A stretch of 64,000 nt of DNA, from assembly GCA_034401795.1 (NCBI GenBank), contig CM067366.1, forward strand, positions 76,765,128 to 76,829,127, read 5' to 3'. Positions 1 to 64,000 of this stretch are shown one piece after another. Source of the stretch: Chaetoderma sp. LZ-2023a. Lineage: Eukaryota; Mollusca; Caudofoveata; Chaetodermatida; Chaetodermatidae. Each line of letters opens with the position of its first letter. Positions within the stretch are counted from its first letter, which is position 1. The notes beneath the pieces were generated by a model. It saw only the letters and a list, made by a program, of their open reading frames with translations. It did not search any database and was not told the DNA's origin. The translations under genes were made by a program, and so were the position numbers.

Positions 1-345
1 CTAATTTTCTTATGGAAATTGACACACTTGCGCTGAAAAGTATTGAAACGCAGGCTGTCGAATATACTGCCGTGAATATGTTCTAAGTGCATGCTTTCCC
101 TTCCAGAATTGGAGGACAAATGACCATTTGCACGTGCGGGCGGGTTGGTTTTGCTTGAGAAATTCTGGCCTATACAGACAATAGACTATACGAATATGGC
201 GTCCAATAGTTACAAGGATTATTGAGTCAGGAAATTGCATGCTGGGTAGAGGTGCATGCTGGGTAGCATAGTATGCTGGGTAAACTGAACAGAAATCAGC
301 AGGCATCGCATATCTCGTGCAAAAATGTCTATATCTAACGGAACA
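1..345. other. Unassigned sequence with a short triplicated motif
   Basis: No gene is recognised. Positions 236-284 contain three head-to-tail copies of a motif close to GCATGCTGGGTAG. Its reverse complement, CTACCCAGCATGC, resembles part of the ZNF143/Staf site. That resemblance is from memory and weak. Confidence 0.4.
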
Positions 346-456
346 TGAGAGCTTGAACAAGCTGCAGTATACCTCTGATATTTGTTTGAAATTAGTATCC
401 AGCAGATTGTAATTCGCAAAGACAATCGATCAATCTAAAGATTACGCATTTTAAAG

Positions 457-475
457 CCCCCCCCCCCCCCCCCCC
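457..475. repeat. Poly(C) run, 19 bp
   Basis: Uninterrupted C19. The aligned place in copy B (about 16733) reads CCCCCACCACCC. Confidence 0.95.
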
Positions 476-644
476 GTATAGATCCAATCTGTTACCCAAC
501 TCTATGACGTCACATTCAAGTACGTTAAATATAGGCTGAAGCAACACTAAAATGCGTAATGAATGACGTGTCGCGGTCGTTCGTAAACAGTGAACAGGCC
601 GGAAGTGTACAACTTGTATGTCCGTACAATTCAATACACATTTT

Positions 645-732
645 GTTGAATATTTTGAAAGTACTTTGACTAGGCTCTGCTGCTGCCATGGACAGCAGAA
701 GCAGCTAGTCACATTAATTTCAATTTGTTTAA
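645..732 (-). repeat. Hairpin core of the repeat family (inside copy A)
   Basis: The left arm GTTGAATATTTTGAAAGTAC continues to TGCTGCC. The right arm GCAGCTAGTCACATTAATTT is more decayed. The outer flank ATCACCTGTATAGTTACC matches the reverse complement of the CAGGTAAG flank of plus-oriented copies, which fixes this copy as minus-oriented. Confidence 0.75.
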
Positions 733-2269
733 TAGATCACCTGTATAGTTACCGTGAACTTGTGATTCTAGGAATTCACGATGCCAGCTACATGAATTGA
801 TTCCAGCACGCAGAAGAAATTATGTGGATCTTAGCTTTGAAATGAGCGGTGTACAGCTAGAAATGGCTTCCACTATTACAGGGCTAGCATCAGGTGTATC
901 CTATCTTGATTGATAACATACGTGTTCAGTCCGTGCATGCTTCATCAGTGATGGTAAATAATATGCGTCAATATGGGGATACCTGTATCGATATACCCGA
1001 AAATGCGTAGTTAAACGCCCCAACTTTCTTTACCAATTAAAATAGAGTTTACCACTATGAGCACTACAATTCAAGTACAGCATTTTTAATTACGTATACA
1101 CGTATATCCCTGGAGACCTGCGTCATGGGTTGGATTTCATTTATTTATGCAGCATGCTTCGAAAAGAGAACCTTGATAAGTGCGATATGGTAAATGAATT
1201 ATTGTTGTTAAAATGTTAATGAATGAGAATTTCTTTAATGTTATTTAAACTAAACAGGTGCGCTTTATTGATGTAATAGGACGTACTTGGCGATGTATGC
1301 ATTCTGCCGTTAACACTGCCAATGGCATAATTCCTTTTCACAGATCAACGATATGACTTCATATACTGGCGATAATTGCAATTTATTGTCGTCACAAATA
1401 GCAAATTGTCTTAACAAGCCTTTAAAGAGCATGGTTCAACCGACGAGCTTGAGAAGTAACCTTAATTAAATTTTACATGTCCAGCTCGAGCAATATTCTC
1501 GTCATAGCCATAATGGTGGGATTGTTTATGTTTTAAGCGAATCAGTTCTTCTGAAATGCGCGTGAACACAATATCTCGACATGATAAACCTAGCACGAGC
1601 CTTTGATTACCTGGACGATAGGAAATGAGATTATCTCCGTACACAGTTTCATAATGTTTACAATAGCGTACTCGTGTTTTTGTTTGAGCTAACTGTGTTC
1701 TAAGTTAATCCTTTCTTAAGGAAGACTGCCAAACGTGAAAATCTACCACGATAATGTCTACCTTGATAACCGAGGCATTCCTTCCAGTGGTACATTCTGA
1801 GAAATTGTCTTCTTCCGGCCTGCACATGGGCCATCAATAAGCAACTATTTAGATTTTCATGACCAATTCTAACCATTAAGGGTTTAACAGATCCTTGCCA
1901 AATTGCCTATGGTTGGGCTTCGCGAGACTGTTTCTGTGTTCGAGTATGTTTCATCATGCAGTGCTCTCCATCTGGATCTGGATAAATATATGCGTTGGTA
2001 AAAACATGTGCATATAACTACAGTTACATGTACTGAAATCATATAGAATATAGCAGCTTTAAAATAGTTAGTCGAGCTCTCACTTTTGGCAAAAGTAAAC
2101 CAGACATAAATGATTTAAATGTTTCTCAATTAGCATGCACTCCTATCTCTGTACATCTGTCCCGGCTACACTACAGACCTGCATAAATAAAGGTACCTTG
2201 GCAGATCATATCTATCGTCAATGAAATATACATTCCAATGCTATTGGTAAAATCGTATCAGACCACCTG

Positions 2270-2290
2270 CCCCCCCCCCCCCCCCCCCCC
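2270..2290. repeat. Poly(C) run, 21 bp
   Basis: Uninterrupted C21. The aligned place in copy B (about 18409) reads GCCCCCACTC. Confidence 0.95.
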
Positions 2291-2775
2291 TCTAACCTTG
2301 TGTCTAAAGCAGGCTGTGAAATACCATTCTTGTGACAGAGACGCAGTTCTTAAGTAAATATATCGATGAATGATTCTGCTGTTGAACATGACTTATTAGC
2401 TGTAATACCGACTAATAGCTTTCCTTGTAAATATGTCACCAGAATCCTGATTGGAAACTGTTCGTCCATTGAGATGTCGAATAACAGCACATGCCAGCTT
2501 TGAATTGGGCAATTACGTACGCTCTTGTGCTGTGTATCAGCATGTATGGGCGCATCTAGTTTGTATGCTCCATGTTAGTGAAAGGGATTTCGAGTAAAAC
2601 AGTTACTGCTCACTGATGGGGATGCTGCTAAGAACTGTGACATAGTAGATATGTCTCGTGAATTGAGTCCAATTAAAGTGATGATCATAGTCTTCAGAAG
2701 ACATGCCACATGCTAGCAGCAACATATCTAAACTGTATACGTCGAATGGTCAGGGTGAATAGTCCAACTAGTTTT

Positions 2776-2790
2776 CCCCCCCCCCCCCCC
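2776..2790. repeat. Poly(C) run, 15 bp
   Basis: Uninterrupted C15. The aligned place in copy B (about 18880) reads TCCCCCATCCGCC. Confidence 0.95.
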
Positions 2791-3270
2791 ATCCTCCGCC
2801 ATCGACCTACTCAAAAGTGCCAGTTAGCCCCCTTCCGCCATTGCCCAACTCTAACGTGCTAATAGATCATCAACCAACAGAGAATCATTTTCGAAATTCT
2901 ATTCTATTTCTTTATGCTATTTTAAGAAAACCATGCACATATGAGAGAGAGAGTTTGGGTATGAAACGTGCTTTAGCAAGCTCCAACTGAGATCATACTA
3001 AACAATGTGTGATGTAGCTCAAGGGCTATCGTCAGGTCGTCCCACATGTGCACGACGAACGAGGGGGCTGGTTAGCTCCGAGTCTCGGGGTTCCAGATCC
3101 CGTGGGACATCGCTCCGTGAAATATATAGACCGGCTCCTAAGGCCGGTGGAACTCAATCGTTCTTGTTGGGCCGTGCGACCATTGCCACGAAAATTAAAC
3201 TGCATGGTGGTATCCCAACTATTTGTGTCACCGGTATGTCTTTCCATGTTAATTTAAACTCTGGAGAATG

Positions 3271-3383
<113 letters not shown>

Positions 3384-3620
3384 AGAAATAACGGTTTGTC
3401 AAACAAGGGTAGATCGTTTGACAGTAAATGAGCATATACCATAATACATAAAGTAGATCTAGCTAATGTACTGTGCACGTCTGGTCGCCGGAGGTACCAC
3501 ACAGATTCGTAAATCCGCAGAGGTATCCCCGCAAAGGAGGCATCCGCACAACGAGGGCACTGATTATGACTAGAGGAATATGCCTCACGCGGCTCTGGCT
3601 ACCTAGATGCTACTCTTTAG

Positions 3621-3712
3621 TGTGAGATGTAATAGCCTCGCGCGGGCCTCCGTCACAGGATATCTCGATTATGTGAGAGGCAAGTGGCTCACGTGGGCCT
3701 CCATCACAGGAA
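3621..3712. repeat. Two-unit tandem repeat, about 51 bp period
   Basis: Units starting at 3621 and 3672 share TGTGAGA, then GGGCCTCCGTCACAGGA in the first and GGGCCTCCATCACAGGA in the second. A shorter related word, GCCTCACGCGGCTCTGG, lies just upstream near 3580. Confidence 0.75.
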
Positions 3713-5864
3713 AATGCCTTCGACGCTGAAGCAGAGGAAAAGAGATGAGAAAAAGGGCCACTCTTTTGTTCAACAAAAAATGCAAGGCAAAAAGACTATC
3801 CTAGTGAAAATATAATTAGCGTGATGCATACTGGTTTACGTGAAGACGGGGCGAGCGACTCCCGGGGGATTCATAGGTCCACGCCTTATGTCATTCCAAG
3901 ATACTGCATTGGTAGATGCCGTTTTTATTTATGTGTTTTAGAAACGAGAACTAGTTTAGGCCGCAAGTGGCAAAGATTCCTACCTATCATTAGACATGGC
4001 TATCCAACGGGCGCAGATGCCCCGTTTCCCGTAGGTTGCCTTAGAAAGCATCTACCTCCATGGATAGCGGAGTACATGTTACTGCACAACACATCTGAAC
4101 TGGGTGAGACTCCAGATGCCCTGCTTCATAACCACATAAAACATCACTGGAAGATGGCTACATTTCACACAAGCAAATTTAATCACTGACATATCATTAC
4201 GGTGGGGGTAGAGAGACGAATACCCACCGCGAGTGTCCTTCCCGTACAGGCGTGGCAGATTCCAAGATCTTGCCCAGACACTTCAACGAGTTTGGTGGAG
4301 ATGCACATCTCATCCGTCACCAATCCTGTGGACTTAACTATTGACCTGACATCAGGTTTATAGTCAAATATGCTCAATATGCACTGTGGGTCGGGAATAA
4401 TATTTCCTACTATAATAATAATAACTACATGCTTTCTCAGTGCTTTCGTTCCTTGGCACAGTGTCTAACTACAAAGTATCCAAGGATACAGTGAGAGATG
4501 TATGTAAACGCGCACTTTGGCCCTCACTGCTCGAAAACCTCTGATAGTTTCCCAGAGTCAGATCCGTACAACGTGCAGGTGGGATATCCAAACAATTAAG
4601 AAGCCTTGAGGCTGAGTGGATCATGGAAAGAGACAATTACTTGATAAAAATGAGGCCATATAGGTATTTGGCCAATTCTACACAACCGTGCTGGTGTGCG
4701 GGGCTATATTACCACACAACCGGAAAAGAGGCTTACACTATGTGTCTACTAACGAAGAAATCGTCTCTGACCACTTTAACCTATCCTACTGAGGTGAATA
4801 TTCAAGGTTAGTTGATAGCATGCCGGGCGCAATATGTAGAGCATGGTCAGCAACCTCAGTGTAAAATTGTCGGTGGCGGGAATGAATGATGCGTATATTG
4901 TTGCCGTATAGTATCTCCTAGCGTACTGCAGTCCAAAGTTTTATATAAATAAACAAAACATATGAACTGGATGGCTACCTGCCATATACATAACTAACCA
5001 TTGCAATTGAAACAATATGACAGTTTTTACAGTTTGATTAGTAGAGGTAGACGGTATATATGGGCCAATAACTTAATACGGTGTGGTTAGTTAAGCACCT
5101 ACAGTAAACAAGGATACCATAGACAGTTTAATAAAGAAATAATAAATTGCTGTCCCAAGACTGGTGCGGTACATATTAGTCGTCAGTACCTTATACGGAC
5201 ATAAATTTATGACGATAAGACATAATATGTATGTTACTTGAGTACCTAGTAGTTACTTGGACTGAACAGGCTACTATGTTAATGAAATTGAGACGCTACA
5301 TACACGTAGCATGAGTTGGCACATTCTCTGAGGTTGGAAGGTTTCTGCATGCAGATCCCTGCAGCTGATTTCTGTAGATCGGTCAATGCATGCTGATTCC
5401 AGAATGATACGGTGAAAACTCAGGATGGTAACACAAAGCAATGAGTAATGTCTACTAGCTCATCTCTATAACTAAATCAAGAATTAAACAGTGAAAAGAA
5501 AGTTCTCCGTCCGGCGACGGCAGCATGAAAGTTAAACATAACCCATTAACAGATAGGGTTACTATATATAATATTCCTATGTATGTACATTTGGAAGCAT
5601 ACGGTGCGGGGTATGTCACATTGCTCTTGCAGTGCACCAGGCAAAGTCTACTTCGCCGAGGTCAAAACGTTACAAAGATGGCCACACAACATGCAGTGCG
5701 GTGGTTTGATGTCCACTTCCGCGTGGTTGGCAGATCTAGCGAGTCATCCACCAAGAAACATCGCTGCTCTACATTATGTAGATGTCTACATAGCGGGTCA
5801 GATACCCTCCTGCAGAAAGTTCCGCGTATAGGTCTTCGAAAATGGGAACCATGTTGGCAATCCG
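3713..5864. other. Unassigned intergenic sequence
   Basis: No gene is recognised. A 122-codon plus-strand ORF at 3821-4189 has no motif I know, and ORFs of that length arise by chance in 64 kb. No tandem array or inverted repeat stands out. Confidence 0.4.
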
Positions 5865-6183
5865 ATGAACTGAAAGCTGTGCTAAACCGAGATGATGTGC
5901 TGTATCTATCTGTCGGTTTTCCGGTTCACTCGTCAAGCTCCCACTCTTAGGGCCAGTCCTCGACTCTAGGCCTCCACGTCGACGATGCTCCTGATCGAAG
6001 TTCACCTCCTTGTTCTACTCCCTGGGATGTCAGACCTGGCTGTCTGAACCAACCATGACGAAATGCCTCTCGTATAGGCTTATACATGATTAATGCTCTA
6101 CCCAAGGGCGTGCGCTTATGGGAACGACTCCAGGACGGGCGGCCCATACCCAGCATGGTACCTGCCCGGTCATTCCGTGTCAC
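5865..6183. repeat. Dispersed repeat, uninterrupted copy
   Basis: This block matches 9281-9462 (shared GATGATGTGCTGTATCTATC) and then 11580-11722 (shared GCCTCTCxTATAGGCTTATAC and TGGGCGGCCCxTACCC). Here the two halves are adjacent, joined at about 6055. At the other locus they are separated by 2.1 kb that includes a Tc1 element. The family is unknown. The partner has a promoter-like block in its first half. Confidence 0.75.
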
Positions 6184-6364
6184 ACTACCCCCCTTCTAGT
6201 TTAACACCCGTGACATACGGGCGCATGCTAGGCAGGAATTATAGACTTTCCAGGTAGGCGCGTGGCCTGAGAGGAGTAGTGATGAATGAGATGCGTGTTT
6301 CAGAGAAAGAGCACATAGAGGTGCCAAAGAGGCTAAGGGAGGCATACCTTTAATTTTGATTTTT

Positions 6365-6389
6365 GACCTGGAATTATTTCTTCCAGGTC
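6365..6389. repeat. Perfect 9-bp hairpin followed by a T-rich run
   Basis: GACCTGGAA, a 7-nt loop, then TTCCAGGTC, with a T-rich tract after it. It looks like an intrinsic terminator but sits in animal DNA with no gene upstream, so no function is claimed. Confidence 0.6.
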
Positions 6390-6481
6390 TTTTCTTTTTT
6401 GTATTTATTGGTTTAGTGGTGCGTGCAATACTTAATAATTATTATCATTTAGATCACAGATAATCTAAACAATAGCTCTCA

Positions 6482-6530
6482 TGGGTGCTCTCTTGGATGC
6501 GGATAATTATATCTCCGCAGAGAACACCCA
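6482..6530. repeat. Imperfect hairpin
   Basis: TGGGTGCTCTC pairs with GAGAACACCCA with one mismatch. Inner TGCGGATA pairs with TATCTCCGCA with one bulge. No gene is recognised in 6186-6672 around it. Confidence 0.6.
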
Positions 6531-6672
6531 AGCTCCAACGTACCCAAATTACTATAATATGACAACGTTTTATATAATCATATATTATACCGTTCTTGAT
6601 GAGTATATATCAGTATGAGTTAATTAAAAGTGCACCCCGGGTAAGTAAAGGGAAGCACATAATGTATACTAG

Positions 6673-6695
6673 ATATATATATATATATATATATA

Positions 6696-6735
<40 letters not shown>
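6673..6735. repeat. (AT)n followed by (ATT)n
   Basis: About 26 bp of AT is joined directly to about 36 bp of ATT. Confidence 0.95.
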
Positions 6736-6738
<3 letters not shown>

Positions 6739-7263
6739 GTCAAATACGGCGCGTTTTCGCAGGTGCGTACGGGCAGCTCTCACTGGCCCACAATCCGTCC
6801 CGTCTAAGGCGGGAAGAAAAATAATAACAAAAATAGAATGATAATAAAGATAAAAAGACTAGTTCATCAGGCAGCCCCACCGTAGCTGAGACTGCATGAT
6901 GGGATTATGATATTATTTCGCCATGTTGCGCTGTGTACTTACCTCACACATGACGTGTTTACAACGCAAGGATATGCAACGATCACTGTGTGTGTCATCC
7001 TAGGAATTGGGACTCAAGTGTTAAAACGTATATAATAAGTAAGAAAAATATTTCAAAAATAATAAAATATAATAATGTGATCTTCCATGCTTCGCACAAC
7101 TACTGATTAAATCTGCTGCATCCGCGGCAGAAATGCCCATAAACATCTGCTGTGAAGTTCCCCCAGCGAGTCTGGGTACCACAGTTTATAGTGGAGGGTC
7201 GTGGCGAATGTACTACACTGGCTGATATCTCACCACTAAATATGGCCCTATCTAGAATGTTTG

Positions 7264-8364
7264 CTACACTTGATGATGCGGGAGATGTCGTGGTTGGGTA
7301 AGAATGTTCCTGTTCGTAACAGGTGATGCGGTTAATGGTGCTGGCGTGGTGTTCGCTGTCATGACTGTCATGCTCGAAGTGGTCGATGCTGTTAGTGCTG
7401 TTGGTGCTGTTGATGCCGTTGGTGCTGTTGGTGCCGTGGAGGTTCCTAGAGTAGTAAGATGTATGACCGGATGCGGGAGAGATGCTGCTGTGGTGACGGC
7501 TTGAGACGAAAGTCTTCGGATCTTCGCGGCCTTTAGTAACTGACTGGCTGTGGTTCGCGGTACTGGAAAGATCTCCTGAGAATGCGCGATACGTTTCCTC
7601 CCGGTGTATAAATGGTCTGGCGTCGTGGACTTGCGAATGGCTGGATTGTTGAAACTGGTGTGTTGTGATGATGTGAAGATACTGGGTGCGGTGGTGACTG
7701 TAGCTACTTTATCCGTGTGGCCGGTCTCCTCGTCAATGATAAGATCGTCAGGAGATGGTGACCGTGGATAATGCGGTATCTCCACGTCTGGAGGTGACGT
7801 GATTACTGGGATTGGCTGGCCGACGGTGGGTGTTGTCGTTGCTGCGGGTGCAGGTGCGGTGGCGGTGGCTGATGCTGGCGACTTGCGGTTGACTGATAAT
7901 GCAGTGACTGTAGGTGCTGCCGGACTGGAACATGCAGGTGATGTATGTACCTTTCCTGTACCGGCTACCGGAGTGGATGGCGCTGATGGTGGTGCCGTAA
8001 CTGTTGCTGCATAATGTCTGAAAGCGCGATGTGCTGTAGTTACTGTGGCGGTGGTTGAATGGTGACGAGTGCTTTCTGGGTGACGATGCATGGTGTTCTT
8101 GGTTCTGGCCATCTTCTCTGTTGGGAGTACGTTTAACGGAAGCCTGGTCTCGAAGCCAGTGGCCAGCACTTCAATGTTCTCACTTTCTTCTCCAGGAATC
8201 AAGGTTACTTCTAGAACACAATGTTTATATTTTAACGTGTGTGTTACTCCGTAGTCGGTTGCAGTGTCGAGATACCGACAGTCTGTACAAAAAGCACGTT
8301 GAAATAAATGGTCTCTGTTGACATGTAATGTTAAATCAGAATTACATGCGAAGGAGCGGGTGCA
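7264..8364 (-). CDS. C2H2 zinc-finger protein with Thr/Ala/Pro-rich tail, probable exon or element ORF
   Basis: An open minus-strand frame of about 366 codons that ends in a stop, in a locally GC-rich block. Its first residues form a finger half: the second Cys at residue 1, Phe 5, Leu 11, His 14 and His 19 follow the C-x3-F-x5-L-x2-H-x4-H pattern. A second finger is complete: Cys 26, Cys 29, His 42 and His 48 (C-x2-C-x12-H-x5-H). After residue 85, which begins MARTKNT like a histone H3 tail, the chain is low-complexity Thr/Ala/Pro/Ser with a PRSPSPDD patch. The first Cys of finger 1 is missing because a stop lies two codons upstream. A splice acceptor, AACAG|TGC, sits exactly there, so the finger may be split by an intron. 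Alternatively a nonsense mutation breaks a longer ORF, since the same frame stays open upstream to about 8480 and reads protein-like (KKCPCAAL). It could be a host zinc-finger gene or the N-terminal fingers of an R2/NeSL-type LINE. No reverse transcriptase follows it. Confidence 0.5.
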   Translation of the reverse strand, partial: CTRSFACNSDLTLHVNRDHLFQRAFCTDCRYLDTATDYGVTHTLKYKHCVLEVTLIPGEESENIEVLATGFETRLPLNVLPTEKMARTKNTMHRHPESTRHHSTTATVTTAHRAFRHYAATVTAPPSAPSTPVAGTGKVHTSPACSSPAAPTVTALSVNRKSPASATATAPAPAATTTPTVGQPIPVITSPPDVEIPHYPRSPSPDDLIIDEETGHTDKVATVTTAPSIFTSSQHTSFNNPAIRKSTTPDHLYTGRKRIAHSQEIFPVPRTTASQLLKAAKIRRLSSQAVTTAASLPHPVIHLTTLGTSTAPTAPTASTAPTALTASTTSSMTVMTANTTPAPLTASPVTNRNILTQPRHLPHHQV

Positions 8365-8367
8365 CTG

Positions 8368-9280
8368 TTATCCGCTGGATTGAAGCGCAGCACAAGGACA
8401 CTTCTTTGTAGATGAAGGCAACACCAACTCTTCTGATGTATCTGATAAAGCCAGGTCCTCGTGGAGAGGTATTTTAGTCCCGCATAATAATTGTGGTGTG
8501 AGTAGCCTGCCCTAATCCAATTCCCTATCTCTTCATAACTTTCCAGACTTAGTAATATAGTAATTAAATAATAATTAAAAACAGCAGAATTTAGTTTTCG
8601 ACATGAAAGAAGACTAATGCTATATGTTCTTCCCTGGTGTCGAGTTTTGATGGGAAGACGAAGTTGCAGTGCGCGATTCTCCTTTTTATACGATTTGCTG
8701 ACGTTACAGGCGGGCGGGTGACCACACCCGAATGTTCCAGGGTGATTCGGCCACGCCCTACATGGAATGTTTTAGTTTATGTATTCCTGGAGTCGGATGA
8801 ATTATTCCTCCCGCATAACGGGAGTACTTTTAATTATAGGAAGACTAGTCTACTAACTTCGTCTTTATTCTGCAGGGTTCTAATTCTCTGATCAACGTAA
8901 AAGCTTGGAACTACTTATTTCCGTGGAGGCTCACCTTTTAATTAGAGTGAACCGGTTTTACAGATTGGGTGCTTATTAACTCGCCTCTTTTAATTTCAGG
9001 CTGGAGCGCCCAATGGGGTGTGTGAGAGCACGGTGACGTCAGCAGCAATTGCCCCCGACTCACCCCTCTCGACTCCTCCATCACGCTGTGGTAGTCGCGT
9101 ATTTGGGCGGCTCTTTTGTTTAAAGCCTTAGATCAAATTTACTGGGAATAACAGTAAAGTCACATGTTTCATGAAAACACGTGGTTGATCAGAAACTTAT
9201 ACATTGTTGACGTTAATGGCGGAGCATTGATACTGATGAGTATGTGTTGTTGATGCGAAAGATGGAAATATATTGAGTGA
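8368..9280. other. Unassigned sequence with GC-rich promoter-like patches
   Basis: No gene is recognised. A GC-rich patch at 8700-8760 and a canonical TGACGTCA at 9034-9041, near a CCAAT word at about 9010, lie upstream of the minus-strand zinc-finger region. They could be regulatory, but nothing ties them to a transcript. Confidence 0.3.
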
Positions 9281-9462
9281 GCTGAACTCAAAGCCGTGCA
9301 GAACCAAGATGATGTGCTGTATCTATCTGTCGGAGTTCCAGTTCACTCGTCAAGCTCCAACTGTTAGGACTCTCGGCCTCCACGCCGACGATGCTCCTGA
9401 TCTTCGAATTTCACCCCTTTTATACTCGCTGGGACGTCTGAGCTGGCTGTTTAAACCAACCA
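9281..9462. repeat. Dispersed repeat, first half of the interrupted copy
   Basis: This aligns to 5867-6054 through GATGATGTGCTGTATCTATC, CACTCGTCAAGCTCC and CGACGATGCTCCTGATC. The match stops at AACCAACCA. The second half resumes 2.1 kb away at 11580. Confidence 0.75.
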
Positions 9463-9486
9463 GCGATCGCTGTACCAACCAATCAG
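9414..9486 (-). promoter_or_regulatory. TATA plus inverted CCAAT module
   Basis: On the minus strand CTGATTGG (9478-9486) is followed about 50 bp later by GTATAAAAGGGG (9414-9425). A very similar arrangement occurs at 21393-21452. In the related repeat at 5865-6183 the TATA word is not preserved. It may be the promoter of a decayed mobile element. Confidence 0.35.
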
Positions 9487-9628
9487 CGTGCTAGAATACT
9501 GTGACGTGTACACAATTATCTATATATTACTATATGTATAGATGTGTAGTGTGACGTAGTATGTCACGTGTACACAACTCATTATCTAGCTAGCTATATA
9601 TATTTATATATATATATATATATATATA

Positions 9629-11243
9629 CACCTGTGCAAAAGTTAAGCACCACCCTATTTTTACGCACATGCGAGGGTATATTCATGTGCTATGAAGAAA
9701 GCAATAGCATAAACATTTATGTACCCATCCATCTGAGTGCAAGAAGTAATAATGCAACTAGAGGAATGCTGATTATGATGGTGGGGAAACACTGTATGTT
9801 TTTGTTTGAACTTGAAAACGAGGCCTGAATATGGTTACGTTGACACAACTGACAACTATTGCCCTACAGTTGACACACGTGGCTAGATTGTCATTAATGG
9901 TGTCTGAAAACGAAGGTTAACATCTGTGCACGAGTTGAGACTGTCATTATTAATACCGGGTATATCCACCTTGTTCCTGGATGACGGCCTGGACACGACG
10001 TCTCATGCTGGTCACCAACCGACTGATACGCCATTGTGGTATTCGTTGCCATTCAAGATGGAGTGCGTCTGTTAATTCCTGTAGGTTCTGCACAGGAGGA
10101 TCCCTCCTTCTCACCATGTTTCCCAGAATGCCCCAGATATGCTCAATAGGGTTCATGTCGGGGCTCCTTGCTGGCCATGGTAGGGTTTCGATGGCATTCT
10201 GGCGGAGGTATTCATGCACAGCTCTAGCACGATGTGGTCGGGCGTTGTCATCCATGAATATAGGGTGGGTTCCAGGTGCATGATTTACAAAATGAGGGAC
10301 CACAACTCTATCCAGTATGGAATCTTGATATCTTTGTCCATTTAGTGTTCCAGGTACAGTCAACAGATCCAGCTTACAATCAAATGAGATGCACCCCCAT
10401 GTCATAACGGAACCTCCACCAAATGGAACTTCTTCCATGATGTTACGTTGGTCGTACGCCGTGCGTCTGGACCTCCATACACGAGTTCGACCATCTGTGG
10501 CATGAAGCAGGAACCGACTTTCATCGGACCAGTGTACCCGTCTCCAGGATCTCATGTTCCAGTGTCTTCTTTCGTTGCACCACCTCAGACGCTCCTCTTT
10601 GTGGTGTGCAGAGAGGAGAGGACGTCTGACAGGTCTCCTAGCTTTCATGCCAGCAGCATACAGTCTCCTTTTGACACTCTATTGCGCGTTTCCCATTGCT
10701 GGCTGAGCACTCTGCTGTTGGTGAATGGAGATCTCCTAACAAGGCGTACTAGGGCTCGATCATCACGGGCAGTAGTCTTCTTCGGTCTTCCAGATCTAGG
10801 CCTGTCCTTCACCTCGTTAGTTTGCCCATGTTTTACAATCAAACGACTGATTACAGTATGGTTAATGTTCAGCTGTCTGCCAATCTCTCTGCATGACATA
10901 CCAGTGGTATGCATGCCTATGATTTGCCATTTCACACGATCACTTAACCTTCGTCTTGCCATAGTGGTTCACAATCAAGAGCTAATTCTCTCTGTACAAA
11001 TAAACCACGGTCATGAACACAAAATTCCTAATGTTCTACACCTCAAACTGGACTTTTACATAACTGAACACGTGTGCTGTTTCCCGCCACGCACGGACAT
11101 CAAGCGGCGTGAAGTCATGCATGCATGTGCATTTCGTACTTGGAATTATGTCAGCTAACGCGGGGACAAAGAGTATGGCAGCCTAGTTGTACCATCATGT
11201 TTCTACGTTCTATTGTTTTTGCTGGTGCTTAACTTTTGCACAG

Positions 11244-11246
<3 letters not shown>
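9629..11246 (-). mobile_element. Tc1/mariner (DD34E) transposon, copy 1
   Basis: The ends are 24-bp perfect terminal inverted repeats beginning CACCTGTGCAAAAGTTAAGC, flanked on both sides by TA as expected for Tc1/mariner target duplication. It is inserted inside an (AT)n tract. The element is 1618 bp and nearly identical to copy 2 at 54811-56466. Relative to that copy it lacks 13 bp in the transposase gene, 25 bp between TAAT words near 11027 and one T near the left end, and has one extra C. Those four changes account exactly for the 38-bp length difference. High identity between copies suggests recent mobility. Confidence 0.96.
9950..10962 (-). pseudogene. Tc1 transposase, frameshifted (copy 1)
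   Basis: This encodes the cut-and-paste transposase that binds the inverted repeats and integrates at TA. The N-terminal part (start MARRRLSD at 10962) has a helix-turn-helix and a GRPKK motif. The C-terminal part carries the catalytic triad: the Asp of WSDESRF, the Asp of MDDNARPH and the Glu of PIEHIW, with exactly 34 residues between the last two. The intact length would be about 341 residues, normal for Tc1. A 13-bp deletion near 10676, between TTGAC direct repeats, shifts the frame between the DNA-binding and catalytic parts, so no full protein is made. Copy 2 has no deletion there but is broken elsewhere. Confidence 0.93.

Positions 11247-11324
<78 letters not shown>
11247..11324. repeat. 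(AT)n microsatellite
   Basis: About 78 bp of AT immediately outside the Tc1 end. With 9598-9628 it marks the AT tract that Tc1 copy 1 entered. Confidence 0.95.
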
Positions 11325-11327
<3 letters not shown>

Positions 11328-11579
11328 CGACGTTATAGAACTATTTTGAGAATAATTTAGCGGGGAGGATCGACGATAACTCGGCCATTCCAGAACCGAT
11401 TTTAAAATGGTTTGAAGTTTTAAAAAATGAACGACGGAAATATATAGATTAACGGTATTTACGAGTACCTACTCGGTACACTAGTGGTACACACTCGCCT
11501 CCATTCCTGACATGCGTGTCGTCGATGAAGCATCCGAGCGCGCGCATGCGCACTACGCATTCTAGCGAACTTAGTCGTT

Positions 11580-11722
11580 TTCACGAAATGCCTCTCTTAT
11601 AGGCTTATACACGAGTATTGCTCTACCCAGGGGCGTGTGCTTATGGGAATGACTCCAGGATGGGCGGCCCGTACCCGGGCTTGACTGGGAATGCCAGTAC
11701 CCGCCCGGTCGATCCGTGTCAC
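11580..11722. repeat. Dispersed repeat, second half of the interrupted copy
   Basis: This aligns to 6056-6183 through ACGAAATGCCTCTC, TAGGCTTATACA and GACTCCAGGA. It carries a short internal duplication near 11675-11695 (ACCCGGGCTTGACTGGGAATGCCAGTACCCG) absent from the other copy. Confidence 0.72.
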
Positions 11723-13200
11723 AGCGATAATATTGTTACGAACTGGTAACGAGTTTGTTGTTATATTAATCACAAATACCAGTATTTCGAATTCTCGTCA
11801 ACACTTGCCACTTTCTTATAATTATACATTATTTCTGTTTATGGTGGTGACGATTCAGTTTTGAGAGATCAGACCAATGCACACCAACACATACAATTGG
11901 TAGGATGGGGGTGGGGGGGGGGGGGGTAGTGGAGATAGAGAAATGATTATCAACGAAGAGGATGGCCATTACATATTATATTAAGTTAGAATTAGCCAAG
12001 CTCTATTTGGGATAACTTCAACAAATTAAACATTTCGAGACGAATACCAGACACATCTTTAGAACCTGAAGTGAGTAATCGGAATCAGTTAATTAAGCTA
12101 TAAAGAAACAGTTGTAAATTATATTGCAACTATAATATCCTCGGATACATAAATGATTGTGTGTTCATCATGCTCATTGCGCTTTCTCTTTCGCATATAC
12201 TGCAATGTCTGACCTTATATTCCAGAATATATCTGACGAAGAAACTATCGCAAAGAAGGCCATGTGATATTAACGATGTTTTTGGTCTAGATTAGTCTCT
12301 TGCGGATGGTTAAGCAATTGGTTTATGTCATAGTTTTCATATTACAAGATAACTTCGGGTTTGTGAATTATTACTTTGCCGGTCCATATCAGTTCACACA
12401 GCTAACATGCGTCTAGTCAGTTTGGATAGTGACACATCATGCGGGTAATTCATGTTGATAGACTGTGTTGACGAGCATAACATTGCAGATGGTAGAGATG
12501 CAATTACATATGATGGCGACAGGGTGAGAATTCAATGACTTTGTCACTTCATTGAAAGGAAATAATCAACAAGCGGAAGTGATACGGCACCATCGTCTGC
12601 CATTGGAACGTACACAATTTCAGCTGCCAAGCTTTTCATGTATTGTATTCATTGCAGATCATGGTTCACGTTCTGCTTATGAAGAATTGCATCGTGAGGC
12701 ATCATGTCTTATCGGTAAATAATGAGATTTAACTGTGCGAAATGTGAACGAACACATTCAAGACTGATCGTCCTAAAATTTGTTTGTGAAAATCGATCTT
12801 CACTTGCACTCCTGTACAAGTGAAGCGCAATGAATATTTTCACACTAGTGTATAGAAAAATAGGCAATCTGCTCGCATTGATCCGCCAGTCGGTTAGAAG
12901 TGGTATAAAAATATCAATAAACATACTTTCATTCTGATCTTGTAAGTGATATGGTAAATGTCTCCCCAGCATTCGGTGCTCACTGTACTGAAGCTATGCG
13001 ACATCCATTATTCAGTTACATTTGTTGATCTATGCAACGTTGACAAGTCCGTCAATTCTACAAATTCTATGTTTTTTCGGAATTGACTATATAATAAACA
13101 TTCTGATTAACCAGCGGCATAAGATTAGTTAACAATATGTAAACATTAAAATGGTCAAATCTGTGTATATGATGTCATAATCATGGCACATGCATGATGA

Positions 13201-13206
<6 letters not shown>
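11723..13206. other. Unassigned AT-rich sequence
   Basis: No gene is recognised. A G-rich run (about 11907-11927) is the only conspicuous local feature. Confidence 0.4.

Positions 13207-13250
<44 letters not shown>
13207..13250. repeat. (AT)n microsatellite
   Basis: Alternating AT of about 43 bp. Confidence 0.95.
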
Positions 13251-13253
<3 letters not shown>

Positions 13254-13390
13254 CCATAGTTGTCCATGTTCATGACAGAGCGAGATAGGACCATGGTCCA
13301 ATCTAGCTATGCCAGGAACATGGACAAATTCGTCAAATGTACCAATTGTGTGTGTTTATTAAACATAGTTTAACACATTTAATAATCACC

Positions 13391-13505
13391 AAGTTAAATT
13401 AGTTTCAAAGTATTCAACAGACACGAAACTAATTTGACTATAAGATATTGCTATTATAGTCATCAAAAGCACCCAGTCAAATTACTTTCAAAATATTCAA
13501 CAGGT
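13391..13505 (-). repeat. Double hairpin-core remnant of the repeat family
   Basis: A right arm (13391-13418, AAATTAGTTTCAAAGTATTC), a left arm (about 13424-13440, GAAACTAATTTGACT) and another right arm (13474-13503) occur in a row, as if two family cores overlapped. The flank GGTTGCCTGTATAATTACC marks minus orientation. Confidence 0.65.
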
Positions 13506-13596
13506 TGCCTGTATAATTACCTTGCAATTGGAATTCCATGAAAGCAGCGTTAAAAATATATATAAATTAATTCTAACACATGCAAATATGAGTGGA

Positions 13597-13725
13597 GGTA
13601 TCCTAGAAATGAGTTGACATAGTTAGAAATTGGAGCGACATAGCTAGAAATGGGCTGATATAGCCATAATTGTTCGGACATACCTAGAAATGGGCAGGCA
13701 TAGCTAGAAATTGGAGGGCAATGCT
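13597..13725. repeat. 20-21-bp tandem repeat, six units
   Basis: Units based on CATAGCTAGAAATGGG recur at 13602, 13623, 13644, 13664, 13684 and 13704. The same word occurs once in long copy A (about 860) and near 22630. The array is therefore a local expansion of a family-internal segment. Confidence 0.8.
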
Positions 13726-13991
13726 TGACATGGATTCGTCTGTTGATGGCTCATCGTATGTCGGTTTTATATGGCTTGTCCTCAGTATGGATAATAGGAA
13801 ATCCACAAAGGCTATGCTAGAATGCACCGTTCGTTGTTACAAGGAGAGTGACTGTTTAAACACCGCTAGATCCTCTTATTGCAAGGAGTGACTCGAACTT
13901 CTTAGTCTCTTTCATGATACGATTTAAAAAAAGGTACATGCAACATGCACCCATTTATTTTTAGTGTATGGGATTAGATGCCAGAGTCTGA

Positions 13992-14002
13992 ATATATATA
14001 TG

Positions 14003-14096
<94 letters not shown>

Positions 14097-14100
14097 TAAG
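13992..14100. repeat. (AT)n microsatellite
   Basis: Alternating AT of about 100 bp with TGTA and CATA interruptions at its ends. Confidence 0.95.
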
Positions 14101-14514
14101 TATATATGTGTTGTGTAATATTGAGTTAGCAGTGCACTATACTTAAAAGAATGTTGGAAATAAGCATTGCAGTGAGGCAATCTCTATGACGGCACTCTTA
14201 ATATTTAGTGGAATTTGGATGCTTGGGAAGCATTAAGGGTTTTAAGTACGCATATATTTGAAAAGGTAACTTCTGGTGGATTATTGACAATTCGCACAGG
14301 ATATTGCGTTTTTGTTTCGAGATATCTATAGCCAGCTCGACGACCAGATACATTTAATACGTGGTATCCAAATGTGATTAAACTAGAAATACATTTCACC
14401 ATACTCTGCCATTTGAAGTAAAAGCACCATTAACATTAAGCTTCCTTTGCAGTTATACCATACATTGTGTATGCAAAGTAGATATTGCACGCCTTTTTTA
14501 ACACATGAAAGATG

Positions 14515-14775
14515 CTGAAAGTTGGGGCATGCGCTAAGAATGTCAGATGACACACCGACACAAAGAGCCTTGAAAATCTCCCTGCTTGGAGCCAGCAAAT
14601 ATAAATCCAGGAGAGGGCGTCATTGCATATCTATGCTATGTGTGTTGCGAGGTTATCTCAAGAAAGCTAGACTGGGTACACTCAGCTCAAGAATAAACCT
14701 GAGGAAACTACAAGTTTTGGCTGAGTACAAGACAATATTCTCTGACATAGTCATTGCTTCCTTGATTCGCGGGCT
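14515..14775 (+). mobile_element. 3'-terminal fragment of LINE family 2
   Basis: The plus strand encodes a run with GHALRMSDDTPTQRAL, then SKYKSRRGRHC, then LRGYLKKARLGTL and INLRKLQVLAE. This is the C-terminal end of the same reverse-transcriptase family seen at 43447-43690, 49203-50835 and 60155-60600. Only about 85 codons survive, consistent with 5' truncation during target-primed reverse transcription. The clade is uncertain. Confidence 0.75.
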
Positions 14776-15099
14776 TTTCCACTACCACCACGCACGTGGA
14801 CAGCAAGAAATGTGCAAACAAATTCCATATCAAAGCTTACTATTACCTTCTATTGATTTGACATAATGTTGACTTATCATCCATTGATCCCATTGTATCG
14901 ATGTGTCCAGCGCTTACAAATATGTCAACCGTCTTAAAAGTGTGTATGTAGTCCTTTCACCCACTCTCCTAATCTATCAACGGGGTTGAATGTGTGTAAC
15001 AACAAGAAGACTGTATGCATACGACTATAATTGTAGACCTACGCTTTGAGTGTTAATCGGTGTGCCTTTAATCATTAAATCATCGCCAGTGTGCAGTAT

Positions 15100-15440
15100 A
15101 TATTCAGGAATTACCAGGGCAACTGATGTAGTTGCCAGTGGGGCATTGCATAAATTGAACAGTTGACAAGAATTGAATATTTTGAAACTACTTTAACTGG
15201 GTGCAGTTGCTACCTAAGGGAGCAACAGCGCCCAGTGAAATTAGTTTCAAAATGTTCAACAGCATGTTTATTAAACAGCAACGAATTACAAAGACATACA
15301 ATTCATACAACGTGTCGGACTATTTGAGATTTGATGACGGTCTATATGGAACCCGTTGTGACGCAATGATTGTGCAGTCATCAGACACGCGCTGAGCTGA
15401 TCGTAATGTCATACGAGGTCAGATGATGGAGGGATACTCT
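15100..15440 (+). repeat. CRE-hairpin repeat, hairpin plus right flank
   Basis: The hairpin at 15172-15260 is well kept: GGGTGCAGTTGCTACC faces GGGAGCAACAGCGCCC, with outer arms TTGAATATTTTGAAACTA and TTAGTTTCAAAATGTTCAA. The right flank has ATGTTTATTAAA, AAGACATACAATTCATACAA and a GTCGGACTATT word typical of plus-oriented copies. Confidence 0.85.
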
Positions 15441-15984
15441 GGAAAGGTGAATTGCTAAGTTGTCTGTGCCATGTGCTGTAAACTGTAATAACCCGTCTGG
15501 CATGCACTACTATAAACTATTAGATCAGGTTCCTTCTAATACATACACGCCATCGTAGTTATGTATGTGCTCATTAATCTGCAACCCATTTGCCTGAAGA
15601 CAGTATGGGAATAGGTATTAATATGGCAAATAGTTTTGGAAATATATAGGAATATGAAACAAGACATCTCTGTTGATCTTACACATACGTCATCAATACA
15701 TTCGAAGATTCCTATACCATTCATGTAGGCATCTGCAAATGTATTGATGAAATCTGTAGAATATCAAGAAACTCCTGGATTATTTTTCTCCGTAGCTGTA
15801 CGAAAGATGCGCTAGTATATGTCATGGTTTCATAGCCAACCAAATGTCCATCAACTCTCAAGATAGTAGGAATTTATTTCAGCAAGCCTATTTATCATAC
15901 CGATGATAACACGCCATATTGTGTGGCTATTTGCGACGGTCTTGCGGCGTCTGTCCCGTATTATGGTGGCGAACACATGATTTG

Positions 15985-16165
15985 ACTAAATATCGAGAAA
16001 TCAATTTCGCCTCATGATAATGCATCTCACGAGATCGAAAGAGATTTTTCCAGGAACAGATCGTATGACGGAACTAATTGGATTAATTTTCACAGCGCAG
16101 CTATATTGCACTGTCGAGCGGTACTCATTCATAAATGTGTCCATGTGATTTTCCCAGTTCATGGA
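15985..16165. repeat. Dispersed repeat shared with 27125-27295
   Basis: Both share AGGAACAGATCGT, GACxGAACTAATT and GTACTCATTCATAA in the same order and spacing. The origin is unknown. The preceding stretch 15441-15984 shows no gene. Confidence 0.7.
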
Positions 16166-16176
16166 TCGATTGCCAG

Positions 16177-16196
16177 AGAGAGGGAGAGAGAGCGAG

Positions 16197-16244
<48 letters not shown>

Positions 16245-16263
16245 CGAGAGCGAGAGCGAGAGA
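16177..16263. repeat. (GA)n microsatellite
   Basis: GA-rich array with GC interruptions. The stretch 16264-16626 after it shows no recognised gene. Confidence 0.95.
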
Positions 16264-16626
16264 TAGACGGCGATTGAATTGATACCATGACGGGCAGAGA
16301 TACTCACACATCGAGCGAAAGAAAGACGTGTGGAGGTAATGAGATCCACTATGAGAAACCTGGAAAACGTGTTGGCATAATCTAGATTGAGAGAGAAAGA
16401 GAATGGGGGAGGGCAGTGGTATAATTTGGAAAGTAGAAGACAGCGTGAGATGTGTAAAACCCCTTATACATTGACACGAACATATGGTAGGAGGCGAGCG
16501 TTGTTGTTTGGAATGTGTTTCCGGTACTCATATATTTACGATACCAGGAACTCTTTCGGGAAATTTGTCATGATGTCTGCCTGTCACGGTGGCTATTTAG
16601 TCCCAAATTGAAACGTCCTGGACACC

Positions 16627-18935
16627 GCCCGTTCTCAAGCTGCAGTCAACCGCTGATATTTGCTTGACATTAGTATCCAGCAGATTGTAATTCACGTAGT
16701 CAATCAATCTGTCTAAAGACAACATATTTTAAACCCCCACCACCCTGTATCGACCCATTACTCAAATATATAACGTCACATTCAAGTACGTTAAACCTAG
16801 ACTGAAGCAGCACTCAAAATGGGTAATGAATGACATTTCGAGGTCCTTCATGAGCATAGAACAGTCCATCAAGTGTACAAATTCTATGTTTTACTATTTA
16901 ATATACATTATGTTGAATATTTTAAAACTAATTTGACTAGGCGCTGCTGCTGCTGATACGGGCAACATAAAATCTAGTCACATTAAGCTTAATATATTTA
17001 ATAGCTACTCTGCATATTTACAGTGAACTTGGGATTCTTAGAATCAAAGTTTCAACGATTTAAATTGATTCCAACACACGGAAGAAAGTATGTGGATCTT
17101 AGCTTTGAAATGGTCGGGACACCGCTAGAAATGGCTTATACTATTGCAGGTCTGACATCAGGTGTATCCTATCATGATTGATAACATATTTATTCCGTCC
17201 TTCCATGCTTCATCAGGGATGGCATGTGATATGCGCCAATATGCGGATGCATGTATCAATATACCCACCAATGCGTAGTTAAACTCCCCAACATTCCCCA
17301 CCAATTGGAATCGAGTTTACCACTAGACACTCTGCAATCCAAGAATTTTAATGTACATATAAATGTAACCTCATGAACATATTGTAAATATATTATGCTG
17401 CATATCACTGGCGACCTACGTCATGAGAGGTGAACTATAAATGTTACTGGAGATGGATTTTATTTATTTATGCAGCTGGCTTCGAGAAGAGATCCTTGAT
17501 AGGAGCGATATGGTAGATGAATTATTGTTGTTGAAATGTTGATGAATGAGACTTTCTTTTATGCCATTTAGACTAAACAGGTACGCTATGTTGGTGTAAT
17601 AGGACACACCTGGCGATATATTCATGCTGGCGATAACACAGACATGGACATAATTGCTTTTCACAGATCAACTACATGACCTCATACACTGGCAGTCAAT
17701 TGTAGTTTAGTGTTGTCACAACTCGAAAATTGGGTTAACAACTGACGGGCTTAAGCATTAACTGTGCTAAATAGGCGCCACCACAAACCATATTTGCTGA
17801 CGAAAGCCAAGCACATTACCTTGATCAACTGCCCAGAATAATGCCCGTCTAGCAATAGTCGTGCCATAGTAGTCGGATCGCATTTGTTTCAGGAGAATCT
17901 GCTCTTGTAAGTCAACATGATACACCTATTTATGTAGATAAGTAGACATCTCGTGCAATAAACACTTTGAATAGTATCTGATACAAAGGGTTTCTGTTTG
18001 TATACAGCAACTTTACATGCCACAATTATAAACTATACAAACTCATCATGTGCTATGTGTATTACCCTCACTTTGTCGTTAATAGCCACATGCATTTGAG
18101 ACAGCAAGCGGTACATATAAAATGAACGAAATGTGATAGCTTTCTATTGCACATATTCTCCAGTTTCAAGTTATTTGCATACACACACATCAGTTATCTG
18201 TGCACACGCATGTAGAATATAACTTCTTAATGTAGTCATTCAATGTATCGCCTTTGATAAAATTGAACCAGAGGCAATTGAGTTAACGTGCTCCTATCTG
18301 TGCACATATGTTTCACATGAATAAGTAAAGGCTCCTCGCCAGATCATGTTTATTTAGTCACTGATTTACACATTCCGATGCGATTACTAAAGTCTGTTAA
18401 GACCATGTGCCCCCACTCGGACCTTTTGGTTATTTCAGGCTGCCAAAAACGAATCTCGTGCTTGTTGATATGTGGTACTGATGCTGACCTCAAATTATTA
18501 ACAGTAAACCCGACTAAAAGATTGCTTTGCCTGAGGAATCCAAGTCGCTTTAGTACAACCAGTGTGTTGTGGAGAATCAATGTGAAAGAGCTGCGGCACC
18601 ATAATTGGAAACTGCTCGACGATTGAGATGTCGAATAACAGCACGCAAATTGTTTGAGTTGGACACTTACTCAGACTCCCGTTCCTTGTCAAGTTTAAGT
18701 GGTTTCTAGTAAAACCGTTCAAAGAGGGGCCATGCTGTTAAAAACTGTGCCATAGCAGACATGTCTTATGAATTGAATCCATGTGCAGCGTATTCCACTC
18801 TTCACAAAACTTGCCACCGGTTATAGGTAACAGATCTAACCATTACAAATAAGTCATGTGGACTGAACATGTCAACTATGTCCCCCATCCGCCATCGCTC
18901 CACTCGAACGTGCTAATATATCATCATATATCAAA
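16627..18935 (-). repeat. Long copy B of the CRE-hairpin dispersed repeat family
   Basis: This is colinear with 346-2885 and in the same orientation, about 230 bp shorter. It includes GTGGATCTTAGCTTTGAAAT, GATGAATTATTGTTGTTGAA and GAGATGTCGAATAACAGCAC. The hairpin core is at 16912-16990. The three places where copy A has long C runs are short C5 words here. No ORF is conserved between the two copies, so it looks non-coding. Confidence 0.8.
16912..16990 (-). repeat. Hairpin core inside long copy B
   Basis: The left arm GTTGAATATTTTAAAACTAA continues to GGCGCTGCTGCTGC. The right arm CTAGTCACATTAAGCTTAA is decayed. The left flank TTCTATGTTTTACTATTTAA is the reverse complement of the right flank of plus-oriented copies. 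Confidence 0.75.
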
Positions 18936-19539
18936 TCTATGCAATCTCTTGATACTAATCGCAGTAACTCGGGTTTCGCGTTGATTGCTGGATGTTAGCC
19001 AATTGCTGCTACGAATAGCATGTACAAACGAGACAGCTTAAATATCAATGGATGTGTGTATTGGAAGAAATGGACTCTCATGTTTTGAGAGGAGGACAAA
19101 GTCCCTCTCACGTGAGTTAGAGTTTAATATTAAATTTATCAAACAAATTTAGGAAGGTCGCATTTTGAACGAGTTTTAACTGTTTGTAACTGAGAGATTA
19201 TTAAATGAGATGTTATAAAATTGATATAGAATGACAAAGAATTCAACATTTTATTTATCACATAGGCTAATATTTCGAATCCCCACGTCAGCCCTCGCTA
19301 TTCTCTCACAATGTTACATCATTATGTTTATCACTGAGAAGTCAGAGCAATGCGAAACGAAATAAGTATAGTGATAAATTTAACATATTATTGTTTCAGC
19401 AGTAAAATTGATTTCTGATCGATTAATTTGTCATGGGTATGTATCATCATAGTGGTACATTCCACAACAATCATCGCTGCTCAGTAATGCGGCCAATCAG
19501 TATTTACGATAGATTAATCCACTTTTAGCTATGCCCCGC
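18936..19539. other. Unassigned AT-rich sequence
   Basis: I see no gene, array or clear inverted repeat. Confidence 0.4.
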
Positions 19540-19870
19540 CAATCTCTTGCTATGTTCCTCCCATTTTTTGCGCGTGTTGGGATCGATTTATACACGTTGA
19601 TGCATGTATTCCAGGAATGCCAATTTCATGGTAACTATTATGCTAACTATTATGCTAACCTGTTGAATAATTTGGAACTAACTTGACAGGGGTTATTGCT
19701 GGCTACGGCAGCAACAGCGCCGAGGCAAATTAGTTTGAAAATATACACTTTGTTTATTAAATAGTAAAGATTTAACATTCGTACACCTGACGGGGTATTC
19801 CATGTTCAGGACGGATTATTTCTGTCAATTATGATTGTGACATCAGCATAAATGTAACATAATTGATTAT
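19540..19870 (+). repeat. CRE-hairpin repeat, left flank, hairpin and right flank
   Basis: The left flank has GCGTGTTGGGATCGATTTAT. The hairpin is at 19662-19748, with GGTTATTGCTGGC facing GGCAGCAACAGCGCC. The right flank has TTTATTAAATAGTAAAGA and ACACCTGACGG. A triplicated TATGCTAAC-type word lies just before the left arm. Confidence 0.82.
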
Positions 19871-19874
19871 GGCA

Positions 19875-20479
19875 TCATATACTTGGCTGGTGGATCGGAT
19901 TAAGACATTCCACACGTAAATCTGGTTGGTGTAAGCGTAAACGCTCATGATACGGGCATAGACACCCGTATCTGTGAAGTGGGCATTCATCGTGCTCTCC
20001 TGGATTGAAGTATCCCCACCCTTCTATCTTCGATGTGGAGTTGTCCAATTGGGACAATGATACGTTTAAACCGGCGTGTATATGATGGCGTACCACACAT
20101 CTTCTACACAAAGATGTGTTACCAGTTAATTCAATTCGGTTGTCATCCAATACAGACTCTTGTAGCCGGGGCCCCGCCGTCCCATGCTAGTCCCCACTAG
20201 TGGGAACCGGAGGCCGGTTGTCACATAAGCTATCTTCCAGGTATCCTTCATTGGGTCCCTCGGTACCTGGGATGAAACGACAGTCCTGCGAGAGTCCGCG
20301 TTGAGACGACCCCTGTCCAGGCTCCTGGCCGCTCCCAGACGTCCTTTAGACATTCCAAAGTAGGGGTTGGCATCACATTGCGTGGTTTGCGAGGTCATCT
20401 TCCGCAGTTTATGGCTAAGATGATTGATCGCCTTTAGAACGTTCCTTGTAACTAGAATGGAACGATCGTTAGACAGCAA
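19875..20479 (-). other. Unassigned protein-like minus-strand ORFs
   Basis: Two overlapping minus-strand ORFs (20479-20126 and 20150-19875) read like former coding sequence. The second is Cys/His-rich (LCRRCVVRHHIHAG, then DECPLHRYGCLCPYH). I do not recognise either one. They lie downstream, on the same strand, of the LTR-like block at 21240-21500 and might be part of the same broken element. Confidence 0.3.
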
Positions 20480-21239
20480 CGGAATTAAGTTAAACTGACA
20501 TGTAAGGCGACAGATCTAGAACTCTGTAGGGAAAAAGATAATTAGATTAGTTATTTAACGTTTAGCCATACACAGCTCAACTCCTTACAGTGTGGTAGAA
20601 AGTTCACGGTCACAGTCAGATAAGTGATCCCCAACAGCGGGGACTAGGTTCTGCTATTGTGGGCGTTGTCGGCTTTCAACCAGCCTCGCTAAGTATATTC
20701 CAGAAGCACAACGTCTGCGGTTACTTAATCTTCGATGACAAAAGATCATAACAAGGTGTGCATGCGGTGCATCTTGGAATAAAAGAAAGTGTGGCCGTCC
20801 CTCACGAGAAGTGGTTGCAAGAGAAAAGCTAATTTAATTCACACGTACTCTGTACATTGGCGACTGATGGAATAGTTACAGCCTTTTCAAAACAGGTCTT
20901 TTGCTTCAGAATAAGAACGGAAGCGGCAGAAGCCGAACTCAGTCGGAGACGAGTATCGAACGGTGGGTGGGGGCGTGTGTCTCTGAATATCACAGTGGTA
21001 AATTACGGGTGACAGGGGCGGCACTTCCAAGCAATGTCTTAGCACATGAATAATGGATAATTCTGTAGATGTGCAGTCGAATCTACTTCTTCTTCGAAGT
21101 CAAACGGCAGTGCGGACGGTCTAGATCAGCGAAGTTATCAGAAATGAGCGGTATCAGCGTCAGTTTCTGAAGGAGAAGAATCTTAAGTTTGTAATTTTTG
21201 CCACTTTTGCAGAACGGCCTTTCCAAAAATTAGGTCGCC
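20480..21239. other. Unassigned sequence
   Basis: No gene is recognised. A TACATTGGCGAC word near 20858 resembles the LTR-end and primer-binding junction of some LTR elements, but no matching second repeat was found. Confidence 0.3.
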
Positions 21240-21500
21240 CTGCTGCCAATGTAGATATCGATGTACTTCGGGCGGTTACATCCCCGATGGTTCTGCATGT
21301 ATATGCACCACGAGTTACTGATATGGGGAGCGGAACATATACAATCAACCGGGGTCATTGGCGAGCTAGCCACTGGGCAACCTGACATGGCTCTTTTATA
21401 CTCTCTGCTCTGCATCTCCTGATGAATGTTTGGATTTTCCTAAGCCAATCAGTGGTCGTTCTAGCAACTACGTCAACGTCTAGCAGGAGCCAGAGAGTCT
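21240..21500 (-). mobile_element. Possible LTR-like fossil with promoter
   Basis: On the minus strand GATTGG (about 21445) and GTATAAAAGAG (21391-21401) form a core-promoter arrangement like that at 9414-9486. About 140 bp further on, TACA|TTGGCAGCAGGGCGACC resembles an LTR end followed by a primer-binding site. No second LTR was found. If real it is a broken fossil of an LTR element of unknown family. Confidence is low. Confidence 0.25.
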
Positions 21501-22340
21501 AATGGTGAGATTGCATTTTGGCTTGTGTTTCATCTAGTCATCTAGGAATCTCGGGTTTTATGCGTTGCTCTCTTCGTGTCTCGATCCCACGTAGTTATCA
21601 TGAGAAAGCGTAACCTTCAAGCTTTCCAACAGTACCACACATCTGCAAACCTTTGTGAGCATGGCATTTAGCTATGAAAAAGCCGTGCAGAGATCGTGCA
21701 TACAAACTAAAAGTGTCCATCCAGTCATTGGCATTGGAAGAACACGGCCGTGCCCCATATTTTGAAAGAAACCCTGCCTATTACAGAGGTACTCCCAGTA
21801 GCATGCGGTCGTAGAGCATCCCAGGGAGGTGGATAACTGGTTCAGTGTTGGCTTGTCCTTCCCGTTACAGGATCACACTTTTCATGTTCCTTGTTTTACC
21901 AAAGCCATGCTTCCAATCACCGAGGAAGCATTTCATGAGATATGTGTTTTTCAATACTTGTTTGTTAGTAGGTTATGTTGAATTACGAGTAGCTGCGTGA
22001 TTGGAATGGCACTTCAATCCCACCAAACGTAGTATGTAATTGAGAACTGCCACTCTTAAACATTCGTAAATAATCAAGGCCATAACTCTATAACAGGTAT
22101 GCAATAATGCATGGCTTAATCGCATCGGATGCATGCCTTTATTATTGGAGTCGGTCCTCCAAGATAATGCCATTACACGTTTATGTGGCACAAGGAGACA
22201 AGAGACAAATTCCGGTGAAAACTCCAGATGTTCGACCACGACAATGATACAGCTCTAATAGATCTGTCCCTCACATATTTGATGTCATAATCAATATATC
22301 ACATGTAAACTAACGTTGCAATCAAAAGGTATAATGAACG
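21501..22340. other. Unassigned sequence
   Basis: No gene, array or strong inverted repeat is seen. Confidence 0.4.
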
Positions 22341-23040
22341 GCGTATGCATCTACGACATGAACATTTAAGTCCGGCAGTGTGTATAAATTGTATGTCATG
22401 TATGGACTTGTTATTTAATAAACAGTATGTTGAATATGGTGAAACTAATTTAATTCAGATCTGTTGCAATCATTGCCAGGAATGGCATCCAATCGGATTA
22501 ATTTCCAAACTGTCAACGACCTACGTGTAATGTTACATGGAAAATAGCATTCTAAGAATTCAGGTTTCAATGTAGCCTATATAATAGGATCCAAAACACA
22601 CAACATATGGGCGGACCTCAGCGCGAAATGGGCGGGGAATAGCTAGAAATTGGCCACTCTTTAGCATGGATAATATCGCTGTATTTGGGCAACATTTACG
22701 GCGTGATACATGCTATTTCAAATTCACCACCATCATTGGGATATATAAGCGGTTGCAGGCGATTATGAAAGGATATCCAATTTCAGTTATTGAAGGAACT
22801 TTATAATACCGATAGATACATTTGCATTGCGTTTGACTCTGAGACATCTTGTAAAATATTTTAAAGAATGGCAGAGATTTTGGTATATGTTCAATATTCT
22901 AAACCTAAACTGACTGGGTGCTGTTGCTGTCATATCATGGTGACTGTTGTATACAATTATTTCATATTCTGATTCGCCAAACGCTGTTACGGCATAATAG
23001 GATTCCCAGGCTTTGTTCATGATCTGTATTAAAACACCGG
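22341..23040 (-). repeat. Decayed CRE-hairpin repeat copies
   Basis: The flank ATTGTATGTCATGTATGG and TTATTTAATAAACAGTATGTTG precede a degenerate core (22430-22480). Then come GAATTCAGGTTTC and GGGGAATAGCTAGAAATTGG, as in long copy A after its core. A second, half-preserved arm, TGACTGGGTGCTGTTGCTG, is at 22910-22930. Confidence 0.65.
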
Positions 23041-23299
23041 ATTTGGATCAGATCATATTCCTGTGTATGTACCAATAAATCAGAGAACCGTGGATAGAAA
23101 TGGGTGAGCACGTGTTAACAGTGCTCGTGAATCGTGCGCCCTTTTGCTGAGTTGAGCGACGGTAGATTATATGACATGAACTGTAAATGAGACCCCTCTC
23201 TATTCTGACATCATTGAAAATAGCTCTGTTGTCTTCAACGTATAAAATTTAGAATACGTACAGCTCTACCCAGCGCACCGTATTACATAGTAATGGAGG

Positions 23300-23660
23300 A
23301 CTCCCGTTTAGCTTTTCCCAGGCCCACCTCTATACAAGCTCCACCCACGCGTTGACCGTGTTGGGATCGATCAATCACTGCACTCTCTGAATCTCAATTT
23401 CCAGAAAACTATAGGATGTAAGCTAGTGAATATTTTGAAACTAACTTGACTGGCTGCTGTTGCTGCCTGTCTATCTGTTTAAATATTAAAGACATACACT
23501 TCGTATAATGACAATACGTCCTTCATCAATTAAGCGGTTGTGACGAGCTTATCTACGCCATTCATGACGTCATTGGTTATGACGCCATCATGCACGTCAT
23601 GTTAGTTGACTATGACGTCGTGTGATTAATGTATAGACTGGAAATGTCCCTTATGGTAAA
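23300..23660 (+). repeat. CRE-hairpin repeat with strong CRE cluster
   Basis: The left flank has GTTGGGATCGATCAATCACT and AATTTCCAGAAAACT. Only the left hairpin arm remains (23427-23468, GAATATTTTGAAACTAACTT to TGCTGCC). The right flank contains TGACGTCA (in CATGACGTCATTGG), GACGCC, CACGTCATG and ATGACGTCGTG within about 70 bp. Confidence 0.85.
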
Positions 23661-23770
23661 TTACATAAATGCGATGTATGTGATAATTGGTATCTCAACC
23701 AGCTACCATTCAACCTCGTGAACGCAAACCACTGGATTCCTGAACGCATTTATGATTTAATCAATATTCT

Positions 23771-23860
23771 CTTGAATAATGTAAAACTAGTTTCATTGGA
23801 AGCCGTTGCAGCAGGTGGCATCAAACGCTTCTTCTCAAGGTAGTTTCAAAATATTGATCG
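23771..23860 (+). repeat. Hairpin core with loop rearrangement
   Basis: The left arm CTTGAATAATGTAAAACTAG and right arm GGTAGTTTCAAAATATTGAT bracket a scrambled centre. Confidence 0.6.
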
Positions 23861-23869
23861 GCATGTTAC

Positions 23870-25805
23870 CTCGCAAAGTTTAATGTATAAATTATTCCGG
23901 CGGGGTTTACCAAATATCACGTTGGACTTGCTTAAGCTCTTTTAAAATAGGATTTACTACACACTGATGCAGGGTAATCTAGATATTAAGGGTTGTGTGA
24001 CATTCTAAATCGCCACCGCACCCTAGCCAATAGGAGATTGACAACAAAAGTCAGATCTAACGTTACCATTGGATCTTAATCACGGCTTGGATTAATGTCA
24101 TGCGTGCTCTTGTGTTGCCCTCTACAGATAGCTAAATCTTCTTGATAGTTCTGATGTTCGTCTTCTAGTCGCCATACTACTCTGCCAGATTTCCTGGCTT
24201 GGTAAATGTCATCATGAAGCCCCCTGAATTAATACAGTTTGTACTGTAGATTTAGGATTTACAGAAAAAGCGAGTGCTATTTAGTCATTAATTCATCACC
24301 ATTAGTTAGGTAATAATCAGAGATTACCACCAACAAGCAAGTTCTTTAACTGTGAACACTCTCATAACGTGCACCGACGCGTGTGTGTGCGTGCGTGTGT
24401 GCCTGCATGCATACGTGCGTGTGCGTTGGGGGTGCGTAGGTGGGTGCGGGCGCGCACGCATGAACGGTAGGGAGACAATTAATGGAAAACAGCAGGATTT
24501 TGAATTACGCAACTCACGTTTATTCTTAATACGAACACAGGCGAAGAATGGGTGCTCTTATGCATAGATTTAATGATGCTATTTATTGATCACACTTCAG
24601 GGTATATATATTGTGTAACATAAATGTTTGGAATCAGCAGAGTTTGAGACCTCGATTGGTCCTCCGCAAGGAAAGTACCTCTCTCCGGTTCCGTGTGTGT
24701 GCTACCTGGCTGCAGCATTGCCAACTGTGCGAGAACAGTCTACAAGGCTACCATACCAAGTCTAGATAATTGGCCTCCCATAAGAATAGGAGTATATGGA
24801 CCATCTCTTCATTGGAAAAGCCAGGGTGAGCCTTGATATGCACTTATCAAATACAGACGGATTTAAGGTGTCCCTCCACAACGCGAGATAGGGTACAGGA
24901 GGGATAAGTCCATCGGCTCATTAATACACAGCTCATCTAACACTACCGTGTCGTGGAAAATACGTCAGTATGTTCCAGCCTGTGAATCGCAGATGACGTA
25001 CACATGTAACAGATGGACAGTTCCAAAAGCAGTTCTAGATAATTCTCTTCCTCACTTTCTTAAGCACGCGCTACTCACACGTCGTACGAATTGTCTATGT
25101 AGCAACGATAAATCTAGTAGCCGCCCAATCACACACACTCGCGCACGCAAGCACCTTAATTTGACAAAGAAATCAAATGTTTGTAATTGGCCTGGGCGGT
25201 GATTTTATCGCATGGACAAGGAAAACATCGCTCGAAATTTGATTTTAGTTTATTTGTCGTTGATGTCGCGGCGACGTGTTTGTTGCAAATCGCCCATGTA
25301 TGAAACTGTACATTGTAAATCGAGTGTGAGGGATACAAACAGGCGATGGCGTGTCGTATCGCGTTCCATGTGTGTGACCTAACATTGAAGTTTAAATGGC
25401 TGCATCATCAGCATTAATAACACCATTTTCATACGTGCATGCCAATTTCATTTTTTCTTAACTATGCAGACAACAGACTCCCTTCTTGACTAGCATAATC
25501 CACATGGATGGCGGCATTCTCAAGGTAAGTGTTTCGTTTGAAAGAAATGTCTCCTTATCTGTAGGTATTTTCATCTTCACAACTATATCTGCAAACGTGT
25601 TCGCCCTTCGCTGTAGCGCTTGTTCACGATCTTCCATTGCTTTGCTCTCCCGAACCCTATCCAAATCCAAAGTGGAAGCCCATAAGAAATACAACAGAGG
25701 AAATATATGCATCACACACATCTTCCATAGTTCCAGTTTTGAGCCAAGGCAGTTTGTGCACATATTCACATCCGTCCATCACTATAGCTGCTGATACAAT
25801 TGTCG
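23870..25805. other. Unassigned sequence with a short GT-rich tract
   Basis: 24378-24462 is a mixed GTGC/GTGT tract. Protein-like ORFs at 25458-25794 occur on both strands over the same bases, so neither can be preferred. A CTCAAG|GTAAGT donor-like word lies at about 25520 on the plus strand. No host gene is claimed. Confidence 0.35.
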
Positions 25806-25809
25806 CTGC

Positions 25810-25890
25810 TCAATATTTTGAAAGTAATTTGGCTGGACGCTGTTGCTGCCACGAGCGAATTAATTTCAAATTTTTCAATAGCTTACCTGT
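25810..25890 (-). repeat. Hairpin core of the repeat family
   Basis: The left arm CAATATTTTGAAAGTAATTT continues to GCTGTTGCTGCC. The right arm is GCGAATTAATTTCAAATTTT. The flank AATAGCTTACCTGTATGG shows minus orientation and preserves CAGGTAAG on the minus strand. Confidence 0.75.
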
Positions 25891-27124
25891 ATGGTTTCTG
25901 GTAATTGATACACCTGTGCTGACATACAAACTCCACAACCAGATATCATGAGGGCCATTCACATGTTTTGGCTTGTTCTACCCTCTGAAGTGTTACATCG
26001 GCAAATTTCTCCAGACTATTTATTTATTAAAGCAGTCCCGATTTTATGACGGGATCCACATTGGCACGCGCGGCAGCTACGACTGCAGTTGAAATGTTCC
26101 TGAATTCACCGTATCGGCCATCTCTGAAAAGTTTGCTTCTTAGAATGAATGCCCTGAAGAAATGTTTGTCTTCGGTATCACTTGTAATGTTTCCTTGGTA
26201 CGGTACGATAAGGAGGAACACAGTCATTCACCACATGACCATACAACTGCCACTGCTAAGATCAGCGTATACCGTATGTGGACTCATCAATGTTACTCAC
26301 AGAGAGTCTGCAAGAAACATATGACTGCTCACTGAACACGTTGCAGCTATCAAGGCTCCCCGCTGCCTTACCACTGAGTTTGCAGGGCCATTATTAGGAC
26401 AGCATAATGAGATGTACGGTACGGAACCCGTCGAAATTGTATCACCAATTATTCAAACACTTTTAAAAATAATTTAATTTAATTTATTTTGGAAACTACC
26501 AATATGTACAGTGTTTAGAAAGAAATTAATTAATTTAAGTATTTCGTAACGAGGCATATATTATTTTCAAGACCCACACATAAAAATATGTTGAATTTTA
26601 TTGAAATAACATCGTGTCTCACCTTTTGACCTTAGTGGTCTAATTATCAACGGTAATTTATTATAATACTGGGGTATGTTAGCTGGTGTCCATACATATA
26701 AATCGCATGTGATAAATTGTACCCATTTTACCGTTCTTCGCCATGTGTGGGCTTACGATCACTCGTCTTGTCGCAAAAGCTGTTTATTAAAGGTCATATA
26801 TTTGGCCTTCAAATAAACTGCTTTCCCCAGATAGGATTTATGGGGAAGCATATATAAGGACAACTTTGAAATATAAAACTGGTTATTAACTAAAATGTCC
26901 AGTTTTGACAAAATCGTGTCGATTTTCACCGGGCTATTCAACGTATTATTCTATGCTATTGCCCGCAGTGTACCTATGATTCCGATGGTACACTATCGGG
27001 TCTTAGGATATTTGCCAAGTCTCGCTGCCTTGGCCTCTTAATATGTATTTATCAACTGAATTAATAACATCAATTACGTGACGCCGCACCCCAGAAGTCG
27101 CCGCTGACAGCGAACATATGATGA
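25891..27124. other. Unassigned AT-rich sequence
   Basis: A 66-codon minus-strand ORF at 26027-26227 reads protein-like but is not recognised. Nothing else is supported. Confidence 0.35.
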
Positions 27125-27295
27125 TAAGTAAATATTGAGAAATCGAGAACACGTCATGATAATGTATTTCGCGAGACGGAGCGCGAATTCTTCAGGAACA
27201 GATCGTGCGACTGAACTAATTAGATTATCTTTCACAGCACAGATAGTTTACGCTAACTTAGGTACTCATTCATAAGCATCCCAGTTCAGTGATCG
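27125..27295. repeat. Dispersed repeat shared with 15985-16165
   Basis: This shares AGGAACAGATCGT, GACTGAACTAATT and GTACTCATTCATAA with the partner. 27296-27890 after it holds CCAAT-type words but no supported gene. Confidence 0.7.
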
Positions 27296-27902
27296 ATCGT
27301 CTACGATCCAAGTGTGCGGTACAAGGTACGCATCGAGGAAACTCTAGGTATCGACTTAACGCGAGGCATGCGAGATAAAATGGCAACGTCTACTGGGAGA
27401 GGGTGAGAGAGAGGAGCCCATGCGGAGTAAGAATGAATGTTACACCGAGCAGACTTTCAGAAGATTTTGGACCGACCAATCGGTGACGAGATTATAATCA
27501 TAAGCAGTCTTCGGAATTCCCTTCAACTTCATTTGCATATGACCAATCAGAAGCGGCTATTTCAGAGGCTTGCAATTGGTCTTTTAAAGCGGGCTGTTCA
27601 ACTACCTTTTGTTTGGTCGTATTATGACATGAGCAAATACCTTTGTTAAATCAACGTGTATGGTACTAAATGAGCTTCACACAGTTTTAACAATACAATG
27701 ATAAAGCCCAACTGTAATTAGATAACTAACTATTCAGTAAGTATTTATCAGATCAGTAACAACACCCATATCCGTGACGGCATATATGCACGCAACCTAT
27801 AGTTTGGTTATAAGTTAACAAGTGGACATGCTATGTAATCGGCAATCCTGATCTTTTTCCCCAGCATATTACCAGCTAACACTGCTGCCCCTATATAGTC
27901 TA

Positions 27903-27975
27903 TGAGGTGGTCCAATAAGACACGTTTTATAATCTATGGTGGCTGGTCTAAGGAGGTCCAATAAGACAGGATTTA
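27903..27975. repeat. Two-unit direct repeat
   Basis: AGGTGGTCCAATAAGACA (about 27904) and AGGAGGTCCAATAAGACA (about 27954) are spaced by about 50 bp. Confidence 0.7.
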
Positions 27976-28099
27976 CGCTATATGATGTAGGATATGGTAG
28001 GGAAGGTCAGGGCAGGGTAGGGTACGCTGTATCCAAGTCTAGGGTGGCATAATTAAGTGGGCTGGCTGGCCCTATATTAGACTACGTAAGCTGGCCAGA

Positions 28100-28740
28100 T
28101 AAAATGTCGACGGTGGGTCAACGTTGGCAACAGGTTGGCAGATCGCAGTTGGCATTACAACGTTGTCCCAACGTTGGTCCAACGCTGGCTGTATCATTTG
28201 TTTGCCAAAGTTGGGCCAGCATAGAAAATTTCACGGTAAATCAAACAAAATCAATTAATGTATTCAATTTAAGTTTTTATTGTTTCCCATATGGACCTAT
28301 ATGGGTTCCATGCCGCTGTGTACCCACGGCCCATATGGGACCCGTATGGACAAGATTTAATTGTCTTCATAGGACTGCTTAGGATTGAACTATGGACTCA
28401 GCAGTTTATTTAGCCATTACATAAACTTACATTTATGAGGCACATCTGGGTAAATCCTGAATTTAAATCTAGATTTTAATAGCCTATATGGGACCCATAT
28501 GGGCGCCATCTGGGTATTCTCAGATCCCAGATGCCCAGATGCACCCCCTATGGGGGCCATATGGGACCATATGGGAATGTTATCAGGGTGGTGTGCTATT
28601 TTCAATATTGTCATAGATTTATTCCATTTGACATTTTGGCAAACGTTGGGCGGATGAGCAAAGTTATGTTGGACCAACATAGTGGTAAACGTTAGGCCAA
28701 AGTTGGGCCCGCGTTTGCTTGCTGTAATAGGCAACGCTAT
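28100..28740. mobile_element. Foldback-like element built of palindromic words
   Basis: The outer parts (28110-28220 and 28625-28735) carry many CCAACGTTGG-type words in both orientations, for example CCCAACGTTGGTCCAACG and GCCAAAGTTGGGCC. The centre (28285-28580) carries repeated CCCATATGGG-type words. Both words are self-complementary. This resembles non-autonomous foldback elements. The family and target duplication are not determined. It is bordered by satellite-like sequence on both sides. Confidence 0.55.
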
Positions 28741-30760
28741 GCTACACTAGTCTAGGCTAAAACATGCTATATTAGGCAAGTCTAGGTCATGTAATACTAG
28801 TCCACGCTATAAGATATGGTATACTACTTTATGCTAAGCTATGCTATACTACTCCACACTAAACTATGTTATACTAGTCTAGGTTAAGCTAGGCTATGCT
28901 ATACTAGTCACGGCTAAGCTATGTTATACTAGTCTAGGTTAGGCTAAGCTATGATATACTAGTCCAGGCTAAGTTATGCTATACTAGGCCAGGCTAAGCT
29001 AAGCTATGCTATACTAGTCTAAACTAGGCTATGCTATACTGGTATAGTTTATGTTATGCTAGACTAGTCTAAGTTACAGTAAATTATTCTAGGCTAATCT
29101 ATGATATAATAGGCTAAGCTATGATATACTAGTCTAGGCTAAACCATGCTGTATTAGTCTAGTCTAAGCTATGCTATTCTATTCCACGCTAGGCTATGCT
29201 ATACTAGTCACGGCTAAGCTATGTTATACTAGTCTAGGTTAAGCTAGGCTATGCTATACTAGTCCAGGCCAAGTTATGCTATACTAGGCCAGGCTAAGCT
29301 AAGCTATGCTATACTAGTCTAGGTTAAGCTAGGCTATGCTATACTAGTCACGGCTAAGCTATGTTATACTAGTCTAGGTTAGGCTAAGCTATGATATACT
29401 AGTCCAGGCCAAGTTATGCTATACTAGGCCAGGCTAAGCTAAGCTATGCTATACTAGTCTAAACTAGGCTATGCTATACTGGTATAGTTTATGTTATGCT
29501 AGACTATTCTAAGTTATAGTAAATTATTCTAGGCTAATCTATGATATAATAGGCTAAGCTATGATATACTAGTCTAGGCTAAACCATGCTGTATTAGTCT
29601 AGTCTAAGCTATGCTATTCTATTCCACGCTAAGCTATGTTATACTAGTCTAGGCTAAGCTATGCTATACTAGTCTAGACTAGGCCATGTTATACTATACT
29701 AGTTTGACTTAAGTTATACTAGACTAGTCTAAGTTATGCTATACCGGTATAGTTTATGTTATGCCAGACTAGTCTAAGTTATGCTATATTATTCTAGGCC
29801 AATCTATGATATAATAGGCTAAGCTATGATATACTAGTCTAGGCTAAATCATGCTGTATTAGTCTAGTCTATGCTATGCTACACTATGCCACGCTAAGCT
29901 ATGCTATACTAGTCTAAGCTAAGCTTAATTGGACTAAGCTAGACCATACTGGTCGACGTTGAGATAAGATATACTGGGATAATCTATGCTATACCGGGCT
30001 ACGCTAAGTTACGCTACGATGGGCTAAGCTCTACTCCGATAAGCTAAGCTATAGTGGGATACACTCTATTGGGCTAAGCTAACCCATACTAGGCTAAGCT
30101 AAGGCAAACTAGACTAAGCCATATTTTACTCGGATAAGCTAAGTTATCCTCAGTTAAGCTAAACGATGATGAGATAAGCTAAGCTATACCGAACTAAGCT
30201 AAGTTAAGCTACTATGGGCTAAGCTATACTGGGATAAGCTAAGCTATACTGGGATAAGCTACGCTATAATGTGATAATCTGTGCGATACTAAGATAAGAT
30301 AAGATAAACTAGCCACAGCTACGCCAGTCCAAGCAAAGATATTTTAAACTATGCTAGTCTAAGCTATGCACGTCCAGGCTAAACTGGAATATCTAGGCCT
30401 AGGCAAAAATATGCGATCTATGATCAGGCTGTCCTATGCTAGGCTAGGCATAAGGCTAGTTTAGGCTAACCTAGCCCAGCTGCTGCATCTAGGGTAGTCT
30501 ACAGTGGCCTTGCTAGACTACAATGATTTCCATAGACTAGGCTAAGCATAAGGTTAGGCTAGGCTAGGCCATGTGTAGGACATGGTCTAACCTTGTTAAG
30601 GTCTAGCCAAACCTTGTTACGGCCGAGTTAAGGCCTAGTTCATCCTGGTGAAGGCCTAGGTAAGGTGTAACCAAGTGTCGTTAAGGTCTAAGTAATGCCT
30701 AGTAAAGCATGGATACGGCCGCGCTAAAGACTTGGTACGGCCTGAGTCCCCCAGGATAAG
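28741..30760. repeat. Degenerate satellite of about 20-25-bp units with higher-order structure
   Basis: The monomer is roughly CTAAGCTATGCTATACTAGT followed by CTAGG. It is rich in CTAG and drifts in sequence along the array: GGGATAAGCTAAGCTATACT variants after 29930, GGCCTA-rich variants after 30390. A higher-order unit is visible: 28901-29200 and 29341-29630 are nearly identical, and 29201-29340 repeats the first 140 bp. No coding sequence is present. Confidence 0.92.
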
Positions 30761-31049
30761 GCCTAGCCACTCGCTAGGTAATAGAACACAACTTGGGTAC
30801 ATGGTTGCTTATACTAAGAGTACACAGGATGGTTTCATGTATGTCACCGGGTTAAAGATCAATGTCATTTTGACCTTGCTATTTTACCTCTGCTTTTTCA
30901 ACTTTAAGTTTTTTCTATTCAGCAAATTATTTATAGTTCAGGATTGGTTAATCATGTTGTAACTAAACTTGAATATATGGTTACATATAATATTAGGAAG
31001 TCAAATGTCAATGACACTGTGACAAACAGGGGAAAGCCGAGACATTTAT

Positions 31050-31340
31050 TCCGCGCAGTGTCAAGAGAACAACAGGTAAGCTGTTGGATATTTTTAAACC
31101 AATTTGACTGGGTGCTGTTTCTGCGCCCAGCAACAGCGCCCAGTAAAATTAGTTTCAAGATACTTAGCAGAATGTTTGTTAAATAGTAAAAACATACAAT
31201 TCGTACAACTTGGCGGACTGTTAAGCATGTATGACGGAATTAATTAAGTCATTCAGGGAATAATTGATGTTGACATCATCATACAGTTGACGTAGTTTAT
31301 TGTGACGTTATATGATTGATCGATACGGCTAGAATCGTGA
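31050..31340 (+). repeat. CRE-hairpin repeat, near-complete hairpin
   Basis: Donor-like CAGGTAAGCTG (about 31074) leads into the hairpin at 31084-31172, with CTGGGTGCTGTTTCTGCGCC facing GCAACAGCGCCCAGTAAAAT. The right flank has TTGTTAAATAGTAAAAACAT, ACAACTTGGCGGACTGTTAA and several TGACGxxA words. Confidence 0.88.
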
Positions 31341-31455
31341 ATTAGTCTAGGTTAAGCTTGTAGGCTAGACAATTGATTTAGGGGTGATGGTGCCAGGGTT
31401 ATGGGTGGGAGAGGAGGGTATAGGAATGGGAAGAGGGAGGGGAGGATGAGGGGAT

Positions 31456-32044
<589 letters not shown>

Positions 32045-33239
32045 TGGAGGAAGGGGAGAGTGGGAGGGAGGAAGGGAACAGACTGGGAAAGTTGTTGCTG
32101 CATTTGTCAACAACGACTGATAATCAGATTGCTCAAAATATCTGCAGTAAGTGTTACTACATTGCTGCTTATTTTGAGAACAATGTGTTTAAAGGTTGTT
32201 ACCGCACTGATTGTCAGCGTAATGTGATCATACTTGATCAGAACTAGGGAAGTCTGAATTGTGGAAGTTTATTTAGGGAGGTTAAATGCATACCAGAACT
32301 ATTATGACCATTACATGGAATCAGATGAAGAAATTGACAATATTCCAATCATCTTCGCTAGTACAGTTAGTGCATTTTGCCTCTATGGATATAACTTTCC
32401 CCAAATGGATTTCCTCGATTTAGACTAAGTATGACCATTTCTTTCATTCCATACACAGAGACGGAATGCCGCTAGCTGTATCAAATATGGTCGAATTATA
32501 GTAAATTATTTTGTCTGACTGTGCTCTAGAGTGCGCTCTTCTCATTTAAGAAATATTTCCAATTCTCCTGAGTGGAAGTAGGTATCTTCCTCAATTCGGA
32601 CTTCCGCGATTCAGACCAAGTATGATCACCTTTCTCGACTGTCAGTCGAATCCTTATCAAAACACCAATAAGCTGGTGAAATTAAACCGTATATTATCTG
32701 CTAGATTATTTTGAGAACAAGTTGACCGTATGTTCTTCCTGTTATAGGCAGCAATAATTTTCTCTAAAGATAATTAGCCTAGCGCGTTGCAAACTATCGA
32801 CTCGACGAGAACCGCTCGACTAAAATATATTATCTGCCTAGTCGGCTGCAGCAGAGGTTCAGTATTGCTCAACTGTTCATGTGTGAATACAACGTCGCCA
32901 CGATTTCATTCGGAGCTCTTCAAGAGCGCGGGGACGGGCAAACTTTAATTTAGCCACCACTTGTCTAGACAGCTGATAATGGCTCGTGTCACAGATGATA
33001 CACAAGAAAGGAGTAATTACATGTGTGCAGTGCCATGAAAGTGTATGTAATCTTACGCATCCTAGTTGTTGCAATATGTCTATGGTCGACCCTTTATGGG
33101 AACAGATTGGTTCCAATATTATACATATCTGTGTGTTGGCGCCATTTTTACATGTTCATAAGAACGTACTTTTACATGATTTATCACTATTTATAGCTTT
33201 GAACTACACCATCCCACGAGTTGCATTTATGCTGTCCAT
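32045..33239. other. Unassigned sequence
   Basis: No gene or repeat could be supported. Confidence 0.4.
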
Positions 33240-33289
33240 TTGACGAATCTGACGAGACGCACTCGCAAACGAAACGCCATCAACTCAAA

Positions 33290-33660
33290 CTCTGACTATA
33301 TTTCAGCCTTTAGACGTCGGTCACATGAGATGCGTTTCTGTATACCATATCTGGCACGTGCGGTACGCGAATTAGCGCATATGAACCAAGATACAACGAA
33401 GGTATAGTTAGACCACCTGCGTTACATTACTTAACATTGCGTCACGACAGTGCGTTGCCCGTTGCGGGTTGCACTATACATTGAAATCTGCTCAGTCTTT
33501 GACGCATAGCATAGCACAACAGGTGCGTCCAAGACGAATGCGAATATTTGCCAATAATGTATGCTTGACATAGACGGTAAAGCGTCCGATGTGAACAATC
33601 CTATTAATGGTGATAAAATTGACACACTCATGCGACGCCTCACATATAACTCATAGGCCT
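33290..33660. mobile_element. Possible miniature element with GACGCA-type words
   Basis: This CpG-richer island has repeated GACGCA/TGCGTC words on both strands (for example GCGTCACGAC, TTTGACGCATAGCATAGCAC, GGTGCGTCC, ATGCGACGCC). It also has a phrase like AAGCGTCCGATGTGAACAAT that I associate with miniature DNA elements in animals. Terminal repeats were not resolved. Confidence 0.3.
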
Positions 33661-34410
33661 ACGCTGCGCACTTGTTGTGATCCTACCCTACATGAGCGAC
33701 CACACGTATGTATGGCACGATTCCGTTGTATAGCATAACGCGGTTATTGGCATCACATTCAAAGTACGGCTCTTTATCACAGTACGGTTCGACATATGTA
33801 TGGATGCACATAGATATTGCGACGGATTCAAACTGGAAGAAGTGTAAATTACACATTGTACATTGTCTAGCCTTTATTTTGCCACCAGTTTGGTCAATTT
33901 ATGTTGAGATTTGACTGAGATACGCCTATTTAGTGAGTTTAGGGCCAATGCTCAATTTTCGTTTGATGGCCATGGAAACGGTTGAAGAAAACATATCACC
34001 AACCAATTTCTGTTCTTTTTTCTTGTTTCTTAGGGTGTGAAGAATCAACAATGTAGTACCCATGAAATGTCATCATATCTGGGTTGCATAGTAGACCCCA
34101 CTGATTGCCGGCCTATTTACCTGAATATCTGGCGCTAATGCTCCAAACAATGCTCTGGCTGATAACAGCTTGGTTCAAAAGGTGTGCTTTCAAACAATCA
34201 GGGGTGAGGGTGGGGTCCTGCTTTCTTCATTGATTTTGTGATAACTCAAGCTGGGTTAAGCCTGCCCCTTGTCAATGAAGACGGGGTTGATGGCCGGGGT
34301 GGGGGAGCTTCCCCGAGTCTGATCGTAGATACTGTCACCTTCGTCTACTTAAATATTCTAGATAATTAGTCTAACAGTTCTGACTGTACATGCTCTTAGT
34401 GTTGCTACAC

Positions 34411-34411
<1 letters not shown>
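33661..34411. other. Unassigned sequence
   Basis: No gene is recognised. An imperfect inverted arrangement of GGGGT/CCCC words lies at 34200-34310. Confidence 0.35.
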
Positions 34412-34468
<57 letters not shown>

Positions 34469-34510
34469 GCGCGTGCATGCGTGTGTGCATGTGCGTGTGC
34501 GTGCGCACGC

Positions 34511-34556
<46 letters not shown>
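34412..34556. repeat. (GT)n microsatellite with GC-rich centre
   Basis: Two GT blocks flank a GTGC/GCGT-rich centre. Confidence 0.97.
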
Positions 34557-34558
<2 letters not shown>

Positions 34559-36359
34559 TTGTTTGTGACCTACATAAAAGACAACTATAGTCCTGGAGTT
34601 TTATGAGAATTACTCCAATCTATAGTATCCAATTTTACAAGGTTGCTAGTAAAGGTCATTACTTTATCTTGCCAGGATTGACAGCATCGAGCTCCAGGGT
34701 CAGCAGTTCCTCGCCCACTTACCTTTTGAGTCAGACTCCATGCCCACGGCTACATGAACACCATTCTGGTTCCAGCCTCTATCTATACAAAGCACCATAG
34801 ATCTCAACAATTCCTTTCTAATAACTGCCCTTTGAGCCAACCTGAATGGTCCATTATTAAAATATGAGTGTGAGGATTGGTAGTTTTTCAACCCTTGGCC
34901 ACAATGCATGGGGAACTTAGTCAATTATTGAAGCTACTTCAAGTCCAGTCACAACAAGTAGATTATCTAGCAAAATGCACAAGATGGGAGGATTTTATGT
35001 GTCTCATTCCAAATGCATAATCTATGGGAACGATTATTGGCAGAGTTCGTATAAATGTGTCAAATATAACGCTATATAGACGATGTGGCATTAGAGCACA
35101 TACACCTAGGATGAAATAGTAGGGTGCACATTCAGATTCTAAGGCTCATCTATGGGGCGGGGGGCATGTATATAGTTCCTCTACAGCTTGTTGTGGACAT
35201 GACAAAGATTTGATTATGTTGAGTTCTTTTCATGCGAAGAGGTTTCAAGAACACAGGTGGCACTGTTCGATGCACTGGTAATACGGATCTAATTATGTCT
35301 GCTAATGCATGCTTCCTCGTGGATAGAGACAACTATGACTTTCGTAACTTTGCTTCCCGATGAGTATCCGTTGAGTCAACCGGCTGATCGATCTTCTGGC
35401 TGAGTTATTTCTTCCGAAGAATCCGTTTGTCTGCGACGATTTAAATGATTATATTCTTACCGGATTACAGGTCTTTATAGCTTTCGTCTTTTCAGCTATT
35501 TTTTATTGTGGCTTTACCACATCCATAAAGTTATGGCCTACACAAGTTGTAGGCGGCCTAACTTGACATCCGATAACATCCCTCGGAAAGGGCTGTGTTC
35601 TAATTCATACACGCAATTATCATTTCGCTTAATCTCATGGGGGTTATGCCATGCATACTGTTTGCTAACGCATATAGGGGTTGTACTGGTATCTCCCGAC
35701 CATCTGGCCGGTTATCTAAGTAGAACATGAATTTTAAATCTTCCTTTGTCTGCCGTTGGATGTACTCAATTCCCAGCACACCCGATTTGTCTGCGACCCG
35801 AATTCGCTCTGCGTTCCACACACCCCTCTCTCTATCACCCCTCGCTCTTCCTCCCCATTTCTCCCTCTCCGTCTTCCTCTCTCGCTCTCTCGCTCCCGCT
35901 CTTTCCCTCTCTACCCCTCCATCCCACTCTCTATTCCTCCGTCTTGCTCTCTCTGCTACACTATTGCACATACTTGCCATGTCATTGCTAGATGTGGATA
36001 GATGCATATACTCTCGCGCTCGCATACGTGTCTTTTGAAATAATTACAGTCAAATCCAATATAATTCGTGGGCACTAATTTCCCGAATGATTCACTAAAT
36101 AAATAGTTTTCATTGCTCAAACTGACAATTTATGTCAAACGGTGTATGGAAAGCTGTGTTTACATTTGTTCTTAATGACGCTGTACAGATATCAATTTAC
36201 AACTGTGTCTATCTATAGAATACGGCATACACAAACGTCATTATCACAAACTGTTAGTCTGCAATTTCAATGTACACAGTGCGTCCCATATAAATAGCCA
36301 TTAAATTGTCATGTGGGTAATACAATATTCGATCGCAATGCAATGGCCTAATTCAAGTT
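34557..36359. other. Unassigned sequence with a CT-rich tract
   Basis: 35815-35960 is rich in CTCT and TCCC. A minus-strand AAAAG|GTAAGT donor-like word lies at 34723, ending a short open frame, but there is no convincing acceptor or homology. No gene is claimed. Confidence 0.35.
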
Positions 36360-36735
36360 TTGCTATGTTCCGCCCATCCCCAGCTAAGCTCCTCTCACAA
36401 TTTTCTCGTGTTGCATCACTCTATCTATAGACTCCATAAATCTCAGTTTCCAGAAAACTGTGCAGGTAAGTTGACGAATATTTTGAAACAAATTTTACTG
36501 GGTCTTCTTGCTTCCTATGGCAGCAAGAGCGTCCTGTCAAATTAGTATCGAAATATTCAACGGAATGTGTATGAAGCTGTAAAGACATACAACTCGTACA
36601 ACTTGACGGACTATTACGCCTTTGTGATGGACTAGATCACATCAAACATGCCGTAATTGGTTATGCCATCAGTCAACATATCAGGTAGTTGATTATGAAG
36701 TCATATGTTTAACTGGGAAACGGGATTAAAAAATG
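36360..36735 (+). repeat. CRE-hairpin repeat with consensus splice-donor word
   Basis: The left flank TATGTTCCGCCCATCC and AATCTCAGTTTCCAGAAAAC leads to TGTGCAGGTAAGTTG (about 36462-36474), a perfect CAG|GTAAGT. The hairpin is at 36471-36562. The right flank has AAAGACATACAACTCGTACA and ACTTGACGGACTATTA. Confidence 0.87.
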
Positions 36736-36739
36736 TTGA

Positions 36740-38429
36740 GCAGTTAGATTCCACTTACATAGTATGTGCTGTGAACAGTATCAAGTGATATGACATTAGC
36801 TATTTAGCATCAATAACGAGGCGAATCAATTGCGATGTTTATTAAGTATACCGGGCAGAATTTTAATTCACCTAGCCTCTCGCGGGCAAGACAATATGTA
36901 AACTGGCACTACTTGAAGATATGCACGATTACTCGAAATAACAATATGATATACAGCGTGGACAGCAAATGCATGCGCACATTCTTCCCCTGGAGAGAAT
37001 ATGAGGAATGTGAAATGAAGAGACATATCCCATAGTGCAATATGGTCAAGAAAAACCCAGCGACTTATTTTAAGCCAACCAAAGGTCAAATGTCTAAGAA
37101 TTAATCACTATCTACACTATACATTTAATACGACCTAAGATAAAGCATGTTAATTCATTCGAAATTAATTTAACTTGAAAATGTTGCTGACATGAGCCAT
37201 CATGATTTCCCTGAAGCTATGTTTGAGAATGATCAAAATAGTACTTGTATTCTTGATTTAGTATCGTAATACTGGAATCTTAGCTTTGAAGGAATTAAAT
37301 AATTTTATCCACGTGCATGTTTTCTGTCCTGCCATGTTAGTGAGATGCGCCACATTACCACCCTTCTCACGACACGGTTATTGCGTCACTATTCAATTGC
37401 CTGTTTAACTGTCGGACAGCGTTCTCTATGTCACTTGAGAAGCTGAGCTTGAACTATATTCCTCGTCTGATTCGTCTTTCGTATTGGGCGCACATGGGCA
37501 AAGACAAAGAGGCTCTAACAAGAACACATTTTCACGCTTTTTATTACATACTTGTCCACTATCTATTTAGGAAGGCTATATTGTTGCAACTCCACAGTCC
37601 AGTCAATCTAAGATAGTATTTAGCTGACAATATAGCGGCATTTCCATAATAGATTGATCAAAACATATACTCACACCTGAGATGAATATATAATTATAGT
37701 GTTAATGCTACGTCCTTGTTCTTGGTGTTTGCATTGCTGATTTCACGGGTGTCTCGTGGACATTGCGCCTATGTTGCCACTTCGATGTTTATGTTGCTAG
37801 TGTTTCCATTGTTCTATGCTTTAGAAACTCGTTAGAACAGCAACCAATATAGTGTATACCATGTTACCAGATTTCGTAGCTAATACTCTCTCTCACTTTT
37901 CTTCATAGATTCCATCTCAGGAATACCAGTGTATGCATGTATCTTCCATGCTATCTAGTGCACATATGCATGGATGAATGACTGGATAAATGGATGAGCC
38001 ATCAGAGGCTTCGTGTTTTGAATATGGGTCATTGAATTAAGGCAATTTACTCATTATACATTCGTACTAAATCACTTCTTTTATTTCAAATACTGAAATG
38101 TCTTCTCCGTATTATCTATGAATATAATTTAACCTGTCTCATTATTGCTAGCCCTATCAAGCAACCACGTAAATGTACGAAATGTAACCAAATGACACAT
38201 TTAGCTTGCATTTGTGTTAGTTGGTATATGTACAAATCAGCATACGTCCATGGGCCAGAGCACATTTAGGTATAAATCACAGGAACACGTGACGAGCTTA
38301 TTTTATAGATCCATCTATTGTCAATGAATTGATGTGACAGATTTTTCCTAGTGAGGAAACGTTTGTACATATCACACCTAAACTTGATAATGTGCATGTC
38401 AAGTGATTAATCCATGTTTACCTTTGCCC
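36740..38429. other. Unassigned sequence, probably more decayed repeat
   Basis: GGAATCTTAGCTTTGAA (about 37275) echoes the long copies. Otherwise nothing is identified. Confidence 0.35.
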
Positions 38430-38790
38430 TGTCCATGTCTAGTTAGGCTCAGCGCGTGTTTCGTGCGAGTTGGGATCGATTTTCATACTTTGAATTCCCA
38501 GAATCCATATTTTCTGGTCGCTGTATAGCTAACATGTGGAATATTTTGAAACTAATTTGACTGGGTTCTGTTGTTGCCTACCGTAAAAGAACAACCATTC
38601 AAATGTGTTTCAAACTATTCAAAAGAATGTTTGTTAAATATTAAAGACATATAACTTAAGGAACTATTAAGAGTTCATGACAGGATTAGACACGCCATTT
38701 ATGACGTGTGTTGATTGCGGCACCAGCCTACCAACAACGTAATTGGATAAGGCATCAATAATTGATCGGCAGATTCGATTCTTATATTCT
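38430..38790 (+). repeat. CRE-hairpin repeat, left flank, hairpin and right flank
   Basis: The left flank has GAGTTGGGATCGATTTTCAT. The hairpin at 38537-38622 has a good left arm GAATATTTTGAAACTAATTT and a decayed right arm. The right flank has TTGTTAAATATTAAAGACAT and ATTTATGACGTGTG. Confidence 0.83.
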
Positions 38791-39665
<875 letters not shown>

Positions 39666-40298
39666 GACTTGGGTACAAGTGCAGGGTATTGCATTTAAAT
39701 GCAAATGCAAATGTTTGCAAATGATTCAAATGCAAATGCAAGTGCAAATTCAGCCTAGCTCGATTGCATTTAAATGCAAATGCAAATGTTTACAATTTAT
39801 TCAAATGCAAGTGCAAAGGCAAATGCAAATGTATTTACAAATGCATTTGAATATGTGGACAAACCTCTTGTACTGAAATTCTTGAACACCGTAGTATGCG
39901 TCTGTCAACTATGCATCTGCTGGGAGTGACTATCTTTGTGGAAACATTTTGTAACATAATTATGTAGTGGGTTTTAACGTATGAGAAATGATTTTAGTTT
40001 CTTTTAATAATCACTGTTGGAAATTAAATTAATCCATTTCTTTTAGATTTACAAAGTATTTAAGCAGGATAAACAACAGCATATGCACTATAGAATATGA
40101 ATAATAGAATAGCATATTATTATTAACCCAGGAATTGCCAAACTGACCAAACACAGCTTCTGTATTGATCTTACAGAATTCCAATTTTCAGACCAAGAAA
40201 GGAATATTTTTGTCTACAAATAGAACTTTTCTATGAAAGAAATACTACTTATTTCACCTTTAAGGGGTGACCATTAGATAATTTAATTTTCAGATTTC

Positions 40299-40520
40299 TG
40301 TTGACTATTTTGAAACTAATTTCACTGATCGCGTATGTACGAGTTAAAGGGACAATACATTGGACAAGAGAATGGAGGCACCCATTCCTTACTATTTAGA
40401 AGGTGATCATGTTTATTGTACATGTTGCTGTAGATTTTCCCAGAAACAAATTAACTAAAATGTTTTGTCTTGCTAAGATCTTAACTGATTTAAACTAGAC
40501 TAATTTCAAAATATTTAATA
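40299..40520. repeat. Hairpin arms of the repeat family, spaced apart
   Basis: The left arm TTGACTATTTTGAAACTAAT (40300-40320) and right arm GACTAATTTCAAAATATTTA (about 40498-40518) are separated by about 175 bp. A further left arm, TTGAATATTTTGAAATTAAT, lies at 40683-40702. Confidence 0.6.
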
Positions 40521-40529
40521 ATAATGTGT

Positions 40530-40572
40530 GCGTGCGTGCGTGCGTGCGTGCGTGCGTGTGTGCGTGCGTGCG
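40530..40572. repeat. (GCGT)n microsatellite
   Basis: A short GTGC array immediately after a hairpin right arm. Confidence 0.93.
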
Positions 40573-41042
40573 CATAGAGCTACGTGTTAAGAAATAGTAA
40601 AATGTGTTAATAAATCGCAGGGAATTAAATTTCTAATTTCTCGTAACAGAAATGCCATTTTTATGGTTTAACCAATAATTTGGTTGAATATTTTGAAATT
40701 AATTTGACTGGATGCTGTGACTGCTAGGCCCCATCCTATTTTGAAGAAAAAATGCAAAATGAAAAAAATAGTGCATTTTAAAAACCCGCAAATGCATTTG
40801 AAAACTCAAATGCAAATGCAACGCTTTTTATACAAATGCAAATGCAAATACATGAGATTCAAATGCAAGTGCAAATCCAAATGCGTCAGAAATTTCATAA
40901 TTGCATTCAAATGCAAATGCAAGTGCAAATACATTCAAATGCAAATGCATTCAAATGCATTCAAATGCAAATGTATTTGCACTTGTCCCCATGTCTGATT
41001 TCATGTGTACAAGTGAAAATGCATATATATATATATATATAT

Positions 41043-41427
41043 TGCAGCTACTTATAGTAAAGATAGCTCGAACATATCATGTTCGAAATGGTCATCAAAC
41101 GTTATGTTAAATAACATTCTCCAGATGTACTATACAACTAGAAACCATTTACTGACACGACTGTCAGTCGTGTTTATTAAACATGTTTTATTGTCAATTG
41201 TTTACAATATTATTGAATCACTAGTCACACTGACGTAGATTCGACTCTTTCCCTACAAGAATATAAAAGATGATATGTTGCTATTTTACATAATAACCTT
41301 ACAATTAAAGAGTCCATCGTGACGAGCCCATATGCAATTGCAGCCAGATCGCTTCTACACCTTCATTAGTGTATTTGGCTTGGCGTTATTAAGATTGTTT
41401 ACTTCTTCTTCTTTTCGATCGCTGGTA
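41043..41427. other. Unassigned sequence, partly LINE 3' untranslated
   Basis: The right part probably includes the 3' untranslated end of the adjacent minus-strand LINE. The boundary is not visible. Confidence 0.35.
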
Positions 41428-43446
41428 TCACACTTGGAGAGCCGTTCTCAAGATGAAATCTGTGGTTTTCTGCGGTTCTTACACAGGCCCATACAGCTTT
41501 TCAAGCAAAGAGGTTGACAAAGGCCAGATCTCTTCTCTCAGCAGCTGATACGTACTGCAACATTGAAGTATGTGCTCTGTGGTCTGTTCTGCTTCTCCGC
41601 AAGGACAAGCGGGCGATGTCGTAAGGTGGAACCGCCTGTACATGTGTTGGTTTAATCTGTTGTGTCCAGTTCTGAGACGAAAAATGGTCACTTGCTCTGG
41701 GCTCGAGAGATGATGGTAGGCATCTTCTGATTGAGGTGTTCTATAGAGTGACTTGATGATAGTCTTCATCTCTGTATGGGTAACCATGTTTTCTGTCTGA
41801 TTCTCTTCTGCACCCACCTTTGCCATCTTGTCTGCTTCCTCATTTCCTTGAACTACACAGTGTGAGGGGATCCACTGCAGTGATATCCGAAAGTATTTGA
41901 TGGTTTGTAGTGCTTCTTCAAATTGTTGGTGACAGCCTCAAGGACGGAGCGGGCATCAGATAAAAAGACAATCTGTGCGATAGGGTCTGCTGTTCTGCTG
42001 ATGGTATTAGCTGCATGAACCAGTGCTTCGACTTCAGCTCTGTAGTTTGTGCAGTGTTTGCGTGTCGGTATTGTAGCTGACTCATGTTGTCCGTTTGGAT
42101 ACTGTAAGTGCAGTCCGGCACCTTCGCTCCTAATTGCATCTTTGGCTGATCCATCTGTGTAGATCCTTATCCATGTCTCCTGAGGGTACATTTCTTCCAG
42201 CATGGCTAGGGTCAGGGCCTTCTTGCTCACATCACTGTGTTCATCTTTCGTTGTGAGATGAGGTATTGTGATGCGAATAGCTCTGCTCTCTAGTTTGTTT
42301 TCCCAGGGTGGAGGATCAAGGGTGTGGTTTGGGTCTTCTATTTGTGCTGGCAAAATTTCTTGGTGTTTCCTTTGAGGTGCTTTTGTCTCTTTCATGAAAC
42401 TTGATCTTTTAAGTCTTCGTGATGACAGCTGTGCTTGCCTGATCTTCATCGGGTGGTTGTTGAACGATTTGAACTTTGCAGCTTGTATCAGTGCTCTGCA
42501 TTCCCTTCCTTTGCTAAGTGGGGGGATGCCTGCTGTCTGCTCCATTTTTTCTATTGGTGTTGATCTCATTCCACCAGTGATGATGTGCAGTGCCTGGTTT
42601 TGTACTCTGTCGAGGTTCTGTTGATGAGATTTAGCTGCTGTCATCCATGAGCTGGATCCATACTCAAGGTGTGGTCGTACGGCACTTAGGTAGATGGTCT
42701 TGAGGATCCTTTCATTGGCACCCCACTTTGTTCCTGCCAGCTTCCACATGATGTTTAGCTTTCTTCTGGCCTTTGCCTCTGCGTTCTGGATGTGCTCCTT
42801 CCATGTTAATCTTCTGTCATATGCGACTCCCAGGTATGTCTGCAGGTCCTCGTACTCGAGTGGAGTACCACCCAGTGTCAGATTGCCAACCTTGGTTTTG
42901 GTGGACAGTGAGAATAGCATGGCTGTTTTTTCTTTGCTGATAGTAATACACCAGCGATTGGCCCAAGCTGTAATTCTATCCAAGGCGAGCTGTCTGCGGT
43001 ACGTGGCAGTCGCTGTGTACTCATCGGTGCACCAGGGTACGAGGTCATCTGCATAGAGGGCTGCGTGGATCCCATTGGGCAGCTCTGCTACAATGCCATC
43101 AATGAAGAGTATGCCTTGTGGCACCCCTTGTCTCAGCAATACACTCTGTCCAGAGTGTCCATCCACCAGCACCCTAGCTCTGTGATTGTGTAGGTATGAC
43201 GTGGTCCATTGGAACATGTTGCCACCGATGCCTGTCCGCCGGAGCTTCACGAGGAGGCCATCCTTCCACACCTTGTCAAATGCCTTCTGCAGATCGATAA
43301 AGGCAGCTAGCATCACCTTCTTGGCTTGAAAAGTGTCCTCTATGACCTGTGCAAGATGTGTTGTTTGATCTTCTGTGCTCCTGTATCTTCTGAAGCCGGC
43401 CTGCTCTGAAACTATAATGTTCTCGTCTGCAAAATTTGCCCAGTAA
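41428..43446 (-). mobile_element. I/Nimb-like LINE with RT and RNase H, 5'-truncated
   Basis: A non-LTR retrotransposon polyprotein remnant. Reading on the minus strand from about 43446 gives YWANFADENIIVSEQAGFRR, then RT motif A (FIDLQKAFDKVW), GVPQG and the catalytic YADD (residues 88-91 counted from 43316). An RNase H domain follows, with Asp 388 of YTDGS, Glu 428 of YRAEVEAL and Asp 454 of FLSDARS. The C-terminus has a CPCGE-x6-HILQC zinc-binding motif. RNase H after RT points to the I group. Damage visible: the 5' half is missing; about seven residues are absent between GVPQG and FIDGI; there is a frameshift near 41925 between RNase H and the tail; and there is an early stop at 41479, where the family tail appears to continue to 41428. 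The element cannot make its protein. Confidence 0.9.
41853..43316 (-). pseudogene. Reverse transcriptase-RNase H ORF of the I/Nimb-like LINE
   Basis: The longest open part, 487 codons, copies element RNA into DNA at a nick in the target. It spans RT palm, thumb and connection and most of RNase H, whose visible acidic residues are retained. The last 22 residues (LKKHYKPSN onward) are out-of-frame read-through. The original frame resumes as ISLQWIPSHC in the next piece (41826-41479 includes the zinc-binding tail). No endonuclease domain is present because the 5' end is lost. Confidence 0.88.
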
Positions 43447-43690
43447 AGATGGTCTTTGTTTGGCTATGTGCTAATGATGCCAAAAGACACACCAGCCCAA
43501 AGAGCCTTGGAATTCGTTCTACAGGGAGCCAAAACATATACAGTGAGGAGAAGATGCCATTGTATACATATGTCAATCGTGCATCGAGGTGACCACGAGA
43601 AACCCGAGCCGGCACACTCAGATCAAGTATGGACATGGCGATTTTGGCTGATGACAAGACACAGTGGTGCATGCATAACCGTTGCAGTTT
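43447..43690 (+). mobile_element. 3'-terminal fragment of LINE family 2
   Basis: The plus strand reads RWSLFGYVLMMPKDTPAQRA, then LEFVLQGAK. This is the same C-terminal segment as at 14515 and 60155. It begins within a few bases of the truncated end of the minus-strand LINE, so the two LINEs meet head to head at about 43446. One may have inserted into the other. Confidence 0.75.
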
Positions 43691-44976
43691 ACTGGTCAAG
43701 AAAATTCAAATTCGTGTTCACTAGTGTCCATTTGAAGATGACTGTCTTTGAAAATTAAAATTTTAAAAAAAATTCTACGGTTGGCTTGACAATGTATGTT
43801 CCAGAACACTACTACAGATACCTTTTTGGCAAGCTTGTTGTCCTTTAAATGGTTAACTTGACACAAGAGCTGTTAAACATTATCAATAATATGTCATCGA
43901 GATATGCATTCATGAGTGCATTCAGTAAACACTAATATCCGATAATGATGACCTAGTTATCATTGACATAAGGACCTGTTTTTATAACTTAATTTGCGTT
44001 TACACATTCATAATGTGCTATGCAACATTAAAACATGTTCTGTCTGCAGTTTTCTATAGCCACGCACACATTAGAGCTCCATTCTTAGACAGATTACATT
44101 CATGGCCGATTCCGTAAGTAGACAGATAGCTTTTATTGGCAGTCAAATTATGACATGTGTTGTTCATTCATGGATAGAAAAAGAACATCTATGGTGTTTA
44201 ATAGTTTCTGATGGATTTGGAAAGAAGCCGCATGGGTGGCTGCATGACAGGTGTCTGCTTACAGTTAGTTATGGGAACGCATGCATGATCATGTAAGACT
44301 CCAAAATGTATGTGCCCACAATAGATGGCTGCCATGATTTTAGCTGACACACATGTTGATCTTTAGCCTGATTACCATGACGTAAACAGTTTTATTCTTA
44401 GCATATGTGAGGCAGCTAGACCATGTAGGCCTAACAAGTCATAAATATGAAAAACAATGCACTCTAATGTTTTTACGTCGCTGTCCCCCCCCCCCACCCC
44501 CACCCCCTCGATCACACATCTAATACGCAGGGATAATTGGGGCTAGGATTCACCAGTTTGTCGTGTGAAATTGAGTCAGCTACCAATTAACTGGAAGCAG
44601 TCATTTTGCAATGTCACATGATCATGTATGCACCCTCAGTATGAACCGTAAGTACGCTGTAGCTCTGGTGCCGCGCTGCTTCGCTGGTACTTCCTTGGAC
44701 TCCAACTCGTGCCCACGGTATGCACCGATCCAACGATGTTGTTTAGCTGGGCTCAGGGATGCGGAAGGGAGACTGCGAGTGACCGGTGACAACAAAGACC
44801 GACCTCGAGGGCCAGTGGAATGATCACGTTGCAGTGGGGCCAGGCGAGCAATCCTGGAAAAACACCATCGCGCAATCCCGCCTATTCGTGTAGCCGGTGT
44901 GTGATACTTATTTGAGATTATATTATAATAATTATAGTCTCTTTTGTATCTCGCCAAAGATACCTAAGCTATCCTT
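43691..44976. other. Unassigned sequence with a C-rich run
   Basis: 44484-44510 is C-rich. ORFs at 44102-44296 and 44622-44957 have no recognisable motifs. Confidence 0.35.
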
Positions 44977-44983
44977 ACACACA

Positions 44984-45071
<88 letters not shown>

Positions 45072-45102
45072 CCCACGCACGCACGCACGAACGCACGCAC
45101 AT
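44977..45102. repeat. (CGCA)n microsatellite
   Basis: About 125 bp of ACGC/CGCA with a few single-base variants. Confidence 0.97.
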
Positions 45103-45632
45103 ATGAAAGACGCTGAATGCAGAATAACCCTATGGTGACGGGAATGACCAACTGGGCCGTCCACGAAGGTCACCATAGTCCCGCCATCGGCTTCTTCAGT
45201 CCCGGCTTAGCTAGAAACGGTGCTTATTCAATGCGTCTGTGTTGCTGTCTTGTCATTGCCTTGTTACTTGTGGTTGTGCTGATACATGGTTAGATGGCTG
45301 CTCAGAAAGTGATTTAGAAGGCTGTTAAGTTAGTGGTCAATTATGGAAACCTGGCTCGCTATGAAACTTGGCGCATAGCCAGGAAAGAGACTTTACAATA
45401 TACAGCCCTCTCTCGTTTGAGCAGTCGTTCTTAACTACTAATCTCCTATCTACATATCTGAGCTAATATCAACTTAGGATTAAGCCCCGTGTCTCATGTC
45501 TATTTGCGCAGGCACGAGTTTAGAGAACGCCGCTCGCCATAGTACACATTTATACAGAATAAGGGCTAGCTGACCTTTATGTGCCTACTTATAGTCAGCG
45601 CTACAGAAATAATAATTAGGTTACAATAAAAA

Positions 45633-45840
45633 GGCCGCTATTAGTCATCAGCGCAGAGCTAAAGAAAGCACAATAGTTGCAGTTGGCGCCTGTCAGTCAT
45701 CAGCGTAGAGAATGTTCAGGATGATGTGGAGAGGCAGTTGGCGCCTGTTAGTCATCGGTGCAGAGAAGATTCATGGAAAGTGTAGCTGCGGTTGGCGCCT
45801 CTTAGCAATTGGCGCAAATTAAAGTATTAAGAAACAGTCC
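45633..45840. repeat. 52-55-bp tandem repeat, four units
   Basis: TTGGCGCCTGTCAGTCATC-type units recur with period 52-55 bp (about 45633, 45685, 45740 and 45794), each followed by AGCG(C/T)AGAG-like words except the last. The stretch 45103-45632 before it shows no gene, apart from one further partial unit near 45590. Confidence 0.85.
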
Positions 45841-46073
45841 ATTATCACAGTCGAATTAGCTGTTGTGGACGAAGCACGGCGGAATATCCCGGCACATAAG
45901 TTAAAGGTGCCTCTGAAGATGAGGAATCTACATTTAGTTAGCAATGCCACAAGTCAATCGGCAACACTAGCTCAGCAGCGGCAAGGAAAGCAATGTTCGC
46001 AGTAAACACATGAGTTCTAAACACCGAAAGTTGGCACTGGATACGTGCAGGTTTCAAATCACCACATTTTGGC

Positions 46074-46574
46074 GTGGTGAGGGCAGATTTGGCGAGATAT
46101 CAGAACGAACCAATTGTTTTGCATGGTGACTTGGTTGATATCAGCCAAAGTTGGCGCAGCTCAAGAAGGTCCCTGCGGTCTTTCACTGGGAACACGTCAC
46201 CATTAACTTGGGTACGCCAATGTTCCCCATTGGAGGGCTTGGGCAACCTTAGTTTATTTACCCCTAATCAGGGGTCCCAAAAATTGAGTCGGTGCTGTGT
46301 GATGAGGCTGGTCCCCGATCGCAGATACAGGAACTTGATGAGTTATGCCGGTGTAGATTGCCAGAATGATGAGCTCTGTATAGTAGGCGCGGATAATGTT
46401 TACCGCATCGGACTACCCTCTCATCCCGAGTCGCGCCATGTGATGAGGCTGGTCCCTAATCACAGATACAGGAACTTGATAGGTTACGCTAATGTAGATT
46501 ACCAAAATGGCGAGCTCTGCATAGTAGGCTCGGATAATGTTTACCGTGTCGAACTACCCTTTTATCCCGCCTGA
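46074..46574 (+). CDS. Unassigned ORF with an internal 47-codon tandem duplication
   Basis: A 166-codon frame. Its second half consists of two units of exactly 141 bp (46298-46438 and 46439-46576) that stay in frame. Each encodes a run like VMRLVPxxRYRNL, YAxVDxQNxELCIVG and DNVYRxxLP. The units differ at about a sixth of nucleotides, but the protein remains aligned and stop-free, and the core words are kept. I do not recognise the family. TTTTGGCGTGGTGAGG at about 46068 resembles the start of the internal part of an LTR element, so this may belong to a mobile-element fossil. No partner LTR was found. Confidence 0.35.
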   Translation: MVRADLARYQNEPIVLHGDLVDISQSWRSSRRSLRSFTGNTSPLTWVRQCSPLEGLGNLSLFTPNQGSQKLSRCCVMRLVPDRRYRNLMSYAGVDCQNDELCIVGADNVYRIGLPSHPESRHVMRLVPNHRYRNLIGYANVDYQNGELCIVGSDNVYRVELPFYPA

Positions 46575-46930
46575 GGAATAGTAGCCAATAAGGCTCCGTA
46601 TATACTATATGGTGGCCAATCAAAGGTCGCCATCGTAGATTGCACCAATCAACGTGTGACTACGCTGGAGGAATAGCAGGCTGAAAGCCCGTAAACGTGA
46701 CGTTACGCGACCTTCACCCATCATCCTGCTGGTACATGTGTGAAGCAAGTACACACCAACTTTGAAGAACTGTAACAGCAGATTGTGGTTTGCTGATATC
46801 TCAGCCATTCCTTATCCGATTATAATTCTGTGCAAGGATTCGCGTTTCTCAACGAATCCTTGTTATGATTCACACCCAAGATAAGTGAGAAGGGGTTTGT
46901 ATTAACGTTTTAAGAAATACAGGGATTATG

Positions 46931-46939
46931 TATATAAAA
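46931..46939 (+). promoter_or_regulatory. TATA-box-like word
   Basis: TATATAAAAGATCCCAG is a good TATA context, with CCAAT words 300-350 bp upstream (about 46572-46650). No downstream gene is identified in 46575-47770. Confidence 0.25.
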
Positions 46940-47779
46940 GATCCCAGTCCCTGCATTGTCTATGCAGCGTAGCTAGGTCATGCACATTCTTCTAGACTCT
47001 GTCATTCTAGCTCGCTTTTAATGTCTATGTGCACTGGCCCACAGGGCCACGTGTGTTGTGGTTGGAGCATCTCAGCGCAGGCTGTTTCGTACCTGGCGTC
47101 AAGTGATCTGCGCTACAGCACACAGCAAGATATTTTTCACACATGTCAAAAAGTATCATACACTTGTAGATATTTGGTTTTCATAGCATGAATGAAAAAG
47201 CCCGGTCTACAATCTTACGGCATACAGAAACAATCTGCGGAATCGGTCAGAAATGTAATTTGTCAACACAGGAAGCTCTAATGTGCACCTGTTACGTCGA
47301 TCTAAATTACTCCAGTCACAAGATGTCAATCGACTTTGAACAAGTTCAGCATACATTTGGTTTGGTTATAGACCACCTGTGTGTACTTAGATAATGCATG
47401 TGGCAGTGTGTTATGTAGCATAAATGGTTGTTGATCAACACCACTATGCGCGCATTATGTCTCTTTTATCACTGGAGGAGATTTTTTTTATTAGGAATAG
47501 ATGTGGGAGGTATTTCTAGGCACTACAGTAGTTAGTGATGAAGGAATGTTGTTATCATAGTCATTTCTTATAGAACACGTTCTTTTAGGAGGACGACTTA
47601 AGAATGTGTTTATTTACTCTATATATTTGTTATGATAAGCATTGCCACGACAAACAGCGCCACTGTAATAAAGAATTGTATTGCATTAAATCATTAGTGA
47701 CATTAAATGATAGTATTTTTTGATAATCATGTATTAATTAATGTGTTGTGGAAGATCACTGTGTAAGCCATACACATGT
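46940..47779. other. Unassigned sequence
   Basis: A short hairpin, TGGCCC/GGGCCA, lies at about 47036-47050. No gene is recognised. Confidence 0.4.
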
Positions 47780-47865
47780 TGGATTCTTTGAAAGAAATTT
47801 AACTGAAACTCCTTGGATGCATAGTCACCAATAACATTCAGTCAGGATGTTTTCAAAATATTCGG
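47780..47865. repeat. Decayed hairpin core of the repeat family
   Basis: TTCTTTGAAAGAAATTTAACTG and AACATTCAGTCAGGATGTTT, then TCAAAATATTC, keep the arm order but much of the centre is lost. Confidence 0.5.
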
Positions 47866-48129
47866 AAGATGCATAGCTATCCCCCATGGAACAGAAAATG
47901 TTATACTAATAAACAGCTCCAGTCAGCAGCCACATAGTTACACTTCCTTGTGTACATTCACGTTGTGAATGAATTAGTACTATGAGTAAAATTATCCCAA
48001 ATAGGCTCGTTAGCTTGCATTGCATTCTGTTGGTATTCCTTATTGCATTGCATTAGGAATTCCATACTGGCATTATGTCGAATAAGATCTTTAGCTGTTT
48101 AACTGCTGAATCTGTGAGAGGCGAGCGAC

Positions 48130-48174
48130 GAGAATGCATATTTGGCGGAGAGAGACAGAGACAGGGAAAGCGAA

Positions 48175-48220
<46 letters not shown>

Positions 48221-48330
48221 GTGGAGGGACTGGGGAGGGTGATGGAGGGATAGGGACGAGATCGAGAGAGAGAGAGGGGTTTAGACCTGGGCGAGAGGGG
48301 TGAGGGCCGGATGGCGGTGTGGGTGGGGTG

Positions 48331-48388
<58 letters not shown>

Positions 48389-48480
48389 TGATGAGAGAGG
48401 TGGGCAAGATGGACGGGGAGATGGAGCGAAGCGAGGATGGAGATAGAAAGGGATGAACATGAAGGGAGAATATAAAGAGG
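48130..48480. repeat. (GA)n arrays within a purine-rich tract
   Basis: Pure GA blocks at about 48178-48217 and 48331-48386 are linked by G-rich purine sequence. Long minus-strand Ser/Leu frames here are artefacts of the repeat. Confidence 0.95.
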
Positions 48481-49202
48481 GGTAAGTAATAGGGCATGCG
48501 TGTTCTGTGTCTGTACACCAAATGCCACACTACTTTCGCGGTCAATATCCACGCGACATTCACTAAAATGGTAGGTGTAAGATGATCAGATGTAATGGCA
48601 TCTTTATTGCAATAGTTTTTTTAGTATTAGTCTCCTCTAATGTTACAGGACAATTTCGGGATGATAAAGACTTTCCAGAATAATAGACAGATAGAAATAG
48701 CGTAACGAAATGTTGCGAGATAAAGTCGGTAAAATTGACACGTTTTCGCACATCGGGACGCTGCCCCGCACCACGGCTAGGGATGACTGGAGGCGGATTG
48801 CTAATAGATGAGGGTGCACATTTTAAGGAACTATATGTAAATGGTAATAGCAACGGAACCGCTGACGCGATTTCAATGATTGACGATCCTCCAAATAGGT
48901 ACCGACATCGGAAGTAATATGATATAATGGATGTTAAAACCAGATAAGGCAATCAAATCTGTGGAATACATACATATTGGTGATCTAAGATACGATCTGA
49001 GAATATTTTATCCTTTTTTTGAGAAAATTCAGCATGAGAACGTTTTGTCTAGCAGGGTCTATCCTTGGGAATACTTTGTGTATCGGCATAAATTTATAGT
49101 CCAAAAGCTGAAAGAAATGACTATCTTCCTGGCTAATTATAATATGTATAATTACTGTATTCTGCGGATGTAATAGTAGAAAGATCCTACAGCTGCCATC
49201 TT
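48481..49202. other. Unassigned sequence
   Basis: A plus-strand 80-codon ORF at 48931-49173 is protein-like but unrecognised. Its end approaches the 3' end of the next LINE. Confidence 0.35.
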
Positions 49203-50835
49203 CGCTTTGGCCCACTGTGTCTTGTCCTCAGCCGAAATTATTAGCTTCCTCAGGTCCATTCTTGAGTGCACCGAGTCCTGATTTCTTGAGGTCACCTCGT
49301 AGCATGCTTAGAAGATTTATGCAATGACGTCCTCTCCAGGATTTGTATTTGCTGGCTCCGATTAATGCGTGTCCAGTGATGGTGTATAGATGTTTGCGAT
49401 GGCAGGCATCGAGTCTGTCTAAAGCTGCCTTTAGAGCTGACCTGCTCTTACAGTTATACAGCATCGAGGATAGGCAGGGTTTTTTTTATCAAGGGCATCT
49501 TTGATCTACGAATCCATAACTTCCAGAAGGACTGGAATGCTATGTTCCCCATGACGCAGCGTGCAACAATGTCAGCACTACTGCAACGCAGTGAGCCCAG
49601 GATTTTACTTTCCATTCATGGTTCACCGCCACGGAGTGGATCATCATTTTCTTTAGTTCCCTGCTTTGTAGATAGGCATATGTGGGTGAACTCTGCTTTG
49701 GATTCATTTATAAAGATATTCTCAATTTTAGTTTGCTTGCAGCTAGTGAGAGAAGTTCGTCAAGGGGTTTCTTTTTTTGGGCTTTGACGTCCTCATCGTC
49801 GGCATATTACATCTCTAGTTGCGTACCCAGTATGAACACTGGGGTGGGGTGCGGGTGGTGGGGTTGGGGTGGGGTTGGTCATGCGGGATTTTTCCACACG
49901 GATTTCAATGCAGTAACGGGGTAAGATGTGATAAGCACAGGGGATTCACCATTTCCCTGTGGGGAACCGAGTGATGTCTCAAACTCTACAGACTTCACTG
50001 ACTTGACTCCTACTCTCAGCTTGGTTTCTGCAAGCAGTAGTCTCACTAGTCGTAGCTCATCATCATCATTGCACCTGGCCTGGCGTAGGGCATCTAGGAT
50101 CTGTGAACGTTTAATTGTGTCGAAGGCTCGTGCCATGTCAATGCCCATTTTGTGGAAATCCCAGTGTTTGGACCCGACTACCGACACAAGCATGCCTTGA
50201 CCCCATACAATATCTACGCCGCTGCGTCCACGTTTGAAACCATTTTGACGTGATCCGGTGAAGTCATCGATCTTGTCTCGGATGCGGCATAGACTAACAT
50301 TGGATAGGATTTTCCGTATGTCGTTGAAGAGTACGACGGGCCGCAGATTGGTTGCTGGCTCAGGTGGCTTCTTGAGCCTGGGTAGTGCGATAAGGATGCC
50401 TGGGCCTGCAGCATCGATGGAAAGGTGGTGCATAAAGGATGAATTGATTATGTGAATAGTCGGTTTTGAGATAATGTCACTTGCATATTTGAATAGGTCA
50501 TTGCTCGGCATGGCTCGGTCAGGTCCAGATGCACGTCCATTTTTCAGGGCTTTAAGTACCTTCTCAACTTCTGCTGATTTAATTGGTGTTAGTAATGGTC
50601 TGGGGTCTCCTGAGAATGGGTGCAAAGGCTCATCATCGTGGTCAGTGAACTGTTCCTTGAACCGTTTTCGAATCGCCTCGACTTTTCCCTGGTCAGTCCC
50701 GATAAAGTGTCTTTCAGAGTTGTGTACGGAGGGTGGCGGTGTGTAGTCTGTACCTCTCAGGGCTCGGGCTGCCCGAAACATGTTGTTACAATCATCCGTG
50801 GCAGTGATTTCATCTGCTAGGGAGTTTGCGTGTTG
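49203..50835 (-). mobile_element. LINE family 2, longest copy, 5'-truncated with internal losses
   Basis: This non-LTR retrotransposon remnant is read on the minus strand. It starts near HANSLADEITATDDC (about 50835), before ARALRGTDYTPPP. The RT region has KNGRASGPD, LRPVVLFNDIRKIL, FKRGRS, motif A GIDMARAFD, GSPQG, and YADDED at 49795-49806. The C-terminal part has YNCKSRSALKAALDRLDACH, then GASKYKSWRGRHC, then LRGDLKKSGLGAL. About 45 residues found in sister fragments (the LFGHVLRM segment) are missing between TITG and GASKYK. Several frame changes separate the blocks. The clade (RTE-like or other) is uncertain, and no RNase H is present. Confidence 0.87.
49879..50781 (-). pseudogene. Reverse transcriptase ORF, LINE family 2
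   Basis: 300 codons covering the fingers and palm up to just before the catalytic YADD. Motif A aspartate is residue 215 in GIDMARAFD, and GSPQG is at residues 272-276. The frame is lost in a G-rich stretch (49841-49878) before YADD, so the polymerase would lack its second catalytic pair. The real coding region starts upstream of the first Met. Confidence 0.85.
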
Positions 50836-52414
50836 AATATTATAATATTGCTCACAAGAATATTGGCTGAGATATAATCAAATGAACAAACAGTTTGTCA
50901 TAAAATCAGGGACTTTTCGTTGGTTGATTACCCCGTTAGCTGTAGTAATTACAATAGTTAAGATATTTTAAGATAGTATGATGAAACCTTCCAAGTTATG
51001 AGGTAGCATTATAAGACACCGACATGGCAAATTCTGTCATTGTTGCTCTAATATTTATTTTGACTTGGTATGATGGATAGACCGGATCCTGAATTTGTAC
51101 CTGCGACCGTGATATAACGATGGAGGGAGCCAGCTGAGTAATTTGACAATACGCACGTGTCTAATGTGCCACTTCATTTACCTCTAATCAGGCTGCTGTA
51201 AAAAGCGTAAAACCCTACACGCAGAAATAGTACAGGCGTACATTTTGAAAAAAATGTTGCTGCAATGCGTTGCTGTTGTGCACAGCCATGGCATACAGCA
51301 GCATTGTTACTAAAATGAATACATCATAATAGGACAGAGAAAATTTAATCTATGTCATATGTAATTTTGAGACGGCGGTCTACGGGTTAACGTCGGGTCT
51401 TCGGCTACATTTAGCATCTTTTTAGTAATCTTTTATTCCCCATGATTACCATGTAAACCAATTTTTAGCAGGCCAATATTAGTTTATAACGACAGCATAT
51501 GATTGGCAAATCGAACCCTTCGTTTTAATTGTCGCAAACTTGGTAACCTTATTTTCCTCTCTGTAACGGGGCTTTGTTTTGGCACCAAGCGTTGGTGTTT
51601 TTTTAAACTGGTGCGTATATGAGCACTCATCTTAAAGAACCCTCGTCAATTCACGCCAAAACATATTTGTCATAGCAGATAAGTTATATGAGGTGACCAT
51701 TACTTTGTAATTAGTGACGGCCTTTTAATAGTTGCATTGTCCGTTATAGACAGTTTTTACTGTATCGAGAAACAGTTATGTTGGCAAATAAAACCGTGAT
51801 CAGCGTGCAATGTATATCACATAGTCATATTTGAAAAGCTTACTAGCTTAACTGTACAACGTACCAACGATTACACATTAGCACATGTTAGGGATCCACG
51901 CATGTGGATATTTACTGTATAGCATTTGCGCTCGCCAAAGATCGCGTTTGTACGATGATGACATCACGATCTCGTGAAATCTCGCGCTCGTTGCGAGAAA
52001 ATGACTGCGCCCTGAGACGAAACAATCCCATGTTTACGATGGTATAATTCTTCGTATGATTTGCCTATCGTAGTTATTGAAGATCCAATATGTTAGTCAT
52101 ATAATACTCTTGCAAATTAAGTACACTTTTACCCATCCCGGAATTGTCTTTTAATGCAAATCTGCACATAACGAAGCACTGTGTAATTATGTCCATCCTA
52201 GTTTCATTCGGTACACACGATATCCAATGAACAACATCGAGTAGGCCCTACTATCAGCTCCGTATATATGTGCGCTTCTGATGATGTTGTGTCAGTTTAG
52301 ACAATTTGCTTGCTTTGGAGGAAGTTCGAAAAGCTAAACCATGCATATGTCAACAAGGTGATCAATGGGTGCCTTGCTGATTGATTAAAACGTGTGAATT
52401 TTATTTGATCGAGA
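50836..52414. other. Unassigned AT-rich sequence
   Basis: No gene, array or strong inverted repeat is seen. Confidence 0.4.
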
Positions 52415-52477
52415 ATGAATCATTCTGCCGACGACGAATACACCGACCACGGCGACGAGGATGACAACAACAACACC

Positions 52478-52518
<41 letters not shown>

Positions 52519-52541
52519 CGACGACGACGATGACACCATTT

Positions 52542-52592
<51 letters not shown>

Positions 52593-52651
52593 GTGATGTA
52601 GACGGCAACTACAGCAAATGAGAATATAAAACTACAACAAACACGCAACCA

Positions 52652-52684
<33 letters not shown>

Positions 52685-52695
52685 CGACGACAACA

Positions 52696-52726
<31 letters not shown>

Positions 52727-53020
52727 CAGCGACGACGACGACGACGACGGCGACGACGACGACATCAACAACAACAACAGCAACAGCAACAGCAACAACA
52801 ACAACACCAACAACAATTACAGCAACTCCACCAGCACCAACACCACCACCCACACCACCACCGCCACCAGCACAATAGCCAACCACCACCACCAACAACA
52901 ACAACAGCCATGTCCCTCCCGTCGACGCAAATACCTCCGTTGACGCCACCGCCGATGACGACAACAATGTTATCATTATGAAAATACGGCAGCACCAACA
53001 ATGGTACCAGAAGTAACAGC

Positions 53021-53081
<61 letters not shown>

Positions 53082-53139
53082 GTGATGTAGACGGCAACTA
53101 CAGCAAATGAGAATGAAAACTACAACATACACGCAAGCA

Positions 53140-53181
<42 letters not shown>

Positions 53182-53605
53182 CGACGACAACAACGACGAC
53201 AACAACGACGACGACGACGACGACGACATCAACAACAACAACAACAACAACAACAACACCAACACCAACACCAACAACAATTACAGCAACTCCACCAGCA
53301 CCAACACCACCACCCACACCACCACCGCCACAACCACAATAGCCAACCACCACCACCACCAACAACAACAGCCATGTCCCTCCCGTCGACGCAAATACCG
53401 CCGTTGACGCCACCGCCGATGACGACAACGATGTTATCATTATGAAAATACGGCAGCACCAACAATGCTACCAGCAGTAACAGCAACAACAACAACGACA
53501 ACGACAACAACAACGACAACGACGACAACGACAACGACCACAACTACCTACGACGACGACGACGACAACGACAACTACTACTACTACGACAACCACAGCG
53601 ACAGC
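52415..53605. repeat. (CAA)n/(CGA)n expansion with duplicated unit of about 490 bp
   Basis: Trinucleotide blocks of CAA, CGA and CCA surround two copies of a longer unit. CAGTGATGTAGACGGCAACT occurs at about 52590 and 53081, and GCCATGTCCCTCCCGTCGAC at about 52908 and 53372. The order of non-repetitive words between them is the same. Open frames through it change amino-acid identity with frame and contain stops, so coding is unlikely. Confidence 0.93.
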
Positions 53606-54025
53606 CTTTACATTAAGGATAAAGATATAAGTATACAACACATATTATTCTGAATAAAATATAAACATGCTTCACAACTGATACATACATTTATAATTAC
53701 CATACATCATATACATGCTGCAATGTGACCTGGGTGTACCTAATGAACCTTGAAGCATAAAACTAATCGGACACCATTGTGCCACGTATTGGTTAAATAA
53801 TGCAGGTGGTTATGTGGTAGCGAAATTATGTCTCCTAGTACCCTTTCTGCCGGCGAGTAACTCTTTAATACTTCGAGCACCTCAATTTTCATGCAGCCAT
53901 ACAGGTAAGCTGTTTAACCCTTTCAGCAATGGATTCCACACATCTGCTTTTCACGGCAACCATACCAAACTCTTGATTATTTTGAAATTAACTTGACTGG
54001 AAGCTCTTAATTCTTGTTGAAATAA

Positions 54026-54026
<1 letters not shown>
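53606..54026. other. Unassigned sequence with a hairpin left arm
   Basis: ACAGGTAAGCTG (about 53902) and TTGATTATTTTGAAATTAAC (53973-53992) followed by TTGACTGG are the left flank and arm of the CRE-hairpin family. The right arm is replaced by the tetranucleotide array. Confidence 0.55.
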
Positions 54027-54770
<744 letters not shown>

Positions 54771-54810
54771 GAAATATTCCTGTACCGTAAAATCGAATTC
54801 AGCAACTATA

Positions 54811-56466
54811 CACCGGTGCAAAAGTTAAGCACCACCCTATTTTTACGCACATGCGAGGGTATATTCATGTGCTATGAAGAAAGCATTAGCATACACATTT
54901 ATGTACCCATCCATCTTAGTGCAAGAGGTAATAATGCAACTAGAAGAATGCTGATTATGATGGTGGGGAAACACTGTATGTTTTTGTTTGAACTTGAAAA
55001 CGAGGCCTGAATATGGTTACGTTGACACAACTGACAACTATTGCCCTACAGTTGACACACGTGGCTAGATTGTCATTAATGGTGTCTGAAAACGAAGTTT
55101 AACATCTGTGCACGAGTTTGAGACTGTCATTATTAATACCGGGTATATCCACCTTGTGCCTGGATGACGGCCTGGACACGACATCTCATGCTGGTCACCA
55201 ACCGACTGATACGCCATTGTGGTATTCGTTGACATTCAAGATGGAGTGCGTCTGTTAATTCCTGTAGGTTCTGCACGGGAGGATCCCTCCTTCTCACCAT
55301 GTTTCCCAGAATGTCCCATATATGCTCAATAGGGTTCATGTCAGGGCTCCTTGCTGGCCATGGTAGGGTTTCGATGGCATTCTGGCGGAGGTATTCATGC
55401 ACAGCTCTAGCACGATGTGGTCGGGCGTTGTCATCCATGAATATAGGGTGGGTTCCAGGTGCATGATTTACAAAATGAGGGACCACAACTCTATCCAGTA
55501 TGGAATCTTGATATCTTTGTCCATTTAGTGTTCCAGGTACAGTCAACAGATCCAGCTTACAATCAAATGAGATGCACCCCATATCATAACGGAACCTCCA
55601 CCAAATGGAACTTCTTCCATGATGTTACGTTGGTCGTACGCCGTGCATCTGGACCTCCATACACGAGTTCGACCATCTGTGGCATGAAGCAGGAACCGAC
55701 TTTCATCGAACCAGTGTACCCGTCTCCAGGTTCTCATGTTCCAATGTCTTCTTTCGTTGCACCACCTCAGACGCTCCTCTTTGTGGTGTGCAGTGAGGAG
55801 AGGACGTCTGACAGGTCTCCTAGCTTTCATGCCAGCAGCATACAGTCTCCTTTTGACGGTAGACATTGACACTCTATTGCGCGTTTCCCATTGCTGGCTG
55901 AGCACTCTGCTGTTGGTGAATGGAGATCTCCTAACAAGGCGTACTAGGGCTCGATCATCACGGGCAGTAGTCTTCTTCGGTCTTCCAGATCTAGGCCTGT
56001 CCTTCACCTCGTTAGTTTGCCCATGTTTTGCAATCAAACGACTGATTACAATATGGTTAATGTTCAGCTGTCTGCCAAGCTCTCTGCATGACATACCAGT
56101 GGTATGGATGCCTATGATTTGCCATTTCACACGATCACTTAACCTTCGTCTTGCCATAGCGGTTCAAAATCAAGAGCTAATTCTCTCTGTACAAATAAAC
56201 CACGGTCATGAACACAAAATTCCTAATCTTGTCGCCTAAATCTGTATGTAATGTTCTACACCTCAAACTGGACTTTTACATAACTGAACACGTGTGCTGT
56301 TTCCCGCCACGCACGGACATCAAGCGGCGTGAAGTCATGCATGCATGTGCATTTCGTACTTGGAATTATGTCAGCTAACGCGGGGACAAAAAGTATGGCA
56401 GCCTAGTTGTACCATCATGTTTCTACGTTCTATTGTTTTTGCTGGTGCTTAACTTTTGCACAGGTG
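54811..56466 (-). mobile_element. Tc1/mariner (DD34E) transposon, copy 2
   Basis: 1656 bp, flanked by TA. The terminal repeats match copy 1 except for one base in the left end (CACCGGTG instead of CACCTGTG). Both flanks also contain ATTCAGCAAC-like words (54798-54806 and about 56482). It sits 40 bp beyond the compound tetranucleotide array. Confidence 0.96.
55133..56157 (-). pseudogene. Tc1 transposase, frameshifted (copy 2)
   Basis: The N-terminal 184 or so residues read through (start MARRRLSD at 56157): helix-turn-helix, GRPKK, and the first catalytic Asp 151 in WFDESRF. A one-base loss in a C run near 55576 shifts the frame, so the two remaining catalytic residues (MDDNARPH and PIEHIW) are encoded in another frame. 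Copy 1 keeps its C run but is broken at the other end, so the two copies were disabled independently. Confidence 0.93.
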
Positions 56467-57060
56467 TATATATAAAGCTGTATTCAGCAACACGCACCAC
56501 ACATGTATATACAGTTTGGCTTGTGCAAATGACTACTATGATAGATTTTCCAGTCATTCACCGTCAAAATTCAGAAATTCTCTTCTTATGCTGATATACG
56601 GTGGAGATCAAAGGATATATCAAATTCAAGCTGTCTTTAGTCTTATGGCAAAGATCTTATAAACTATTATTCAAGCAAGAGCACGGCTACTTATTAATCC
56701 ATCTATAAAGATGCGCCTAAATGATAAAGGAATATCTGTTTCATTCCACGAATTCTAAAATATCTAAATATTGGTCAAGCTGTTACAATGTTCTACAGTC
56801 TATTTAAGCTGAACAGGTGTCAACATTAAATGTCTAATAGCACGAGAATTATACTTTGCTCAAACCTGAAAATAATATGCATTAAAATGGAAATGTCTCC
56901 CAACATAAAGTATATGTATAGAACGCTAGACTGGACGAGTATATATAAAGCTTTTAATGTGTGCAACTCCATTTATAAATCTCTCACACTGCTAAAGTAA
57001 CTATATAATACACAGAAACTATTGGATAATTTTGCTTGGATCTTTTCAGGCCATCAATTC
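56467..57060. other. Unassigned AT-rich sequence
   Basis: No gene or repeat could be supported. Confidence 0.4.
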
Positions 57061-57077
57061 ACTTTTTGTTGATGCAA

Positions 57078-57420
57078 TAATTGAGAGGAGGGATAGTTAA
57101 ACTGACGCTAGCCCCAATATCGAATAATCCACATTAGTGGCACTAGGCACTAAATTCTGTGATCTAGTATTATTCACTTTCACAACAAAATGATTAAAAG
57201 TGACATTTATGCCAATATCTAATAATTCCGTTTGGTGCTATAGGCATTCACTTTATGCATCTATGAATTTTGAATGTTACAATAATTGTTCGAGAGCACC
57301 GGTTTGAACAGTTTCCCTTACGATAATATCGAATATTCTCTAGCCAGGCAATTCACATTTCATATGCTCGAGAGGAGGGATACGTTAAGTGTCACTAGCG
57401 TGAATATCCAATAATTGATT
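57078..57420. repeat. Degenerate repeat around AATATCNAATAATT
   Basis: Four related words (57101-57130, 57199-57229, 57308-57339 and 57386-57417) share ACTGACGCTAGC-like sequence followed by CAATATCNAATAATT, spaced 78-109 bp. GAGAGGAGGGATA precedes the first and last. More AATAATTGA words continue to about 57610. Confidence 0.55.
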
Positions 57421-58338
57421 TTGACTGTGACAATAATTGATTTACACCAATAATGCTGAAAGTGATACGATCACTTGCATCAATGACTAATATTGGAGTA
57501 ACAGCTGTCACTTGCATCAATAACCACTATCACACTGACAGCTGCCTTGAATGTATGCGCATTTATTGCGTCTGTCAGTCAATTTGCTTTTATCTGTTAC
57601 AATAATTGATCTACTTGTCTGATGTTCTAAGTGGCAATATATTCTACACCGATAAAATATATTCAAGTAACAGCTGTTTTTAACTTATGCTTCAGCCAAT
57701 GAGATCACGCATCTATCGCTATAGGCGTTAATCAATATAGCTTGAATCAGCTGATTATATTCTATGGACATCTATCGCCTCAGCCAATCGGATCGCACCT
57801 CTGTAGCTATAGCCAATAAGCAATTTTGGACATAATTTATGTGTGTCTAACTCTTCAGCCAAACAAATAACTTGTCCATGAATTAACGCTATGCACATGC
57901 GCTTACTTGGTTGAAACTTTGATTGACAGCTGACCCACATACAAATACAAGAATCTGTTTGTTTGGTCATTCAGATACAAATCGAGATTGAGTGAAGGTC
58001 TCATAGTGTTAGTAGTACTGAATGTATTAGGTATAGTTAGCGAGTGGTACTTGGAGTAGCAGTGTCTAATGTTAGCAACGAAGGTTCTTTGTGGATATAC
58101 CATTGGATTTACCAGATTCACAGGTTGAAACAACGGAAATACGTATTCTTAGTAATATCTAACAGCTAATTACAGATAAAAACAATATAAGAGGATGGTT
58201 GCCGTTTTTAATCGCTTGTGAAAGTTTATGTTAAAGATCGTACTGCTTTATTCTCGGTTATCATCTATAGGACATGGATGCCATAGACATACCTTTTCAG
58301 TGGGAATTCCAAGTCACATGGTTTTATGTGCCCACACG
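57421..58338. other. Unassigned AT-rich sequence
   Basis: No gene is recognised. Confidence 0.4.
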
Positions 58339-58378
<40 letters not shown>

Positions 58379-58381
58379 TGG
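58339..58381. repeat. (GCGT)n microsatellite
   Basis: About ten GCGT units. Confidence 0.95.
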
Positions 58382-58514
58382 GCGTGTTTGTACAAGCGGA
58401 AGTCCAAATAGGTCGCAATTTTCCCACGCCCACACGAAACCACGTGATTTAGGTGTCCCAATAAAAAAGTGTGACTATCACACCCCTTTGCCTCTGATAT
58501 TTGCACACATATTT

Positions 58515-58618
58515 CATGCGCACGAAATAATACATCGCGCACCCGAAATACCAATGTGCGCTCATGATATACTATTCCGCGCGAATAATATACTATTTCG
58601 TGCTCAGGAAATAATCTA
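58515..58618. repeat. 20-bp degenerate tandem repeat, five units
   Basis: Units TGCGCACGAAATAATACAT, CGCGCACCCGAAATACCAA, TGCGCTCATGATATACTATT, CGCGCGAATAATATACTATT and CGTGCTCAGGAAATAATC follow each other at about 20 bp. Confidence 0.8.
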
Positions 58619-59140
58619 AAGGATTTGTTTTACGCATGTCGTATATACCTGTTATTTCGTCGGATGACTCAGATCCCACAGGTTTTCTACTTTTCTTACA
58701 TTTTGTTGGTTCAAACGGCTTGGTGCAGATAGTATTTCTCCATCAGTAGGTGATCCCTATAAGGTAAATACTGTTCACTCACACAACTATCACTGTAGTT
58801 CCTCGTTTATTCGCTTCATGTTAAATTTCACTTTGTGTGTTTTCGCTAAAAGATATCCATTAACCAGTTAACGTATATATATCCAGTTACTATATATCCA
58901 GTTTGCACGAGTTGGATCAGGCACAAGTATATATTTCTAGATGCTTTCAGGCTATCTTATTATGTCTGTCAGAATGTTTTCGCTTGCCACCAATTGCGTG
59001 ACTGTATGAACGGCACCTTTGCATCAATTCTGAACTGCCTATTTAAAAAAGAGTTCCTTCTTTTAAATAATTGTGGCATGTTCCCGGTCTGTGTAAGGCG
59101 TACCTACATCCATAGGCGGTTGAAATATACTGGAATCCAA
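58619..59140. other. Unassigned sequence
   Basis: No gene or repeat could be supported. Confidence 0.4.
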
Positions 59141-59194
59141 CTACCCTTCCTTTCCAGTAGTGGTTAAAAACAGACATTCATCTTCAGAAACGTC

Positions 59195-59345
59195 ACAAGT
59201 ATGGTTATTTGGACATACATCGGGCGCCAGTGTTGTGGAATAGCGGTCCAGTTGTCCAGTCTTCCAATCCTCAAGGATGTAAGTGGACGCCTTAGCGGTT
59301 TCACCGGCTGTATCCAATTTGCTCCTCGACAGACCCAGTAGACCA
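59195..59345 (-). pseudogene. Short piece resembling a nucleostemin/GNL3-type GTPase segment
   Basis: The minus strand reads GLLGLSRSKLDTAGETAKAS then TYILEDWKTGQLDRYSTTLA. The pattern AA-x3-(I/L)LxDWxTGx-x3-YxT followed by P-x-V is what I recall just after the G domain in nucleostemin/GNL3 proteins, nucleolar GTPases involved in ribosome assembly. A donor-like GAT|GTATGT follows at about 59219. Only about 40 residues can be compared, by memory. It could be one exon, a relic or chance. Confidence 0.25.
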
Positions 59346-59779
59346 AAACATGACTCACCGGTGAACATGCTCCTGTAGGACCATGAATGTAGGGTCCACG
59401 AACTGTAGTACATGTACGAGCACGCGCAACGATGCACAATCAGACTATACCCGCGTTCGAGACCGAGCTAGAAATACGCATCTAAACGGATGATGGCACA
59501 CAAACTGTGAGCAAACCAGTCCTGCAGCTATGGCCCAGGCCGAGAAACAAACATGAAGGACGATGTAAACAAGACATAGGTACAGAAGCCGAGGCCGAAG
59601 CTGCTCACTCATAGATCAGACGCAAGGAATCCTTTGATATGCTATGGTTATTGAATCAGTCCATGAATGGCATTAAGGGAGGTAATTCGTGTGTGCGTAG
59701 AATGCCTGCAAAGAGTTACTTGACGTTCTAGAGGCTGAGAAGATAAGCTCCGCTAATTATCACTTCCACCAATCCATAT

Positions 59780-59862
59780 GAATTGTACGAGAGAGAGAGA
59801 GAGAGGAGGGAGGGGGAGAGAGGGGGGAGAGAAAGGGAGGGAGGGGGGGGGGGAGAGGGGAT
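59780..59862. repeat. GA/GGGA-rich purine tract
   Basis: GAGAGA blocks with G runs of up to nine. The surrounding 59440-60154 shows no gene. Confidence 0.9.
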
Positions 59863-60154
59863 ATGTAAATATGATGAAAGGAACCATCTCAATAACTTTC
59901 TCCCTATAGAGGCAGAGCAACTTAAGAATGTGAATACGTATATTAATGAAGTCAAGTCCAAGCCTTACCAAAGTTGGCATGCGCATACCAGCGACGCTGC
60001 GTGGCGGTTAGAAATGGGGTAAGAACAGAATCTATTGTTCACTAATGTGCAGCTACTCTGACATCGCTACACGTTGCGTCAATGTAAACATTGCCTGCCA
60101 GTCCGTTGGAGACTATGAATCCGTGATTTACAGAACCCACACAACAACGCCACC

Positions 60155-60600
60155 TGTGTATCACTGATGCTGTACAACTGTAACAGCTGGGCATCTCCCA
60201 AGGCAGTTCTAGATACGCTGCATGCCTGTCACCGCAGACACCTTCGTACTATAAATCAACATCGCTGGCCGGACAGCATAATCTATAACGGCAGGGTATA
60301 CACTCTACGCAATGCGGTCCCACTGTGAGTGAGGTGGCCCAACAAAGACCGGCTATGTTTGGCCATTTTCAGCGAATGCCACAAAACACCCCTCCACAGA
60401 AAGCCTTGGAACGCTCTTGACTAGGGGTCAACATCTACAAAACTTGAAGAGGACGCCACTGCGCAAACCTGCTACTTGTGCTACGTGCCGATCTAAAAGA
60501 CTGCGAACTGCGTACATGGATGAGAAACAGGAACTCAAGGGAGCGAAGGAATCTCGCTGAGAACAAGGCGCGGTGGTCAAAGAAAAAGGACTGATTGCAT
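60155..60600 (+). mobile_element. 3' part of LINE family 2
   Basis: The plus strand reads LYNCNSWASPKAVLDTLHAC, then HRRHLRTINQHRWPDS, and later a decayed version of the GHVLRM/TPAQRAL block. This copy keeps the HRWPDS segment that the longer copy at 49203-50835 has lost. Several frame changes are present. Confidence 0.78.
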
Positions 60601-60788
60601 GTGTAGGACGTTTGCAAACTCCTGCAGCCACAGATCACGGTGCACATGGCAGACAATATATTAGTACATAACCACATGCATACTTCTTGATGGAAGTTGG
60701 ATTGCATACTATGGTTCCCATTTACGTTTAAGGAATGTGATTAGAAAGTATATTATTAGCCGAAGCTATTCCGTATGGCAGCTTTAAA

Positions 60789-61230
60789 CATGTAGCGTAG
60801 CCAGGGGAGGGATGGCAGGGGGAGCACTCGCTCCCCCTGGACCAATCTTCCCAAATGTGGCGCCTAAATCTTGTCCGTACCACATACACGTTTATGGACG
60901 TCCCAACTCCCAAGCCACCTTTAACAAGTTAATCTACATTGAAAAGTATAACTATTTGAATTTCCAAGGCTGTTAATGTCTTCTTGTCGTGCTCGTTCAC
61001 CGCTATGTTGAGACTTTTTGTTTGAGTTACGCTACATCAAGACAAAGAATAGTAGGATACATGCTACGTTCTAGGTAGAATAAAATAATTGACAACGCTG
61101 GGATGCTATTTTCCCTTTATTAAATACATTTAAACAGATTGCGGGGTGGCGCCTTTTAAGTCTTCATTCAAGCTGGGTGGCGCTTTTTAGACCTCGCTCC
61201 CCCTGATGTGAAAACTTGGCTACGCCACTG
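60789..61230. mobile_element. hAT-type miniature element (442 bp)
   Basis: The right end, read inward, is CAGTGGCGTAGCCAAGTTTT, then CACATCAGGGGGAGCGAGG. The left end, CATGTAGCGTAGCCAGGGGA followed by GGCAGGGGGAGC, is its counterpart. CAGTGGCGTAGCC is a common hAT terminus. Candidate target duplications are CTTTAAAC (60782-60789) and GTTTAAAC (61231-61238), 7 of 8 matching. No transposase is encoded. Confidence 0.78.
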
Positions 61231-61512
61231 GTTTAAACCAGTCGCCAGTTAGAGTAAGATGAGTACGCAGTCATTACTTTATTACCATTCATGACTAAAT
61301 AGATTCACCTCAGTCATGCTATCCGTGTTATGTTTCACGTTCATTCCGATAATAAATTTTGAGCACGACTTCGACCTTGATTACATCTACTGTTGTTTCC
61401 GATAGCAACTTATTTAACCACTCTTGTGTCACCTTAGCCCTTTAATGGTCAAGTTTGTAAAAAAACCGGTCTTGAGAAATGTCCATTTGCAGGCTAAGAG
61501 AAGGATAGTTTT

Positions 61513-61566
61513 GAAAATGTGCCACTGGGATGACTGGCTCGGTTATCGAGCCAGTCATTCCAGTGG
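61513..61566. repeat. Strong 20-bp-arm hairpin
   Basis: CCACTGGGATGACTGGCTCG, a 5-nt loop GTTAT, then CGAGCCAGTCATTCCAGTGG. The arms have one mismatch that would be G.U in RNA. A decayed relative lies at 62010-62080. Confidence 0.9.
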
Positions 61567-62490
61567 TAAATTGTCAAAAATTATCTTATTATTGGTCACT
61601 GGGTAAGCAGAAATTTTAATTTTCTTGACCATTACACATTTGATGAATGTCCATTTGGTAGATAACAGAAATCTTTTTTTTTTGTAAATGTTCGTTATAA
61701 ATTTACATTAATACTCTTTTTGGCTGCAAAAATTAAAACTTCCTTGAAAAGTATTGGAAATTAAATGGTTACTTGAAAGAAATAGTATTTTGAGCGCTGT
61801 AATACGTTGTTGACACAAGAGAGGTTAATAACACTATGTTCACCCTCTTGAAATATTCGTCAATATATGTGCCCATGGTTAGCTAAATCCAGAGACAGTT
61901 AACTAGAGACGCTACAAATTAACATTATTTGGTACGCTATTCAAGGGCGACAAATATGCCATATAACGTCTCACATTATCGCGCCTCATCCAATCCATGA
62001 AAGAAGACTATTTTCTTACAATTTACCACTGGAGTGTCTGGTTACCGATTCAGCCATTTCAGTGTTACATTGCCAAAATAGTCTCTTGATCCTGTAAATG
62101 AATGGTTCTCAAAACAACTGCAGAAGTCGTATTTAGCCAGTTTGGTTGGGAGATGGTTAAATAGTACAATGTTAAGTTAACCACGGCAAACTAACCGATA
62201 TTGTCAGTAGTACGGCGTGTCGAGCCTCTACGTATCGGTCTCCGCTAAAGCATAGTTTGCATCTGCTCGGACCCTCGGGACATGTGACAGGTATTTGGAA
62301 GAAGGGTGGCGTACACAGCTCCTCGGGCTTATCCGAGCGTAATGCAACGCGGTCTTTTGTCAGTCAGTGTCAGAACTGAACGACCTAAAGCAGTTATCTC
62401 CTTACTCTGAGATTTACCGTAAATAATGTCATAATATCGCAATAATATTGTTTACCCGTTTTGGGATGGATCGAACCCCAAGCACAAGGT
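61567..62490. other. Unassigned sequence with a second copy of the hairpin
   Basis: 62017-62070 (TTTACCACTGGAGTGTCTGG, then CAGCCATTTCAGTGTTACAT) resembles the reverse complement of the hairpin at 61513-61566 with its flank AATTTACCACTGG. No gene is recognised. Confidence 0.5.
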
Positions 62491-62494
62491 AGCT

Positions 62495-62770
62495 ATACAG
62501 ATATGCTGGTGAATATCTTTAATATAAGTTAACTGTGTGTTGGGTGGTGTTACTGCATATGGCAGCAATAGCGCCAGTTAAATTATTTTCAAAATGTCCA
62601 ACCGAATGTTTATTTAATATTAGAGACACGGACTAGTTAATGTTCCTGGCGAACCTAGATGCGTCAGTCATATACATTTTGATCGTCACGTCAGAGTACA
62701 TGGGACTTAATTGAGTATGACGTCATATACATATTCATCAATTGCGATATAAATATGCAATAGATGTTTT
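62495..62770 (+). repeat. CRE-hairpin repeat
   Basis: The hairpin at 62509-62603 has GGTGGTGTTACTGCATATGG and CAGCAATAGCGCCAGTTAAA. The right flank has ATGTTTATTTAATATTAGAG, GATCGTCACGTCAGAG and GAGTATGACGTCATATACAT, which includes a perfect TGACGTCA. Confidence 0.85.
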
Positions 62771-62799
62771 ATCAGGTTACTATGCGTCGGGTGGGAAAT

Positions 62800-62960
62800 G
62801 GATGTTTGGATGGATGGATGGATTAGTATTATTATATGACTCATTTCTATAGCTCTTATCAAAAAAGCGCTTTGAATGGGCGGGCGGGCGGGCGGGTTGG
62901 GTAGAATGGCGGACAGACGGCGGACTGGCGGGCGGGTGGGTGGGCGGGCGGGTGGTAAAT
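62800..62960. repeat. Short GGAT and GGGC tetranucleotide arrays
   Basis: Four GGAT units at about 62807-62822. GGGC units at 62878-62896 and 62929-62955 are interrupted by GGGT. Confidence 0.85.
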
Positions 62961-63295
62961 AGTGAATAGAATGGAAATGAGATTTTGTGAAATGCGATTT
63001 TATAATAATCAGATTATAAATATAGACCCCTTCAACATTTTATTATCCATTTGATGTGGTCAGTTTTATACATTTAGATTTTAGAAATATGAAATCAGTT
63101 TGTAATGTGTAAGGCATAGGCATGCTGAACGCCTTTAACCTCGCTAATATGATTTAATTCAATTCAGTGTATTACTCCCAGACTTTATCCAAAGTATGTG
63201 GGGAACATATTTACATTCATATAGGTATATACTAGTGCTGTACAAGTGTACAAGTTTATAGCAGTTTTTTTGTATCAGAAATAACAGTACTACTG

Positions 63296-63541
<246 letters not shown>

Positions 63542-63542
<1 letters not shown>

Positions 63543-64000
63543 ATTTTTGGAAACTTAATATTTCCTTGCTGAATGATTTTGAGTACCATTGATGTATTGA
63601 AAGTTTCTGTCGTTTTAAGCTCCGCAACACATCAGAATTTGAATGCTTGATTTCTTGGTGGGAAGAGGTTATACTAGGGTTTGCTAATATATCAAGGCAA
63701 TATTCTTTTAAAAAAGCAAGGAAAGTGCGCAAAGAGGAGAGAAGGTTGATTCGTCTACAAACCCTAATGTTTCGTAAAGTTTCAAGCGCCGATATTCATT
63801 TGACTGAGGTTTTGGAGGAGACCAGGTTAAAATTATCATAAATAGAACTAACTGTACAGAGCAGAAGGCGCAAAAATAAGATCAAAGGCCCAATTGTATT
63901 CTGAAGATGAACAACCGACAAAATATTTGTGTGAGCTAGAAAAGTCTAGAGGTGTGGAAAAGATAATTACGGGCCTTAAAATAAATGGGCACATTGTTAA
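63542..64000 (+). mobile_element. L1/Tx1-like LINE ORF2 fragment, runs off the window
   Basis: Directly after the TAG array the plus strand reads DFWKLNISLLNDFEY, then SEFECLISWWEEVILGFANI, a coiled KKARKVRKEERRLIRLQ segment, then EGAKIRSKAQLYSEDEQPTK and YLCELEKSRGVEKIITGLKI up to the last base. This is the linker between endonuclease and reverse transcriptase in L1/Tx1-type ORF2 proteins. There is an in-frame TGA at 63590-63592. A stop at 63839-63841 is followed by a +1 shift before AKIRSK (63870). The RT would lie beyond 64000. Confidence 0.82.

Follow-up and report, generated by a model that had tools for sequence, protein, structure and literature searches.

What carries the hairpin core that recurs at about 18 sites, on both strands, in this 64-kb stretch of Chaetoderma DNA (the whole stretch analysed, referred to below as the window)? 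A sequence-only reading had taken the copies and their flanks to be one mobile or replicating unit. We found that this was half right: a related hairpin core occurs in two or more MITE families whose ends differ. One family, M, is flanked by AT; another, P, ends in TTAA.

The recurrence itself is real. The core 20-mer TTGAATATTTTGAAACTAAT had 22 matches in the window, on both strands and with at most three mismatches (0.03 expected), a number reached in none of 100 shuffles. Fourteen of the 18 sites contain the 20-mer at this threshold. The sites at 22889, 23772, 47780 and 62509 were detected instead with a profile made from copies that lie elsewhere in the genome, giving matches to the profile at 18 of 18 sites. 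Conserved flanks were also borne out: ten window copies matched a profile of ~244 bp that runs from the hairpin rightward, and the long element also reaches ~130 bp leftward of the hairpin. As the sequence-only reading had said, the element has no coding frame that we could see. Its statement that copies on opposite strands have exact reverse-complement flanks held for the conservation but not for the exactness, as window copies are about 66-82% identical over at least 90 bp. Pairing of the arms over 40-58 bp, also claimed, holds for the consensus (45-bp arms, 45 pairs) and nearly so for the best window copy, but not for most window copies, which are decayed. When 120 nt were folded from the left arm, the advantage over the mean of 200 random stretches was below 1 SD at 14 of the 18 sites, and at least five sites (22889, 23427, 40300, 40683 and 53973) have one arm only.

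Eleven sites have flanks of the long element, family M (AT-type). Nearly complete copies are at 481-876 (minus strand; 187.7 bits, positions 2-386 of the 393-position model), 16755-17138 (minus; 160.6 bits, 8-378), 19509-19901 (plus; 248.2 bits, 2-386), 22263-22658 (minus; 162.7 bits, 6-379), 36343-36726 (plus; 266.8 bits, the top score in the window, 2-385) and 38403-38781 (plus; 187.2 bits, 3-387). The copy at 23292-23649 (plus; 212.2 bits, 1-391) has one hairpin arm deleted, as seen in the alignment. The copy at 31054-31341 (plus; 214.7 bits, 102-392) is missing the outer left part, and that at 62452-62729 (plus; 140.1 bits, 61-366) is missing both ends. The copy at 15173-15452 (plus; 190.0 bits) is missing the left part and contains the best-kept hairpin in the window (15173-15262; -50.9 kcal/mol, z -10.7, 38 pairs). 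Two partial copies adjoin each other at 13295-13420 and 13425-13657 (minus; 29.0 and 108.5 bits).

Little beyond the core was recognised at six sites. There are lone arms, all on the plus strand, at 22888-22933 (21.7 bits; flanks not recognised), 40298-40333 (19.7 bits) and 40683-40730 (31.4 bits). On the minus strand, the core at 23742-23864 has almost no recognised flank (M, 54.7 bits, model 128-250; P, 42.8 bits over 23726-23862), that at 25806-25911 has only a small left flank (M, 61.3 bits, model 100-223; P, 40.7 bits), and that at 47777-47864 is decayed and flankless (M, 16.6 bits; P, 23.3 bits over 47763-47869). The site at 53973 belongs to family P (TTAA-type): the left end TTAACCCTTTCAGCAATGGATTCC and the left arm are present at 53915-54008 (plus; 41.1 bits, P positions 2-98, with a match to the end). 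This copy stops just short of an ATCT microsatellite that starts at 54026.

Family M has sharp ends. Its consensus is ~393 bp, with no coding frame seen and with terminal inverted repeats (TIRs) GGACCTTTCCAG...CTGGAAAGGTCC. Twenty-seven aligned copies from outside the window terminate at AATGGACC...GGTCCATT, and the 26 copies with both ends are 336-423 bp long. These ends are about 130 bp and 170 bp away from the hairpin, contrary to the possibility, allowed for in the sequence-only reading, that the copies share no boundaries beyond the core. The search for ends and target duplications that it had proposed yielded shared boundaries, inverted terminal repeats and, at nested sites, an AT duplication. 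The base preceding ATGG is A in 21 of 26 copies and the base following CCAT is T in 24 of 26. The TIR begins GGACC..., or GGAGG... in a subset of copies. Both ends of a copy had the same TIR type in 16 of 26 cases (8 CCTTT, 8 GGAAT), differed in 4 and were unclear in 6. Identity between the two TIRs of a copy averaged 8.54 of 14, compared to 7.73 for re-paired copies (1000 shuffles, maximum 8.77), a small excess. Pairing of the central hairpin has been maintained despite changes on both arms.

Family M is short, non-coding, bounded by TIRs and present in high copy number, as are MITEs. The core had 299,728 + 299,541 matches (~600,000) in the 2.44-Gb assembly (12 and 9 for reversed controls), and the 35-mer at the left end of M had 26,157 + 25,963 = 52,120 (controls, 0). 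These counts are of pattern matches, and one hairpin may count twice, once per arm; both the core 20-mer and the profile pick up P cores as well. We estimate a share of 5% of the genome, from 5331 bases covered in 105 kb without N (11 unselected 10-kb stretches, 5 of them empty). The sampled copies are mostly old and decaying. Rfam had no matches over the window at gathering score (10 weak ones at E<=1, none overlapping copies), an exact 29-mer had none in viral and prokaryote collections, and word searches of open-licence papers turned up nothing that we recognised as family M. Reverse transcriptase hits in this genome had the snails Littorina and Batillaria among the named best.

Our results support insertion of M at A|AT|T with duplication of the AT; the support comes from nested insertions, the empty-site comparisons are mixed, and the duplication is only 2 bp long. 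The predicted filled junction AAACTGGAAAGGTCCATTGATTATGACG had 278 + 287 = 565 matches genome-wide, compared to 1 + 0 for the version without the shared AT (reversed controls, 0). The nested copy L014_8851, compared to nine distinct related hairpin stretches, had exactly two extra junction bases in five, one of which is the other arm of the host hairpin itself. The other four did not have exactly two; one has six. In a comparison of L041 to L016, CT was found where AT was predicted, and comparisons of L041 to L014 and of L011 to L002 had no clean outcome. A copy in a tandem array reads GCTCA-AT-(element)-AT-TGTGACTT, and neighbouring units read GCTCAATTGTGACTT; this insertion occurs twice, at C4:80.19 and C1:107.17 Mb, within copies of a single ISL2EU element, and counts as one event. 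At 20 junction loci, family sequence (...TA) also clearly precedes the left AT in seven (six independent), is partly recognisable in three (L070-L072) and is unrecognisable in ten. The pattern by which left ends were placed includes ...GTAATGGA and is thereby biased toward such ends. A pattern of the TIR only found left ends in 6 of the 20 loci, with clear family sequence outside in two (L076 and L077).

Plain flanks of M had no clear duplication at the lengths of 2-8 bp that we tested, and AT there is inseparable from the TIR. Duplications of 3 bp or more were not clearly above chance (3 bp, 9 vs 7.1 expected; 4 bp, 2 vs 0.4). The 3-bp TWA duplication of PIF/Harbinger elements proper does not fit, given no clear 3-bp excess and nested sites that fit 2 bp. 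Empty sites sought for 39 joined flanks within the sampled DNA gave few usable cases, and a profile search for M nested in M returned none.

These features resemble those of the ISL2EU group of the PHIS superfamily, which, in passages of PMC4482050, has an AT target duplication, a TIR beginning GG and an AT-rich target. Family M shares all three (the AT duplication at nested sites, with some comparisons unclear), and the same genome has genes for the two ISL2EU proteins, an IS5-like DDE transposase (DDE_Tnp_4) and YqaJ, in 16 pairs within 4 kb that were chosen by eye and then checked; no pair could be linked to the ends of M. Because M has the AT duplication and GG ends and the genome has ISL2EU genes, we infer that M is most likely mobilised in trans, by cut and paste, by a transposase of the ISL2EU group. 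Unlike an ISL2EU element, M has no coding frame, and we found no parent that shares its ends among the stretches examined: around 9 of the 16 gene pairs and in four further stretches there was no autonomous element with M ends. ISL2EU families A and B extend beyond these stretches. We set aside several candidates. ISL2EU family C has different ends (GTATACACG...), as indicated by the points at which two copies cease to match. M copies beside ISL2EU genes (L051, L052 and L057) are insertions within family A and not its ends. An element with the left half of M and a foreign interior (L028/L035) belongs to a repeat of more than 5 kb. At another locus, L086, stop-to-stop frames do not exceed 101 codons.

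Family P is 175-215 bp long, with TTAACCCTTTCACC ends. Its consensus was assembled by eye from the copies found. There are six complete copies, five with a hairpin arm; another pair of end patterns gave five, four with an arm, in partial overlap with the six. We take P to be a putative piggyBac/Kolobok-like TTAA MITE. As in such elements (the group names also appear in passages of PMC2872659), P has TTAA at both ends, exact in four of the six complete copies, and a TIR starting CCCTTT. The M and P consensus sequences align without gaps over a 158-bp core that includes the hairpin. At the level of these consensus sequences, the central ~158 bp of M is homologous to the core of P. A related hairpin inside a second family with different ends suggests that such a central segment can move from one type of element to another. 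A short AT element of 179 bp (L075), considered as M without the core, looks like a deletion form instead.

It is conceivable that the likeness of the M and P cores is due to convergence, or to both being palindromes of AT-rich parts, and not to descent. Beyond the right arm the two are no more alike than shuffled sequences (20 vs a mean of 18.4), and the hairpin of another group, g1, that also has TTAACCCTTA ends is only loosely similar, as convergence would have it. But the ~40 bp to the left of the hairpin scored 42 (maximum 26 in 500 shuffles), and this, with the gap-free consensus alignment, makes convergence very unlikely. It is also conceivable that the core alone is the mobile unit, a palindromic MITE of ~90 bp whose flanks are co-duplicated neighbours. 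Consistent with this, 56 of 125 hairpins (from 19 loci and the window) are without recognised M flanks; some of the 56 are family P. Against it, in 49 of the 125 the same flanks are present left and right, and beyond these lie sharp TIR ends; several flankless groups have common sequence beyond the arms, and for 22 of 26 P ends there is an arm 21-47 nt inward. Sharp ends at the arm tips (CTGTTGAATA...TATTCAACAG) were not noticed, in the course of work other than a dedicated search. We consider mobility of the core alone unlikely. When profiles were iterated on groups g1-g3, they drifted into family M, and this approach was dropped.

The ends of M bear on two other classifications. A SINE or Helitron-type repeat would be short, very abundant and without an evident coding frame, as M is, and GATCGATC resembles part of a B box, a point in favor of this reading. 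However, M has inverted ends and a 2-bp duplication, its alignment has neither a 3' tail nor a CTRR end (Helitrons have TC...CTRR ends and no TIR), and Rfam was empty over the window copies, leaving this reading scarcely credible. M might also be a MITE of the Spy group, another part of the PHIS superfamily, which inserts into AAATTT without a target duplication and is known from a mollusc, the oyster, in passages of PMC11304231. The A and T that flank M do look like what a duplication-free insertion between A and T would leave. But empty sites are two bases longer than such a model allows, junctions with the shared AT outnumber those without it (565 vs 1), and 22 of 26 copies have C or T ahead of the flanking A, where an AAATTT target has A. 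Membership in Spy is highly improbable.

The explanation that we favor, and think probable, is that M is a MITE of ~393 bp that duplicates AT, would be moved in trans by an ISL2EU-group transposase, and has a hairpin core homologous to that of P. In the simplest history, a P-like element would have inserted into an ISL2EU-type MITE or been captured by one, and the resulting composite would then have amplified. The changes on both arms probably came from fold-back repair of one arm by the other or from selection for pairing, between which our data do not distinguish.

The nearest precedent is the CMITE group of corals. In passages of Wang et al. 2010 (PMC2872659), CMITE families have different TIRs and a highly conserved common internal region of 75 bases; they are TTAA elements of ~100 bp, most with CCCTTT ends, with ~1600 copies estimated in one coral, and one, CMITE-IN, arose as a new element when one MITE inserted into another. 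M and P are likewise MITE families with different ends and a common interior, a likeness at the level of description. They differ from the CMITEs of that source, which are all TTAA, in the AT duplication and GG ends of one carrier, and in a core that forms a hairpin with 45-bp arms and has matches in the hundreds of thousands. Conserved domains of SINEs, such as V, which the title of PMC6887750 also reports in a DNA transposon, are similarly common to otherwise differing families. Here, in contrast, a long hairpin is the common domain, and it is carried by DNA MITEs.

A broader idea, which we regard as possible but doubtful, is that the ~158-bp core is a transferable module in MITEs of unrelated transposases (AT-type, TTAA-type and perhaps more), that it keeps its pairing despite changes on both arms, and that it helps its carriers to amplify, up to 5%, by our estimate, of a 2.4-Gb genome. 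It would then be a DNA-transposon counterpart of the central domains of SINEs. If the core is ordinary, family M still amounts, by our estimate, to a few per cent of this large genome. A chromosome-scale mollusc assembly with hundreds of thousands of core matches is material for dating the carriers and for finding the founding chimera. MITE families are usually defined by their ends, and their interiors are expected to be arbitrary. With two differently ended families, one structured core and a very high copy number, the part of the interior in the success of MITEs would become testable.

We found the hairpin arm sequence, a 20-mer core, 22 times in the window (contig 8, 76,765,128-76,829,127) at up to 3 mismatches, compared with 0.03 expected. 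The sequence-only reading had proposed that this core recurs at about 18 sites, and this was borne out: a profile matches all 18 listed sites. Across the assembly (2,438,752,110 bases in 2753 contigs), the 20-mer had 299,728 forward and 299,541 reverse matches at up to 2 mismatches, compared with 12 and 9 for the reversed-pattern control. The family profile, which also counts the cores of other families, covered 4495 of 64,000 bases of the window (7.0%) and 5331 of 105,000 bases in 11 unselected 10-kb stretches. Coverage among these stretches was patchy, with none in five of the 11 and 21% in one.

The structure of family M, a ~393-bp miniature inverted-repeat element (MITE), was derived from 10 copies in the window and 27 elsewhere. 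It starts with the left terminal repeat and ~130 bp; next come a hairpin region of 93 bp (45 bp paired and a 3-base loop in the consensus), ~170 bp, and the terminal repeat on the right. Both ends are present in 26 copies, which are 336-423 bp long. The left-end 35-mer had 26,157 + 25,963 matches at up to 3 mismatches, and controls had none. The median K2P divergence from the consensus within the element was 0.176 substitutions per site (27 copies; 0.102-0.441). Based on this median, the sampled copies are mostly old.

We compared filled and empty M insertion sites. In plain M flanks, an A precedes ATGG and a T follows CCAT, and the base ahead of that A is mostly C or T. In the stretch L014, an M copy lies inside a diverged hairpin; at the insertion point, five of nine distinct related stretches have exactly 2 extra bases, one has 6, and the other three align differently. 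An M copy also lies within a tandem array that is shared by two copies of a single ISL2EU element, and the neighboring units provide the empty site, GCTCA-AT-TGTGACTT. In addition, the right half of M is itself a frequent M target. The filled right junction had 278 + 287 matches genome-wide, compared with 1 + 0 for the junction expected without a shared AT. Twenty perfect filled junctions were fetched for a check of the left end, which was placed in 6 of 20 by a pattern of the terminal repeat only and in 13 of 20 by a looser pattern that includes target sequence. By eye, family sequence was clearly also present left of the insertion in seven (L066, L069, L075-L078, L085, of which L069 and L085 look like a single insertion event), partial in three (L070-L072), and absent or indiscernible in 10. 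Duplication of AT at the target AATT upon M insertion is thus supported.

AT duplication and GG ends are signs of ISL2EU elements in the part of the source consulted (PMC4482050), and on this basis we tentatively group M with ISL2EU. The genome contains at least 150 matches to DDE_Tnp_4 (150 of 2519 candidates scored) and at least 67 to YqaJ (150 of 158 candidates scored). These include at least 16 pairs no more than 4 kb apart (picked by eye, then checked), on contigs C1, C2, C4, C5, C8, C9, C11, C12, C13, C15 and C16; in 14 of the 16, the two genes face each other. The flanking sides of nine of the 16 pairs were fetched for end comparison. Flanks of several pairs are 96-99% alike between loci, which suggests that ISL2EU elements were active in this genome fairly recently. 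In ISL2EU families A and B, similarity runs on past the edge of the fetched DNA. Family C (contigs 5 and 9) was rejected as the parent of M: the match stops at GTATACACG... A further repeat, ATTCCAGT...TAGTCTTCTC...TGCAAATGGACATTT, is found in ISL2EU flanks and within L041 (L041, L050, L053, L056, L058, L065).

Among 125 hairpins from L009-L027 and the window, a sample that is not random because L009-L016 were chosen for perfect core matches, 49 had M flanks on both sides, 56 had none, and 20 had one or an odd arrangement. The flankless hairpins fall into several groups, one of which is family P, starting with TTAACCCTTTCACCGATGAATTCC and ending with GGGATTTGTCGGTGAAAGGGTTAA. A hairpin arm lies 21-47 nt inside 22 of 26 P end matches (including the near-duplicate loci L086/L087 and L053/L056), compared with 85 of 1458 random 95-mers. 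Six complete P copies (175-215 bp) were found, five with the arm and four with exact TTAA at both ends; reversed DNA gave none. In a separate test of 37 flankless hairpins, TTAA-type ends lay on either side of 8 and were lacking in the other 29; among random stretches, 57 of 1951 had such ends on both sides. Group g1, with TTAACCCTTACC ends, has a hairpin that resembles the M core only loosely; it is a ~210-bp palindromic element with TTAACCCTTACCACTCTGATG-like ends in four of five copies (L009:4983, L009:7971, L017:8678, L017:9315, L020:7955). The g2 hairpin, GACTGAAAGTTGTTGGTGGC, has its own flanks (L011:2928, L018:1191, L013:6151).

The consensus sequences of M and P show a gap-free alignment of 158 bp. 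Taken by itself, the left flank scored 42, above the highest shuffle score of 26; on the right, the flank beyond the hairpin scored 20, within the shuffles (mean 18.4, maximum 30). From this alignment we infer that the M core may be derived from, or held in common with, TTAA-type P elements.

Pairing was analyzed in 51 of the 125 hairpins, nearly complete ones (36 with M flanks, 15 without). It was kept in 87.0% of cells, and fell to 42.9-44.5% when the partner was shifted one column. Changes on both sides were present in 30 of 45 pairs, compared with 14.7 in shuffles (0 of 500 reached 30), counts that are inflated by relatedness among copies. The M and flankless consensus sequences also differ by paired changes (GGGTGC/GCGCCC compared with GGAAGC/GCTTCC). 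Such both-arm changes fit structural selection and arm-by-arm repair alike; the data do not separate them.

The window contains other repeats. Two Tc1-like elements (9629-11246 and 54811-56466) are 96% identical over 1.66 kb and have 24-bp inverted ends; in the frames tested, the former has DDE_3 and HTH_Tnp_Tc3_2 and the latter HTH domains. Two reverse transcriptase frames lie on the minus strand (41853-43460 and 49882-50877). The former has RVT_1 and RNase H; its nearest relative is a protein from a JGI contig (89%), and its best named relatives are from Littorina saxatilis (65%) and Batillaria (63%), which points to a molluscan and probably gastropod host. A 1.1-kb direct repeat (358-1417 and 16636-17741; 75.7% identity) exceeds the M copies contained in both. 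A 1.6-kb array at 28728-30303 has ~20-25-bp CTATGCTATACTAGTC-like units in a 440-bp higher-order repeat.

Jointly, the best explanation, and one we consider probable, is that M is a MITE moved by ISL2EU, with AT duplication and a hairpin core homologous to that of P. An ISL2EU-type transposase would recognize the GGACC ends of M, presumably by cross-mobilization, and M would have moved by cut-and-paste into AATT, a step for which the AT duplication is supported. The P-type core may have been brought in by nesting, after which the inner P ends were lost, as suggested by the M/P homology, which stops inside those ends. The fold-back arms would then maintain their mutual similarity.

In the part of the source consulted, the coral CMITE group offers a clear precedent for internal sequence better conserved than the termini, and also for the formation of a new element by nesting (PMC2872659). 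If our interpretation holds, M and P would differ from the coral group, as described there, in having one core across carriers that differ in target-site class (AT, as nested sites show, and TTAA, indicated by the ends only) and in their far higher numbers. The right half of the M consensus contains two TGACGTCA motifs. We take this motif to be the palindromic CRE site; given the copy number of M, these motifs could matter for regulation.
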